This document shows, in pieces, positions 1-64,000 of a stretch of 64,000 nt of DNA. How positions within the stretch are numbered: the first letter of the stretch is position 1; every line of letters begins with the position of its first letter. A program made the position numbers and the translations under genes. The DNA lies in the NCBI RefSeq assembly GCF_026151205.1, contig NC_087081.1:7559246-7623245 (forward strand), in the 5' to 3' direction. This DNA comes from Bolinopsis microptera (taxonomy: Eukaryota; Ctenophora; Tentaculata; Lobata; Bolinopsidae). Under the pieces are notes generated by a model. That model ran no database searches, was not told where the DNA came from, and saw only the letters and a list, made by a program, of their open reading frames with translations.

Positions 1-1174
1 TAAAAACAATTTCGTACATAAACAAATATATGTACTAAATAACTCAAACAATTCATAGAAATGATTACGGAAGATTACAGATTGAAAGTAATAATGATAA
101 CGAAGATTACATCACACTTCCTATCCGCAAGAAACGGATTCTTTTGCATAACATAATAACATCTAACAATCCGGTGACCGAACAACCAATCCAATCCGGC
201 CGCAACAAACACTTCGCGATCATTAAGAATTAGGTTAGAATCTTCATTCCCAACTTTGACGTCGGATCAGTAATAAACCGTTAGATCTTGCAGCCCAAAC
301 ATAGACTTCGTGAATCCTTAAGAAACGGATTCTTTCCTGCAGGCCCAACTCCCGACCGATCTGAAAAAGTACATGTTGTCATTGACATATTTACGTCATC
401 TGTAATGTAAATCTACTAATCTTTACGTAAAACAGCAAATGATAATCCTCCCCTATCACTTGTTCGTGCTAAATGATTAAATATCTAAATACATTTTGTA
501 TCTTTACTACTGCCCATCGGATAACTGGGAAGTTAGGGAGAAAAGAGAACTAATAATATTTTCACATATAAAGTATATTAATTTTAATTGCGGTTAGTAG
601 AGTAAGTAAAACATTGAACACCAGAAATGATGCGAGAGATACTTCATTTGTAGCTAATAAGGACATAAGGACTCGTGTGATCATATAGCTTAGGTGCATG
701 TGACTTGAAAGACAATTTACAACAAGTATTTTGAAAGCTCCTGCTAATAAAAATCTTTCATAACACTTGTATGTTTAAAATACCCTCCGGATAGTGTGAA
801 GTGTGTTGAGCAGTGCTAGTAGCGCCAACGGCGAATTGTGTCGCTCCTACTGCTTACACTCCTTAATCTCGTTTACCGTGCAACTGCAAGCAAAAAGGCA
901 GAAGATGTTACTATTTCAAAGTTAGCTACTATAGCAAATCAAAGAAAGCTAGTAGGATCAGAGGTTATAAGTAGGCAACATACAGCTTAAAACTGAATAT
1001 AGGTTGCAAGTTTGTGAGATGTTGTCTTCATGAGAGCGAAATTTAAAGTGCCCAGACGACGTCTTGCCAGATAGTGAGTCAGCGAAAGCTACATTTACAC
1101 GAGCTACTAATCCCTGACCTTACAAAATAGTTATGGCACAGAATGATGCAGTTTATGTGTCAATCTGTGAACAA
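1..1174. other. Outer flank of F1, copy a: no gene seen
   Basis: AT-rich sequence between the window start and the F1 TIR. Apart from the 48-bp tandem repeat at 209-352 I find no protein-like frame, RNA gene or recognisable element. It mirrors 17625-18752 and 49292-50455. Confidence 0.6.
209..352 (-). repeat. 48-bp tandem repeat, three units (copy a)
   Basis: Three units of roughly 48 bases, each built on CTTCGTGATCA-TAAGAAACGG followed by a CTTGCAG-CCCAA segment. A fourth, decayed unit (CTATCCGCAAGAAACGGATTC) lies at about 120-150. Noise makes the exact period uncertain by a few bases. No coding or CRISPR-like character. Confidence 0.6.
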
Positions 1175-1540
1175 TACGTAACAAAGGTTTGTCACAGGAA
1201 TGTGATGTCATGTCCCCAGGAACCCACAAAAAAAAAACCTCCATGCTTGAAACTTTTGGTCACAAATTTTTATAGTTCCATTTTCCTCCAGGCCCATACT
1301 CCCGCACCCTAATATGGATATTCGGCTCCCGAAGGTCTTGATATCTCATAGGTGAAAATGACCGAAATGGCCACATTATGGCAGGCGAAAAGATAGTATT
1401 CAGAACGATTGAGCTTTATGTTTCGAAATAAAATGGAATTTTTCGAATTTTTCTCAATTTATTGAAATTTCCGTAAAAAAATATCACCAAATTATTTTAA
1501 TAACGCTTATTTCAGAATCAATTAAAAAACTTACTAACAA
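1175..1540 (-). repeat. F1 terminal inverted repeat, outer (copy a)
   Basis: Contains, in order, a poly-A/CC tract, the TTGAAACTTTTGG segment, CTCCAGG, GGCTCCCGAAGGTCTTGA, the paired GGCCACATTATGGCAGGCGA stretch, and a run of AATTTTTC motifs. Its reverse complement is 4300-4715. Confidence 0.75.
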
Positions 1541-1949
1541 ATAACAGAATACAGTTAGTCCAAAAATGTGTATGCTCCGTAATATCCATGACAATTATAA
1601 TACGACAGTTAATATAATCAAAAATTCGCTGTTCTCAGTTCATCATTCTAAAATGTTTGTGCAGTGCATGACCATGTCCTCGACCACAAGCGTCAAACAA
1701 TTGAAGCCTTATTTCCTACATGACCAGTGCTGAAAGTCAAACAGGCCTTTCCACATCGACAGAGACAGTTACAACATATAGGTATCACAATAGACTCTGT
1801 GCAACTGGTTTACGAAGTCCACCAGAGCCAAGTTCCAGCCGTATCAAGGGATTCATACTAGTCAGCGTAAAGCATGACTCAATAAGTTACTGTAAGTAAG
1901 CTCTAAGGATGTGCACCGTTGCTGAAGCTGATTGTTGGAGTAGCCTAAT

Positions 1950-4110
1950 TCGGATTGAGACACACTTTTCGCTACCATCCTAATGTATGCTAGGAATCTC
2001 AAAGCATAAAGAAGTCTTTTCTGTCACCATAAATGTACAGTGCAAGAAACAGAGGTCCTCCTCAATATATTTCTTTTGATTCACTCTACCGAAAGAAATG
2101 TTAGTCTAACTGAACTTTGCTCATCAAAGTGGAGCTTCTTTTAGCACTTTAACCTTGCTAACTACCAAACATTCCACTGACGCTAGTCACAACCTGAAAT
2201 ACAATTAATAAGAAGAAGTATCTCATTTCTTTATGATCTAGATGACTATGATATTTCTATAGATTGAAATTTACCCTTCCTTCGTTGTTAGATAAATATC
2301 ATTGAGAGGTCACTGTTGAGATGATGTACTAATAGACTTATGAGACTAAATTCGGTATCCACTGCCTTCAAATCAACATCGCCAAGGAATTGACATTATC
2401 CAATGTTATTTCTTTGCAATTAAAGTATCAGCAATCGTTACAAGCTCTGAACACTTCACTACTTTTAACAGTAAAAATGCTTGAGATGATAAGGTCGGAT
2501 CAGTTCTTTTTTGTATTGTTGTTGCCAGAATGTGGTTTGTGAAGTACCAAAGGTGGATTTCTTTAACAGCAATATTAAGCAACAGGCACGCTTTTACTCT
2601 CCACTTGTGCTCGTAGATCTTATAGAAGGCTCAAATCCATCAAAAATCACAGTATAAACTTCCCGATTTTAGGATAACAGCATCAAGTTCTCTCCATTGC
2701 GACTCCACCTAATTTTCCCACCCTTTTAAAATGAGTTTTTCTAACTTATTTGGTGAATTAGCCACCCTGCCATCAATGACTAGTGGAGGATCAGTGAAGC
2801 TGGCAAAAATTTAAGTGTAGATTGTTTTAATAAACCAAAGCAGCATTAATAAGATTTCCTCTCATCTTGTATTGATCAAATAAGCTCATCGCACACATTA
2901 ACTCGTATGTTAGGGCATTCTCTATGAAGTCACTCTAATTCAGCAACCAAGACTAGACGGTAAACACTTCAACGGATTCGACTGCAACGCTTTATTTAAT
3001 TCACTTTAAAAACCTGCTTACTTAGTTGGTCAATTCTTTACTTTACCTTTGACCTATCTTATCGAATGACTGTCAACCCAACTAGCTCACGTTGAAAGGA
3101 CAGCCCCAACGGCCAAACATTCCTCGGTATCACCTCATCGCTCCAGGCTTTGATATAAGACCAGTAGAAAAAGATATTACTTAGACATATCTTCGATTCC
3201 TGTAAAGTCGACAGTAACATTTAAACCAAGTTAAAAATTGTCCAAATACATCACAGTTTTTCTGATAGATGAATTGGTAAGATCTAGTGGATGGCAGCTT
3301 TAGTTGGTACACCTCTCTTCGATGAATTAGCTAAATGAATCTCCAAAAAAACTGATTTATTAAAGCCATCTATTCAGGGTGGCCACATAACTTGAGCGGA
3401 CTCACATTACGCACTCCTCCACTTGTACTCCACCACTAGATTTAGCTGCCCACATAAGACTCTGCCTATGGAAGGTCAGTTCCACACTCCGGCCCCACTC
3501 GTGTCGTTGTCCAAACCGTGTGAAGCCCAGTAACTTTAAAGGACTTTTAAAGCGCCCCATACTTGACGTTAAAAATAGCATCCGGCTCCAATACAGTCTT
3601 TAAGCATTTAGCATACGGTCCATCCCAGCTGCTGGCGAAGTAGGCATCACAAAGCTACTGCGATTAAAGTAGCATAATGTAGTCGTGTGCAACTCTCTTC
3701 TGCTCTTAAGAAGACCTTTACTAAGATATCATGTTGTGGTAATAACCCAAAGGCTGCAGTTCTAACTGTTTGAAAACAGTTTCTATAGAAGCATAGTTAT
3801 TTTCTCTGATAGATTCCCTGGAATAAGTTAGTCTTAAAGTTAAAACACCTATAATTTTCGTTCCCAGCATATGTGATGTAACCTTCCAAGTCTACTATTT
3901 CTCGCCGAAAACTTCTTCCACTAAATGAAACAACCAAAGAGCGGCGATCGATCAAAAGTGGCTCTCAACGCTTTATAGTAAATCCTCCATCCGATATATC
4001 GTGACGTCCCAGGATACACGAATTTGATGACTCCTCTAACCCGAGTTCGCCATTATATAGCCTATGCAGCCAAGAAAACTCGTGAACTGTGAAGCCCTCA
4101 AAACCCATTA
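1950..4110 (-). pseudogene. F1 interior protein with PIN-like nuclease signature, copy a (frame-broken)
   Basis: Minus-strand frames pieced together with the other F1 copies give a protein-like sequence. At about 2620-2680 it contains an FDG-(F/Y)-EP ... K(D/S)-(H/Y)EHK-R signature followed, at about 2400-2560, by a lysine/asparagine-rich stretch and an ADTLIAKK block. This FDGY...TKD..H.RR ... DADxLI order is familiar from uncharacterised metazoan proteins of the PIN/FEN-like nuclease fold; that assignment is from memory of the family, not a search. Several frameshifts and stops remain, so start, end and length are unknown. Expected role if functional: metal-dependent nuclease of a mobile element. 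Confidence 0.4.
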
Positions 4111-4299
4111 CCTCACAATAGTAATCCCAGTTTCCAGTACTATACGGTGGCCTTTAACCATAATGGCAAATCAATGTGATTATCGATCGGCTCACTGTAG
4201 GATAACTTTTAAAGGAGCATTCAACCATAGTGCAATTACCGTCGAATAGCTGTCTGGGGGTTGGTCAATAATCTGTTGTTTGTTTAGTTAACCTTGATA

Positions 4300-4715
4300 T
4301 TTGTTAATTGAAGTTTATTTCCCGAGTAAATTTGAAATAAGCGATAAAAATAATTTGGTTGTAAATTTTTCGAAATTTCATTAAAATTGAGAAAAATTGA
4401 GAAAAATTCCCTTAATTCGAAAAATAAAGCCCCAATTGTTCTGAAATCTATCAGTCGCCTGCCATATTTTGCCATGCGGTCATTTTTGGCACCCCCTATG
4501 GAATCTCAATAGCCTTGGGAAGCCGAATAAACCAATATTAGGGTGGGCGATATGGGTTCCTGGAGAAAAATTTACTATAGAAAATTTTTGCCCAAAAATT
4601 CATCTGGACGGTTTTTTTTTAGGTGGTATTCCTGGGACTTTAATGGACAACACATTCCAGTAGACAACCTTTTGTTACGAATTTGTTCCAGAAAAATCAA
4701 CTCTCAACTCTTGCC
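4300..4715 (+). repeat. F1 terminal inverted repeat, inner (copy a)
   Basis: Inverted partner of 1175-1540. It shows AAATTTCATTAAAATTGAG, the CGCCTGCCATA/GGTCATTTTTGG segment, AGCCGAATAA-CAATATTAGG, TCCTGGAGAAAAA, CGGTTTTTTTTT and CCTGGGAC. Short apparent frames (about 4469-4731) are by-products of this repeat, not genes. Confidence 0.75.
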
Positions 4716-4719
4716 TAAA

Positions 4720-5340
4720 CTAAAAATGTAATTCCAATGAATCGCAAATTGAAAGAATTAGCTGACGTAACAAGACATCTGTCCGACAGCGACGTATTGG
4801 TCCGACTCAAGTTATCAGAAAAAAACATATGTTCCGGAATTGTGATATAAGTTTCAATACGACAACATTCCAATTAGAGACATGATCTGCACTGTTACTA
4901 GCTACTTTGTAACGTAAACATTTCCAATTTGTTATAGGATCTGAGCTGAAACCATCCATAGTTTTATTATCATTTGAGCCGATATATTGGACGAATGTTA
5001 TATATAATACATTTCAGTACATGGTCCTTCGGCCTTGCTTGCGTCGAGGTTAAACTGAAAGATTTGGTGCGTTTTTGGATTGACGATCGACGAAATCCCA
5101 TACCGCTCATCTTATAAGCACTGTAGGCTGTGAATGTTATCGACAGCCTGTTACGCTTGGTTAATGTACGCTAGTCACGATCCTACCTCAAATAGTCAAT
5201 CACGTATCGATGATCGAGATCTCCAATGGATCAATCAGATTAGGACAGTGGGAGCCACTGGGAGACCTTGGGTCAGAAAACTGAACCGGCCCCAAGATGG
5301 GTCAGATACACATCACAAATTAGCGACGTATAATTAGTGA
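4720..5340. other. Segment between F1 and F2, copy a
   Basis: No recognisable gene. It contains the short palindrome-like pair GTCCGACAG...GACTCAAGTTATCAGAAAAAA near 4780-4830 and a stretch at about 5100-5340 that stays open in scattered frames in several copies (see 54227-54616). It ends in the self-complementary TCACTAATTAGTGA motif that precedes F2 (clear in other copies). Confidence 0.45.
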
Positions 5341-6710
5341 TGTGAATTCACAGATCATGGATTGAATATAAATGACACATAAATGGGCTAGTATCTGGGT
5401 AGAGTTCACATGTAAATCTGTAAATCATAAGCTGAACTCTTAAGAAGTAAACATGATCTGACTGCTCTACTCGTAGACCACATAAGGACTGGAAAGCTCT
5501 TGGCTTAAGGGGGGGTTCTCGTATCAAGGGATGTTGAGACGTACTGCCAAAGGATGTAAGGGAGTGACCGGTAAAAAAAAAAAAACAATTGTTCTTAGGT
5601 AAATATACCAGGAATATAGAAAGGTCGCATTCTATCACAGTCATGCCTACCTCATCCAAGTTCCTAAATCTGGTTTCAGAGGATTCAAGGATGTCCACAA
5701 GTGCTTGAATCTGACAGAATATATCTACACCGAAAGAAATCGATGACAGCGTCCTTCTCCTCTGCTTGGCGTTGCAAAGAACAAAACTCTTAAATGTCCC
5801 TCGCCACTGTAACCTTCTCCTCGACAGACACACTCTTTTCCATTGGTGACGTAAACCATATTCGGCCTACCCCACTAGACTCGAACCCTTACAACGCACA
5901 GAGGAAGGCTGCAGAACAACCCTGTCTGCGACTCAGAAACCTGATATCAGAAGTCCTTGCTGATGCTTCAACAGAAGATAAACCAGACGCTCAACCTATT
6001 CGAAGCCTTCCGACTGAATTCGTACTCCTCCAGCTGCCACATCTACAGAAGAGACGAACATTATATCCTCTTTGATGGGGAAAAAAGAAAAAAGACAGAC
6101 AGAGATGAGAGAATATATTTCCCCAAAGTTACACCATACATATCCAAGGATATGTGGGTGTTCTTGAATCATTTACGCCAGTATGTATTCAGGACCCAGA
6201 GCTCCCTCGAGAGAGTTTTTTAAGAGGTTTATCAAAGAGGTTTCATACCCCGAGTGAATCGTTCGCCCAAAGCCCTCTGTTCAAGAATATTTTCGTGCTA
6301 ATTAAGAACAACCGTTGTTATGACAGATTATCATGCTGGTAACGGCTTGCTGTTGAAAGAGCCCTTCCTAAAAAAGAGGATTTCACAGTATCTGTAAACC
6401 TTTCATCTACAAAACGGCAATACCCAACAAAGATTGATTAAGTTTGTTCGCTGTTGCGAAAATACTTAGTAGATTATATTTGAGTAATGTGTTGTAATCT
6501 GAAGTATTATATTCATAATCGTATTAACATTTAATAACATTTTACAACCAACCAATACATGTCTCAATTTAAAACATGTTCACTTTCTTATTAATAGCTT
6601 CTATGTACAGAGATGTCATATGAACTCTAACCCCAGATCTAGCCCATTTTCCAGCTCAATTATATTCAATCCATGATCAACTCACTAATTATACAGACAC
6701 GCTTCAAGCT
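5340..6710 (+). mobile_element. F2: 1.35-kb foldback element, copy a
   Basis: Ends of about 110 bp are inverted relative to each other: 5345-5460 contains CATGGATTGAATATAA, ATGGGCTAG, GGTAGAGTTCA, and 6585-6705 contains the complementary TGAACTCTA, CTAGCCCAT, TTATATTCAATCCATG. The interior carries partly open frames of unknown function. Size and structure fit a small non-autonomous or decayed DNA element. Element family unknown. Confidence 0.5.
5794..6440 (+). pseudogene. F2 interior reading frames, copy a (unknown product)
   Basis: A 93-residue open stretch (5794-6075) rich in Ser/Thr/Leu is followed by a second partly open stretch that continues the reading seen in copy c (55334-55732). 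Conserved local wording among copies, for example FPKLHH and the PKPCS block, suggests a once-coding region. I recognise no domain. An A-rich insertion at about 6078-6092, absent from other copies, breaks the frame here. A shared coding history is inference; the frames could also be chance. Confidence 0.3.
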
Positions 6711-6719
6711 TGCCTGTTA

Positions 6720-7060
6720 CTTACTTTATGACTAATGGTAGACCATAATCACTTCTGACCCCAGCGGGCAGCCGAGGGACAACGTCACGAGCATACCCGT
6801 GAGCTTGTGAAATACGAATGTGATCCAAATTACAATTGAGATCCGAAAGTTCGGAGTACAAGATGTCGCCAATAAGATACTTCTGTCCTAACCCGCTAAT
6901 TCGGCTGTCGGATAGATCAATAGCTACTAAATTCAATGGCAATTAAAAAAAGCATTTAAACCTGTAATACAGTTACTATACCCATATACATTACTATACT
7001 GAAAAAAAATACGATCATATTCGTAATTTTCACAAGCTCACGGTAATGTGGGGGGGGGCT
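6720..7060. repeat. F3: small inverted repeat, copy a
   Basis: The segments CCGTGAGCTTGTGAAATACGAA (about 6798-6820, written here with its noise) and TTCACAAGCTCACGG (about 7028-7042) face each other, with GATC-rich and CGACAG/CTGTCGG motifs between. This gives a roughly 250-bp hairpin-forming unit ending at a G-run next to CTGCTGG. No coding potential. Confidence 0.5.
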
Positions 7061-7440
7061 GCTGGAGACGAAGAAGTTCAAATCGGAACAAAATCCGAGA
7101 TGGTTACGTGCAAAGGTTGAGGAGTAACTTAATAGCTTGTAATTACTGAATAGCTAATACGGAAGTCACAAATAGCTCATACTTTTGACATGCCGTGTTT
7201 CTTAGAATGAGTTTAAATATCCTAATCTGTTTATGGTAAATGGTCCCCTTATCTCTAATGAGATTAACCATTTCAGAAAAGTTGCTCAATACTTGTGCAG
7301 TTGAATAAAGCATTTTCCAATGAATCACGTTCATTTTCCCATTTTACCAGTAAGTACGACCAGGTAAGTTGACAAGTAAATACTCCCAGACTTTAGCTCG
7401 CTAAGTCGAGACATCCAGGATACGATTTTCTCGCATTACA
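7060..7440. other. Segment between F3 and F4, copy a
   Basis: Non-coding. It mirrors 11305-11700, and I see no recognisable element, only moderately AT-rich sequence with a CATTTTCCATTTTACCAGTA stretch shared by the copies. Confidence 0.4.
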
Positions 7441-8150
7441 TAAGCTCAAACCCAGACCACCCCCCACATGTTCGGCAGTAATCTAGATAGAAGCCGACCC
7501 TGTCCCGCGGACACTGTCCCACGGACACTTTCCACGAACAACTGTCCACTAATCACCTGTCTACCAGATCTGTTTATAACTGCATAAAAACATTATTCCC
7601 CAGTAATCAAGCAACAGTGTTGTGAATAGTTTGATTGGTTTTACCAAACATATGAACCTAGCAAATGTTAGTGAATTGAGATGAGTATGTATGGTATCTT
7701 GGATGCAATGTAGTAACGACTAGCATAATCAAACTATTGATTACGATTCCAAATTGGGTCCTTGGATAAATGAGTTTACGAATAATCTTGAGTGTAGCGT
7801 ATATATTCCAGCCATGGTAATCTTCTGTCTAATGGAACGAAATTAATGGACCCCCGGCCTCCTTTAGAGAATGCTCGAGACTCTATTCCAGAAAAACCTC
7901 CTAAGAGCTCTCATGCCAGTCCTGTGTAACGCAATCTATGTCCCTGGTACCCTGCTCCGTAAGGTTGCTTAATCTTTCATAAGCTTGACACCACCGCATG
8001 ATTGAAATTCGCGTTCGATGATGTAACCCTCATGATTCAGGGGATACTGTATATTATGCAGAATAGGATCCTGGTTACAGTTGTTTCGAGTGGACAGTTG
8101 TCCGCAGGACAGGGATCGGGCTATCTAGATACTGCAACAATTTCAAACTT
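7440..8150. mobile_element. F4: 0.7-kb foldback element with GTCCGCGGAC ends, copy a
   Basis: Both ends carry the same terminal sequence in opposite directions. Left (7480-7620): TAGATAG-CCGACC, GTCC-CGGACA-CTGTCC repeats, then CAGAT..GTTATAACTGCATAA and CCCC..AATCAAGCA. Right (8030-8140): the complement of these, ending GGGCTATCTAGATAC. The interior of about 400 bp has no open frame. It looks like a MITE-type (small non-autonomous) element. Confidence 0.55.
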
Positions 8151-8189
8151 TAATTAATTTCAATTTTCGCAAAAGTTTGTCTTTGGCAA

Positions 8190-8900
8190 TTTCCGATTAG
8201 TCGCAGCCTAATAGCGACAGCTGGTTCGCAATTAAAACCTTGATTCTTTCTACACATGGCAACCATAACAAGGATCTGAAGAAATATTCCGGTAAGAAAC
8301 GTCTTCCGCCCCGAGGTAATAAGTACATAAATTTTCGACTCGCGTAGAGCCGTACAAATAGGTTTTGACCTAAGACCTCAACAACCTGAAGTCTTAACTT
8401 TAAAACAATGCGCTATCCACCCACTTAATGTATGATCTGAACCATTTTATGCCCAAGATGTATCCCTTAGCTCCTCCTACAGAAGCTGTAGATATCTTGA
8501 ATAAGTACAATAAATTTTGGGCCCCCACTCGCGAGAGCGTAAAATAGGTTTTGACCTAATACCAAACAAACCGGAAGTCTGTATACTTTAAAACTATGCC
8601 TACACCTCTCAATTGTGATTATACTGACATTTCATACCCAAGTTTATATCCTTTCTCAATCAAAAGTGGAGATATTGGGGGTTAGAATCACGAAAGCGTC
8701 AAAAAGAGGCGTGGTCAATTGAGCAAAACAGCCCCATATTCCAAAAGTCTACCAAAGCCAAAATTTGTTCCTCGGGCGGAAGAACGTGTCTACCGGAATA
8801 TACTCAGACATGTCTAGATTGCCTGCTGTAAGGAAAGAATTAAAGTTACATTGTGACCAGCGTGCTATTTGACTTGCAACTAATTGGAAAATAGCTAGTA
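8190..8900. mobile_element. F5: 0.7-kb foldback element with internal direct repeats, copy a
   Basis: Inverted ends of about 120-130 bp: 8195-8325 ends CGTCTTCCGCCCCGAGGTAA and 8765-8890 begins with TTGTTCCTCGGGCGGAAGA. Between them lie about two direct units of roughly 190 bp (starting near 8325 and 8500), each containing a CTCGCG-GAGCGT-AAATAGGTTTTGACCTAA core. Non-coding. Confidence 0.55.
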
Positions 8901-9366
8901 GTGGCCTGATATGTACCACTTGGTGGCTACTAGCCGATAGCAAGCCGGTTAGTAGCCGTCTATGACCACTTCAAGTGCCGGCTATTAAGCCTGCAAAAGC
9001 CGGTTGGGACTCTCGAGAAAGATATGTCTTCTTTAGCGACCAAGCTAATAGCCGGCTAGTGACCGCCTAGTAGCCACTTTAAAAGTGTCACTAGCCGGCT
9101 AGTAGCCTGTTAAGTAATCGCCATAGACCACTAATTAAGAGCCGAGGTACTGGTTTTCATAGTAAAATATCTTTTAAGTGCCCGTACATGGCGCATATAA
9201 CTATAGAGGCCGAATAGAGGCCGTATAATAGTGGCCCGCATAAGTAAAGGGCCAAACCTACTCGCCCATTTTTCCCCATAAGGGAGCATATCAACTTACT
9301 TGGTTTACATTGGGTTGCTCTCATAGATCCTCTATCCGGGTCACAGAACGGCTTTAGACCACTGCC
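8900..9366. repeat. F6: array of TAGCCGGCTA palindromic motifs beside spacer A, copy a
   Basis: About 250 bp (8900-9150) packed with short variants of GCCGGCTAGTAGCC and CCACTT..AAGTGG, each partly self-complementary. Then 9170-9366 contains AAATATCTTTTAAGTGCCCG, two GAGGCCG motifs, GTAAAGGGCC and the CAGAACGGC edge of spacer A. Extremely rich in local hairpins. No coding sequence. Confidence 0.6.
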
Positions 9367-9434
9367 GTGCGCGAATTTGCTGTCTTTCTGCGCTCCATTC
9401 CATAACGAATTCCCGTTCAGTGCAACAACTTCGC
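9367..9434 (+). other. Spacer A, first copy: turning point between inverted and direct X
   Basis: Short segment between mirrored arms whose bases are not mirrored. The arms end in CAGAACGGCT on the left and AGTCCGTTCTG on the right. The spacer core reads CTGTCTTTCTGCGCTCC on the + strand. Its outer edges (GCGAA and TTCGC) can pair, leaving an unpaired core of about 40-50 nt. It does not resemble the PacBio hairpin adapter I know (AG/CT-rich ends around a GTT-repeat loop). The same spacer recurs in the same direction at 58611-58682. Confidence 0.8.
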
Positions 9435-9925
9435 TGCACGGGTGTCAGTCCGTTCTGATGAACCCGATAGAGTATCTATGAAGCAACCCCAATAACCCAA
9501 GAAAGAAGATATGCTCCCATATGGAAAAATGGCGATTAGGTTTTGGCCCCTATACTATGCGGCCACTATTAATACTGCCAAACGGCCACTATAGTCTATA
9601 AGGCCACTGTAACGGGCACTTAAAAGATATTTGAACATGAAACCAGCTACCAACCGCACTTAATAAGTGGTCCACTTAGCCGATACAAACAGGCTGACTA
9701 GCCGGCTAGTGACCAAAAGTGGCCTACTAGGTCGTTCACTAGCCGCTAATAGCTTGTCTTCTAAAGCAGACCGTACTTCCTCGAGGTCCCAAACCGGCTT
9801 TCTATCAGCTACTAGCCGGCACCTGAAAAGTGGTCACGAGACGGCTACTAACCGCTGCTAATCGGGCCTAGTAGCCACAAAGTCAACACCACGTCCACAC
9901 TACTATTAATTACCAATTAGCTGCA
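9435..9925. repeat. F6 palindromic motif array, copy b
   Basis: Mirror of 8900-9366. Starts at the GTCCGTTCTG edge of spacer A and CACTGTAACGGGCACTTAAA, followed by CTAGCCGGCTAGTGACC-type motifs to about 9880. Confidence 0.6.
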
Positions 9926-9929
9926 GTCA

Positions 9930-10625
9930 ATAGTCACTGACAGTCACAATTTTACTTTAATTCTTTCTTACAGCAGCCAACTAACAAGGTTTCTGAGAAG
10001 TTTCCGGTAGACACTCTTCCGCCCCGAGAACAAAATTTGGCTTTTGTTAGACTGTCTGAATGAGGGGGCAGTTTTGCTCAAATTGACCACGCCCTTTTTG
10101 AACGCTTTCCGGAATCTAACCCACATATCTCCACTTTTGATTGGAGAAAAGGATATCAACTTGGGTATGAAATGAACAGAAACATCACATTGAGTGGGTA
10201 AGAGGCATAGTTATAAAGGTCTACATACTTCATGTTTTTAGATTAAATAGGGTCAAAACCATTTTTACGCTCCGCGAGCCAAAATTGTATGTACTATTAC
10301 AAGATATCTCAGCTTCTTATGGAGCTAAGGGCTCATCTTGGCATAAAAATGTCAGCATCATCACATTAGAAGTGGGTAAGAGACATAGTTTTACAGTCTA
10401 CAGACTTCAGGTTTTTGAGTTCATAGGTCAAAACCTATTTGTACGCTCTCGCGAGTCGAAATTATAAGTGTACTTGATTACCTCGCGGAAGAACGTTACT
10501 ACCGGTTATAATCCTCAGATCCTTGTTTAAGTATGTCCTGCTGAAAGAAGAAGCAAAGTAAATTGCACCTGCTGTACTATTTGCTGCAACAATCGGAAAA
10601 TAAGCAAGACACAACTTTTTGCGAA
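9930..10625. mobile_element. F5 foldback element, copy b
   Basis: Inverted ends at about 9935-10050 (CTCTTCCGCCCCGAG) and 10480-10610 (CTCGCGGAAGAACG). Two direct units of about 190 bp with GGTCAAAACC and CTCGCGAG cores lie between. The apparent frame at 10285-10467 lies inside these repeats and is not a gene. Confidence 0.55.
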
Positions 10626-10669
10626 CATTGAAATTAATTAAGTATAAGCATGTGGCAGTACTAGCAAGC

Positions 10670-11305
10670 CCAACCCTGCCGCGGACAACTGTCCTCGAAC
10701 AACTGAATACCAATCAATTCTCATAATAACAGTATCCCCTGAATCAAGCAGGTTCACAACATCGCACGCGAATTTCACATCACGGTGTTGATCAAGGCTT
10801 AAGAACGAGTTACGCAACCTAACGACATTGAACCAGGGACATAGTACGTTACCACCAGGACATTACATGTAGCTCTTAGGAGGTATTTTTCTGGAATAGG
10901 TAAGTCTCGGCATTCTCTAAGGAGGCCGTTGTCCATTAATATCGTCCCATTAGACAGAAGAGAACCATGTCAGAATATACTACCTACAATCAATATTATG
11001 TCGTAACTCATTATAACCAAGGGACCACAATTGGAATCTAATCAATAGAGTTTGATAATGCTAGTCGTAACTATTGCATCCAAGATACCATACTACCATT
11101 CAAATTCAATAACATTTGCGGTCAATATATTCTGTAACCAATCAACTATTCACAAACCCCTGTTTGCTTGCTTCAGGGGAATACTGTTATAAACAGTTAT
11201 AACATGATTCTGTAGACAGTGTTCTGGACATTGTTTCGTGACAGTTTGTCCGTGACAGTTGTCGCGGACAGGGTCGGGCTATCTAGATAACGCCGAACAT
11301 TGGGG
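10670..11305. mobile_element. F4 foldback element, copy b
   Basis: Outer ends GCCCAACCCTGCCGCGGACA (10670) and GTCGCGGACAGGGTCGGGC (to 11282), with inner partners AGTATCCCCTGAATCAAGC and GCTTCAGGGGAATACTG. The AGGTATTTTTCTGGAATAGG segment in the centre is shared by all copies. No open frame. Confidence 0.55.
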
Positions 11306-11700
11306 GAGTTCTGGTTTTGAGCTTCTGAATAACGAGAAACGTTCCTGGGATGTCTCGACTTATCGACCTAAAAGTCGGAGTATTTACTTGTCAACTACAG
11401 TCGAACTACTGGAAAATCTGAAATGAAAGTGATTTCATTGGAAAATTGAGTACTTCAACTCGCACAACGTTATGACAACTTTTTGAAATTGGTTTATTAT
11501 TATTTTTAATCCCCCCCCATCAATTTGAAAAGGGACCATTGTACCAAACCAATTAGGATTATTTAAACTACTAGGAAACGGCATTTCAAAACGTAAGAGC
11601 TATTGTGATTCCAGTATATATTACCATAATTACAGCAATAATTTAACCTCAACCTTTGCACGTAACATCTCGGATTTGTTCCGTATGTAACTTCTTCGTC
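11305..11700. other. Segment between F4 and F3, copy b
   Basis: Mirror of 7060-7440, non-coding. A stretch with a C-run at about 11497-11527 is absent from the other copies and is probably a local sequencing error. Confidence 0.4.
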
Positions 11701-12050
11701 TCCAGCAGCCCCCCCCCCACATTACCCGTGAGCTTGTGAAATACGAAAATGATCCGTATTTTATTTCAGTATAGAAAACTGTATATGGTATAGTAACTGT
11801 AGACAGTAGTAAGCTTTTTATCATGCCATGAAGTTATTAGCTAATGATCTAGTCCGACACCGAATAGCGGGTTTCGGACGAAGTTAATTTTTGGCGACAT
11901 CTGTCCGACTTTCGTGGATCACAATGTGTAATTTCGGATCACATTCGGTAATTCACAAGCGCACGGTAATCTCGTGACTTTTGCTCCCCCGGCTGCCATA
12001 CCTTGGGTCAGAAGTGAAATATGACTACCATATTACGACAACAAGTAAGT
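11700..12050. repeat. F3 small inverted repeat, copy b
   Basis: CCCGTGAGCTTGTGAAATACG at about 11723 (here with noise) faces AATTCACAAGCGCACGG at about 11951, with CCGACACCGAATAG between. Mirror of 6720-7060. Confidence 0.45.
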
Positions 12051-12054
12051 AAAT

Positions 12055-13470
12055 TCAAGCTTGAAGCATTGTCTCGTATAATTAGTGATTTGAACATGGA
12101 TTGACATATAATTGAGCTGGAAATGGCTAGAACAGGGGTAGAGTTCATATGACAGACTCTGTACATAGAAGCTATAAATTAAGAATTGAACATGTTTTAA
12201 ATGAAGACAATGTATTGGTTGGTATAAAATGTTTATTAAAATGTTAAAACTGATTAATGATATAAACTTCAGAATGTTACCAAAAACCCTAAATTACTCA
12301 ATATAATTTAACTAAAGTATTTCGCAACAGCGAACAATAACTCCAATCTTGTTGGGTATGCCGTGTAGAAATAAAGGTTTGTTACAAATACTGCTGGAAA
12401 TCCACTTCTTTTTTGAAGGAGTCCTTTCCAACAGCAAGCCGGATCCATGAAATCTGTAACAACCTTTGTTCCTTAATAGCACGAAAATATTCTTGACAAG
12501 GGCTTTGGCGATTCACTTCGGTTTGAAACCTCTTTGAAACCTCTTTAAAACCTCTCCGAGGGAGCTCTGGACCTCATAATACTGGAGCGAAATGATTCCA
12601 GAACACCCACATATCCACAGATATGTAATGGTGTAACTTGGAAATATCTTCTCTCATCCGCTGTCCCAGTCTTCCCCATCAACAGAGTGATAAATGTTCG
12701 TCTCTTTGTAGAAGTCAGCTTGGGAGGAAGACGAATTCAAGAGAGTCTTGCACTAGTACGTCTGGTTTACTTCTGTTGAAGCATCAGCAAGGACTTCTGA
12801 TATCAGGTCTGAGTCGCCGACCAGGGGTTGTTTCTGCAGCCTTCCTCTGAGCGTTGTAAGAGATTTCGAGTCTCAGTGGGTACCTTTAAAAAACAAAAAA
12901 AGCAAAAAAAAAAAATAAAAAAGAAATAAAAAAAAAAAAAAAAAAAAAGATCTGGTTTAGTCCGAATGGAAAGAGTGTTTCTGGTGAGAGCGAGGTAACA
13001 GTGGCAGGGGACATTTAATAGTTTTGTTCATCTGGCAACTGCCAACAGAGGAGAGGACGCTGTCGTCAGATATCTTCCTGGTGTAGATAAATCTGTCAGA
13101 ATCAGCACATTGTTGTCGCCTTGATCCCTGAAACCAGTTAGGAACTGTGGAGAAGTAGGCATGACTGTTGATAGAATGCGACCTTCTATCTTCCAGTAAA
13201 TATACCTAAGAACAGCTGATCCGGCTCACCCCCCTTACATGCCTTTGGCAAGTACGTCACTCACATCCCATGATACGAGAACCCCCCTTAAGCATAGAGC
13301 TCCGTCCCTATTGGTCTACGAGTCGAGCAGTCAATCATGTTTACTTCTAATGTACAGCTATGAATTACAGATTTACATGTGACTCTACCCAGATTCTTGC
13401 CCATTTATGGTGTCAATAATATTCAATCCATAATCCAGAGAATCACATCACTAATGTATACTCACTAATT
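12055..13470 (-). mobile_element. F2 foldback element, copy b
   Basis: Inverted ends at 12060-12200 (AACATGGATTGACATATAAT, TGGCTAG, GTAGAGTTCATATGACA) and 13320-13440 (TTTACATGTGACTCTACCC, GCCCATTTATGG, TATTCAATCCAT). It contains a 64-nt A-rich insertion (12886-12949) that no other copy has. Interior frames run on the - strand in this orientation and are broken. Confidence 0.5.
12886..12949. other. A-rich insertion unique to this copy
   Basis: About 64 nt of nearly pure A, with a few G, C and T, between GTCTCAGTGGGTACC and GATCTGGTTTAG. The three other F2 copies (near 5855, 55125 and 62055) join these flanks directly. Probably a read-level artefact rather than a retroposon tail, since it lacks any associated body. 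Confidence 0.6.
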
Positions 13471-14090
13471 AGTGAAGTATCTGACCCCTCTATGGAGGCC
13501 GTATCAGTATTCTGACCCAGGTCTCCCAGTGCTCCACTGTCCCTAATCCTGATTGATCCATTGAGATTCCGATCTCATCGATACGTGATTGACTATGTGA
13601 GGACAGGATCGTGCTAGCCCGTACTCCTAACAATCGATGTAACAGGCTGTCGATCACATCACAGCCTACAGTGCATATAATGAGAGCGGTATGGGAAATC
13701 ATTATATTCGCAAACCCAAAAACGCAACAATCTTCAGTTTACCCCTCGACGGCAAGCAATGGCTCGAAGGACATGTCCTGAACTAGATTTTATAATATAA
13801 CATCGTCCAATAAATCGACATCAAATGAAAATAAAGCATGGTAGAGTCAGCTCAGATCATATAACAAATGGAAATGTTACGTAATTCAAAGTAGCTAGTA
13901 ACATGTTCAGATCATGTCTCTAATTGGAAATGTGTCGTATGAAATTATATCAAATTCTCGGACATATGTCCTTTTTTCTGATAACTTGAGTCTGACAATA
14001 GTCGCTGTCTGACAGATTCTTGTTACCTGAGTAGCTAATGTCTTTCCAAATTGCGATTCATTGGAATACATTTTTTAGTTAGGGCAAGAG
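13470..14090. other. Segment between F2 and F1, copy b
   Basis: Mirror of 4720-5340. On the - strand, 13490-13702 stays open for 70 residues (ICTVGCDVIDS and SRIDEIG wording) and similar wording appears on the + strand in copy c. No domain recognised, so I treat it as possible decayed coding sequence only. Confidence 0.35.
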
Positions 14091-14312
14091 TTATTTTTCT
14101 GTGAACAAATTCGTAACAAAGGTTTGTCTACTGGAATGTGTTGTCCATATTCCCAGAACCACCAAAAAACGTCCAGCTGAAACTTTTGGTGCAAAATTAT
14201 TATAGTAATTTTTCTCCATGACCCATAGAGCCCCACCCCTAATATTGGTTATTCGCTCCCGAATGTCTTGAGATCTCCCTAGGGGGTGCAAAATGACCGC
14301 ATGGCCAAAAAG

Positions 14313-14347
14313 TAAAAAAAAAAAAATAGGGAATAAATAAAAAACAT
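14313..14347. other. A-rich insertion in F1 TIR unique to this copy
   Basis: Interrupts the GCAAAATGACCGCATGGCC / ACATTATGG junction that is continuous at about 1358-1378, 50655-50670 and 63407-63422. Probably the same type of error as 12886-12949. Confidence 0.6.
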
Positions 14348-14719
14348 TATGGCGGCGAAATGATAGTTCAGAACAATTGGGGCTTTATTTTCGAAATAAC
14401 ATGAATTTGTTCTTAAATTTTCTCATTTTAAATTGAAATTTCGAAAAAAAATATTCCACCAAATAATGTTTAACGCGTATTTTCAAATCTACTCGGAAAT
14501 AACTTCCATTAACAAATATCAAGGTTAACTAACAACAACAGATTAATGACCACCCCCATACAGCTATTCGACGGTAACATGCTACTCTGGTTGAATGTCC
14601 TTTAAAGTTATCCTACAGTGGAGCCGATGATAACTCACATCTGATTTGCCAATTATGTTGTAAAGGCCACCCGAAAAGTAACTGGAAACCTGTGATGCCT
14701 ATGGGTCAGGGTGAGGCTT

Positions 14720-16800
14720 CCACATTCTCTACGAGTTTTCTTGGCGCCTAGGCTATATAATGCAGACTCGGTTAAGGAGCTCTCAAACCGTGGTATCCTG
14801 GAACGTCACGCATATATCGAGATGGAGGATCTTACGATAAGCGTTGAGAGCCCCCTTTCCTGATCGACGCCGCTCTTTGTCGTTTCATTATATATGAAGA
14901 AGTGTAGACGACGATGAACTAGTTAGACTTGGAGTTACATCAACAAATGTGGTGAACGAAAATATAGTTTAACTTAATGACTAAATCATTCAGGATCTAT
15001 CAAGCAAAATCTCTGCTTCTAAAGAACGTGTTTTATCACACAGTAGAACAGCAGCTCTATTGTTAGTTACCACAACATGATAACACTGTAAAGGACTTCA
15101 TAAGAGCAGAGAGGTTGCACGACTACATTATGCATGTTAACAGCATAGCTTTTGATGCTATCCCTACTTCGCAGCAGCTGGAGGGACTGTATGCAAAAGC
15201 TGTAGACTGTATTTGAGCAGGATGCTATTTTTAAAGTCAAGTAATGGGCGCTTTCAAAGACTTTCAAGTAACTGGGCATCAACACGGTTTGTACAACTAC
15301 GCACGAGTGGGCCGGATGTGACTGACACTCTCCATAGAGCAGAGTCCCTTATGAGGGCAGCTAAAACAAGAGTTGGATTAACAAGTGGAAGGATGCTTAA
15401 ATCGAGTCCGCTCCCAAGTTATGGTGAGCCACCGCTGAATCAGATGGCTTTTTAATAAATCAGTTTTGGAGATTACAATTAGCTAATTCATCGAAGCGAG
15501 GAAGTACCACTAAAGCTGCATCCACTCAGAAAACTAACCAATCATCAATCCAAGAAAAACTGTGATAATTTGGAAAATATTAACTTAGTGTTTTTTGATA
15601 TTTACTGTCGACTTTACAGAATCCTAAGATCAGACTAAGTTAATATCTTTTTCGACTGGTCTTATATCACAGCCCTGGGATACGATGAGTGACTCCCGTG
15701 AATGTTTGGCCGTTGGGCTGTCCTTCACGAGAGCTAGATGGGTTGGACATTCATCGATAAGATTAATGTCAAAGGTAAAGTAAAACTTGACACAACTAAG
15801 AAGCAGGTTAAAGTGAATAATAAAGCGTTGCAGCGATCCGTTGAAGTGTTTTAACCGTCGAGTCTTGGTTTTGCTGATAGAGAGACATCAATAGAGAATG
15901 CTAACATACGAAGTTAACTGTGGTGCCATGAGCTTATTTGAATCAATATCATTGATGAGGAAATCTAAAAAGGCTGCTCATGGTATAAACCAAGTCTACA
16001 CTTAAATTTTGCAGCATCACGATCCCACTAGTGCATTGATGGAGGTGGCTAATTCGACCACTAGCTCCAATTAAAGGGTGGGACATATGGTGAGGTAAGC
16101 AATGGAGGACTTGAAGCTTATCCCTAAAAATCGGACGGATTATACTGAGATTTTGATGGATATAGCCTTTTACTAAAGATCACGAGCACAATATAGTAGA
16201 TTTAAAGCGTTCTGTGCTAATAATGCTGTAAAGAAAACCACCTTTGTACTGTCACCAAAACAACATTTCCATGAGGCAACAACAATAACAAAAAAGAACT
16301 GATCGACCGGATATCTCAACATTTTGTACTGTAAATGGTATTGAAGTATCAGAGCTGTACGACCTATTCTTAATTGCAAAGAAAACATTGAAATGTCATT
16401 GCCTTGGCGATGTTGAATTGAAGCAAGGTTACCGATATAGTCAAGTCTATTATACATCAATTCAACATTGACCATCACAATGATATTAATCTTAACAACG
16501 AAGAGGTAAATAATTCAATCAAAGAAATATCAAGTCAATCTAGATCCTAAGAAAATGGAGATACAACTTCTAATCAAATATTTCAGGTGTGATAGCGTCA
16601 GTGGACTGTTGGTTTTAGCAAGTTAAAGTGCTAAAGAAAGCACTCACCTTTGATGAGCAAGTTTCAGTGTCAACAATAACATTCGAGTGAAGAATCAAAA
16701 AAGATATTATTGATGCATGAGGCCTCAGTTTCTTGCAGATACATATTCTGGGTGACAAGAAAAAGACTCTTTTCAGCTTGAGATTCCTAGCATACAATAG
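14720..16800 (+). pseudogene. F1 interior protein with PIN-like nuclease signature, copy b (frame-broken)
   Basis: The best-oriented copy. At 16149-16166 it reads DFDGYS, then KDHEH at about 16175-16189. About 60-70 codons later (16250-16400, across frameshifts) comes an aromatic/lysine-rich stretch and an acidic block equivalent to ADTLIAKK in copy a. This FDGY..KD.H ... DAD order matches the N-terminal half of PIN/FEN-like nucleases of uncharacterised metazoan proteins (family knowledge recalled, not searched). Upstream, 15213-15455 is an 80-residue open stretch without a recognised domain. No intact start or stop; several frameshifts separate the blocks. Confidence 0.45.
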
Positions 16801-17624
16801 GATGGAAGCGAATAAAGTCTCAATCCCGAATCGGCACCTCCAACAATACTTCCATCAACGGAGCACACCTTAGAGCTATACTTACAGTACCATAACTGAT
16901 CCTGCTTAACGCTGACAGTCCTGAATCCCCTTGACTACGCTTGGAAATTGGCTCCTGGTGGCACTTACGAACCAATGAACCAGAGTCTATTTGAACTATA
17001 TGTGTAACTGTTCTGTCGAGTGGGAAAAGGCCGTTTTACTTTCAAGAAGTTTTCATGAGGAAATATGCTTAATTGTTTGCCAGCTTGTGGACGATGCATG
17101 GTATGAACGCACAAACATGATACATTATGACCTGAAGAGACAGCGAATATGATAAATATTAACTGTGTATCATAATTGTCATGGTACTTACTGAGAATAC
17201 AACATTTTAGACTAACTGTATTTGTTATTTGTAGAAAAAGTATTTTAAATAGATTTGAATAACGTTGTAAAAATACTTTGGTTGTATTTTTTTTCGTGAA
17301 GATTATATCAATAAAATTGAGAAAAATTCCAAAATTACCATTAATTTCGAAAAATAAAGCCCAATCTACTGAAACTTCATTTCGCCTGCCAAAAAGTGGC
17401 CATTTCGGACCATTTTTCCCACCCCATGTGAGATCTCAAGACCTTCGGGAGCCGAATAACCAATATTAGGTTTGGGCTTATGGGTCCTGGAGAAAAATGA
17501 CTATAAAAAATTTTTGCCCAAAAGTACAGCTGGACGGTTTTTTTTTTGTTGTTCCTGGGACCATGACACACACATTTCCTGTAGACCAACCTTTGAGTTT
17601 ACGATTTGTTCACATGATTGACCA

Positions 17625-18752
17625 TAACAGCAATTCTTGCCCTAACTATTTAGTAAGGTCCGTGATTAGGAAGACTGTAAATGTAGCTTCGCTTGACTCA
17701 CAATCTTGCGACGTCGTCGTGACTTTAATTTCCTGCTCACTGTAAGCACATCTCACAAAACTTCTACCTATTATTCAGTTAATCTGTATGTTGCCAACTT
17801 ATAACCTCTGATCTACAATCTTTCTTTGATAGTATATGTAGCTAACTTTGAAATAGAAAATCATCTGCCTTCTGCTTGCGTTGCCCGTAAACGAGATAAA
17901 ATGTAGCGTAGAGCACACAATCCCCGTTCGCTCAGCACTGCACACACTCACACTAACCTGGAGGGGGATATTTAAAACATACAATGATATTGAAGGATTT
18001 TATTATCAGGAGCTTTCAAATACATGTGTAAATTGTCTTCAGCTCCACTGCACACTAAGCTCCTTCCTGATCAACCGAGCACTTTATGTCCTTAATAGCA
18101 CAAAAGAGTAGCTCTCGCATCATTATCATTGTCAATGTTTAACTATACTCACAACCGCAAATTAAATAAATACATTATAGTGCAAATAGTATTATTTCCA
18201 CTATTCTCCCTAACTTCCCCAGTCATCCGAGTCGGGCAGTAGTAAAAGAACAAATTATCTTACGCATATTAAATATTAGCAAGATCAAGTGATAGGGGCT
18301 GAATATATCATTTTCGTTTTACGAAACAGATATAGATTACATTTACAGATGAGTAAATATGTCAATGACAACATGTACTTTTTCACATCCGTCGGATTGG
18401 TGAGCCTGCAGGAATGAACCCGTTTCTTACTGATGTACGAAGTCAAAGTTTGGACAGCAAGATCTAACCTGTTTCTACTGATCACGCAGTCAATGTTGGG
18501 ACTGAAAGATCAACCTATTTATCTTACTGATCGCGAATGAGTTTAGCGGCCGGATGGATAGTTGTGGATCCCGATTGTATAAATGTTTATATGGTTAAGC
18601 AAATGAATCCTATTTCTTGCGGATCCACAAGGTGTGATGTAATCTCGTTATCATTTATACATTCAATCTGTATCTTCCGTAATCATCTTCTATGAAATTG
18701 TCCTTTAAGTTATTTAAGTACAATTATTTGTTTATGTACGAAATTGTTTTAT
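17625..18752. other. Outer flank of F1, copy b: no gene seen
   Basis: AT-rich. It contains the 48-bp tandem repeat at 18408-18545. Apparent frames at 17799-18111 are open on both strands, lack counterparts in the noisy mirror copies, and are not called. Confidence 0.55.
18408..18545 (+). repeat. 48-bp tandem repeat, three units (copy b)
   Basis: Units begin GAACCCGTTTCTTACTGATG, TAACCTGTTTCTACTGATCA and AACCTATTTATCTTACTGAT. Each is followed by CGAAGTCAAAGTTTGGAC-like sequence and a GATC. Confidence 0.6.
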
Positions 18753-19713
18753 TAGTCATTCATGACAGAATCATTTGAAAAGTTATTTACATGCAATTCC
18801 AATGTTCAAAATCTATCATCTACAATAATATCTAGACTTATCTATACATTGTACGACCGTCGCACGTGAAAGTGGTTTTAAAACGACATTTTTTATCGGT
18901 TTTTGTGAAATAATACGTTTGTTGTATTTATACGATGTGTTCATAGCAGCTATATATTAATGGGCTGAAACTCGGTCGTGACAGATATTTTTTGACGCGA
19001 TAAAACTGTACTAAAAAGAATACTAATAGCTTCCTTTGTGTGACCACGGGCTTTTTAGTTTCTTTATAATATACAAAGAATACTTATATATGTATGTAAT
19101 CCTTTGTAATTCATATTGTATTTCAATCGTAGAGATTTTAAAATTTCTCTTTCTTATTGTACCACAATCCTGTATTTCTGATTTCATAGTCTAAAAACTT
19201 CTTGAATAGACATAATCCCCACAAATCTAGATACCAATCTTCGCACACGATGTACGTGCACCCGGGGTTAAAATACGACGCTATTTGTCAGCACTGCGCG
19301 CTGCGCACACGTAACCATCTTATGTGTGCTGCTCAGTAAGCTATCCTACTGTGAAACAAGCGCTACACCAGTACGCGTAGCACATGTGCTTATTGAAACT
19401 TCTGAGTCTCAACCTTTTCTTATCGGACCCTTCAAGGACATCGGCGAATGGAGTACTACACTGAACCTTACATATATTGACATTAACGGATGATACTCGT
19501 AAAATATTTGTTGAACTACGTTGCATGCCACTTTGTCGCGTGAAGCGCGCGCCGCCCGAAGGCGGAAAAAATCTTTGATATTTGGATCCTAAACAAATAT
19601 CAAAAATATTTGTTCTTGATTGACGATGTCAATCTTCGCATTTCTCACGATCTGCTTAAGATCTGTAGGTTGCGAGAAGCATATTTGATGCGCGCACGAA
19701 CCATTATTGCATC
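18753..19713. other. AT-rich stretch between flank and R1, copy b: no gene seen
   Basis: Long A/T runs with one GC-rich palindromic island (CAGCACTGCGCGCTGCGCA, about 19288-19306) and a second GCGCGCGCC island at about 19546-19554. The latter is followed by the mutually complementary AAATATCAAAAATATTTG segment at about 19596-19613. GATACTCGTAAAATATTTGTT at 19492-19512 resembles the left part of R. No coding signal. Confidence 0.5.
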
Positions 19714-19790
19714 GCGCTACAATATTTGTCCAAATTGAGGAGTCCAAATCGCGCGCTGTCCTGGTAGGTATACACCAACAAATATGACAT
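19714..19790 (+). repeat. R1: dispersed R repeat, right part (copy b)
   Basis: Contains GAGTCCAAATCGCGCGCTGT, CCTGGTAGG and TATACACCAAC. R consensus order is GTAAAATATTTG, then TATTACCG-CGACGAGTCCAA, then GCGCGCGTCC, then the palindrome GGTAGGTTTATAAACCTACC. R1 holds mostly the right half; its left half may be the TCGTAAAATATTTG at 19498. Confidence 0.6.
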
Positions 19791-19944
19791 CCTCCGGAAG
19801 GAACACGGAGCTGAACGTCAGCATAGCAATTAGGAAATTAACAAATTTCAGCGCAGGGATATACAGATTTCGGAAAAAACTATCTCTTGATCGGACGTTA
19901 AGCCGACCTAGATTCTAGTCGCTGACGATAATTATAAGTCTTAA

Positions 19945-20042
19945 CGGTGATTACTCGTAAAATATTTGTTTCCATTTTCCATTATTACCGCTGACGAAGT
20001 CCAAATTCGGCGCGCGTCCTGGGATGTTATAAACCTACAAAT
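19945..20042 (+). repeat. R2: dispersed R repeat (copy b)
   Basis: Complete order of R: CTCGTAAAATATTTG, TATTACCGCTGACGAAGTCC, GGCGCGCGTCCTGGG, TTATAAACCTAC. It ends about 30 bases before the start of recognisable LINE 1 sequence. Confidence 0.7.
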
Positions 20043-20044
20043 CA

Positions 20045-21205
20045 CAGATAAGTCAGTAATTATTATGCACTCAGTTGAAGCCATGCCCTCAACTCCTCAG
20101 TGAATTACATAGAAATCTGTCTTACAAAAAACTGCATGTACTTGGAAATTTATTGATCTATCTAAAGCGTTTGACACGATCTCACATTAAAAACTACTTA
20201 ACAAACCTATACAACAATGGAAATACGTGGAAAACGCCAATAGACTCATCGCTAGTTATCTCTCTAATAGATATCAATACGTCTCTGTACTGGGCGAAGA
20301 GTCGACAAGTCTGCCTGTTCTCTTTGGAGTTCCCCAAGGCCTTGTCTCGACCCTTGGCAATTTTATATATATGTTTAACGACTTATTTAGACAACTGATC
20401 TTGGGGCAGTTCAATACTAATATGCAGATGACACAAACAGATTCGTAGTAGATGAATGGGTATAAAATAAATAACCGAAAATAAAAAAAAAGAAAAAAAC
20501 TGTATGAAAAGCAAACGGAAATTCTCCGTGTTTACACCATACATGACATGCAATCTATTACATATAATATAGAAGAAAAGCAAGCTACAATCACTTACAT
20601 CTGTCACGTACAGCTACTGATAATGAGGCATTAACGATCAGATATATACTAACTCTGAGAATAATACGGAATAAACAAGTTAGAGAGACCAAGTTTTTAG
20701 GTGTTTATTATTTGACGAAAAGCAAAATGGGATGTCCAAATAAAGAAAACAACAATTTCAGAAACAACAATTTTAATTAGTATCAATTAAAAGCAGACAA
20801 AAGTAGATTTTCTATATATATAACTACACGAAACTTTAGATCAGATATTCTTAGGGACTTGAGTAGCAAGAGAATTGACAAAAGGTATATACCTTTTACA
20901 AAGATACTCGAGAAAATCGCCGGTTATACAGATCGGAAATGCAGACCAAATTTACGCACCACCTTTTGCCTCTGAGTTTCTTGGATTGGATAGAAATTTA
21001 AGCAAACTTGTCGTTATACTCCAAGTCCCTTATCTTAAAAGAAGAAGTAATAACTATGTCTAAGTTAGCTTCCGTTCAATAATAACAATATCAATATAAT
21101 CAATAACAATACCAGATAAATCATACTACCTACCGAATAAATTAATAAATATCACATCAAATCATTCATTCCGATAAAAAATTTTATAAATTTAGATATT
21201 TAGTA
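20045..21205 (+). mobile_element. LINE 1: 5'-truncated non-LTR retrotransposon, copy b
   Basis: Only the reverse transcriptase palm and C-terminal part remain. No endonuclease lies upstream, where R2 is found instead. The 3' part (20450-21080) continues as broken + strand frames and ends in AT-rich sequence just before the poly(T) of the neighbouring retroposon. Confidence 0.7.
20060..21062 (+). pseudogene. LINE 1 reverse transcriptase fragment, copy b
   Basis: Patched across frames: LSKAFDTISH at about 20158-20187 (catalytic Asp box A), then a stretch ending LIASYLSNRYQYVSVLGEE (about 20248-20300), then FGVPQG at 20323-20340 (box B), then YADDTN at 20421-20438 (catalytic box C). The motif order and spacing are those of LINE RTs of the CR1/Jockey type. 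Two or more frameshifts lie between boxes A and C. The last open piece, 20875-21063, is likely the C-terminal region. Role if intact: target-primed reverse transcription of its own RNA. Confidence 0.75.
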
Positions 21206-21218
21206 TCTAAAAACATTA

Positions 21219-21226
21219 CAACATAT

Positions 21227-21228
<2 letters not shown>
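21219..21228. repeat. Candidate target-site duplication of the composite retroposon (copy b, tail side)
   Basis: CAACATATGG lies directly against the poly(T) and matches CAACAGATGG at 22842-22851 with one mismatch. In copy c both flanks read CATCTGTTG exactly. Confidence 0.45.

Positions 21229-21275
<47 letters not shown>
21229..21275 (-). repeat. Poly(A) tail of composite retroposon (47 T on + strand)
   Basis: An unbroken T run adjoining GTCGCGTCACCACTGACACC. The mirrored poly(A) at 46787-46844 shows it is not a single-copy error, unlike the A-rich insertions elsewhere. Confidence 0.85.
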
Positions 21276-21276
<1 letters not shown>

Positions 21277-21799
21277 TCGCGTCACCACTGACACCGTCCA
21301 TATAGAGGTGGCGACCCACCACATGGGGATCGTCCCTACTGAGAGTCCACCATCTGCATTAAGCCCTTCCCTGAGGGCCACAGGATAAATACCTCCAGAA
21401 TCAGCCGAATCGGGTTGCACCTCCTAGATTTACTAACTTGGTCCCTAGGGAAGTTCTGGTGGTTACCCAGCCGCTCCAACACATTGAAAGGATGACGCCC
21501 TCCTGAGTAATGCTGGCTCATGAGACTGGTGAGACGAAGGATCTAATCGTTGCGGGTGTGCTAACGTTTTGGTAGTGTGTTTAGGTGGTGAACTGTATTG
21601 AACTATCCTTGCCTTTTGGTGCTGAGCTAACGTGAGGATTGTGACGTCACGTGAGGTGGACTCTCCCTCAGTCCAGAAATAAAGAAGCAGGGATCATATT
21701 GTACGACACAGGAAATACAGTTCTGATGCCAGGTCCATTTATCCATTACACACATCCCCACTTTGTGTGTAACTGGTGTGGTAACTACTATACATTACT

Positions 21800-22318
21800 C
21801 CCATAACACTGGCACAGCAAATGTAGCGATACTCCCATTTGCACCCCACAATGAAGCGATACACCCTATTACACTCCCATCAATGAAACGATACTCCCAT
21901 AAACTCCGCACATTGTAGCGAAACTCCCATTACACTCCCACAATGTAGCGATACTCCCAATACACTCCATAATGTAGCAATACTCCCATTACACTCCCAC
22001 ATTGGTAGCGATCTCCCAATACACCTCCATAATGTAGCGAACTCCCATTATACTCCCACATTGTACGATACCATTACACTCCCACATTGTAGCGATACTC
22101 CCATTACACTCCCATATTGTACGATACTCCCAATAACTCCCATATTGTAGCGATACTCCCATTACACTCCCACATGAAGCGGATACTCCCATTACACTCC
22201 CAAATTGTAGCGATACTCCCATTACCCTCCACATTGTACATACTCCCATACACTTCCCATATTGTAGCGATACTCCATTACACTCCCACATTGAATCGAT
22301 ACTCCCATTACACTCTCC
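21800..22318 (-). repeat. Minisatellite, about 30-bp unit, roughly 17 copies (copy b)
   Basis: Unit on + strand approximates CACTCCCACATTGTAGCGAT followed by ACTCCCATTA. Variants differ by single-base changes and indels. There are no unique spacers, so it is not a CRISPR array. Overlapping apparent frames (for example 21989-22291) merely translate the repeat (MGVSLQYG-like). Confidence 0.9.
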
Positions 22319-22329
22319 GAGGGGCTCAA

Positions 22330-22841
22330 AATTTGCAAACAGGGGGGCAGCAAAGACCCAGCTGGCTTAATTAATGTAGAGACTGCAACAGAAACGGCTA
22401 TATTAACATGTGGTTTAATCCGGTTTGGCTTGTCATGATCGAAATACCGCACCGCGTGCGTGAGTTAGCGTGTCACTTTGAGTCAGGTGAGATGTTAATG
22501 TACTAGCGGAACATTCTGTGCGCGCACCCCTGTTATGACTGCGCGCCAATCTTCTTATATCTGGGGCGTTAGTCGATCGTTGCCGTAAGTCCAGGTACAA
22601 AGGGGGCCCACACTCGCTTGTCGCTCTATAGTAACCCAGGAGCTGCGATTCAGCCCACCATGTCTTTTGCCGAGTTTTGCTCGTGAGTTAAACTGGTGTA
22701 TTTCAAAGCCCACCATGGGCTTTGCGAGTCCCTCGCTAGGCACAAGAATCTTTATAACACAATGCTGCCGTCGCCACAAAGTGCAATGCGGACAGACATA
22801 GACCTGAATGAACCAAGTAAAACCTGACAAGGATTCTCACC
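22330..22841 (-). other. GC-richer head of the composite retroposon, copy b
   Basis: Noticeably richer in G+C than its surroundings. A 91-residue frame (22555-22830, -) is open, but the mirrored copy at 45180-45600 does not keep one frame. Contains the imperfect palindrome AAAGCCCACCATGGGCTTTG at about 22706. Function unknown. Confidence 0.4.
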
Positions 22842-22854
22842 CAACAGATGGTTT

Positions 22855-25700
22855 ACAAGCGCCCATAAATCTCAGATTTGGAAAGATTTTTCTGACTATA
22901 GTACCATCCATGTAGGTAAATAGTAAGTGTGCCCGCTGCAGATAAGACTGAATTACTGCAATTTAAAATTGTTTGGATCCAAGTATCTTTAAATCTATCT
23001 GCCTGTGCTTGTATTAAGAGTGCATGTTTGTTCTCATTTTATCAAGCTAATGGACGTTTCTAAGCATTGCTTGAAGTTAAAATTTTTTATGAACAGCGTT
23101 CCCCAAATCTTGGCTGCATTAAACCAAACGGTATTTGATTTTATTTAGGAGAATAACCCGTGAGACACGTTGCACGGTTGAAAATTTGATAGTCTCAGAA
23201 AAGGGAGTATGGGCAGTGGTACTGATAATTCTTAAAAATTCTAGGAGATGCATGATATTTGAACAAGTATTGAGCCGTAAGTCTTTTTAACTATAGAAAA
23301 TGGGTTTTGTAATGTTCCATTTCAAAGTGATTTTATGGTCTGAGTATTTTGCATACCGTATGGTCCTAGTAGGTGCACTATGTTATGTTATCTAAATATA
23401 GTCAAGGTCGCCAAAAAGGATCCCTTATACAGAGCTTCTGTTGATTAAAAGACTAATCATTGGACCGTTCTTTGATGACAAACACCCACACACTTATACC
23501 GTAACTGAGATGTGAATTCAAAAAGAGCATATATATATAATTCAAATATAGTCAGAGGTAACGAGTGCCGAATTCTGCAGATTGCACAGTCATAGATCGC
23601 AGATTATAACGGATGTAGTGCATTGGGCAATCCATTAGCTACTATCAATAACAACACCTAAGAATTTGGTATCCTTGACTTTAGGTTAATAACCTTACCA
23701 ATGATGAAATATTGATCTAGATTCAACTACAGGATAGCAAATGGATCTGGTCCCGTGCACAGGTGTCATCATTTCAAAGCAGGTTTTAAAATGTATGTAG
23801 CAGCATTAGTGACATGTTTGATAGGAGTAGATTACATTCATGTACATCGAGACATGATTAATACTAAGTTGGCTTTTTGTATGTTGCTTTCTCTTAGATG
23901 GTCCTGATATGAAGATATTAGTGTCATCAGCAAAAAGTACAAATTACATCTCACTGTCTGAAAAGCAGTTTACTAAATCGTTCATATACAATAGGAAAGA
24001 TAACCCCTAGAATTGACCCTTGTGTTACTCCAAAATCCACGTCCATTGTTTCTGAGTACATCGTTATACATAACATACGCTTTCTGTGAGTCAAATATCT
24101 TTTTAGTAAGGTAATAGCTGTGCCCCTACGACCGTGTAGGCATATACTTTGCATAAAGAACAACTATGATCAATGGGTGTCGAAGCATTGCTCAAGTCCA
24201 ATGAATCCCTAGGACATGTATATTGCTTGCCAGAGACCATAGTAACGGAGTCTATAGTTTTGTGTAGAGCATGGGTGGAAGAATGGCCTTTTCTAAAATC
24301 CAAACAGTGAGTCTGTTAGTACACCTTTAGATGTGAAGAAATTATGAGAGGCGTTTTATAAATAAACCTTCTCGAAGAGCCTTCCAAATAAGGTAATACT
24401 GATACAGGCCGAAAATTTTTCAATGCATTCTTTATTGTCTTTCATGTAAATTATATTAGACTTTACATTTAAAAATACTTGGGAATGTACCACTTTGTAT
24501 ACATTGGTTGTAAATCTACCAAAGTACCTGCAATGAGTTTTTGCGCCTTTTAACAACAACAACAGGTATTCAATGGCCTTACCCATTTTGAAAATCTCGG
24601 ATCACCTCTATAATTTCTTCTTCATTAGTTTCTCCATATATGGAGTCAGATACCGAATTAGACATAAACTGAGGCAAATGATTCAACTTGTTTCCAGAGA
24701 AATACATTGTTTGGACATTACCATTTATATTAGAGATTACTTGCTAAGAGTAGTAATATACACAGAATTGTTAGCAATTATCTTCTGTCAAGTAACTCTC
24801 GGCATCTATGACAAATCGGACTTTACATCTAATATAGTTTTGCACGAGTCATGTATAATTTCCCAGGTCTTTTTTGATTGTCATGCTTGTAACTTCCTCG
24901 AATTATGAGTATAGCACATAGCCTTTTGCCATCTTATTGAGCTCTGAAAACTTGTCGAATTCCTGTATATATGTGCTTTGCTTTGATCCCATCAGGATTT
25001 TAATGTACACGTCTTCAATCCATTCGAAATACAACCTACTTTCTGTCGATGGAGTTAAGAGGCCCTGCAGATCCAAGGTTGGTTATGCTGTTTACGTTAG
25101 TGTTCTAGAGTTAAATTTGCAGGGGGAAGAACAAATCTATCTTATTCTTGAATAACTGCACAAAGAGTCAAATGTGTACACTGTGTGGGAACCTATCAAT
25201 AACGTATTCTATTCAAGACAGAGCTTCTCTAAGTTAGCATTACTAAGTCGTAGTGTAAGAATTTTTGTCTATGAATCAGTGTGTTGCCCAGATCAGGGGA
25301 AAGTCAATAAGATTAAATATAAGGTATTGTGGGAGATCTTTTCAGATAAGCTCTTGTTGTTCTTATCTTCTGGTTAACTTTCTGTGATGTGGACCGGTAA
25401 TTATTCGTCCCCAGCCGAAGTGGGACATGCTTGCTCGCCAGTAAAGACATACTGCCTTAGATGACACTATTTCTACAAACTGACAAAAGTATTAAATATA
25501 AAATGTGTCCATTAATGGCGCAAATGCATAATTGTGATAATTTCTCGACGCGTCCGTCGTGTGATAGTTATCTGGAACCAACTGCATGCCCTACGATTGC
25601 TCACCACTGTGATCAAGCATTTGTTTTGTTGTTTATTTGTGTGAAAGGAACCTTACTTGATTAATTCATCCATTCGGATTTTAATAAACGAGGAGCTATG
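22855..25700 (-). mobile_element. LINE 2: non-LTR retrotransposon on the - strand, copy b
   Basis: RT motifs at 23900-24310 and an upstream linker region run toward decreasing coordinates. The 3' end adjoins the composite retroposon, which lies between LINE 2 and LINE 1 tail to tail. The 5' limit is uncertain. Open + strand frames at 24573-25664 are antisense shadows or chance. Confidence 0.65.
23100..25200 (-). pseudogene. LINE 2 reverse transcriptase, copy b (frame-broken)
   Basis: Reading down the - strand: FRKGHSSTHALHK at about 24265-24303, a box A equivalent of SKAFDTIDH split over frames near 24168-24206, RGTAITLLKRYLTHRKRM (about 24084-24140), GVTQGSILG (box B, about 24004-24031) and LFADDTN (box C, 23917-23937). 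All are in the order and spacing of LINE RTs. This is a different family from LINE 1 and LINE 3 by wording. Thumb and C-terminal sequence continues broken toward 23100. Confidence 0.75.
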
Positions 25701-26344
25701 CAATACCGATCATCTTAGACTAATGGATCAATCTTATTATATGATAACTTTATAAACGAACTTGCAAACAAAGATTATAATGCGAGTTTGCTGCTCTTCA
25801 ATCATAAATACGACACTTCAATTAACATAATGCTTGCTAGAGATAAGACAAAATATTATCAGACTATACATGCAGCATGAGATAACTGGTGGGGATAACC
25901 CTTCGGTCAAAACGGATTCCGTAAAGTCAATAGTGCGGACTCGGGACCTTGTAATATCGCGGAATATTGTCCATTATCTACATTCTGCTTTCGTAGTTTA
26001 AAAATAGTGAGTTCTAATATAACAGTCTTATAAACCGGATAAAGTATGGAATGAATGAAAAACCTGACAATCACACTCTTATAATCCAAAAGCATGATAA
26101 ACTCGTAGTGATGTATGATTTCTAGAAACATTAAATTAATTATGCGCTCACATGTCCTCATAGAATGATTGCCGCATAAGGTTCTGTAAATGCCAGGGCA
26201 CCTTCAATCTAAATTATTCACCTTCAGAAGCAGTCAACCAACGCGTGGCTTTATTTTTATGATATGATATGTTTTGATTGTTATTAATAAATACCACAAT
26301 TTAAATTTGTTTTCCAAAAAAATTTGTTTTCCAATACGAACAAA
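25700..26344. other. Segment between LINE 2 and R3, copy b
   Basis: AT-rich; may contain the 5' end of LINE 2. An open - strand frame at 25907-26161 has no recognisable domain. Nothing else is supported. Confidence 0.35.
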
Positions 26345-26440
26345 AATTTTAACGGGCCGATACTTGTAAAATATTTGATTTAAATATTACCGTACGAGTC
26401 CAAATCGTCGCGCGTCCAGGATAGTTATAAACCACAACCA
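26345..26440 (+). repeat. R3: dispersed R repeat (copy b), upstream of LINE 3
   Basis: CTTGTAAAATATTTG, ATATTACCGTACGAGTCCAA, TCGCGCGTCC and TAGTTATAAACC in the canonical order and the same orientation as R1, R2 and R4. Confidence 0.7.
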
Positions 26441-26879
26441 AATTGATCAACGAAGTCAACACTTAAAGTTGCAAAACAACAATCTTGTCGATGCCGAAGC
26501 AATGCAAAATATCTAAATATTTCGACAAAATCTATATTCACGCAATTCAATTAATTGTGCTTTTTTACGGAGAAAAAAGTGATCACGTTAAACAATAATA
26601 TTTTTTGAGCTTTTTTTCTTCTTTCAAAAATCAACGAGTGAACTCTAAATAGTTGTTTCAGTTTAATACTTTCAAAGCCCTACAATAAAACAAATCATTT
26701 AGGTCCCAATGTCAAAGCGATAGAAGAGCTATGACGTGACCCGTATTGTTATCCTAAGCAACTCAATCTTCAATCCTGGGCTACAGTATTGACTCGCCAT
26801 TTACTCCTCCCCACCGCCATTTTCTCCTCCCTCTTCCTCACAGTCACTATGATCTGAATTCTGTTATACCAATGTTTTA

Positions 26880-28195
26880 AACTCGTTTTTCAATTAATGA
26901 GCCGAAAGCTCTCAAGCCAGTTTGAAGAATGTCATGAAACTATAAGAGAAATTCTGTAAATGTCGAGGACTTTTCTTGGAGTTGCATTCAATTTTGTTTC
27001 ATAACAAGAGTTTTCAACATTGCACGTTTGATGTCTGAACATGAAACACTTATGGCCAACAAAACTGCTGGAAAACTGCACAAAGTGGCTCACTTCGACT
27101 CGAGAAGAATAGTGTATTGTCTTCCTCACATGGACACACCACGACTAAGACCAATCAAAATTTTAAATTATCCTGATATCAGAGCATTCAAAGATATCAA
27201 CACCAATTTTGGCGCAAGCTAAACTCCTGCCTACAAGCAAGAACAAGTCTGGTTCTTGATGCAACCAGTACCACAACGACGACGATTAGTCTCATGACCA
27301 TTCGCAATGTAATATGTAGTTTTCATTTGAGCGAGAGGACCATCGACATAATTCCATAAAATGTGGGATAAGCGATGTAACAGTAAAGCTATATCACCCC
27401 AAAGGACTGTAATTTGTAAATATATGAAACCGTGTGTGTCAGGAATATTGATCTTCAACAGGTTCGTGCAGAGAGCTCAGTTAGGGACTCGGTATAGCTT
27501 ATCTTTCGCTGCCAGATACCGAAGACAGATAGCAACGTAGTCAGGAGTCAGATTGCCCCACTACCATTCCTATGCCGCCCACCACCACCTCAACACCAAC
27601 CCTTCTACCGAAAACTACAAAAAAACCGTAAGCAGGAAACCACTGTTCCTGTTTTGGCACGTCAATGACAAAATACGTACGGACAAATAAGTTGGATTCC
27701 GGGGAAGGTAAAGTAATCGAAATGTGATCTCAAGTGGTGCAAAAATTAAGACCTCACTGAATAACAATCCATAAATTTTCATAAAACTCATCAGCGCAGA
27801 AGCTGACGATATAGAAAAAATTATAATGATTGTTTGGTACAAATGACATTAAACATACTAAAGTATTGGTTTCAGTCCTTAGGAGTATCACCTGAATTAA
27901 TTGACACCCTAAGCAGTTATTTCCCGCTGCAATTATAATTACCAATGTTGTCTTCCTTTAACTGTTATATTCCTACATATCAAAGAATGTTCAAGATTTT
28001 AATAATCGACTTAAAGACTTATGCCTAAATAATAATTGCGTAGTTCTTAGACTGTTTTCTCAGTCTTTTTAACTCGAGACTTTAGATCAGAAATGACTTC
28101 AATACCATTTGCTTTTCATCTCAATATGAGAGGAGTAGTTTTACTGTCCACTTGGCTTAAGTTTGTTGTAAACGAACACAGTTTTTGACAGGTTG
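26880..28195 (+). pseudogene. LINE 3 ORF1: coiled-coil plus SGNH-like domain, copy b
   Basis: Part 1 (26880-27230), combined with copy c, reads as charged, heptad-like sequence (wording such as SVEECHDIYEKIW and SELETLMAK). Part 2 (27500-27660) is Pro/Thr/Lys-rich. Part 3 (27730-28190) carries FGTND (27834-27848), the block III type motif of SGNH hydrolases, and FHLNMRGV (about 28114-28137), equivalent to the block V Asp-x-x-His region; its Asp is obscured by noise. In CR1 elements this protein binds element RNA, and the esterase role is not settled. Frames shift several times. Confidence 0.55.
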
Positions 28196-28949
28196 TAAAT
28201 AATCTATCTGGGATTCAATCTTTGATCTGTTCTCCATTTAATATTTTGATTAAGAACGTTGCGCCATAAATTTAAAACTCAAACAAATTCTCTGATTATC
28301 TTTTTTCTCAATTTTTATTCCTCCCATTTCAGGTAATTTCGGTCACTGTCCGATTATCCAATATGTATAACAATGAATCGTTTAGACTTAGCATAGGTCT
28401 TTTGCATGTCAAAAGCCTCGTACACATTCAAGAAATTCACGTATACATATCAACACGTTTATACCCTAACAAAATTTTACACATTTAAGTCTCGCATAAC
28501 ACCCCACACATTACTAAAATATCATAATCATATGATTTTCTCTTAAATTCGCTCATCATACTTACATTCTCCCAATCTTCACTCCACGAGTTAGGTCGCA
28601 TGAACACCGAATCCCCTAGATTCTAATAAATCATTCCACCTACACCTTGACAGCCCACTTATCTATACCATTACATGCTAGCTCCCACAATCAAACATAT
28701 TCTTTTCTATGTAATTATCTCCTCATGTTTAAAAAAGTTCTTCTCCCTGGAGATAGAATAGATCAATATTCAGCCGCCTCACTTCTATCCCACTTTATTC
28801 ATTCTTTGGTTTTCTCTCTTAACTTTTCTTTTTGATAACTCTTGTTAATCTTCTATGCTTAATCCAGGTTCCCCAACTCCCTATGTGGGTACTCTACAAA
28901 TAGTCCAATGTCACATTCCTTTTCAGTACCCATAATCTTCCTCCCATTC

Positions 28950-31320
28950 CCCTCTTATGATGGTAATAAGATTTGCGACTTCAATCCTTTGCTATCATAT
29001 AGTCAGCCGACATAATTGCCCTAAATGAGACTTGGCTCAAAAAATCTATTTCAGCAACGAAATCTTCCTTCTCTCATAGGAAATCATTCCGCAATGACGC
29101 ACGAGAAGACTCATCCTCAAGATCCTATAACCCTAAAAATTTAGGGAAAATGGGAGGTGTTGTTCTTTTGGCTGTTCGGTCTGATCTCGACGCACACAAC
29201 CCGACTACCAGTAGCCTAGTGCAGAATGCATGCCGTTAAAATATCTTTCTAACCAAAGAGAGTATTGTAAATCTGTACTTGGTTATAGAGAAGATGAACT
29301 CTGGTTACCTAATCATGATGTCATAGTAAGATATATTCCAAGCTAGTTTCCAAAAGAATCCCTAAAATCTATGTTATGTGATTTTAATCTCCCCATACAG
29401 ACTGGCTATCTTCATCCAGTATACCGTTACCTATTGAGCAATCCGTCATAGATGCTTTCCAGTGACATTCTCTCTCCCAGTTTGATCACATCACCCACCC
29501 ATAAGAAGTTGGTAATACATAGACATTCTTCTCAGTAATTATGAAACGCAAACGATAACTTAATTGTCTGTGATACTCATTCCGTGTGCAAATCTGATCA
29601 TTTCCTGTCACTTTTTCAATTAAAAGCTCTTTCCGTAAGAAAACTCCTAAACGTAAAATCTATAATTTTAAGAAAGCAAACTGGGACATGATTAATCGTG
29701 AATTATGCTCGATTAATTGGGCAAGTCCTAGATCCTAGAAACCTGATTCGACTTGAAGTTTAGTTAAAGACTGCATTAATAATTTAGTTTGATATACTAT
29801 ACCTAAAGTAATTATTAAATCAGAGTCCAACCCCCGAGGTCGATAGATGAACTTTTTTCTTCATGCCGTAAAAAGATAGACTCAAGCTAAATTTAAATTT
29901 TCTGTTCATATTTCTGATGAGTTAAAGTTTGTTACTAGCCGTCAAGATTTTAAGCGGCTCTCAATCACCAAAATAAAAGATAATCTTTAATAGTGAAGAT
30001 CCAGCGCTTAATACTAAGAAGATATTGGTCACATGTTTATTATAAATTAACTCCTGCCCGTATTCCTAATTGTGTTAGTTATTCAATGACAGCTTCGGTA
30101 TCAATCCCAAAGATCAAAGCTAACTTTTTCAATTCTTTCCTTTTTAACCTAGTTTTCGGATCCTTCACTTTATGCACTGACATCACCTATGTCATTGATG
30201 TTGATTTTGATATGGACTCGAACATCGATTTCGTAAGCCTCTTTCAAATAATAATTCAAATAAAGCCCAGGACCAATGCATACACGGTAAAATTCTAAGA
30301 AAATTGTTTCCGTAAGGATTAGCTTACCCACTACATCGCATTTTTCGTGGATCCTACAACAGCGCTACATTTCCACAATAATGGAAACTTTCAAATTGAT
30401 GTCCCACTTATTTAAAAGTAAGAAAAGTTGAGTGTTGAAAACCTATAGACCAATAGTCCCTACTTGTTATCATGAAGATATTGAGCGCATTGTTTAAACG
30501 TAAACTGCTTTCTTAGACAATTCCCTTCTTGATCCCAGGCAGCATGGTTTTCTAATCACAAGTCATGCACAACCAATATGGTTGATTTAGTGCTAGCCTG
30601 GCAATTTGTCTCTTAACGAAAACATATCAATCATGTGTGTATTTTGATTTTGCTAAGGCATTTGATTCTGTTAAATCAGATATCCTTCTTCATAAGCTAA
30701 AGACCTATATAAACATTGAGTACACTCTCCAAATTTCTACCAATTACCTTCAAGCAGTACCAAAGAGTGTTGATTGTAATGAGATGTCCTCTACCCTCTC
30801 AGTTTAATTCTGTGTCCCCCAGGGCTCTATCCTTGTCCCTTACTTTTACTTATTGTATATCAATGAGATTCCTCTGGCCTTGTCGATAATACTGATATTG
30901 TTTGTAAGGCAGAATGATAAAAAAATCTGCGTAAAATACATTCATGCTTCTGATAATACCAATTTCAAAGGTGATATAACTATCGTCTCTGACTGGGCAC
31001 GTATAAACAAATGCGATTCACCAGCAAAATGTAAAGTGCATATTGTTTCAGGTGAAAACCATCATTACTCCTACCATTCGCATATAAACTTGATGGCTCT
31101 CATTGTGTATGTAAGTTAGAAAAAGACTGGTGTCGAGTTACTCCTAAGCTCATTGTGAATAGTCAGTGCGTCAAATGTATACTAAGCCTGCCAACAACTG
31201 GTATGGTCAGAAGAGAATGCCATATTGTCATTGATTAGAAAGGAAACGTCGCCGGGCCGCTTTACCACTCCCCTGGTTCGTAGCCATTCGAAACGTGTTC
31301 CATAATCTGCGCCCTTGTAA
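28950..31320 (+). pseudogene. LINE 3 ORF2: endonuclease-reverse transcriptase, copy b
   Basis: IIALNETWL at about 29011-29037 is the APE-type endonuclease Asn-Glu motif. A Gly-Asp-Phe-Asn-type block is seen as DFNLP near 29380. DHFPV-like sequence near 29600 marks the C-terminal endonuclease histidine. RT: YFDFAKAFDSV (30640-30672, box A), VPQGSIL (about 30814-30834, box B) and a degraded FADDAKIC equivalent near 30907-30930 (box C). The frame then stays open as 30853-31119 and runs to the thumb (SDWARINK). Order and length fit a complete ORF2 whose stops are indel-induced. Confidence 0.75.
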
Positions 31321-32170
31321 TAAAGCACATAGTGATAAATAAGAAAGTCTCCAAAAGAGAGCTATTAAATGATCTGTCTGAAGAGGGCCGCAGTTATCCA
31401 CCGAGCAATATGTCAAAAGTGCAAGCTTTGGTCGACATTCTCCCCTTTGTCTCAAAAGTTGACTTGAATGATCTTATTTTTTCCCACAAAGTTTCTGAAC
31501 AATTTAATTCCTTTATGGCTTCCTCACTATCTCACTTATATCAGGCACTTCTCGACTAAGACGTTCCAACCTCTACAGATCTGTCCTATTGTGTCCATCA
31601 ATTTACTAATTAAGTCAGAAGTCACACACCTTATGTACCTCGAAAAAACCCACTGGAAAAATCATTTTTTACAGAACTCATGATACTGGAGGAATGGACT
31701 CCCTTTACAGGTAAGAACCGATTGTGTCTACAAGAGTTGTTCAAAGCTGAGGACACTAAGCATCTATGGAAATGTTTATTGGATAGTGAAACAACAGCCT
31801 AGCCAGTCTCTTTGCTCCCCAAAATATTATTATTTTTTGGTTATTAATTTTTTATCTACTTCCTATACATTCAACATCATATCACACTTCACCCATCACA
31901 CCTGCACACATAATGATCCATGTATCAGACCTGTATCAAATGGTAGTCTGGAATTTGACGTAATGAAATACAATTTGACTATATATCCACAGTTTATTCA
32001 CCAGGATTTGTTTGTTATTAAATAGATATTTCATAATTTTTGATTTAGATTATTACGATGTAATGAGTCCAAGTTACCTGCGGGACATAGTTCACTATTG
32101 TTTACCGTGTTGGTGCCCATCCATATTTACAGATGGGCATATTTGAACGATTCTATTTTATATACATCCC
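31320..32170 (+). other. LINE 3 3' end / downstream region, copy b
   Basis: Broken frames (31332-31683) may be the ORF2 C-terminus; 31786-32025 is open without a recognised domain. Ends in AT-rich sequence before R4. No poly(A) tail distinct from the A run inside R4. Confidence 0.4.
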
Positions 32171-32171
32171 T

Positions 32172-32278
32172 ATTGCTGTACTCGTAAAGTTTTGAAAAGT
32201 ATTTAATAAAAAAAAAAAATATTAAAAACCGTCGACGAGTTCCAACCGCGCGCGTCCTGATAGTTATAAACCTACAAT
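32172..32278 (+). repeat. R4: dispersed R repeat (copy b), downstream of LINE 3
   Basis: GTATTTAATA-A-run, TATTAAAAACCGTCGACGAG, TTCCAACCGCGCGCGTCC and TAGTTATAAACCTACAA. The internal A run is longer here than in R2 or R3. Confidence 0.7.
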
Positions 32279-33781
32279 TCCAAAAGTATCCAATAATTTA
32301 TAAAATGTAATAATGTATTGACATTAAATACAATCCAATGCAAAATATTTGTGATACAATTCATAAGTATGATACAAGTATTAAAACCATAGTGCAATTA
32401 TGAAGATGATGTACTTTACATTCTCAGAAATATAAACCGCGCTTTATCATAAATCAGAAATAATGTCTTTTTTTTACCTCAACTCAAAATTTAACCGCGG
32501 ACGATGCATGCGAGAAGTGCGACGACGTCAGACGTCTCCAACTTTATAGTCATTGATATAAGATACAAGCGCGAGCACAGAAATTTTGTCTCTGATTTGA
32601 TAAATATGGTACCAAAATGCTCTAAGTTTGAATAATGCAAATTCACCGTGTAGCAAATAACGTCGAGGTTTTACAAGGATACAAGGATACAAGGATACAA
32701 AAGTGATAATTTATTTAATGAAGTTCACCATAGTTATAACTCTGAATAATTTAAGTTACCTCTTCTAAACATTTAACAAAAGTGTAGGATAAAATAGAAA
32801 TGTTATATATAATGCTAGTTTCTATAAGTAAATCAAATTGTATGTGGTTCAAGCATGCATCGTGTATGTGGCCTCCTGTCAATGCAACGAGTTGTAAAAA
32901 GGACGAACAACATGTAATTTCTTGCATAAAATCATAAAGCTCCTAAAATATCAAATGATTTTGACAGGACAACTATTGTGATTGCAAAATTTTATGATTG
33001 AATTAACATTATAACATTTCAATCGGTACCTTGAATCTTGTTTATTCTGCAATGACATTTGATTCTGGAGAGTTTATCCAGAAAATCAATATTACAATCT
33101 GGATCACTACAAGAGACTGTAACCCTGCTACGTCCGAGTTCCGGGACTTCACTAACGCAGTAAAATGCATTATAAACTTGCCAATTTTTATTTGAAACAC
33201 CTATTACATTTTTCGTGAGTTAAAACCGTGCAATGTATGAACTCGCTCATTCCAAACAGACACAATTTAATTCTGAGAGCACCACACATATCTAATAGTA
33301 ATACGTGATAGCAATCTGACTTCTTGCTTCCCTGCCAAATTACCTAATTATATAGCAAATCTATTATGAGGGAGAGATAGAGGAAGAGTGATAGAGTACA
33401 CACCTACACACACTTTAGTATTTGGTTCACAAAGATCCTATTAAACCAACTTACCACCGGGATCGATTTAAAAAAACCTCATCATTTGCTTCGTCAATTT
33501 TCTCGGCACTATACAGATAAAAACCAGCCCGTAACTCTTACCGTTTCTGATTAAGAATAATTTCCACACATGCAACATATCGAGAGACGACACACACCTG
33601 GTATTATTAGTATGATTTATGGTACATGATAATGGCATACCTAAATACCAAAAGTGTGCGAATTGATTGATTGTTGGATGTTAAAAATGTATTCTCATTT
33701 TCATTTATGATACATTTATACACTATCGAACCTCTGAATATAGAAAAGATATTATTCTTTGACTTATTATTGAACTAAATG
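32279..33781. other. AT-rich stretch from R4 to spacer B, copy b: no gene seen
   Basis: No reading frame above background. Holds the ACAAGGAT microsatellite (32672-32700), a GACGTCAGACGTC palindrome near 32527 and a short CA-rich tract near 33400. Mirrored by 34028-35562. Confidence 0.55.
32672..32700 (+). repeat. Microsatellite (ACAAGGAT)3
   Basis: Three perfect 8-bp units. Mirrored, with one indel, at about 35138-35168. Confidence 0.85.
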
Positions 33782-34027
33782 CTTGCTTCAGTTTTCTTCT
33801 TTGCTTCAGGATAGGTACAATAGAAACAGAACCAACAGGGTAAAATCGTGTCATCATATTTTAGTGTACTCTTCAAAACACTATTACCATGTGTTACGCT
33901 CTAGATGATGGCAGGGATTAAAGTAAATCAGTTTCCTGTCAAAAACGATTTATAAACTCTCGAATAGTACTGTCAAACTAATTATTAATTCTAATTAAAT
34001 TTACAGCAGCAATACAATAAAAAAGTC
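33782..34027. other. Spacer B: about 246-nt unique turning point
   Basis: The left arm, ending near TTATTATTGAACTAAATG, and the right arm, beginning near CATTTATTATCAATAAATAATC, mirror each other outward. Between them the sequence (from CTTGCTTCAG through ATGATGGCAGGG to the AT-rich end) does not pair with itself and is found nowhere else that I can see. It has no long ORF and no adapter-like sequence. It is the only long single-copy stretch in the window. Confidence 0.75.
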
Positions 34028-35562
34028 ATTTATTATCAATAAATAATCAAAGATAATATCTTTTCTACTATCCCAGAGGTTCGATAGTGGTATACATGTC
34101 CATCAAAAAAGAAAATGAGAATACCTGTTTTTACACGACAACCAAGCAACAATTCGCACTCGACTTTGGTTTATATGCATAAATATATGTACATCTATCA
34201 TACTAAAATCCCCAGGATGTGTGTCTGTCCTCTCTCTGTCCTGTGGCTGTGTGGAAATTAATTAATAATAAAAACTGTAAGAGTTAACGGGGCTGTTTTT
34301 ATCTGTAATATGCCCGAAAAACTCTACGGCAAAGTTATGAAGGTTTTTTTAAATCGAATCGTGGTATGTGGTTTAATTGATCATTTGTTGAAACCAAATA
34401 GCTAAAGTGGGTGTATGTGTGTACGCTAACACTCTCCCATCTATCTCTCCCCTCTAATAGTATAGCTAAATAATTAGGTAAATTGGCGGGACCTACCAAG
34501 AGTCAAGATTGCCTATCAAGTATTACTATTAGAGTAATGAGTCTCACACTTAATTAAATTTGTGGTCTAGTTTGAATGAGCGAGTCAATACATTCGCACT
34601 GTTTAACTACGAAAATAAGAGCGTGGTTTCAAATAAAAATGGCGAAGATTATACTACTGCATTTTAACTTCGATAGTGAAGTCCCCGGGGACCCGGCCGT
34701 ATGCACGGTTACACTCACTAGTAGTGAACATAATTGAAATATGAAATTTCTGGATAAATCTCCAGAATCAAATGTCAAGCAGAATTAAAAGATCAAGTCC
34801 GTGTGTAATTGAAATGGAAAATACAGTTTAAATTCAATCATAAAATATTTGCAATCACATAGTTGTCCTGTAAAATATTGATATCTATTAGATCAAATCA
34901 TTTATTAAGCAAGAAATTACATGTTTTTCCGTCTTTACACTCTTGCAATGCACAGGAGCCCACATAACACGAGGCATGCATGCGAACCATACAAATTGAT
35001 TTACTTAAAAGAAAATATCATTATATAATAACATTTCTAATATTATCCCTACACATTGTAAAGATTAGAAAGCGTGTAACTTAAATTATATCAGAATAAT
35101 AACAATTGTGAATTCCAATAAAATAATTTATCACATTTGTATCCTTGTATGCCTTGTATCCTTGTACACCTCGACGTTATTTTGCTACACCGGTGGAATT
35201 GCATTATTCACTACTTAGAGGCAACTTTTGTACCAAATTATCAAAATCAGAGACAATTTCTGTTGCTCGCGCTTGTATCAATATAACACTGACAATAAAG
35301 ATTGAGACTTCTGACGTCGTCACTTCGCATGCATGCGTCCTGCTGGATTAAATTTTAGTGAGGTAAAAAACTTATTACTGATTATTGAAAGAAGCGCGGT
35401 TTATATTTCCTGAGAATGCAGTACACTCCTCAAATTGCACATGTTTTAAATACTTTGTTTCAAACTTCATGAATTGATGAACCAATATTTAGCATTGTAT
35501 TGTATTTAAAGTCATACACTGCATTTATCATTTTTAAAAATTTACTTGGGAATACTTTGGAA
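34028..35562. other. AT-rich stretch from spacer B to R4, copy c: no gene seen
   Basis: Mirror of 32279-33781. The apparent frame 35145-35351 overlaps the microsatellite and is not called. CTGTCCTCTCTCTGTCCTGT near 34225 is a short CT-rich tract. Confidence 0.5.
35138..35168 (-). repeat. Microsatellite (ATCCTTGT)n, mirror of 32672-32700
   Basis: GTATCCTTGTATGCCTTGTA followed by TCCTTGTAC. Three units with one noisy unit. Confidence 0.75.
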
Positions 35563-35655
35563 TTTGTAGGTTTATAAACCTAATCAGGACGCGCGCGAGT
35601 TGGGACTCGTCGACGGTCCAGTTTTAAATATTTTTTTATTTAATAATACATTCAA
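35563..35655 (-). repeat. R4, copy c
   Basis: GTAGGTTTATAAACCTAA, AGGACGCGCGCGAGTTGG, GACTCGTCGACGG and TTTTAAATATTTTT: reverse complement of R4. Confidence 0.7.
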
Positions 35656-36559
35656 ATTTAACAGAGTACAGCAATAGATGAATATAAAATAGAATCGATC
35701 AAATCATTTGCCCCCATCTTGTTAAAATATTGATGGCAACAATCCAAACACGGTAAAACCCATAGTAACTATTCCCCCCGCATTAACTTGACCCATTACC
35801 CGAATATAAATCTAAATCCAACAAAGTAATGAAAAATATTTCATAACACACAAAGTCCATGTGAATAACTGTGATATATAGACAAAATTTGTATTTCAAT
35901 ACGTCAAATTCCAGACCATAGTACGGTCTGATATGTTCATTAATGTGTAGGTGTGCGGTGCAGTGTGAGTGATGTTAAAGTAAAGTGGAATGTAGATAAA
36001 AAAATTACATAAAAACAAATAACAATAATATGGAGCAAAGAGAACTTAAGGCCTAGGCTGTTGTTTCACTATCCAAATAAAACATTCCATAGATGCTTAG
36101 TGACCTAACTTTGAAAACACTTGTAGACACAAACGTATACTGAAAAGGGAGTCCAATTCCAGACAGTATTTGGATTTCTGTAAAAAATGATTTTGCAGTG
36201 GGCTATTTGAGGTACATCAGGTGAGTGAATTCTGACTTAACATAGTAAAATTGATGACACAATAAGACAGACTGTTCGAGGTGGCAACGTCCCATAGTGC
36301 GATAAGTGCCCTATAGTAAAAGTGAGATATGTGAGGCTGCCATACAGAATTAAATTGTTCAAACTTGTAGGAAAAAAATAAAGATCATTCACGTCACCCT
36401 TTTGAGACAATGGAGAATGGGCGAACAAAGCTGCACTTTTTGACATAATTGCTCAGAGAGATAACTGCGGCTCTCCTCAGACAGATCAATTTTAATACTC
36501 TCTTTTAGTGGACTATCTATTTCTCACTAAGATGTATTTATAACAAGGCGCCAGAATTA

Positions 36560-38990
36560 TGGAACAATTTTCGAATTGGCTACGAGAACCAGGAGAGGTA
36601 AAGCGCCCGGCGACGTTTCTGATCAATGACAATATTGCCATCTCTTCTGACCATACCAAAGTTGTTGGCATGCTTAGTATAAATTCTGTCGCACTGACTA
36701 TTCCAACAGAGCATAGTAGAAACATCGACACCAAGATCTATTTTCTCACTCGTACAACACAAGAGGAGAGCCAACAAGAATATATGCGAATTGAGGAGAT
36801 AAAGATGGGTTTTCCTGAACAATAATCACTTACATTTTGCTGATGAATCCGCATTTTTCAAATGCCCCAGTCCAAGAGATATCTATATCCTTTTGAAATT
36901 GTTATTATCGAGAAATGAATGGATTTTTACGGCCATAATTTGTATCTCGCATTCAAAACAAAATCAGTATTATCCGAAAGGCCAAAGGACTATCATTGAT
37001 AAACAATACACAAATTATGGGACCAAGGATAGACCCCCTGTGGACACCAGAATTAACTGAGAGGGTAGATGACATCTCATAACCAATTGAACACTCTTTG
37101 GTAACGGCTAGAAGGTAATTGGTGTAAGAAATTTGAAATTGTGACCATACAATGTTATATAATCCCTTTAAGCTTATGCAGAAATATCCATGATTTACAG
37201 AATCCAATGTGCCTTATCAAAACTATCACAATACACAACAGGGATTGATAATGGTTTCGTTAAGAGACAATACCCGAGGCTAATCATAAAAATCAAGCCA
37301 TATTGGTTGTGCATCGACTTGTGCCTAGAAAACCATGCTGCCTGGATCAAGAAGAGGTACTTGTATCCAAAGAAAGCAGTTTTACGTTTAACAATGCCTC
37401 CAATAAACTTCCATGACTAAACAAGTAAGGATATGGGTCTATAGTTTTCAACCTACACATTTTCATTACCTTTCTATAAATATTGGGACTAAACCATTTG
37501 CAAGTTTCCATTCCTTGTGGAATGTTAACCGCTTTGTAGGATCCACGAAAAATGCTGTTAAGGGTAAGCAAAACCTACGGAACAAATTTTTTAGAATTTT
37601 ACCGTGTATGCCATTCTGTCCCGGCTTTAATTTGAATTAATATTTGAAGCGAAGCTTACGAACATCCCGATGAACTAAGTCATATCAAATCAACATCATT
37701 GACATAGAGATGTCAGTGTCATAAAAGTGAAGGAATCCGAAACTGGTTATAAAAGAAAGAATTGAAAAGTTCAGCTTGATCTTTGGGATTGACCGAAGCT
37801 GTCCAAATAACTAACACATTAGAAAACAGGAGAGTTAGATTTATACTTAACATGTTACCAAAACATCTTAGTTAAAAGCTCTGGATCACACTATTAAAAG
37901 ATTATCTCTTATTTGGCTGATGAGAGCCTCTTATAAACTTTACGGCTAGTAATCAAACTTTAACATCATCAGTAATAGATCCAGGAAATTTTAAATAGCT
38001 CTGAGTCAATCTTTTTCCGCATGAAAGTAAAAAAGTTCACTATCGAACCACGGGGGTAGGACTCGATAATAAATAAATTACTTTAGATATGTATATCAAC
38101 TAAATTCTAATGCAGTCTTTAACAACTTCCAAGACGAACAATCTAGCATTTCTATACTTGCCAATTAATCGAGCCATAATTCACGATTATCATGTCCACC
38201 GTTGCTTTCTTAAAAATATAGATTTTACAGTTTAGGAGTTTTCTACGGAAAAGTGATCTTTTAATTGAAAAAGAGACAGTGAAAATGATCAATTTGCACA
38301 CGAATGAGTAATCACAGACTAAAATCAATAATCGATGGTGTTACATAATTACTGAAAAATGTCTAATGAATTACCATTTTATGGGTGGGGTGATGAGTAA
38401 CAACTGGGAAGAGAAAGATCACTGAAAAATCTATGAAGGATTTGCTCAATAGGTACGGTACTGTGAATGAAGATAAGCCATCTGTAAGGGGAGATTAAAA
38501 CACCAATAACATAATTTTAGGGGAGTCTATCTATTTGAAACTAGCTTATCGAAAAAAACTAACTATACATCATGAATAGGTAACCCAGAGTTCCTAACTC
38601 TAGAACAAGTACAGAATACAATAATCTCTTTGTTTAGGAAAAGAAATTATTAACGGCAAGCAATTCTGGCACCTAGGCTACTGTATAGTCGGGTTTAGTT
38701 GCGTCGAGATCAGACCGAACAGCCAAAAGAACACACCAACCTCCATTTACCCTAAACTTTTTAGGGTTAATAGGATCTTGAGGATGAATCTTCTCGTGCG
38801 TACAGATGCGGAAGTTCCAATTGAGTGAAGACGGAACGATTTCCGTTGCAAGAAAATATATTTTTTAGAGCAAGTCCTCATTTAGGTCAATTATGTCTAG
38901 GCTGCCTCGTATGTTATGCAAAGGATTGACGTTCTGAAATCTTATATACATCATAAGGTGATGGAGGACTAGGTACTGAAAGAATGAACC
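36560..38990 (-). pseudogene. LINE 3 ORF2 endonuclease-RT, copy c
   Basis: The longest piece (36953-37207) keeps the RT core in one frame: FDSVNHGY-equivalent, SYTNYLLAVTKECSIGYEMS and RGSILGPI (box B) followed by INDSPLAF. The endonuclease motif is blurred (DLNEDLL near 38890). MVRRDGNIVIDQ-type wording at 36580-36822 is the C-terminal part, kept on this strand but lost in copy b. Confidence 0.7.
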
Positions 38991-39699
38991 TTGTGACATA
39001 TTTGGTATAGGTAGACACAAAGGGAGTTGAGACCAGAATTAAGGCATAGAAGGATTAACAGAGTTTATCAACACAACGTAGCAGAGAGAAAACCCAAAGA
39101 ATATATAAGATACTAGACGCCTGCGGCGGCAGGAATACTTTGACTCTAATCATCCTTACCAGAGAAGAACATTTCTTTAAACCATGAGAGAAATATTTTC
39201 AAAGAAAAGTTTGAAATGTGGGAGCAGCAAAAATGGTATAAAGATAACGTGGGCTGTCAGGAAGTTAGAGAGAATTAAAGTATTAGAATCTAGGTGAAAC
39301 GGTGTTCATGGACCAACCGTGGAGAAGAAGAATTGGGAGAAAGTAATCATGATGAGAGAATAAGAGAAACATATGATTATTGAAATTGTAGTTGATGTTG
39401 GGGTGTATGAGACTTATATGTGGTAAATTCTGTTATTATAAACTTGATATAGTATAAAGTGCATTTCCTTGCCGTGTACTAGGCCTTTTTGCATGCAAAA
39501 AGACCTATATCTAAGTCTAAACGATTCATTGTCTCACAAATTGGAAAATGGACATGACGCGTAATGTACCTGAAATGGAAGGCATAAAATTGAGAAAAAT
39601 ATTAAAACAGAGATTGATTAGTTTTTTAATTTTAGCAACGTCCATAATCAAATATAAATGGAAGAAAAGATCAAAGCAATAAATTCCACAGAGAGATAA

Positions 39700-41080
39700 T
39701 TTACAACCCTGTCAAACTGTGTTCGTTTACAACAAACTTAAGCCAAGTGACAGTAAAACCTACTCCTCTCATATTGAGATTGAAGCCAATCATGGTATAG
39801 AAGTTCATTACATGATCTAAAGTCTCGAGTTAAAAAGACTGAGAAACATCTAAACACTCAATTATTAAATTTAGGCATAATCTTTAAGTAGATTTTTAAA
39901 TATCTATAACATTCTTTAGGCTATGTAGGAATATAACATTTCATAGGAAGACACATATGGATAATTATAATTTGCAGCGGAAAATAACTGCTTAGTGGTG
40001 TCAATTAATTCAGTGAGATACTTCTAAGAACTGAACCCCATACATATGAAATGGATGTAAATGACATTTGTACCAAACACTCATATAATTTTTTCAATAT
40101 CGTCAGCTACTAGCATGCATGATTTTTATGAAAATTATGAATTTTTTCTTCAGTGATGTCGTCTAATTTTTGCACCATTTTTTTTATTTTTTTTTATCTT
40201 TTAGACTCATTTGAATTACGTACCTTCCCCGGACTCCCAACTATTTGTCACGTACGAATTTTGTCATTGACGTACAAACCAGGACAGTGTTTTTTTCTGC
40301 TCTTTTTCGGTTTTCTTGGAGTAATTCGTAGTAAAAGTTTTGTGTTGAGGTTGGTGGTGGCGGCATAGGAATTAGTAGTGCGGGCCAATCTGCTTCCATG
40401 GACTACATTTGTATCCTTTCTTCGTATCTGGCAGCTGAAAAGATAAGCTATACCGATCCCCTTAACTGAGCTCTCTGCACGAACATTGTGAAGACAATAT
40501 TTCTGACACCCCGTTTTCATAAAATACAAACACAGTCCCTTTGGGGGTGATATAGCATTACGTTACAATCGCTTATCCCAATTTTCTGAATTATGTCGAT
40601 GGTCCCTTCTCAGTTCCAAATAAACTACATAAATACCTTGCGACTGGTCAAGAGACACCTCGTCGTCGTTTGTGGAACCTAGTTATCACAAGAACCAGAC
40701 TTGTTACCATGCATGCAAGGCATGATTAGCTTGCAGCCAAAACTTGGAGTTGATATCATGCATAAAGCTCTGAATCCCAGGATAATTAAAATATCGATTG
40801 CTTCCTTAGTCGTGGTTGTGACCATTTGAGAAAACCAACAAATTCTTCTCCATCCGAAGTGAGGCACTTGTGGCAGTTTTCACAGCAGTTTGCTTGGCCA
40901 TAAGTGTTTCAAGTTCAGACATCAACGTGCCATGTTGAACAACTCTTGATTCTGAACAAATTCTGAATGCAACTCCAAGAAGTCCTCTGCAATTAACCAG
41001 ATTTTCTCATAAATATCATGACATTCTTCAACACTGGCCTTGAGAGCTTTCAGCTCATTTAATGAACGAGTTTAAAAACC
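39700..41080 (-). pseudogene. LINE 3 ORF1, copy c
   Basis: GFNLNMRGV near 39750-39780 is the block V region and VFGTN near 40060-40085 the block III region. 40248-40529 is a 93-residue open stretch of the basic linker (PRKPKKSRKKH). 40679-41060 gives the charged coiled-coil-like part. Confidence 0.5.
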
Positions 41081-41512
41081 CATTTGGTAAAAGAATTCAG
41101 ATCCATAGATGAGTGAGAATTAGGTAGGAGAAAATGGCGGTGAGGGAGAGAAATGGCGAAGTCAATACAGTATGCCCAGAAGTAGATGCGTTGCCGTAGA
41201 TACAAACGGTCACGTCATAGTCTCTCTAGTCCTTTGACATTGGACACTAAAATTATTTGTTATATAGTAGTGTTTGAAAGTATTAAAAACTGAACAACAA
41301 TTTTATACGAGATATCACTCGTATGACTTTAGAAAGAAGAACAAAAAGCCCAAAAATAATATTGTTTACCAGTATCACTTTTTTCTTCCGAAAAAACACA
41401 ATTAATTGAATTGCGTGAAATATAGCTTTTGCGAAATATATAAATATTTTGCATGCTTCGCATCGTCAAGATTGTTGTTTTGCAACGAAAGAGTTGACTT
41501 CGTTGATCAATT

Positions 41513-41620
41513 TTTTGTTGGTAGTTTATAACCAACCAAGGACGCGCGCCGATTGGACTCGTCCACTGGTAATATTAAAATCAAATATTTTACAAGTAAT
41601 CGCCCGTTAAATTTTTGTCG
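41513..41620 (-). repeat. R3, copy c
   Basis: TTGGTAGTTTATAACCAACC, AGGACGCGCGCCGATTGGAC, TCGTCCACTGGTAATATT and CAAATATTTTACAAG. The clearest reading of the R core. Confidence 0.75.
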
Positions 41621-42250
41621 AAAATGGAAAACAAATTTTTATGGAAAACAAATTAAATTTTTGTAAATATTAATAAACAATCAAAACATAACAAACATAA
41701 AATAACGCCACGCGTTTGTTTGACTTGCCTCAGTAAGGTGAATTATTTACGCTGAAGGCCCTGCGCAGTTTACAGAACTTAAGCTGCACTCAGTCATTAG
41801 GACCTGTGACGCCAAAATTACTTTAAAGTTTCGAGAAATCATACATCCCTACGTGTTACTCATGCTTTTGATTATAAGAGTGCTGTTGTCAGTATTCATT
41901 CATTCAACCTTAAACGTTTAAATCTGTATATTTAGAAACTCACCTATTGATTTAAACAACGAAGCAGAACGTAAGCATTGGAACAATAAACCGCCTACAT
42001 ACCAAGGACCGCCCAGTTGCCGCATTGACTTTCCCGGATCCGTTTTTTACCGAAAGGCTTATCCAACCACCAGTTACTCATGCTGCATGTATATGTCTGA
42101 TATATTTGTACCTTATCTCCTAGCAAGCAATCTGTAACTGGAGAAGTGTCGTAATTATTATAGCAAGAGCCAGCCAACCTCCGTCATTATAATCTGTTGT
42201 AATGCCAGTTCGTTTATAAAATCTAATCATATAATAAGATTGATCCATTA
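41621..42250. other. Segment between R3 and LINE 2, copy c
   Basis: Mirror of 25700-26344. No recognised gene. Confidence 0.35.
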
Positions 42251-45160
42251 GTCTTAAGATGAACGGATACATAAGCACGATCGTTATTAAAATCCCGAAT
42301 GGATGAATTAATCAATTTAATGATCCCTTTCAACACAACTAAACAAACAAACAAATGCTTGCTCACCAGTGGTGACGCAATCGTAGGGCATGCAGTGGTA
42401 TCAGATAACTCTCACCCCGACTACGGCGTCGAAATTATCAAATTAATGCATGGGATCAGGTTTGTTTGGCGCCATACTGGACACATTTTAAATTTAAATA
42501 TATGTTTTTGTAGAAATTAGTGTCTCTACTGCAGTATAGCTTAACTGCGGCAAGCAACGACCCACTCGGCTGGGACGAAAATACCAGAGTCCCAATCACA
42601 GAAGTTAACCAAAAATAAAAACAACAAACGCTATCGACAAGATCTGCCACCATCAACCCTATAATCACACTTATTAGAACGTTCCCCTACACTGTGGCCA
42701 ACAAAATGATTCATCAGACAAAATTACTATACACTACGACGATAGTAATGCTAATAACTAAGAAGCTCTGTCTTGAAATAGAAAACGAAATAGATAGGTT
42801 CCACCACACTGTAAACACCATTTGACTCTTCGTGCGAAGTTATTACAATAAAAGATAATTTTGCTTGCAAACATCTTAAACTCCTAGAACCACTAAACGT
42901 AACACATAACAACCCTTGGATCACCCAGGGCCTCATTAACTCCATCGAGACAAGAAGCTAGGTTGTATTTTCGAATGAAGAATGACTTGTTACAGTAAAA
43001 CTACCTGATGGGGAACCAACAAGCACATATACTACAATGAATATCGACAAGTTTCACAAGAGCACAATAAAGATGAAAAGTCTCTGTTCCTATACTCAAA
43101 AAATTCGATAAGACAGCATAACTCAAAATAGACCCTGGGAAATTATTAAATGAACCCGTGCCAAAAATATATCTAATGTAAAGACGATTTTAGGTCATAG
43201 AAGGCCAGAGAGTTACTTGCAGACAATAATTGCTAACAAATTCCTGTGAATATTAACATCTCTTGCAAGTAATCTCAATTAAAATGTACTGTCAAACAAT
43301 AGTATTTCCTCTGGAACATCGAATCATTTGCTCATTTATGTCTAATTCGGTATCTGACACCATATACCGGAAGAAACTAATGAAGAAGAAATTAATAGAG
43401 GGATGATCCGAGTATTTACAAAATGGTAAGCCATTGACATACCTGTAGTTGTTGTAAAAACCGGCAAAACTCATGCAGTACTTTGGCTAGAGCATTACAA
43501 CACATGTATACAAGATGGTACTTTCCCAAAGTATTTTTCAAACCTAGGTTAAAGTTATTCCTATTTACCAAGAAAGACATAAAGAATGCATTTAAAATTA
43601 TCTGGCCTGTTTTCCAATATTACCATTATTTGGAAAGATCTACGAGAAGGTTATTTATAAACGCCTCTATACTATTCCTTCACATCTAAAGTAGTCCTAA
43701 CAGACTCACAGTTTTGGATTAAGAAAAGGCCATTCTACCAACCATGCCTCTACACAAATCTATTTTAGACCTCCGTTACTCTAAGTCACTGTGCAAGCAC
43801 TAAACATTTACCTAGTGATATTCATTGACTTGAGCAAAGCCTTCGACACCCTTGATCACGAATTCTTTTATGCAAATTAAATCCTAACGGTAATTAGGGG
43901 CACAGCACTTACCTTACTAAAAATCTATTTAGACTAACAGAAAGCAGTATGTTATTATACTATGTCCCATCAGAAACAATGGACAGGAACTGTTGGAGTA
44001 CCACAAGGGTCAAATCTAGGCCGTTACTCTTCCTATGGAATAGAACCGATATAGTAAACTGCTTTCAGACAGTGAGATGAAAATTGTACTTGTATGCTGA
44101 TTACCCTAATATCTCAGATCAGGACCATCTAAGAAGCACAGACGAATAAAGCCAACTTAGTACTTAAACATGTCTCGATTACATAAATTAAATCTACTTC
44201 ATATCAATAAGTCCCAAATGCTGCTACATCCATTTTAAAACCTGCCTCTGAATATGATGACACCTGTCACGTACCAACCATAAGCTAACCTGCTGAGATG
44301 ATCGAGATCCAGTATTCATCTTATGGAAAGGTTATTACAAAGTCAAGATATACCAAATTCTAGGTGTTGTTATAGATATGTAACTAAGACGGATTGCCAC
44401 AGCAACTACATCCGTAAAAAAACTGCGACTATGACTGGGCAATCTGCAGAATACGGCCTCGATACCTTTCTGAACTATATTTGAAAATATATAATGCTCT
44501 TTTGAATCACTCTCAGTTCCGGTTAAGTGTGTGGGTGTTTGTCCTCACAGAACGTCCAATGATAGTCCTTTTAATCACACAGAAGCACTGTATAGAGGAT
44601 CCTTTTTGGCGACCTGACGACATAAATAGATAAACCATCAACATGTGCACCTACTCGAACCGAACGGTAAGCAAAAACTAGACCCTAAAACACCTTTGAA
44701 AAGGAACATACAAAACCCATTTTTTATAGATTAAAAATACTTCGGCTCAAGAACTTTAACAATATAATCACTGCATTCTTAGAATTTTCTAAGATTATCA
44801 AGTACCACTGCCATACTCCTTTAGAACTATCAACATTTCAAACCTTGCAATCGAGTCTCACGGTTATACTCCTAAATAAATCAAATACCATTTTGTTTAA
44901 TGCAGCCAAGCTTTGGAACGCTGTCATATAAAAATTTAAATTCAAAGCAATTTCATAGAAACGTCCATTAGCTTGATAAAACAGAAACAAAAGCACTATT
45001 AATACAAGCACAGGCAGCTGACTTAAAAGTACTTAGGGACTGCCAAGACAATTTAAATTGCAGTAATCAAAGACTAAATTCACCGGCGCACACTTACTAT
45101 TTACTATGCAAGATTGTAATATAGACAAAAATCTTTCAGAATCGATTTTGGGCGCTTTAT
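42250..45160 (+). mobile_element. LINE 2, copy c
   Basis: Here the element reads on the + strand. It includes the linker with PWITQGLINSIETRS (about 42914-42958), typical of the region between endonuclease and RT in LINE ORF2 proteins, then RT and C-terminal sequence. It ends just before the retroposon's CATCTGTTG flank. Confidence 0.65.
42740..44960 (+). pseudogene. LINE 2 linker and reverse transcriptase, copy c
   Basis: PWITQGLINSI (42914-42946); ILPLFGKIYEKVIYKRLYT wording near 43600-43672; LRKGHSTNH equivalent (43713-43743); FIDLSKAFDTLDHE (about 43821-43862, box A); GVPQGSNLG (43995-44020, box B); LYADY (about 44090-44104, box C with one altered residue, most likely sequencing error). 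The C-terminal YNALLNHSQFRLSVW block (about 44490-44540) matches LINE thumb-distal sequence. Frame changes at least five times. Confidence 0.75.
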
Positions 45161-45162
45161 AA

Positions 45163-45172
45163 CCATCTGTTG
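45163..45172. repeat. Candidate target-site duplication, head side (copy c)
   Basis: CCATCTGTTG; matches CATCTGTTG at 46845-46853 on the far side of the poly(A). Confidence 0.5.
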
Positions 45173-45709
45173 GTGAGAATCCCTTGACAGGTTTACTGGT
45201 TATCTTCCAGGCTCATGACTGTCGCATTGCACTTTTGTGGCGAGCGCAGATAGTGTCTAAAAAAGAATCTTGTGCCTACGAGGGGACATCGCAATGCAGG
45301 GTGGGCTATGAATACACCAGATTAACTCACGAGGCAACTTCGCAAAAGCCATGGTGGCCTTGAAGTAACGCCAGCTCCTCGGGTTACTATAGAAGCCGAC
45401 AGCGCTATGGGCCCCCCTTATGTACCAGATCGAACCGCAACGATCGACTAACGCCCCCAGATAAACAAAGATTGGCCGCAGTCATAAACGGAGCGGTGCG
45501 GCACAGAACGCTTCCCGCTATACCAATAACACTCACCTGACTCCACGAGACACAAACCTCGACCCGCGTTGGCGGTATTTCGATCATGACAGCCAAACGA
45601 TTAAACCACTTGTTAATTAAAGCCGTTTCTGCTTGCCATTCTCTACCTTAATAGAACCCCCCTGGTTATTGCTGCCCCCCTGTTTGCAATTTGCCGCCCC
45701 CTCGGAAGT

Positions 45710-46245
45710 GTAAATGGGGAGTACGCTACAATGTGGGAGTGTAATGGGAGTATCGCTACAAATGGGAGTGTAATGGAGTATCGCTACAATGTGGGATTAA
45801 TGGGCGTACGCCACAATATGGGAGTGTAATGGGAAGTTATCGGCTACAATGTGGTAGTGGAAATGGAGTATCGCTACAATATTGGAGTGTAATGGGAGTA
45901 TCTGCTACAATAGGAAGTGTAATGGAGTATCGCTCCAATGTGGGAGTGTAATGGGAGTATCGCTACAAGTTGGGAGTATAATGGAGAATCGCTACAGATA
46001 TGGTAGTGTAATGGAGTATCGCTACAATGTGGGAGTGAAATTGGGAAGTACGCTACAATATGGTAAGAGTAAGGAGTATCGCTACATTGTTGAGTGTTAT
46101 GTGGAGTAACGCAACAATGTGGGAGTTGTTATGGGAGGATCGCTACATTAGTTGGGAGTGATAATTGTGAGCATCGCTACATAGTGGTCGTGCATATGGG
46201 AGTACCTACATTGTGGGAGTGTTATGGGATTAAGTAAGAAGTTTC
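45710..46245 (+). repeat. Minisatellite, about 30-bp unit (copy c)
   Basis: Unit approximates TAATGGGAGTATCGCTACAA followed by TGTGGGAGTG; roughly 17-18 units. Reverse complement of 21800-22318. Confidence 0.9.
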
Positions 46246-46786
46246 CACACCAGTTACCACACCAAACGGTGTAATGTGAGTAATGGCATAAATGGAACTC
46301 TCTGATTCAGAACCTTATTCCGGTGTCGTACAGAATATGAATCCTGCTCCTGTTTTATTTCTGTGACTGAGTGAGAGTCCACATCACGTGACGTTCAACA
46401 AACCCCACGTTTTAGCTTCAGCCCCAAAAGCAATATATCAATACAGTTTCCCCACCACCTAACACACAATCCAAACGAGTAGCACACCCGCAACTCCATT
46501 ACAACTACGTCTCACCAAGCTCAAGATCCCAGCATTACTCAGCACGGGCGTCATCCTTTCATGGTGTTTGAGCGCCAGGGTAACCACCCAGCACTTACCC
46601 CAATAGGTACCAAGTTAGTAAAATCACCGGAGGTGCAGAAACGCCCGATTCGGCTGATACCTTGCAGTATTATCATCCAGTGGCCCTGAGGGAAGGGCCG
46701 GAATGCAGATGGATGGACTCCAGTAGGAACGCTCCCCAAGTGGAGGGCCCGACCTCTATATTAACGGTGGTCCAGTGGTTCGCGAC

Positions 46787-46803
46787 AAAAAAAAAAAAAA
46801 AAA

Positions 46804-46844
<41 letters not shown>
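46787..46844 (+). repeat. Poly(A) tail of composite retroposon, copy c
   Basis: 58 nt of A interrupted by one C, next to GGTTCGCGAC. Mirrors 21229-21275. Confidence 0.85.
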
Positions 46845-46845
<1 letters not shown>

Positions 46846-46853
46846 ATCTGTTG
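46845..46853. repeat. Candidate target-site duplication, tail side (copy c)
   Basis: CATCTGTTG directly after the poly(A), identical to 45164-45172. Confidence 0.5.
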
Positions 46854-46854
46854 T

Positions 46855-48005
46855 AATGTTTTTAGATACAAATAATCTAAATTTAAAAATTTTTTATCGT
46901 AAATAAAATTAATTGGCATGATATTTATAATTTATTTCGGTAGTTTATCTGGTATTGATATTGATTAGTTGATATTGTAATTCTTGAACGAAGCTAACTC
47001 TAGACATAGTTAATACTACTTTCTTTTAAGAAAGGTACTTGGAGAATAAACGAGACCAAGTTTTGCTTAAATTTCAATCCAACCAAGAACTCAGGAGCAA
47101 AGGATGGGCGTAACTTTTATGGGTCTGCCACTCTCCGATCCTGTAATCACCCTGGATTCTTCTCGACGTATCTTTGTAAAAGGTATATAACCTTCTAGTC
47201 AATACTCTTGCTACTCAAGTCCCCTAAGATATCTGATCTTAAAGTTTCGAGCTAGTTAAATATATAAAATATACTTTTGTCTGCTTAATTGATACTAATA
47301 AAAATTGTTGTTTTTTCTTAAAATGTTGATTTCTTCTTATTTAGACATCCCATATTAGCTTTTCGTCAATAATAACACCTAAAACGTGGTCTCTCTAACT
47401 TGCTTATTACCGTATATCAAGTTATATATATTCTGATTCGTTAACCTTGCCTCATTATCATAGCTGTACGAACCGGATTGAAGTGAATGTACAGCATTTC
47501 TTTATATTTATATGTAATAGATTGCATTTCATGTACTGGTGTACAAACGGAGAATTCGTTTGCTCTTTCATACAGTTTTTTTTCTACATTCCATCACATA
47601 CGAATATGTTTGTGTACATCTGCAAATAGTTGAACTTGCCCAGATCAGTTGTTCTAAATAAGTCGTTAACATAATTATAAATAGCAATGGTCCGAACAAA
47701 GCCTTGAGGAACTCAAAGATAACACAGCTTAGTCAGACTCTTCGCACCGAGTACAAGAAGACAATTGAAACTATTATGTCGATTTTTGAGATAACTAGCG
47801 ATGAGTCCTATGCGTTTTCCACGTATTAATAGTTGTCTAGTTATTAAATATTTTTTCATGTATACGTGTCAAACGCTTTAGATTAATCATAAATATTCCA
47901 GTACATGCCTTTTTTGCTAAGACAGGATTCTATGAGTAATTCACGTGGAGTTGAGGGCAATGGGCTTCAACTGATGCAAAATAATTACCGACTGTAAATC
48001 TTTGA
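46855..48005 (-). mobile_element. LINE 1, copy c (5'-truncated)
   Basis: Reverse complement of 20045-21205, from the poly(A) flank to R2. Confidence 0.7.
47000..47990 (-). pseudogene. LINE 1 reverse transcriptase fragment, copy c
   Basis: On the - strand: SKAFDT equivalent (about 47870-47890), VPQG equivalent (47700-47722, reads VPQGFVRTI-like) and YADV/DDTN equivalent near 47605-47625. Together with copy b this confirms the three RT boxes; the errors fall at different bases in the two copies. Confidence 0.7.
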
Positions 48006-48007
48006 TC

Positions 48008-48115
48008 TTGTAGGTATAACATACCAAGGACGCGCGCAGATGTGGACTCGCAGCGGTAATAAAGGGAAAATGAACAAATATTTTACAGTACACCCTGTTA
48101 AGACTTATACTTATC
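48008..48115 (-). repeat. R2, copy c
   Basis: GTAGGTATAACATACCAAGG, ACGCGCGCAGATGTGGACTC, GCAGCGGTAATA and ACAAATATTTTACAG. Confidence 0.7.
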
Positions 48116-48249
48116 CGACTCGACTAAGACTTAGGGCGGCTTCAACGTCCGAACAAGATAGTGTTTTCCAAATCTGTCTATCCAGCATGAATTTTGTTAT
48201 TATCCTAATTCTCATGCTGACGTCAAGCTCCGTGTCCTTCCGAAGGAGT

Positions 48250-48325
48250 CAATTGGTAGTTTATAACCTACCAGGACGCGCGCCGATTTGACCTCTCATT
48301 TTGGAACAAATATTGTAGCGCATGC
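48250..48325 (-). repeat. R1, copy c
   Basis: TTGGTAGTTTATAACCTACC, AGGACGCGCGCCGATTTG and ACAAATATTGTAGCGC. The right half is clear; the left half diverges. Confidence 0.6.
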
Positions 48326-49291
48326 CTACTGGGTCGTGCGCGCATCAATAATGCTTCTCGCAACCACAATCTAAGCAGATTCGGCGAAATGCGAAGGATT
48401 GACATCGTCACTCAAGAACAAATATTTGATAATGATTTCGTATCAAATATAAAAGATATTTTCACGCATCGTCGGCGCGCGCTTCACGCGTACAAAAAGT
48501 GGCATGCAACGTAGGTCAACAAATATTTTACGAGTGAACACCCTTACATGTCAATAGATGTAAGTGGGGGGGGGGGGGGGCATGATAGTACTTCCCCTTC
48601 TACGATGTCCCTGTGAAGGGTGTCCCGAAAGAAAATTAATGACTGCAGAAGTTTCACATACCATGTGCCTACCAGCGGACTGCTGACGCGCTTGTTTCGA
48701 CGAAGTAGGATAGGCACATACAATCCGCACACATAGATGGTACGTGTGCGCAGCGCGCATGCTGACAATAGCTCCGTATTTAAAACCCCGGGTGCACTAA
48801 CATCGTGTCGATGATTGGTATCTAATGTTGAGTTATGTCTTATTCCAAGAAGTTTTTAAGACGATGAAATCCAGAAATACAGAATTGTGGTACAATAAAG
48901 AATTAGAATTTTAAAAATCCTACTATTGAAATACAATTTTGAATTACAACAAGATTACATAAAAATATAAGTAATTCATTTGTATATTATAAAGAAACTA
49001 AAAAGCCCGGTCACACAAATGAATCTAATAGTATTCCTATTTTGTCCTTTTTATCGCATCAAAAAAGAGGTGTCCACTACGCGAGATAATACACCTTAAA
49101 AAATAGCTCGCAATGAACCAACTTAATTTACCACTACGAAAAATACGCGACAAAACCGTGATAAAATGTCGGTTTTAACACGTTTCACGTGGTCTGTCGT
49201 ACATGTACAAAGATAATTCTAGAAATTATAGTAAGGATAGTTTTACAATTTGAATTGTATGTAAATAATTTCAAATGATTCTGTCATAATC
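48326..49291. other. AT-rich stretch, copy c: no gene seen
   Basis: Mirror of 18753-19713. A G-run at about 48566-48581 is absent from copy b and is probably a read error. The frames at 48544-48768 span it and are not genes. Confidence 0.5.
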
Positions 49292-50454
49292 AAAAAACAA
49301 TTCAGTACATAAAAAATATATGTACTAAATAACTAAAGAAAATTTCATAGAAAGATTACGAAGATTACAGATTGAAAGTATACATGATACCGAGATTACA
49401 TCACACTTCGTGATCCGCAAGATACGGATTCATTTGCATAACATAATAACATATAACAATCCGTGACCGATCAACCAATCAACGGCCGCAACAATCACTT
49501 CGCGATCATAAGAAATAGTTAGAACTTTTCAGTCCCAACTTTGAACTTCGTGATCATAGAAACAGGTTCGATCTTGCAGTCCCTACATTGCGAACCTTTC
49601 GTAATCATTAGAGAATACGGGTTCATCCTGCAGCCCACCTCGACCGGATGCTGAAAAAGTACAAATGTTGTCATTACATTTTTAACTCATCTTAAATGTA
49701 AATCTACTAATCTGTTACGTAAACCAGCAAATGGATATATTTCAGCCCCATCACTTGATCGTGCTAATATTTAATATCGTAAGATAACATTTTGTCTTTA
49801 CTACTGCCACGATCGGAGGAAACTCGGTAATAGGGGAGAATAGTGGAACAAAAAAGTATTTTTCACAATAAATGTATTTACATTTAATTGCGGTTGTGGA
49901 GTATAGTTTAAACATTGACACTGAAATATGCGAGAGATACTCTTTAGTGCTAAGTAAGGACATAGAATGTCTCGGTTGACAGGAGCGACTAGTGTGGCCA
50001 TGATGTCGCTGAAGACAATTTACAACAAGTATTTTTGAAAGCTCCTCTAATAAAATCCTTTCATATCACTTGTAATGTTTTAATATCCCCTGCCTAGGTT
50101 AGTGTGAGTGTTGCAGTGCATGTGCGACCCGGTCGATTGTGTCCGCTCCTACGCTACCACGTCTTAATCTCGGTTTACCGTGCAACTGCAAGGCATAAGC
50201 AGAAGATTTTCTATTTACCAAAGTTAGCTACTAGACTATCAAAGAAAGCTGGTAGTATCAAGTATTTAAGTTTGGCAACATACAGCATAACGAATATAGG
50301 TAGCAAGTTGTGAGATGTGCTTCAGTGAGCGAACTTAAAGTCAACTACGACGTCGTCAGATTGTGAAGTCAGCGAAGCTACATTTACCGACTCAAATCCG
50401 ACCTACTAAAAAGTAAGGGCAGTAAAAGGCTGATTTGATGGGTTCTATTCTGTA
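49292..50454. other. Outer flank of F1, copy c: no gene seen
   Basis: Same content as 1-1174 in the same direction, including the tandem repeat at 49495-49640. No supported coding region. Confidence 0.55.
49495..49640 (-). repeat. 48-bp tandem repeat, three units (copy c)
   Basis: CTTCGCGATCATAAGAAATA, CTTCGTGATCATAGAAACAG and CTTTCGTAATCATTAGAGAA unit starts. Confidence 0.6.
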
Positions 50455-53400
50455 ACAAATACGAACTAAGAGGTTTGTCTACAGGAAGGGTTTGTCCATA
50501 GGACCCCGGAACCACAAAAAAAAACCGTCCACTGAAACTTTTGGGCCAAAATTTTTTATAGTCTTTGTACTCCTAGGAACCCATACGCCACCACCCCTAA
50601 TATGGATTATTCGCTCCCGAAGGTCTGAGATCTCCCAAGGGGTGAAAATGACCACAATGGCCACATTATGGCAGGCGAATTGATAGTTTCAGAACGAGTT
50701 GGAGCTGTTAATTTTCGAAATAAATGGAATTTTTCGAATTTTGCACAATGTTTATTGAAATTTCGTTCGAAAAAAAATAACCAAATTATTTATTAACGCT
50801 TTTTCAAATCTATTTAAAACTTATCTAACAATAACAAATCCCGTAGGTCTAAAGATGTGTATTCTCAGTAAACCCATGACAATTATCAATACACAGATAA
50901 TAATAACAATACGCTTGTTTCTTCAGGTTCATCATGTCTAAATGTTTGTGCAGTTCATACCAGGCATCGCCACAAGCTGGCAAACAATTGAATCCATAAT
51001 TCCTACATGAACATCTGAAAATCAATCAGGCCTTTTCCACAACGACAGAAACAGTTACAACAAAAATTAAAAAATTAGACTCTGGTGCAACTTGTTCGTA
51101 AGTGCCACCAGAGCCAATTTCCCCACCGAGTCAAGGGGATTCAACTGTCAGCGTTAAGCATGACTCAGTTATGGTACTGTGAAGTAACTCAAGATGTGCT
51201 CCGTTGCTGAAAGCTATTGTTGGAGGTAGCCTATTCGGATGTGAGACACTTTTCGCTACCATCCTAGGATAAGCTAGAATCTCAAGAGCAGAAAGAGCTC
51301 TTTTTTCTTGTCACCATAAATTACTGCAAGAAAACAGAGCCTGCCTCAATTAATATTTCTTTGAATTCCTCACCGAAGTAATTGTTGCCAACTGTAACTG
51401 CTCATCAATGTGAGAGCTTTCATTAGGCAACTGAACCTTGCTAAAAACCAAACATCCACTGACGCTATCACACCCGCTGAATACAATGAATTAGAAGAAT
51501 GAATCTCCTTTTCGTTTATGATCTAGATGACTTGATATTCTTTGATTGAATATTTACCTTCATTCTTTGTTAAAAATATCATTGTGATGGTCACGTGTTG
51601 AAATGATGTACTAAAGACTTGAACTATATGTATCCTCTGCAAAAAACCTGCCTTCAATTCAACCAACGCCAAGTGTAATGCCATTTCCAATGTTTTTCTT
51701 TGCATTAAAGTAATCAGCATCGTTACAAGCTCCTGAATCACTTCAATACCATTACAGAAAAATGCTTGAGATATAAGTCGATCATTTTCGTTTTTTTATG
51801 TATGTGTGTTTAGCTCAAAAAGTTTTTTTGTGACAGAAACAAAGATGTGGATTTCTTTACAGCAATATACGATCACAGAAAAACAGCTTTAACTCTCCTC
51901 TTGTGCTCTGATCTTTAGTAAGAGAGGCTCATAAATATCCCACAAAATCACAGTATAAACTTCCCGATTTTTAGGAAAGCTTCAAGTACCCATTGCTACC
52001 TCACCATAATTGTCCCACCCTTTAAATGAGGCGTTAGTTGTAATTAGCCAACCTCCATCAATGACTATGGGATCGTGAACTCAAAATTTAAGTGTAAGAT
52101 TGTGGTGTTATACCCAAGAAGCAGCCTTATTTATATTTCCTCACTACTAATAATTTGATCAAATAAGCTCATCGCACCAACAGTTTAACTCGTATGTTGA
52201 GGCGATTCCTCTCTAATTGAAGTCTCTCATCAGCAACCAAGACTAACGGTTAAAACACTTAACGAATTCGACTGCAACGCTTTTAATTATCACTTTAACC
52301 TCTTTCTTTAGTTGTTCAAGTTCTTACTTTACTCCTTTGCACTTATCTATCGAGTGATGTCAACCATCTAGCCACGCTGAGAGGACAAGGCCCCCACGCC
52401 AAACTTTCCTCTGGATTCACCTCATCGTTCCCAGCTTGATATAAGACCAGTCGAAAAAGATAATAACTTAGTCCTGTAATCTTCGGATTCAGTAAAGTCC
52501 GACTAGTAACTTTAAACAAACCAAGTGTCATAATTTTCCAATACATCACAGTTTTTTCTTATTGATGACGTTGGTAAGATCTGAGTGATGGAATATTTAG
52601 TTGTACTTACCACGCTTCGATGAATAGCACTTGAAGTCTCCAAAAACTGAATTATTAAAGCATCTATCAGGGTGGCCAACCCATAACTTGTGAGCGACTC
52701 CTGAATTACGCATCCTCCCACTTGTTAATACACCACTAGATGTAGCTGCCCCATAAACTCTGCTCTTATGGATAGGTCCGCTCCCACACTCTCCGGCCAC
52801 TCGTGGTACCGTTGTAACCAACCGTGTGAAAGCCCAGTTACTTTTAAAGGTCTTTAAAGCGCCCCATACTAGACATTTAAAAATAGCATCCTCTCCAAAT
52901 ACATCTTAAAGCGTTGCATACTGTCCCCTCCCAGCTGCTGCTAAGTATGGGCAGCATCAAAGCTACTGCTGATAAATAGCATATTGTAGTCTGTGTCAAC
53001 CTCCTCTGAGCTCATATGAAGTCCTTTACTAGTGTTATCCATGTTGTGGTAGTAAACCCATAAGCTGCTGTTCTCGTTGAAAACTTGTTCTTTAGAAGCG
53101 AGCGTTTAGATTTCATCTGATAGATCCTAGAATACATTTAGTCTTAAAGTAATCACCATAGTTTCGATCTACACATTTTGATGTAACCTTCAATCTACTA
53201 GTTCATCGAGTCGTAAACTTCTTCCTCTATAAAGAAACAACAAAGAGTCGGCGTCGATCAGAAAGTGGCTCTCAAGCGCTTATAGTAAATCCTCCACCGA
53301 TATATGCGTGACTCTCAGGATACAACGAGTTTTGATGAGCCTCCTCTAAACCCGAGTCGCGCCAAAATAAAGCCAGTGGCACCAAGAAAACTCGTGATAC

Positions 53401-53995
53401 TGTGAAGCCCTCAAACCCTGACACAATAAGCAATCCCAGTTCCAGTACTAATCGGGTGGCCTCTAAACCATAATGGCCAAATCCGAAATAGTATATCATC
53501 GGCTCACTTAGGAGTACTTTAAAGACATTCACAGATAGCATGTACCGTCGAAAAGTCTGTCTGGGGGTTTGTCAATAATCTTTGTTTGTTTAGTTAACCT
53601 TGATATTTGTTAATTGAAGTTTAGTTCCGAGTAAATTTGAAATAAGCTTTTTAAAAAAATTTGTTTATTTTTTTTCGAAATTTCATAAAATTGTAGAAAA
53701 ATAAAGAAAAAAATCATTTATTCGAAAAATAAAGCCCCCAAATTGTTCTGACTATCATTCGCCTGCCAAAATGCGGCCCATTGCGTCATTTTGTGCACCC
53801 CCTATGGAGATCTCAAGACCTTCGGAGCCTAATAACCAATATTAGGGTGGGGCGTATGAGGTTCCTGGATAAAAAATACTAAAAAAATTTTTGCTACGAA
53901 CAGTTTCACTGTAACGGTTTTTTTTTGTGGTACTGACTAATGTCAACAGCTTCCAGATAGACAAAGCCTTAGATACGAATATGTTCCCAGAAAAA
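50455..53995 (-). mobile_element. F1: 3.5-kb TIR element, copy c
   Basis: TIRs at 50455-50820 and 53620-53995. Same orientation as copy a. Frames pieced from copies a-c agree better with each other than with chance. Confidence 0.6.
51240..53430 (-). pseudogene. F1 interior protein with PIN-like signature, copy c
   Basis: Signature region at about 51900-51965 (DLWDIYEPL..KDQSTR-like, blurred). The adjoining 51523-51741 frame, open for 72 residues, reads through the segment equivalent to and beyond the ADTLIAKK block in a shifted frame. An 89-residue open stretch at 53272-53541 lies in the N-terminal half. No intact ORF. Confidence 0.35.
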
Positions 53996-54610
53996 ACAAC
54001 TCTTGCCTAACTAAAAAATGTAATACGAATGAAATCGCAAATATGCAAGAATTAGCGTACGGTAACAAGACATCTGTCCGACAGTCGACTATTGTCGACT
54101 CAAGTTGATCAGAAAAAAAGACATATGTCCCGGAATAGTGATCTAATTACATACGACAACATTTCCAATTAGAGACATATCTAGAACTGTTAATAGCTAC
54201 TTTGTATATACCGTAACATTTCCAATTTGATAGATGATCTGACTGAACACTACATAGTTTATTTTCATTTGATGTCGAATATTGGACGTAAGTGTTATAT
54301 AAAAATCATTCAGGACATGTGCCTTCGACCTTGCTTGCGTCGAGTGGTAAACTTAAAGATTTTGCGTATTGTGATTGCTATTAACTATTCCCCATACCGC
54401 TCGCTTATATGCACTGTAGGCTGTGATGTGATCGGACCAGCCTTTACAGCTAGTTTAGTAGTACGCCTAGCACGATCCTGTCCTCAAATAGGTCACTCAC
54501 GTATCGATGGATCGGATCACAATGCTCAAAACTTGGATAGCGACATGGACCACTGGGAGAGCCTTGGTCAGAAACTGATCCGCCCCCAAGAGTGGTCGAT
54601 TCACATCACT
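53996..54610. other. Segment between F1 and F2, copy c
   Basis: Contains the longest uninterrupted version of the possible decayed coding stretch, 54227-54616 (+, 129 residues, with ICTVGCDVIG and SRIDGSD wording shared with 13490-13702 on the opposite strand of the mirror). No domain recognised. Confidence 0.35.
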
Positions 54611-55965
54611 AATTAGTGACTTAAAAAGTGATGTGAATCACTGATTCCATGGATTGAATATAATTACACATAAAATGGGCTAGAATCTGGGTAGAGTCTC
54701 ACATGTAAATTCTGTAAATCATAGCTTACATTAAGAAGTAAACATGGATCAACTGCTCGACTCGAGACCACATAAGGGACGTAGCTCTGGCATAAAGGGG
54801 GGGTTCTCGTATCAAGATGTGAGACGTACTTGCCAAAGGCAATAGTAATGGGAGTGAGCCTATTCAAGTGTTCTAGATATATATACTGGTAAGATACATG
54901 TCGCATCTATCAGCAGTCATGCTCCCTTTCTCCAATTTCCCTTAAATGTATCAGAGGATCAAGATGTCAACAAGTGCTTGATTCTGACGAGATAATCTAC
55001 ACCAGGAATAAAATCTGATACAGCGTCCTCGGTCTCCGTGCTGGCGTTGCCAGAAGAACAAACTCATAAAGTCCCTGCCACTGTTAACCATCGCTCTCAC
55101 AGGACAGACCTCTTTCCCATTGACGTAAACCAGATTGCTACCCCCACTGAACTCGAAGCTCCTTACACGCCAAGAGGAAGGCTGCAGAACAACCCCACGG
55201 CGACTCAGGAAACCTATATCTCAGAAGTCTGCTGATCATCAAACAGACTAAAAAAGGGGGAGGTGTACAATCATAGAACCTTACCTATCGAAGACTTCTC
55301 CTGAATTCGTCTTCCTCCCAGCTGCACATCTTCATGAAAGTAACAAAAAACAATATATTTAAAAAAATCCTCTTTGATGGAAGACTGACAGAGATGAAGA
55401 AATATTTCCCAAAGTTACACCATAAATATCCGCAAGGTATTGGGTGTTCTGAATCATTTCGCCAGTATATTCAGGATCCAAGCTCCCCCCTCGGAGAAGG
55501 TTTTAAAAGGTTCAAAGATGTTTTCAAAACGATAATCGCACCAAAGCCCTGTTCAGAATATTTTCGTGCTATTAAGGAACAAGCAGGTTTTATACAATTA
55601 TCATCTGGATCGGCTTTGCTGTTGGAAAACTCCTTCCAAAAGAGAAGATTCACAGAAATCCTGTACAACCTTCTTCTACACGGCATACCCAAACAAAGAT
55701 TGAGTAATTGTCGCTGTTGCGAAATCCTTTAGTAATTATAGTTTGATAAATTGTTGTATTCTCGAAGTATATACCATTAATCATTAACATTTTAATAACA
55801 TTTTATAACCAACCAAACATTGCCTCATTTAAATAACATGTACACTTCTTAATTTATTAGCTTCTATGGACAAGTTTGATCATATGAACTCTACCAATCT
55901 AGCCCATTTCCACGCAATTATATTCAATCCTGGATCAAATCCTAATTATACGAGACAAGCTTCAA
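54610..55965 (+). mobile_element. F2 foldback element, copy c
   Basis: Inverted ends at 54615-54750 and 55845-55960. Interior frame at 55334-55732. Confidence 0.5.
55334..55732 (+). pseudogene. F2 interior frame of unknown product, copy c
   Basis: 132 residues, the longest open frame in the window: basic, with FPKLHHKYP, PSSPLGEGFKRF, PKPCSEYFRAIKEQ and a C-terminal CRCCEIL. It begins inside an A-rich stretch partly peculiar to this copy, so the first 15 or so residues are doubtful. In the other three copies the same region is broken. I recognise no family. Conserved wording supports former coding; a chance frame cannot be excluded. Confidence 0.35.
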
Positions 55966-56305
55966 GCTATGCATGTTTACAACTTGATGACGTATAGGTA
56001 GTCACTATCACTTTACCCAAGGTCCTGGCAGCCGTTGGAGCAACTCACAGATACCCCGGTAGCTTGTGAAATACGAGAAGTGATCCGAAATTCCAATTTG
56101 ATCCAAAGTCGACAGATTCGCCAAAATTACTCTGTCCAACCGCTAATTCTCCGGCTGTGGATAATTCATTTAGCTACTAAATTCAGGCATGAAAAAAAAA
56201 GCATTAAACCTGTTAATACATTACAGACCATATACAGTAACAATACTTAAAAAAAAAATACGATCATATTCGTATTTCACAAGCTCACGGATGTTGGGGG
56301 CTGCT
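55966..56305. repeat. F3 small inverted repeat, copy c
   Basis: GTAGCTTGTGAAATACGA near 56060 faces TATTTCACAAGCTCACGGA near 56272, with a shorter G-run following than in copy a. Confidence 0.45.
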
Positions 56306-56690
56306 GGAGAGACGAATGAATTTTGAAAATACGACCCAAATCCTAGATTACGTGAACAGGTTGAGGTTAACTTAAGCTGTAATTAACTGAGGTAATATTA
56401 ATACTGGAATCACAAAATAAGCTCATAATTTTTGACATCCGTATCCTTAGTAGTTTTAAATAATCCCTAATCTGTTGGTACAATGGTCCCCTTACATAAT
56501 AATATTAACCAGTTCAAAAAGTTCTCAATACGTATGGTGCGACATGAATAAATCAATTTTCCAATGAATCACTTCATTTTCCATTTTACCAGTACGACGA
56601 CATTAAGTTGACAAAGTAAATAAACCGACTTTAGCTCGATCATGTCCGAAGACATCCCAGAACGTTTCTCGCATTCAGAAGCTCAAACCA
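56306..56690. other. Segment between F3 and F4, copy c
   Basis: Same as 7060-7440; nothing supported. Confidence 0.35.
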
Positions 56691-57375
56691 TACCACCGCC
56701 CACATGATTTCGCAGTATCTAGATAGCCCGACCCCGTGTCCCGCGGACAACGAGCCACTTGACAACATTCACGAACCAACTGTCCCGAACACCTTCTACC
56801 AGATCATGTTATAACTGCATAACAACATTATCCCCTGATCAAGCAACAGGTGTTTGTATCGTTTGATTGGTATACCAGATCATATTACCGCAAAAGTTAT
56901 GAAATTGATTGGTATGTATGGAATCTTGGATGCAATAGTTACGACTAGCAAAATCAAACTATGATTACTATACAACATGAGTCCCTTGGATATAATGATT
57001 ACAATAATAATGATTGTAGCGTCGTATATTCCTGACATGGTACTCTCAGTCCTAATGGACAGAAATTATGACCCACGGCCTCCTTAGAGAAGCACGAGAC
57101 TTCCTATTCCAGAAAAACCTCCTAAAGAGCTCCATGTCCTGTCCTGGGAGGTGTATACGCATTCTATGTCCTGGTTTCCCCTGCTCGTAAGGTTGCTATA
57201 ATCTGATTCATAAGCCTAGGGACACCAACGCTAGAAGTGAAATTCGCGTGCGATGATATTGAACCCTTAGCTTGATTCCAGGATACTGTTATTTCTGCAG
57301 TTAATATGAACAGTATAACATGTTGTTCGTGGACAGTTGTCCGCGGACAGGTCCGGGGCTACTAGATACTGCCAC
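56690..57375. mobile_element. F4 foldback element, copy c
   Basis: Ends AGATAGCCCGACCCCGTGTC (56724) and GTCCGCGGACAGGTCCGGGG (to about 57358). Confidence 0.55.
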
Positions 57376-57379
57376 ATGT

Positions 57380-58145
57380 ACATGACTTAATTAATTTCAA
57401 TGTTCGAGCAAAGTTAGTGTCTTGCTATTTTCCGATAAGTTTTGGCAGCCAAATAGTACAGCAGGTTCGCAATTCTAACTATGGATTCTTTCAATGACAG
57501 CAGGCAACTTAACAAGGATCTGAGAATATTCCGGTAGAAACGTCTTCCGGCCCCGGGTAAAAGTACATTTAAATTTCGAGACTTCGCGAGAGCGTACAAA
57601 TAGGTTTTTGGACCTAAGAACACAACAACCTGAATGTCTGTAGACTTTAAAAACTATGCTCTTACCCACTTAATGTGATGATCTGACCTATTTTATTGCC
57701 CAAATGAGCCCTTAGCTCCCATCAGAACTGAGATATCTTGTAAAAATTGTTCATAAATTTTGGCTCGCGAGAAGCGTAAAAATAGTTATGAACCTAATAA
57801 TTTACTCAACAACCTAAGTCTGTAGGACTTTAAAACAATGCTCGCTACCACCACTCAAATGATGATTCTGATCATTTTCAAACCCAAGTTGATAGCCTAT
57901 TCATCCAATCAAAAGTGAGATATGTGGGTTAGAAATCACGAAAGCGCTAAAAAGTGCGTGGCTCAATGAAGCAAAACTGCCCCATAATCAAAAGTCTACC
58001 AAAGCCAAATTTGTTCCTCGGGCTAAGACGTGTCTACCGGAATATTCTCCATAACCCCTTGTCCTAGTGCCTGCTGTAAAAAAGAATTAAAGTTTAAATT
58101 GTGACCTCTGTGACTATTTACTGCAACTAATTTGGAAAATACTAT
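57380..58145. mobile_element. F5 foldback element, copy c
   Basis: Inverted ends GTCTTCCGGCCCCGGGTAA (57541) and TTGTTCCTCGGGCTAAGACG (58011), two direct units between. Confidence 0.55.
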
Positions 58146-58610
58146 TCGTGGCCGATTTAGTAGCCACTTTGTGCTACAGCCGATTAGCAGCCGTTATTAG
58201 CCGTCTATGACCACTATCAAGTGCCCGGCTAGTACCTGCGAATAAGCCGGTTTGGGACCCGAGAAAGAGGTCAGCTTTAGAGACAAGCTAATAACTCGTG
58301 CTAGTGACCGCGCCTATACCACTTAATTTTGTCACTACGGCTAGTAGCCTGTTGGTAATCGCCTATTGACCACTTACTAAGTGCCGTTGGTAGCTGTTTT
58401 CATGTAAAATATCTTTTAAGTGCCCGTACAGTGCCATAAGACTATAGAGGGCGTTATAGAGCCGTATTAAATAGTGGCCTGCGATAGTAAAAGAGGGCCA
58501 AAAACCTATCAGCCCCAATTTCCCCATATGTGGACATATCTACTTACTTGGGTTACTTGGGTTGCTTCAAAGATCCATCTTTCCGGACATCAGAACGGCT
58601 GGACCACCCT
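58145..58610. repeat. F6 palindromic motif array, copy c
   Basis: GTAGCCACTT, GCCGATTAGCAGCC and CGGCTAGTAGCC variants, then the GCCC/GAGGGCC stretch up to spacer A. Confidence 0.6.
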
Positions 58611-58682
58611 GCAGGCGAAATTGCTGTCTTTTCTGCGCTCCATTCATAACGAATTTCCCGTTCTGGCAACTAACTCGTCTGC
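58611..58682 (+). other. Spacer A, second copy, same orientation as the first
   Basis: Core reads CTGTCTTTTCTGCGCTCC, differing from 9367-9434 only by small indels and NOT inverted, although the 24.5-kb arms around it are mirrored about spacer B. Its edges are the same inverted pair (CAGAACGGCT on the left, GCCGTTCTG on the right). This orientation is what distinguishes a loop re-read in a concatemer from a simple mirror image. Confidence 0.8.
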
Positions 58683-59140
58683 ATCGGGTGTCAGCCGTTC
58701 TGATGACCCGTATAGAGGATCTATAAGCACCCCAAGTAACCCAAGTAAGTAGTATATGCTCCCATGGGGAACATGCGATTAGTTTGGCCCCTATACAGCG
58801 GCCACAATTAATTCGCCTCCATCACGGCCTCTAAAGTCATATGCCACTGTACGGCACTAAAAGATATTTTTACCTGATACCAACTACCAAACCGGCTCTT
58901 AATAAGTGTCTACTAGCCGATTACTAACAGCACAGCCCTATGACCAAAAAGTGGCTACTAGCCGGTCACTAGCCGGCTATTTAGCTTGTCTCTAAAGCAG
59001 ACCTACTTTCTCGAGGCCAAACCTTTCTTCTACAGCTACTAGCCGGCCTTGAAAAGTGTCACTAGACGCTACTAACCGCTGCTAATCGCTAGAAGCCACA
59101 AAGTTATCTACTAAATCGGCCAACTTACTAGCTATTTTCC
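58683..59140. repeat. F6 palindromic motif array, copy d
   Basis: Starts at the GCCGTTCTG edge of spacer A; AGCCGGTCACTAGCCGGCTA at about 58960-58979. The frame 58474-58752 crosses spacer A and is a chance ORF. Confidence 0.6.
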
Positions 59141-59144
59141 AATT

Positions 59145-59800
59145 AGATTTGCAGTCAAATATCACAGCAAGGTCACAATTTAACTTTAATTCTTTCTTAC
59201 ACAGGCTACAGACAAGGTTCTGAAATATTCGGTAACACGTCCTCGCCCGGAGGAACAAATTTGGCTTTGTAACTTCTGAATATGGGGCAGTTTGCTCAAT
59301 TGACCACGCCCTTTTTGACGCTTTCCGTGATGTCTAACCCCAACATATCTCCACTTTTGATTGGAAAAGAGATATCAACTTGGGATGAAAATGTTCAGAA
59401 ATCATCACATTAGAGTGGAGAGCTATATTGTTATAAAGGCTACAGGACTCATGTGTTGAGTAATTAGGTCAAAACTATTTTTACGCTCTCGCGAGCAAAA
59501 TTTAGTACTTATTACAAATATCTCAGCTTCAGAGGGAGCTAAGGGCTCATGCTTGCGTCAAAAAAGTGTTCAGCAATCATCACATAAGGTGGGGTAAGCA
59601 AGTTTTTAAAGTCTACAGACTTCAGGTTTGAGTTCGTAGGTAAAACCTATTTTGTACGCTCTCGCGAGTCGAAATTTCTTACTTATTACCTCGGGCGGAT
59701 GAAGTTTTACAGGAATATTCTCAATCCTTGTTAAGTTTGCCTCTTAAGAAGTGAATACAAAGTTAAATTGCGACCCTGTACTATTTGCTGTCAACTAATC
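59145..59800. mobile_element. F5 foldback element, copy d
   Basis: Inverted ends around 59165-59255 (CGTCCTCGCCCGGAGGAAC) and 59685-59790 (TTACCTCGGGCGGATGAAG), with two CTCGCGAG-containing direct units. Confidence 0.55.
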
Positions 59801-59859
59801 GAAAATATCAAGACACAACTTTTGCGAACATTGAAATTAATTAAGTAAGAGTAACATGT

Positions 59860-60490
59860 GCATAACTAGATACCCGACCCCTTCCGCGACAACTGTCCAC
59901 AACAACTGTATACAGATCATATTACTGCTTAATAATCAGTATCCCCGAATCAAGCAGGGTCACATCATCGCACGCGAATTTCAATCAGCGGTGGTGTCAA
60001 GGCTTATGAACACGATAACAACCAACAGCAGGAACCAGGACATAGATGCTTACACCCAGGACAGGACATGTGAGCTCTTAGGAGGTTTTCTGGAATAGGA
60101 ATTCTCGATCCGTCCTCTAAGGAGGCCGTGGTCCATTAATTTCGTCATTAGACAGAAGAGTACCATTCAGGCGAATTTAACATACGCTAACATCATATAT
60201 ACGTAACACGTAAATCCAAGGGACCACATTTGAATCAGTAATCAATAGTTGATTATGCTATCGTAACTAATTGCATCCAAGATACCATACTACACATTTC
60301 ATAACATTTGCGGTTCAAATGACTGGTAACCTATCAACTATTCACAAACCCCTGTGCTTGATTCAGGGATACTGTTATTATGCAGTATAACATGATTGGT
60401 AGCTGGTGTTCGTGGACAGTTGTTCGTGGACATTGTCTTGGACAGTTGTCCGCGGACAGGGTCGGGCTATCTAATACGTGCCGAACTGTT
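59860..60490. mobile_element. F4 foldback element, copy d
   Basis: Ends CCCGACCCCTTCCGCGACAA (59872) and GTCCGCGGACAGGGTCGGGC (60447-60466). The right end shows three GACAGTTGT/GACATTGT direct sub-repeats. Confidence 0.6.
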
Positions 60491-60880
60491 TGGGGAGGTC
60501 TGTATGGAGCTCTGAATGCGAGAAACGTTCCTGGATGACCTCGACTTATCGAGCTCAATCGGAGATAGTTACTTCAACTTACATGTCGTACATTACTGGA
60601 AAAACTGAAAAGAAAGTTAGATTCATTGAAAATTGATTCTACAACTCGCACCGACGTATTGAGCAACTATTGAAATGGTTAATCTCATTATGATAAGGGA
60701 CCATTGTACCAAACCAGATTAGGATTATGTAAGTTTTATAATTTACAACTAAGGAAACGCATTCAAAAAGTAGAGCTATTGTGATTCCAGTATTACTATT
60801 ACCAGTAATTACAGCTATATTAACCTCAACCTTTTGCACGTTAACATCTCGGATTTTGTACCGTTTTTAACTTCTCTCTC
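60491..60880. other. Segment between F4 and F3, copy d
   Basis: Mirror of 7060-7440. No supported gene; the C-run of copy b is absent. Confidence 0.35.
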
Positions 60881-61215
60881 CAGCAGCCCCCCCCCACATT
60901 ACCCGAGAGCTTGTGAAATACAATATTGATCCGTAATTTTGTCAGTATAGTAAACTGTAGAGTGGAATAGTAACTGTTACAGATAATGCTATTTTTCATG
61001 CCATGAATTTAAGAAGCAAAGGATCTATCCGACAGCCGAATAAAGCGTTTCGGACAATAATTTTTGAGCGACAGCTGTTCCGACTTTCGATCACAATTGG
61101 AATTTCGGCTCACATTCGTATTTCACAAGCTCACGGGAAATCTCGTGACTCCGATTGCCCCACGGCTGCAGACCTTTGGGTCAGAAGTGTAGACTACCAT
61201 ATACGTCATCAAATA
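60880..61215. repeat. F3 small inverted repeat, copy d
   Basis: CCCGAGAGCTTGTGAAATAC (60901) faces GTATTTCACAAGCTCACGGG (61118). Confidence 0.5.
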
Positions 61216-61224
61216 AAAACATGC

Positions 61225-62565
61225 AAGCTTTGAAGCTTGTCTCTGTAAATTAGTGAATTGATCCAGGATTGAATATAATTGAGCTGGAAAGGGCTAGATC
61301 TTGGGTAGTAGTATCTATATGACAACTCTGAACATAGAAGCAATAAAATAAGAAGTAACTGCAGTTAAAAATTGAAGACAAATGTATTATGTTGGTTATA
61401 AAATGTTATTAAAATGTAAATCGAGTTAATGATATAATACTTTCAGAATACAACAAATTACACAATAAAATTACAAAAGTATTTCGCAACAGCGAACAAT
61501 TCCTCATCTTTGTTGGAGTTATGCCGTGTAGAAGAAGTTGTACAAAATACCTGCTGTGAAATCCACTTCTTTTTGGAAGGAGTCTTTTCCAAACAGCAAG
61601 CCGACCATAAGATAAATCTGAACAACCTGTTGTTCCTAATCGCACGAATATTCTTGAACAGAGGGCATTGGGGCGTTCACTCGGGTTTTGAAACCTCTTG
61701 AAACCTCTTTAAAACCTCTCCAGGGAGCTCTGGATCTCTGAATAATACTGGCGAAAATAGATTCCAGAACACCCACATGATCCTCTGGAATGCGTAATGT
61801 GTGTAACTTTGGGGAAATATCTTCTCACATCTCTGTCAGTCTTCCAGTCAAAGAGGATTAAAGTTGATCGTCTCTCTTGTAGATGTGCAGCTTGAGCAGA
61901 ACTAATTCAAATAAGTCTTCGTCCTAGGTACTCTGGTTTACTTCTGTTAAGCATCAACCAAGGACTTCTGATATCATTTCTGAGTCGCCGACAGTGGTTG
62001 TTCTGGCAGCACACTCTTGGCGTTGTAAGTAGTTACGAGTCTCAGTGGGGTAGCCGAATCTGGTTTACGTCCAAATGGAAAGAGTGTTTGATCTGTGAGA
62101 GCGAGGTAACGAGTGGCAGGACCTTTAAGAGTATTGTTCCTTCGGCAACGCCAAGCAGAGTGAAGAGACCTTGTCATCAATTTACTCCTGGTGTAGGATT
62201 ATCTGTCAAATCAAGCACTGAGTTGACATCCTTGATCCATCGACACCATTTTGGAACATGGAGAAGTAGGCATACTGTTGAAGAATGCGATCCTTCAATC
62301 TTCCCGATATATACTCTAAGAAACACTTGATCGCTCACTCCCCCTTACATGCCTTTGGCAAGTAACGTCTCACATCCTTGATACGAAAGAACCCCCCCTT
62401 AGCAAAGCTCCGTCCCTTATGTGGTCTACGAGTTCCGAGCATCAGCTCATGTTTACTTCTTAAAGTACAGCTATGATTTACAGAATTTACAGTGAACTCA
62501 ACCCCATATCTAGCCCATTTGTGTTGACAATTATATACAATCCATGAAATCATGGAATCACATCC
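61225..62565 (-). mobile_element. F2 foldback element, copy d
   Basis: Inverted ends 61250-61390 and 62440-62560; no A-rich insertion. Interior frames (61510-61701, 61974-62330) are open on both strands, so the coding strand cannot be decided from this copy alone. Confidence 0.5.
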
Positions 62566-63180
62566 ACTAATTATACGTCACTAAGAGTTTGTTATCGACC
62601 CCTCTTGGCCGGATCAGTTTTTTCTGACCCAAGGTCTCCAGTGGCTCCCACTGTCCTAATCTCTGATTTGGAATCCATTGAATCCGATCCATCTATACGT
62701 GATTGACTATTTGAGACAGATCGTGCTAGCCGTACACTAACAGCTGTAAACAGTAGCTTCGATCACATCACAGCCTACAGTGCATATAAGAAGCGTATGA
62801 ACTCAGTTTATCTCAATCCAAAAGCGCAACCAATCTCAATTTACCCTCGACCAAGCAAGTCACGAAGGACCATGTCCTGAACTGATTTATATATAACATT
62901 CGTCCAATAGATCGACATCCAAAGTGAAAATAAACTATGGTCAGAGTTCAGCGTAGATCATATATCAAATTGGAAATGTTACGTATACAAAGTATGCTAG
63001 TAAAAGTTCAGATCAGTCTCTAATTGAATGTGATCGTAATTGAAATTATATCACAATTCCGGACATATGTCCTTTTTTTCTGTAACTTGAGTCTGACAAT
63101 AGTCGCTGTCGGACAGATGTCTTGTTACCGTAGCTAATTCTTTCCAAATTTGCGATTTCATAGGAAAACAATTTTAAGTT
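62566..63180. other. Segment between F2 and F1, copy d
   Basis: Mirror of 4720-5340: GGACATATGTCC palindrome at 63060-63071 followed by the GTCTGACAATAGTCGCTGTC stretch. No supported gene. Confidence 0.4.
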
Positions 63181-64000
63181 ATGGCAAGAGATTGATTTTT
63201 CGTGTGAGCAAATTCGTAACCAAAGGATTGTCTTACAGGAATTGATGTCCATAGTCCCAGGAACCACCAAAAAAAACCGTCCAGCTGAAACTCTAGTGCA
63301 AAAATTTTTATAGTACTTTTCTCCAGGACCCCATACTGCCCCACCCCTAATATTGGTTATTCGGCTCCCTAAGGTCATGAGATCACCATAGGGGGTGCAA
63401 AATGACCGCAATGGCCACATTATGGCAGGCGAATGAAAGTTTCAGAACAATTGGGGGCTTTATTTCGAATAAATTGAATTTTTCCAATTTTTTCTTCAAT
63501 TTTATGAAATTTCGAAAAAAAGACACCGAATTAATTTTTAACGCATATTTCAAATAATACTCGGGAAAATAACTTCAATATAACAAATTAATAATGTAAA
63601 CTAACAAACAACATATTATTTGACCACCCCAGACAGCTATACGACGTACATGCTACCTGTTGAATGTCTTTAAAGTTATCCTACAGTGACCGATTATAAA
63701 CACATTCATTTGCATATGGATTAAGCCACCCGAATAGTACTGGAAAATTAGGGATGCCTATTGTTGTCAGGTTAGGGCTTCCCACAGTCTCACGAGTTTT
63801 TCATGCTGCAAAGGCTATATAATGGCAGACTCGGTTTTAGAGGAGCTCATCAAACTCGTGTATCCTGGAGACGTCACGCATCTATATCGATGGAGGATCT
63901 ACTATACAGCGTTTGAAGCCACTTTCTTATCGACGCCGCTCTTTGTTAGTTCATTAAAGAGGAAGAAGTTACGACGATGAACAAGTAGACTATGAGGTTA
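63180..64000 (+). mobile_element. F1 left end, copy d (cut by window end)
   Basis: TIR at about 63180-63590, then interior. 63828-63918 reads in one frame as DSVLEELIKLVYPGDVTHLY and on through YRWRIYYTAF, the best-preserved N-terminal wording of the F1 protein. The rest lies outside the window. The - strand frame 63046-63420 is a translation of the TIR, not a gene. Confidence 0.55.

Follow-up and report, generated by a model that had tools for sequence, protein, structure and literature searches.

Hairpin-ended linear replicons and their concatemers have a dumbbell geometry with copies in alternating orientation, an arrangement also seen in the stretch of the Bolinopsis microptera genome analysed here (the window; 64,000 nucleotides, C10:7559246-7623245). 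Such series can also arise during sequencing: according to excerpts of the Pacasus paper (PMC6218980), palindromic PacBio reads come from missed or missing adapters, and amplification yields them as well. A double-looped PacBio molecule without adapters was not described in the titles and opening abstract lines of the papers listed from one open-access library. Excerpts of Schultz et al. 2023 (PMC10232365) report an assembly of Bolinopsis microptera with 13 chromosome-scale scaffolds comprising 97.23% of the bases, built with PacBio CLR and Sequel II, wtdbg2, HiRise, gap closing by TGS-GapCloser, and pilon polishing; in the assembly used here (264,652,675 bases in 232 contigs), C1–C13 total 258,070,895 bases, or 97.51%. 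As outlined in part of its description (PMC7476103), TGS-GapCloser fills gaps with long-read fragments that are chosen through their aligned flanks and are normally error-corrected. The DENTIST paper (PMC8848313), again in excerpt, gives mean gap-fill identities with simulated reads of three species from approximately 87.7% (LR_gapcloser) to 97.26% (TGS-GapCloser), FinisherSC apart.

We interpret the window as a slice of one uncorrected long read of at least 145 kb, derived from a doubly looped fragment of C5 and pasted in unpolished, and put the probability of this reading, an artefact without biology, at roughly 96%. The pattern is true in the sequence file and false in the genome.

Comparison of the window with itself gives the order inverted X, X, inverted X, X, where X is a unit of about 24.5 kb; this order, which the earlier note had described, is present in the letters, with turns near 9428 (9.43 kb), 34022 (34.02 kb) and 58655 (58.65 kb). 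The longest inverted match (14345-33784 against 53773-34023) spans approximately 20,759 columns at 80.3% identity, the arms of X being about 80% alike. Further inverted matches join 5871-12880 to itself and 3879-12691 to 64000-55367, and direct matches join 6092-12880 to 55381-62049 and 2-5975 to 49293-55247; self-matches of such length are no chance outcome. The window opens with the last part of an inverted pass across X (1-9373, minus strand, inner limit approximate), which is of raw-read quality and descends from about 4162045 to 4152818 on C5, followed by the first visit to loop A (9374-9428, minus strand) and a complete forward pass (9429-33779, plus strand; C5 4152818 to about 4177178). 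Loop B (33780-34022, plus strand) leads into a complete inverted pass (34023-58600, minus strand), and a second visit to loop A (58601-58655, minus strand, limits approximate), in the same direction as the first, precedes the start of the next forward pass (58656-64000, plus strand); the noisy sequence runs on past the window along C10. Both complete passes carry a 30-base minisatellite of approximately 17 copies (window 21822-22315 and 45707-46229), and the C5 frames repeated at L004 5047-5656 resemble this array.

A clean copy of X is found in the same assembly at C5:4152765-4177426. Sequence searches with the turns match the A end of the window to C5:4152812-4153884 and the B end to C5:4176393-4177426, each at 88%, and C5 is the only clean place among the matches listed that holds both ends of X; some segments of X, being dispersed repeats, also match many other places in the assembly. 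Alignment of the two complete passes covers the whole C5 stretch, with 89.0% identity for the forward pass (9433-33779) and 87.9% for the inverted pass (34031-58655), so that the clean source is nearer to each noisy copy than the approximately 80%-identical copies are to each other. Beyond X, C5 continues straight on both sides. A 447-aa frame with a reverse-transcriptase match (L002 1516-2859) runs unbroken across the position of turn A on C5, and the small contig C20 is collinear with C5 over turn B at 96.9% identity. Seven of the twelve frames of at least 120 aa on the C5 stretch were scanned, and those within X comprise two reverse transcriptases, a GDSL protein, a FLYWCH protein and one unnamed frame. 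The C20 segment (L003:4925-7123) matches C5:4176817-4178999 and is perhaps a leftover alternative haplotype. A repeat family inside X (L002:7890-9440; C5:4157889-4159439) has at least 27 further near-full-length copies at 95–99% identity among 40 candidates scored, and contains a 212-aa frame for which Pfam gives no match.

The turns were placed by joint fits over three visits each. Turn A joins C5 4152765-4152768 to 4152815-4152818 through a microhomology of 3 nt (CAA), leaving a loop of about 50 nt (4152765-4152817) that is read once, and turn B joins approximately 4177424-4177426 to 4177178-4177181 inside an A-run, leaving a loop of about 246 nt (approximately 4177180-4177426), likewise read once. 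Taken visit by visit, the first two fits at each turn agree within 2 bases with the joint ranges; at the third visit the range for A widens (4152758-4152768 to 4152815-4152822), and B fits a few bases away, joining 4177422 to 4177181. Two 5-nt candidate microhomologies, GCAAC and AAAAG, were dropped, as the three-visit fits give CAA at A and an indistinct few A residues at B.

The earlier note had also stated that both copies of spacer A run in the same direction, as in a trip around a dumbbell with loops A and B at its ends, and both statements hold: spacer A is read the same way on all three visits (two in the window, one outside), and so is spacer B (one in the window, two outside). Constant loop direction over three visits to each loop is expected of a closed dumbbell, and speaks against the strongest competitor, in which a polymerase repeatedly folded back on its own product during whole-genome amplification and the resulting rolling-hairpin chimera was then sequenced. 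Amplification is a documented source of palindromic PacBio reads (excerpts of PMC6218980) and the short microhomology at the junctions would suit it; by reasoning, however, repeated snap-back would invert the copied loop and should not give one-way loops, and excerpts of Schultz et al. 2023 (PMC10232365) make no mention of whole-genome amplification. We consider this explanation unlikely.

Eight places on six contigs carry this same noisy sequence. It occurs on C5 at about 5.26-5.31 Mb and at about 9.24-9.29 Mb (minus strand), on C8 at about 15.97 Mb, on C10 at the window's own place (7557363-7677999 and on) and at about 14.34 Mb (minus strand, identified from equal search scores only and not from a comparison of letters), on C11 up to 15,054,741, on C12 at about 1.348-1.443 Mb, and on C13 from 15,314,294 to at least 15,422,999. 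In overlap comparisons of the C12, C13, C11, C8 and C5 copies with the window or with each other, reporting matches above 98%, identity to the window is 100.000% over 10,000 bases of C12, 2,207 of C13 and 942 of C11, and identity between copies is 100.000% for C10 and C12 (9,960 bases), C12 and C8 (2,433), C10 and C8 (2,393), C13 and C11 (671), and C13 and C5 (583); in a separate comparison, C10 and the C5 copy at 9.28 Mb are identical at 1,301 of 1,301 bases. Chained in window coordinates, the overlaps reach from about -1883 (C10:7557363) to at least 143,444 (C13:15422999), a span of 145 kb or more that includes six turns in the order A, B, A, B, A, B. As the noisy letters are identical in the compared overlaps, we infer repeated use of a single uncorrected read, at least 145 kb long. 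Provided that the copies are unbroken between mapped points, the noisy total over the eight places is about 0.47 Mb. On C5, two copies of the repeat family of L002:7890-9440 with equal scores (9205039-9206690 and 9352973-9354624), 148 kb apart, flank the pasted read at 9.24-9.29 Mb, perhaps reflecting a duplicated haplotype around a gap.

The same identity bears on whether the dumbbell existed in the animal, since one identical noisy sequence in the compared copies attests to only one molecule. A natural extrachromosomal dumbbell derived from C5, either a 24.6-kb covalently closed linear molecule or a 49-kb circle that contains the unit twice in opposite orientations, could have given one raw read that was then pasted, with the noise technical and the molecule real; this accounts for a sequence that goes round a closed molecule and always meets each loop in one orientation, and for six examined turns without adapter. 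Against it, the closed ends lie inside ordinary chromosomal sequence with no apparent specific terminal sequence, as the reverse-transcriptase frame over turn A and the collinear C20 over turn B illustrate, and the junction microhomology is short. We regard such an element as quite improbable, and think no better of its close variant, in which a 24.6-kb chromosome fragment with both ends closed through microhomology in the cell was caught once by a long read.

According to the earlier note, adapter sequence at the turns would mark a library artefact, and this sign is absent. The SMRTbell adapter scores 11–16 at the six turns and is outscored at every one of them by the best of 50 shuffles (15–20), whereas 99% of 500 simulated noisy adapters score at least 28. 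Over the whole window its best score is 21, at 36.7 kb and away from any turn, compared with 16–20 for five shuffles. No leftover bases at the turns could hold an adapter, and genomic sequence alone explains them. Absence of the SMRTbell adapter at the six turns thus sets the window apart from an ordinary missed-adapter PacBio read with overlooked SMRTbell adapters at both ends, which we judge very improbable even with a like geometry and a known role in producing palindromic PacBio reads (excerpts of PMC6218980).

The differences between the passes are those of noise and not of evolution. Per reference base, the forward pass has 3.3% mismatches, 4.1% insertions and 4.1% deletions relative to C5, and the inverted pass 3.4%, 5.1% and 4.2%; 1-base indels prevail, and errors amount to 10.0%–14.4% in every 2-kb bin. 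The usual PacBio CLR error mix, with insertions at least as frequent as deletions and both exceeding mismatches, fits these figures, and PacBio CLR is the most likely platform; nanopore may be the alternative. Transitions to transversions number 77:718 and 79:752 in the two passes, with 90% of mismatches being transversions. The errors of the two passes are nearly independent of each other: mismatches coincide at 13 sites where chance predicts 27, and 2 of these have the same base (of about 800 mismatches per pass), insertions share 34 sites compared with 30 expected, and deletions coincide at 59 sites compared with 42 expected, somewhat above chance. In the longest inverted match gap openings (2,003) outnumber mismatches (1,766), which is unlike sequence evolution and as expected when two noisy reads are compared; the arms lack the evolutionary-type differences of a chromosomal palindrome or inverted duplication. 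The single control is the natural pair C20 and C5, approximately 2.2 kb at about 97% identity, which is either a second haplotype or a repeat. Less diverged than the passes, it shows 11 gap openings and 39 mismatches, of which 26 are transitions and 13 are transversions. Two frames that are open on C5, a 1171-aa endonuclease-reverse transcriptase and a 460-aa GDSL protein, are disrupted in both passes, where the longest open stretches are 86–104 aa. Errors of 10–15% that are rich in indels and independent, a clean source nearer than the other pass, and the same noisy letters reused elsewhere together form the signature of a raw read. It is next to impossible that the chromosome really contains an array of 24.5-kb duplications, inverted in alternation and diverged by about 20%. 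Although the window lies inside a chromosome-scale contig with no N runs in the stretches read, the independent, non-evolutionary differences between passes are decisive contrary evidence, joined by the identical noisy sequence at other sites and the ordinary spectrum of the natural pair.

On the preferred reading of a pasted raw read, the template would have been an ordinary chromosomal fragment of approximately 24.4–24.6 kb (C5:4152765-4177426). Each of its ends would have folded back at a few matching bases, and filling-in and sealing would have left a dumbbell whose short single-stranded loops come from the fragment itself. We place folding and sealing, by inference, in library preparation. 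A strand-displacing polymerase would then have circled the dumbbell, making nearly three circuits in the recovered part, such that X and its reverse complement alternate while the loops are always read one way. The software would have left the read unsplit because its turns carry no adapter, and assembly or gap-closing software would then have inserted pieces of it at several locations without polishing. Among the three parallels offered by the earlier note, the best match is the rolling read of a hairpin-capped library molecule; the hairpin-ended replicon and the inverted-duplication amplicon, both in vivo, are contradicted or left without support by the kind of errors, by a C5 locus that is clean and collinear, and by the identical noisy sequence elsewhere.

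Some points sit uneasily with the pasted read, among them the slight excess of coinciding deletions (59 sites compared with 42). The absence of adapter at six turns leaves the priming of sequencing on such a molecule without explanation. Placement by a gap closer is likely and is the weakest part of the explanation, because none of the four junctions tested (from eight places, with up to 16 junctions) has a flank that aligns to the read's continuation and because the inserted letters are uncorrected, despite the flank alignment and error correction described for TGS-GapCloser and the pilon polishing. The C10 flank carries just a diverged repeat that is also found inside X.

The window is of use as a warning only: a chromosome-scale animal assembly holds one noisy read at eight places, and scans of long-read assemblies for palindromes, giant inverted repeats or segmental duplications can meet such blocks. 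Their telltale signature is an excess of gap openings over mismatches, a majority of transversions, and identical noise at other sites. Further raw reads may sit at other places of the assembly.

Set beside known systems, the window differs from hairpin-ended linear replicons, as its unit is chromosomal DNA that carries retrotransposon frames, its ends lie in ordinary sequence, and no replication or resolvase gene is present among the 7 of 12 frames of at least 120 aa that were scanned. It resembles inaccurate long-read gap filling (excerpts of PMC7476103 and PMC8848313) in that long-read letters are put into gaps and identity to the true sequence is lowered, but here one noisy sequence recurs at eight places, with flanks aligning to its continuation at 0 of 4 tested. 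Inverted-repeat chimeric reads from ligation-based nanopore libraries, as described in excerpts of PMC13141652, similarly hold inverted copies in one read and are made in library preparation; those consist of parts aligning to both strands, whereas here a molecule appears to have been circled repeatedly. With the palindromic PacBio reads treated by Pacasus (excerpts of PMC6218980) the window shares a fragment and its reverse complement alternating in one read with raw-read errors, and it departs from them in that, over six turns with no adapter seen, the fragment is closed at either end by sequence of its own.
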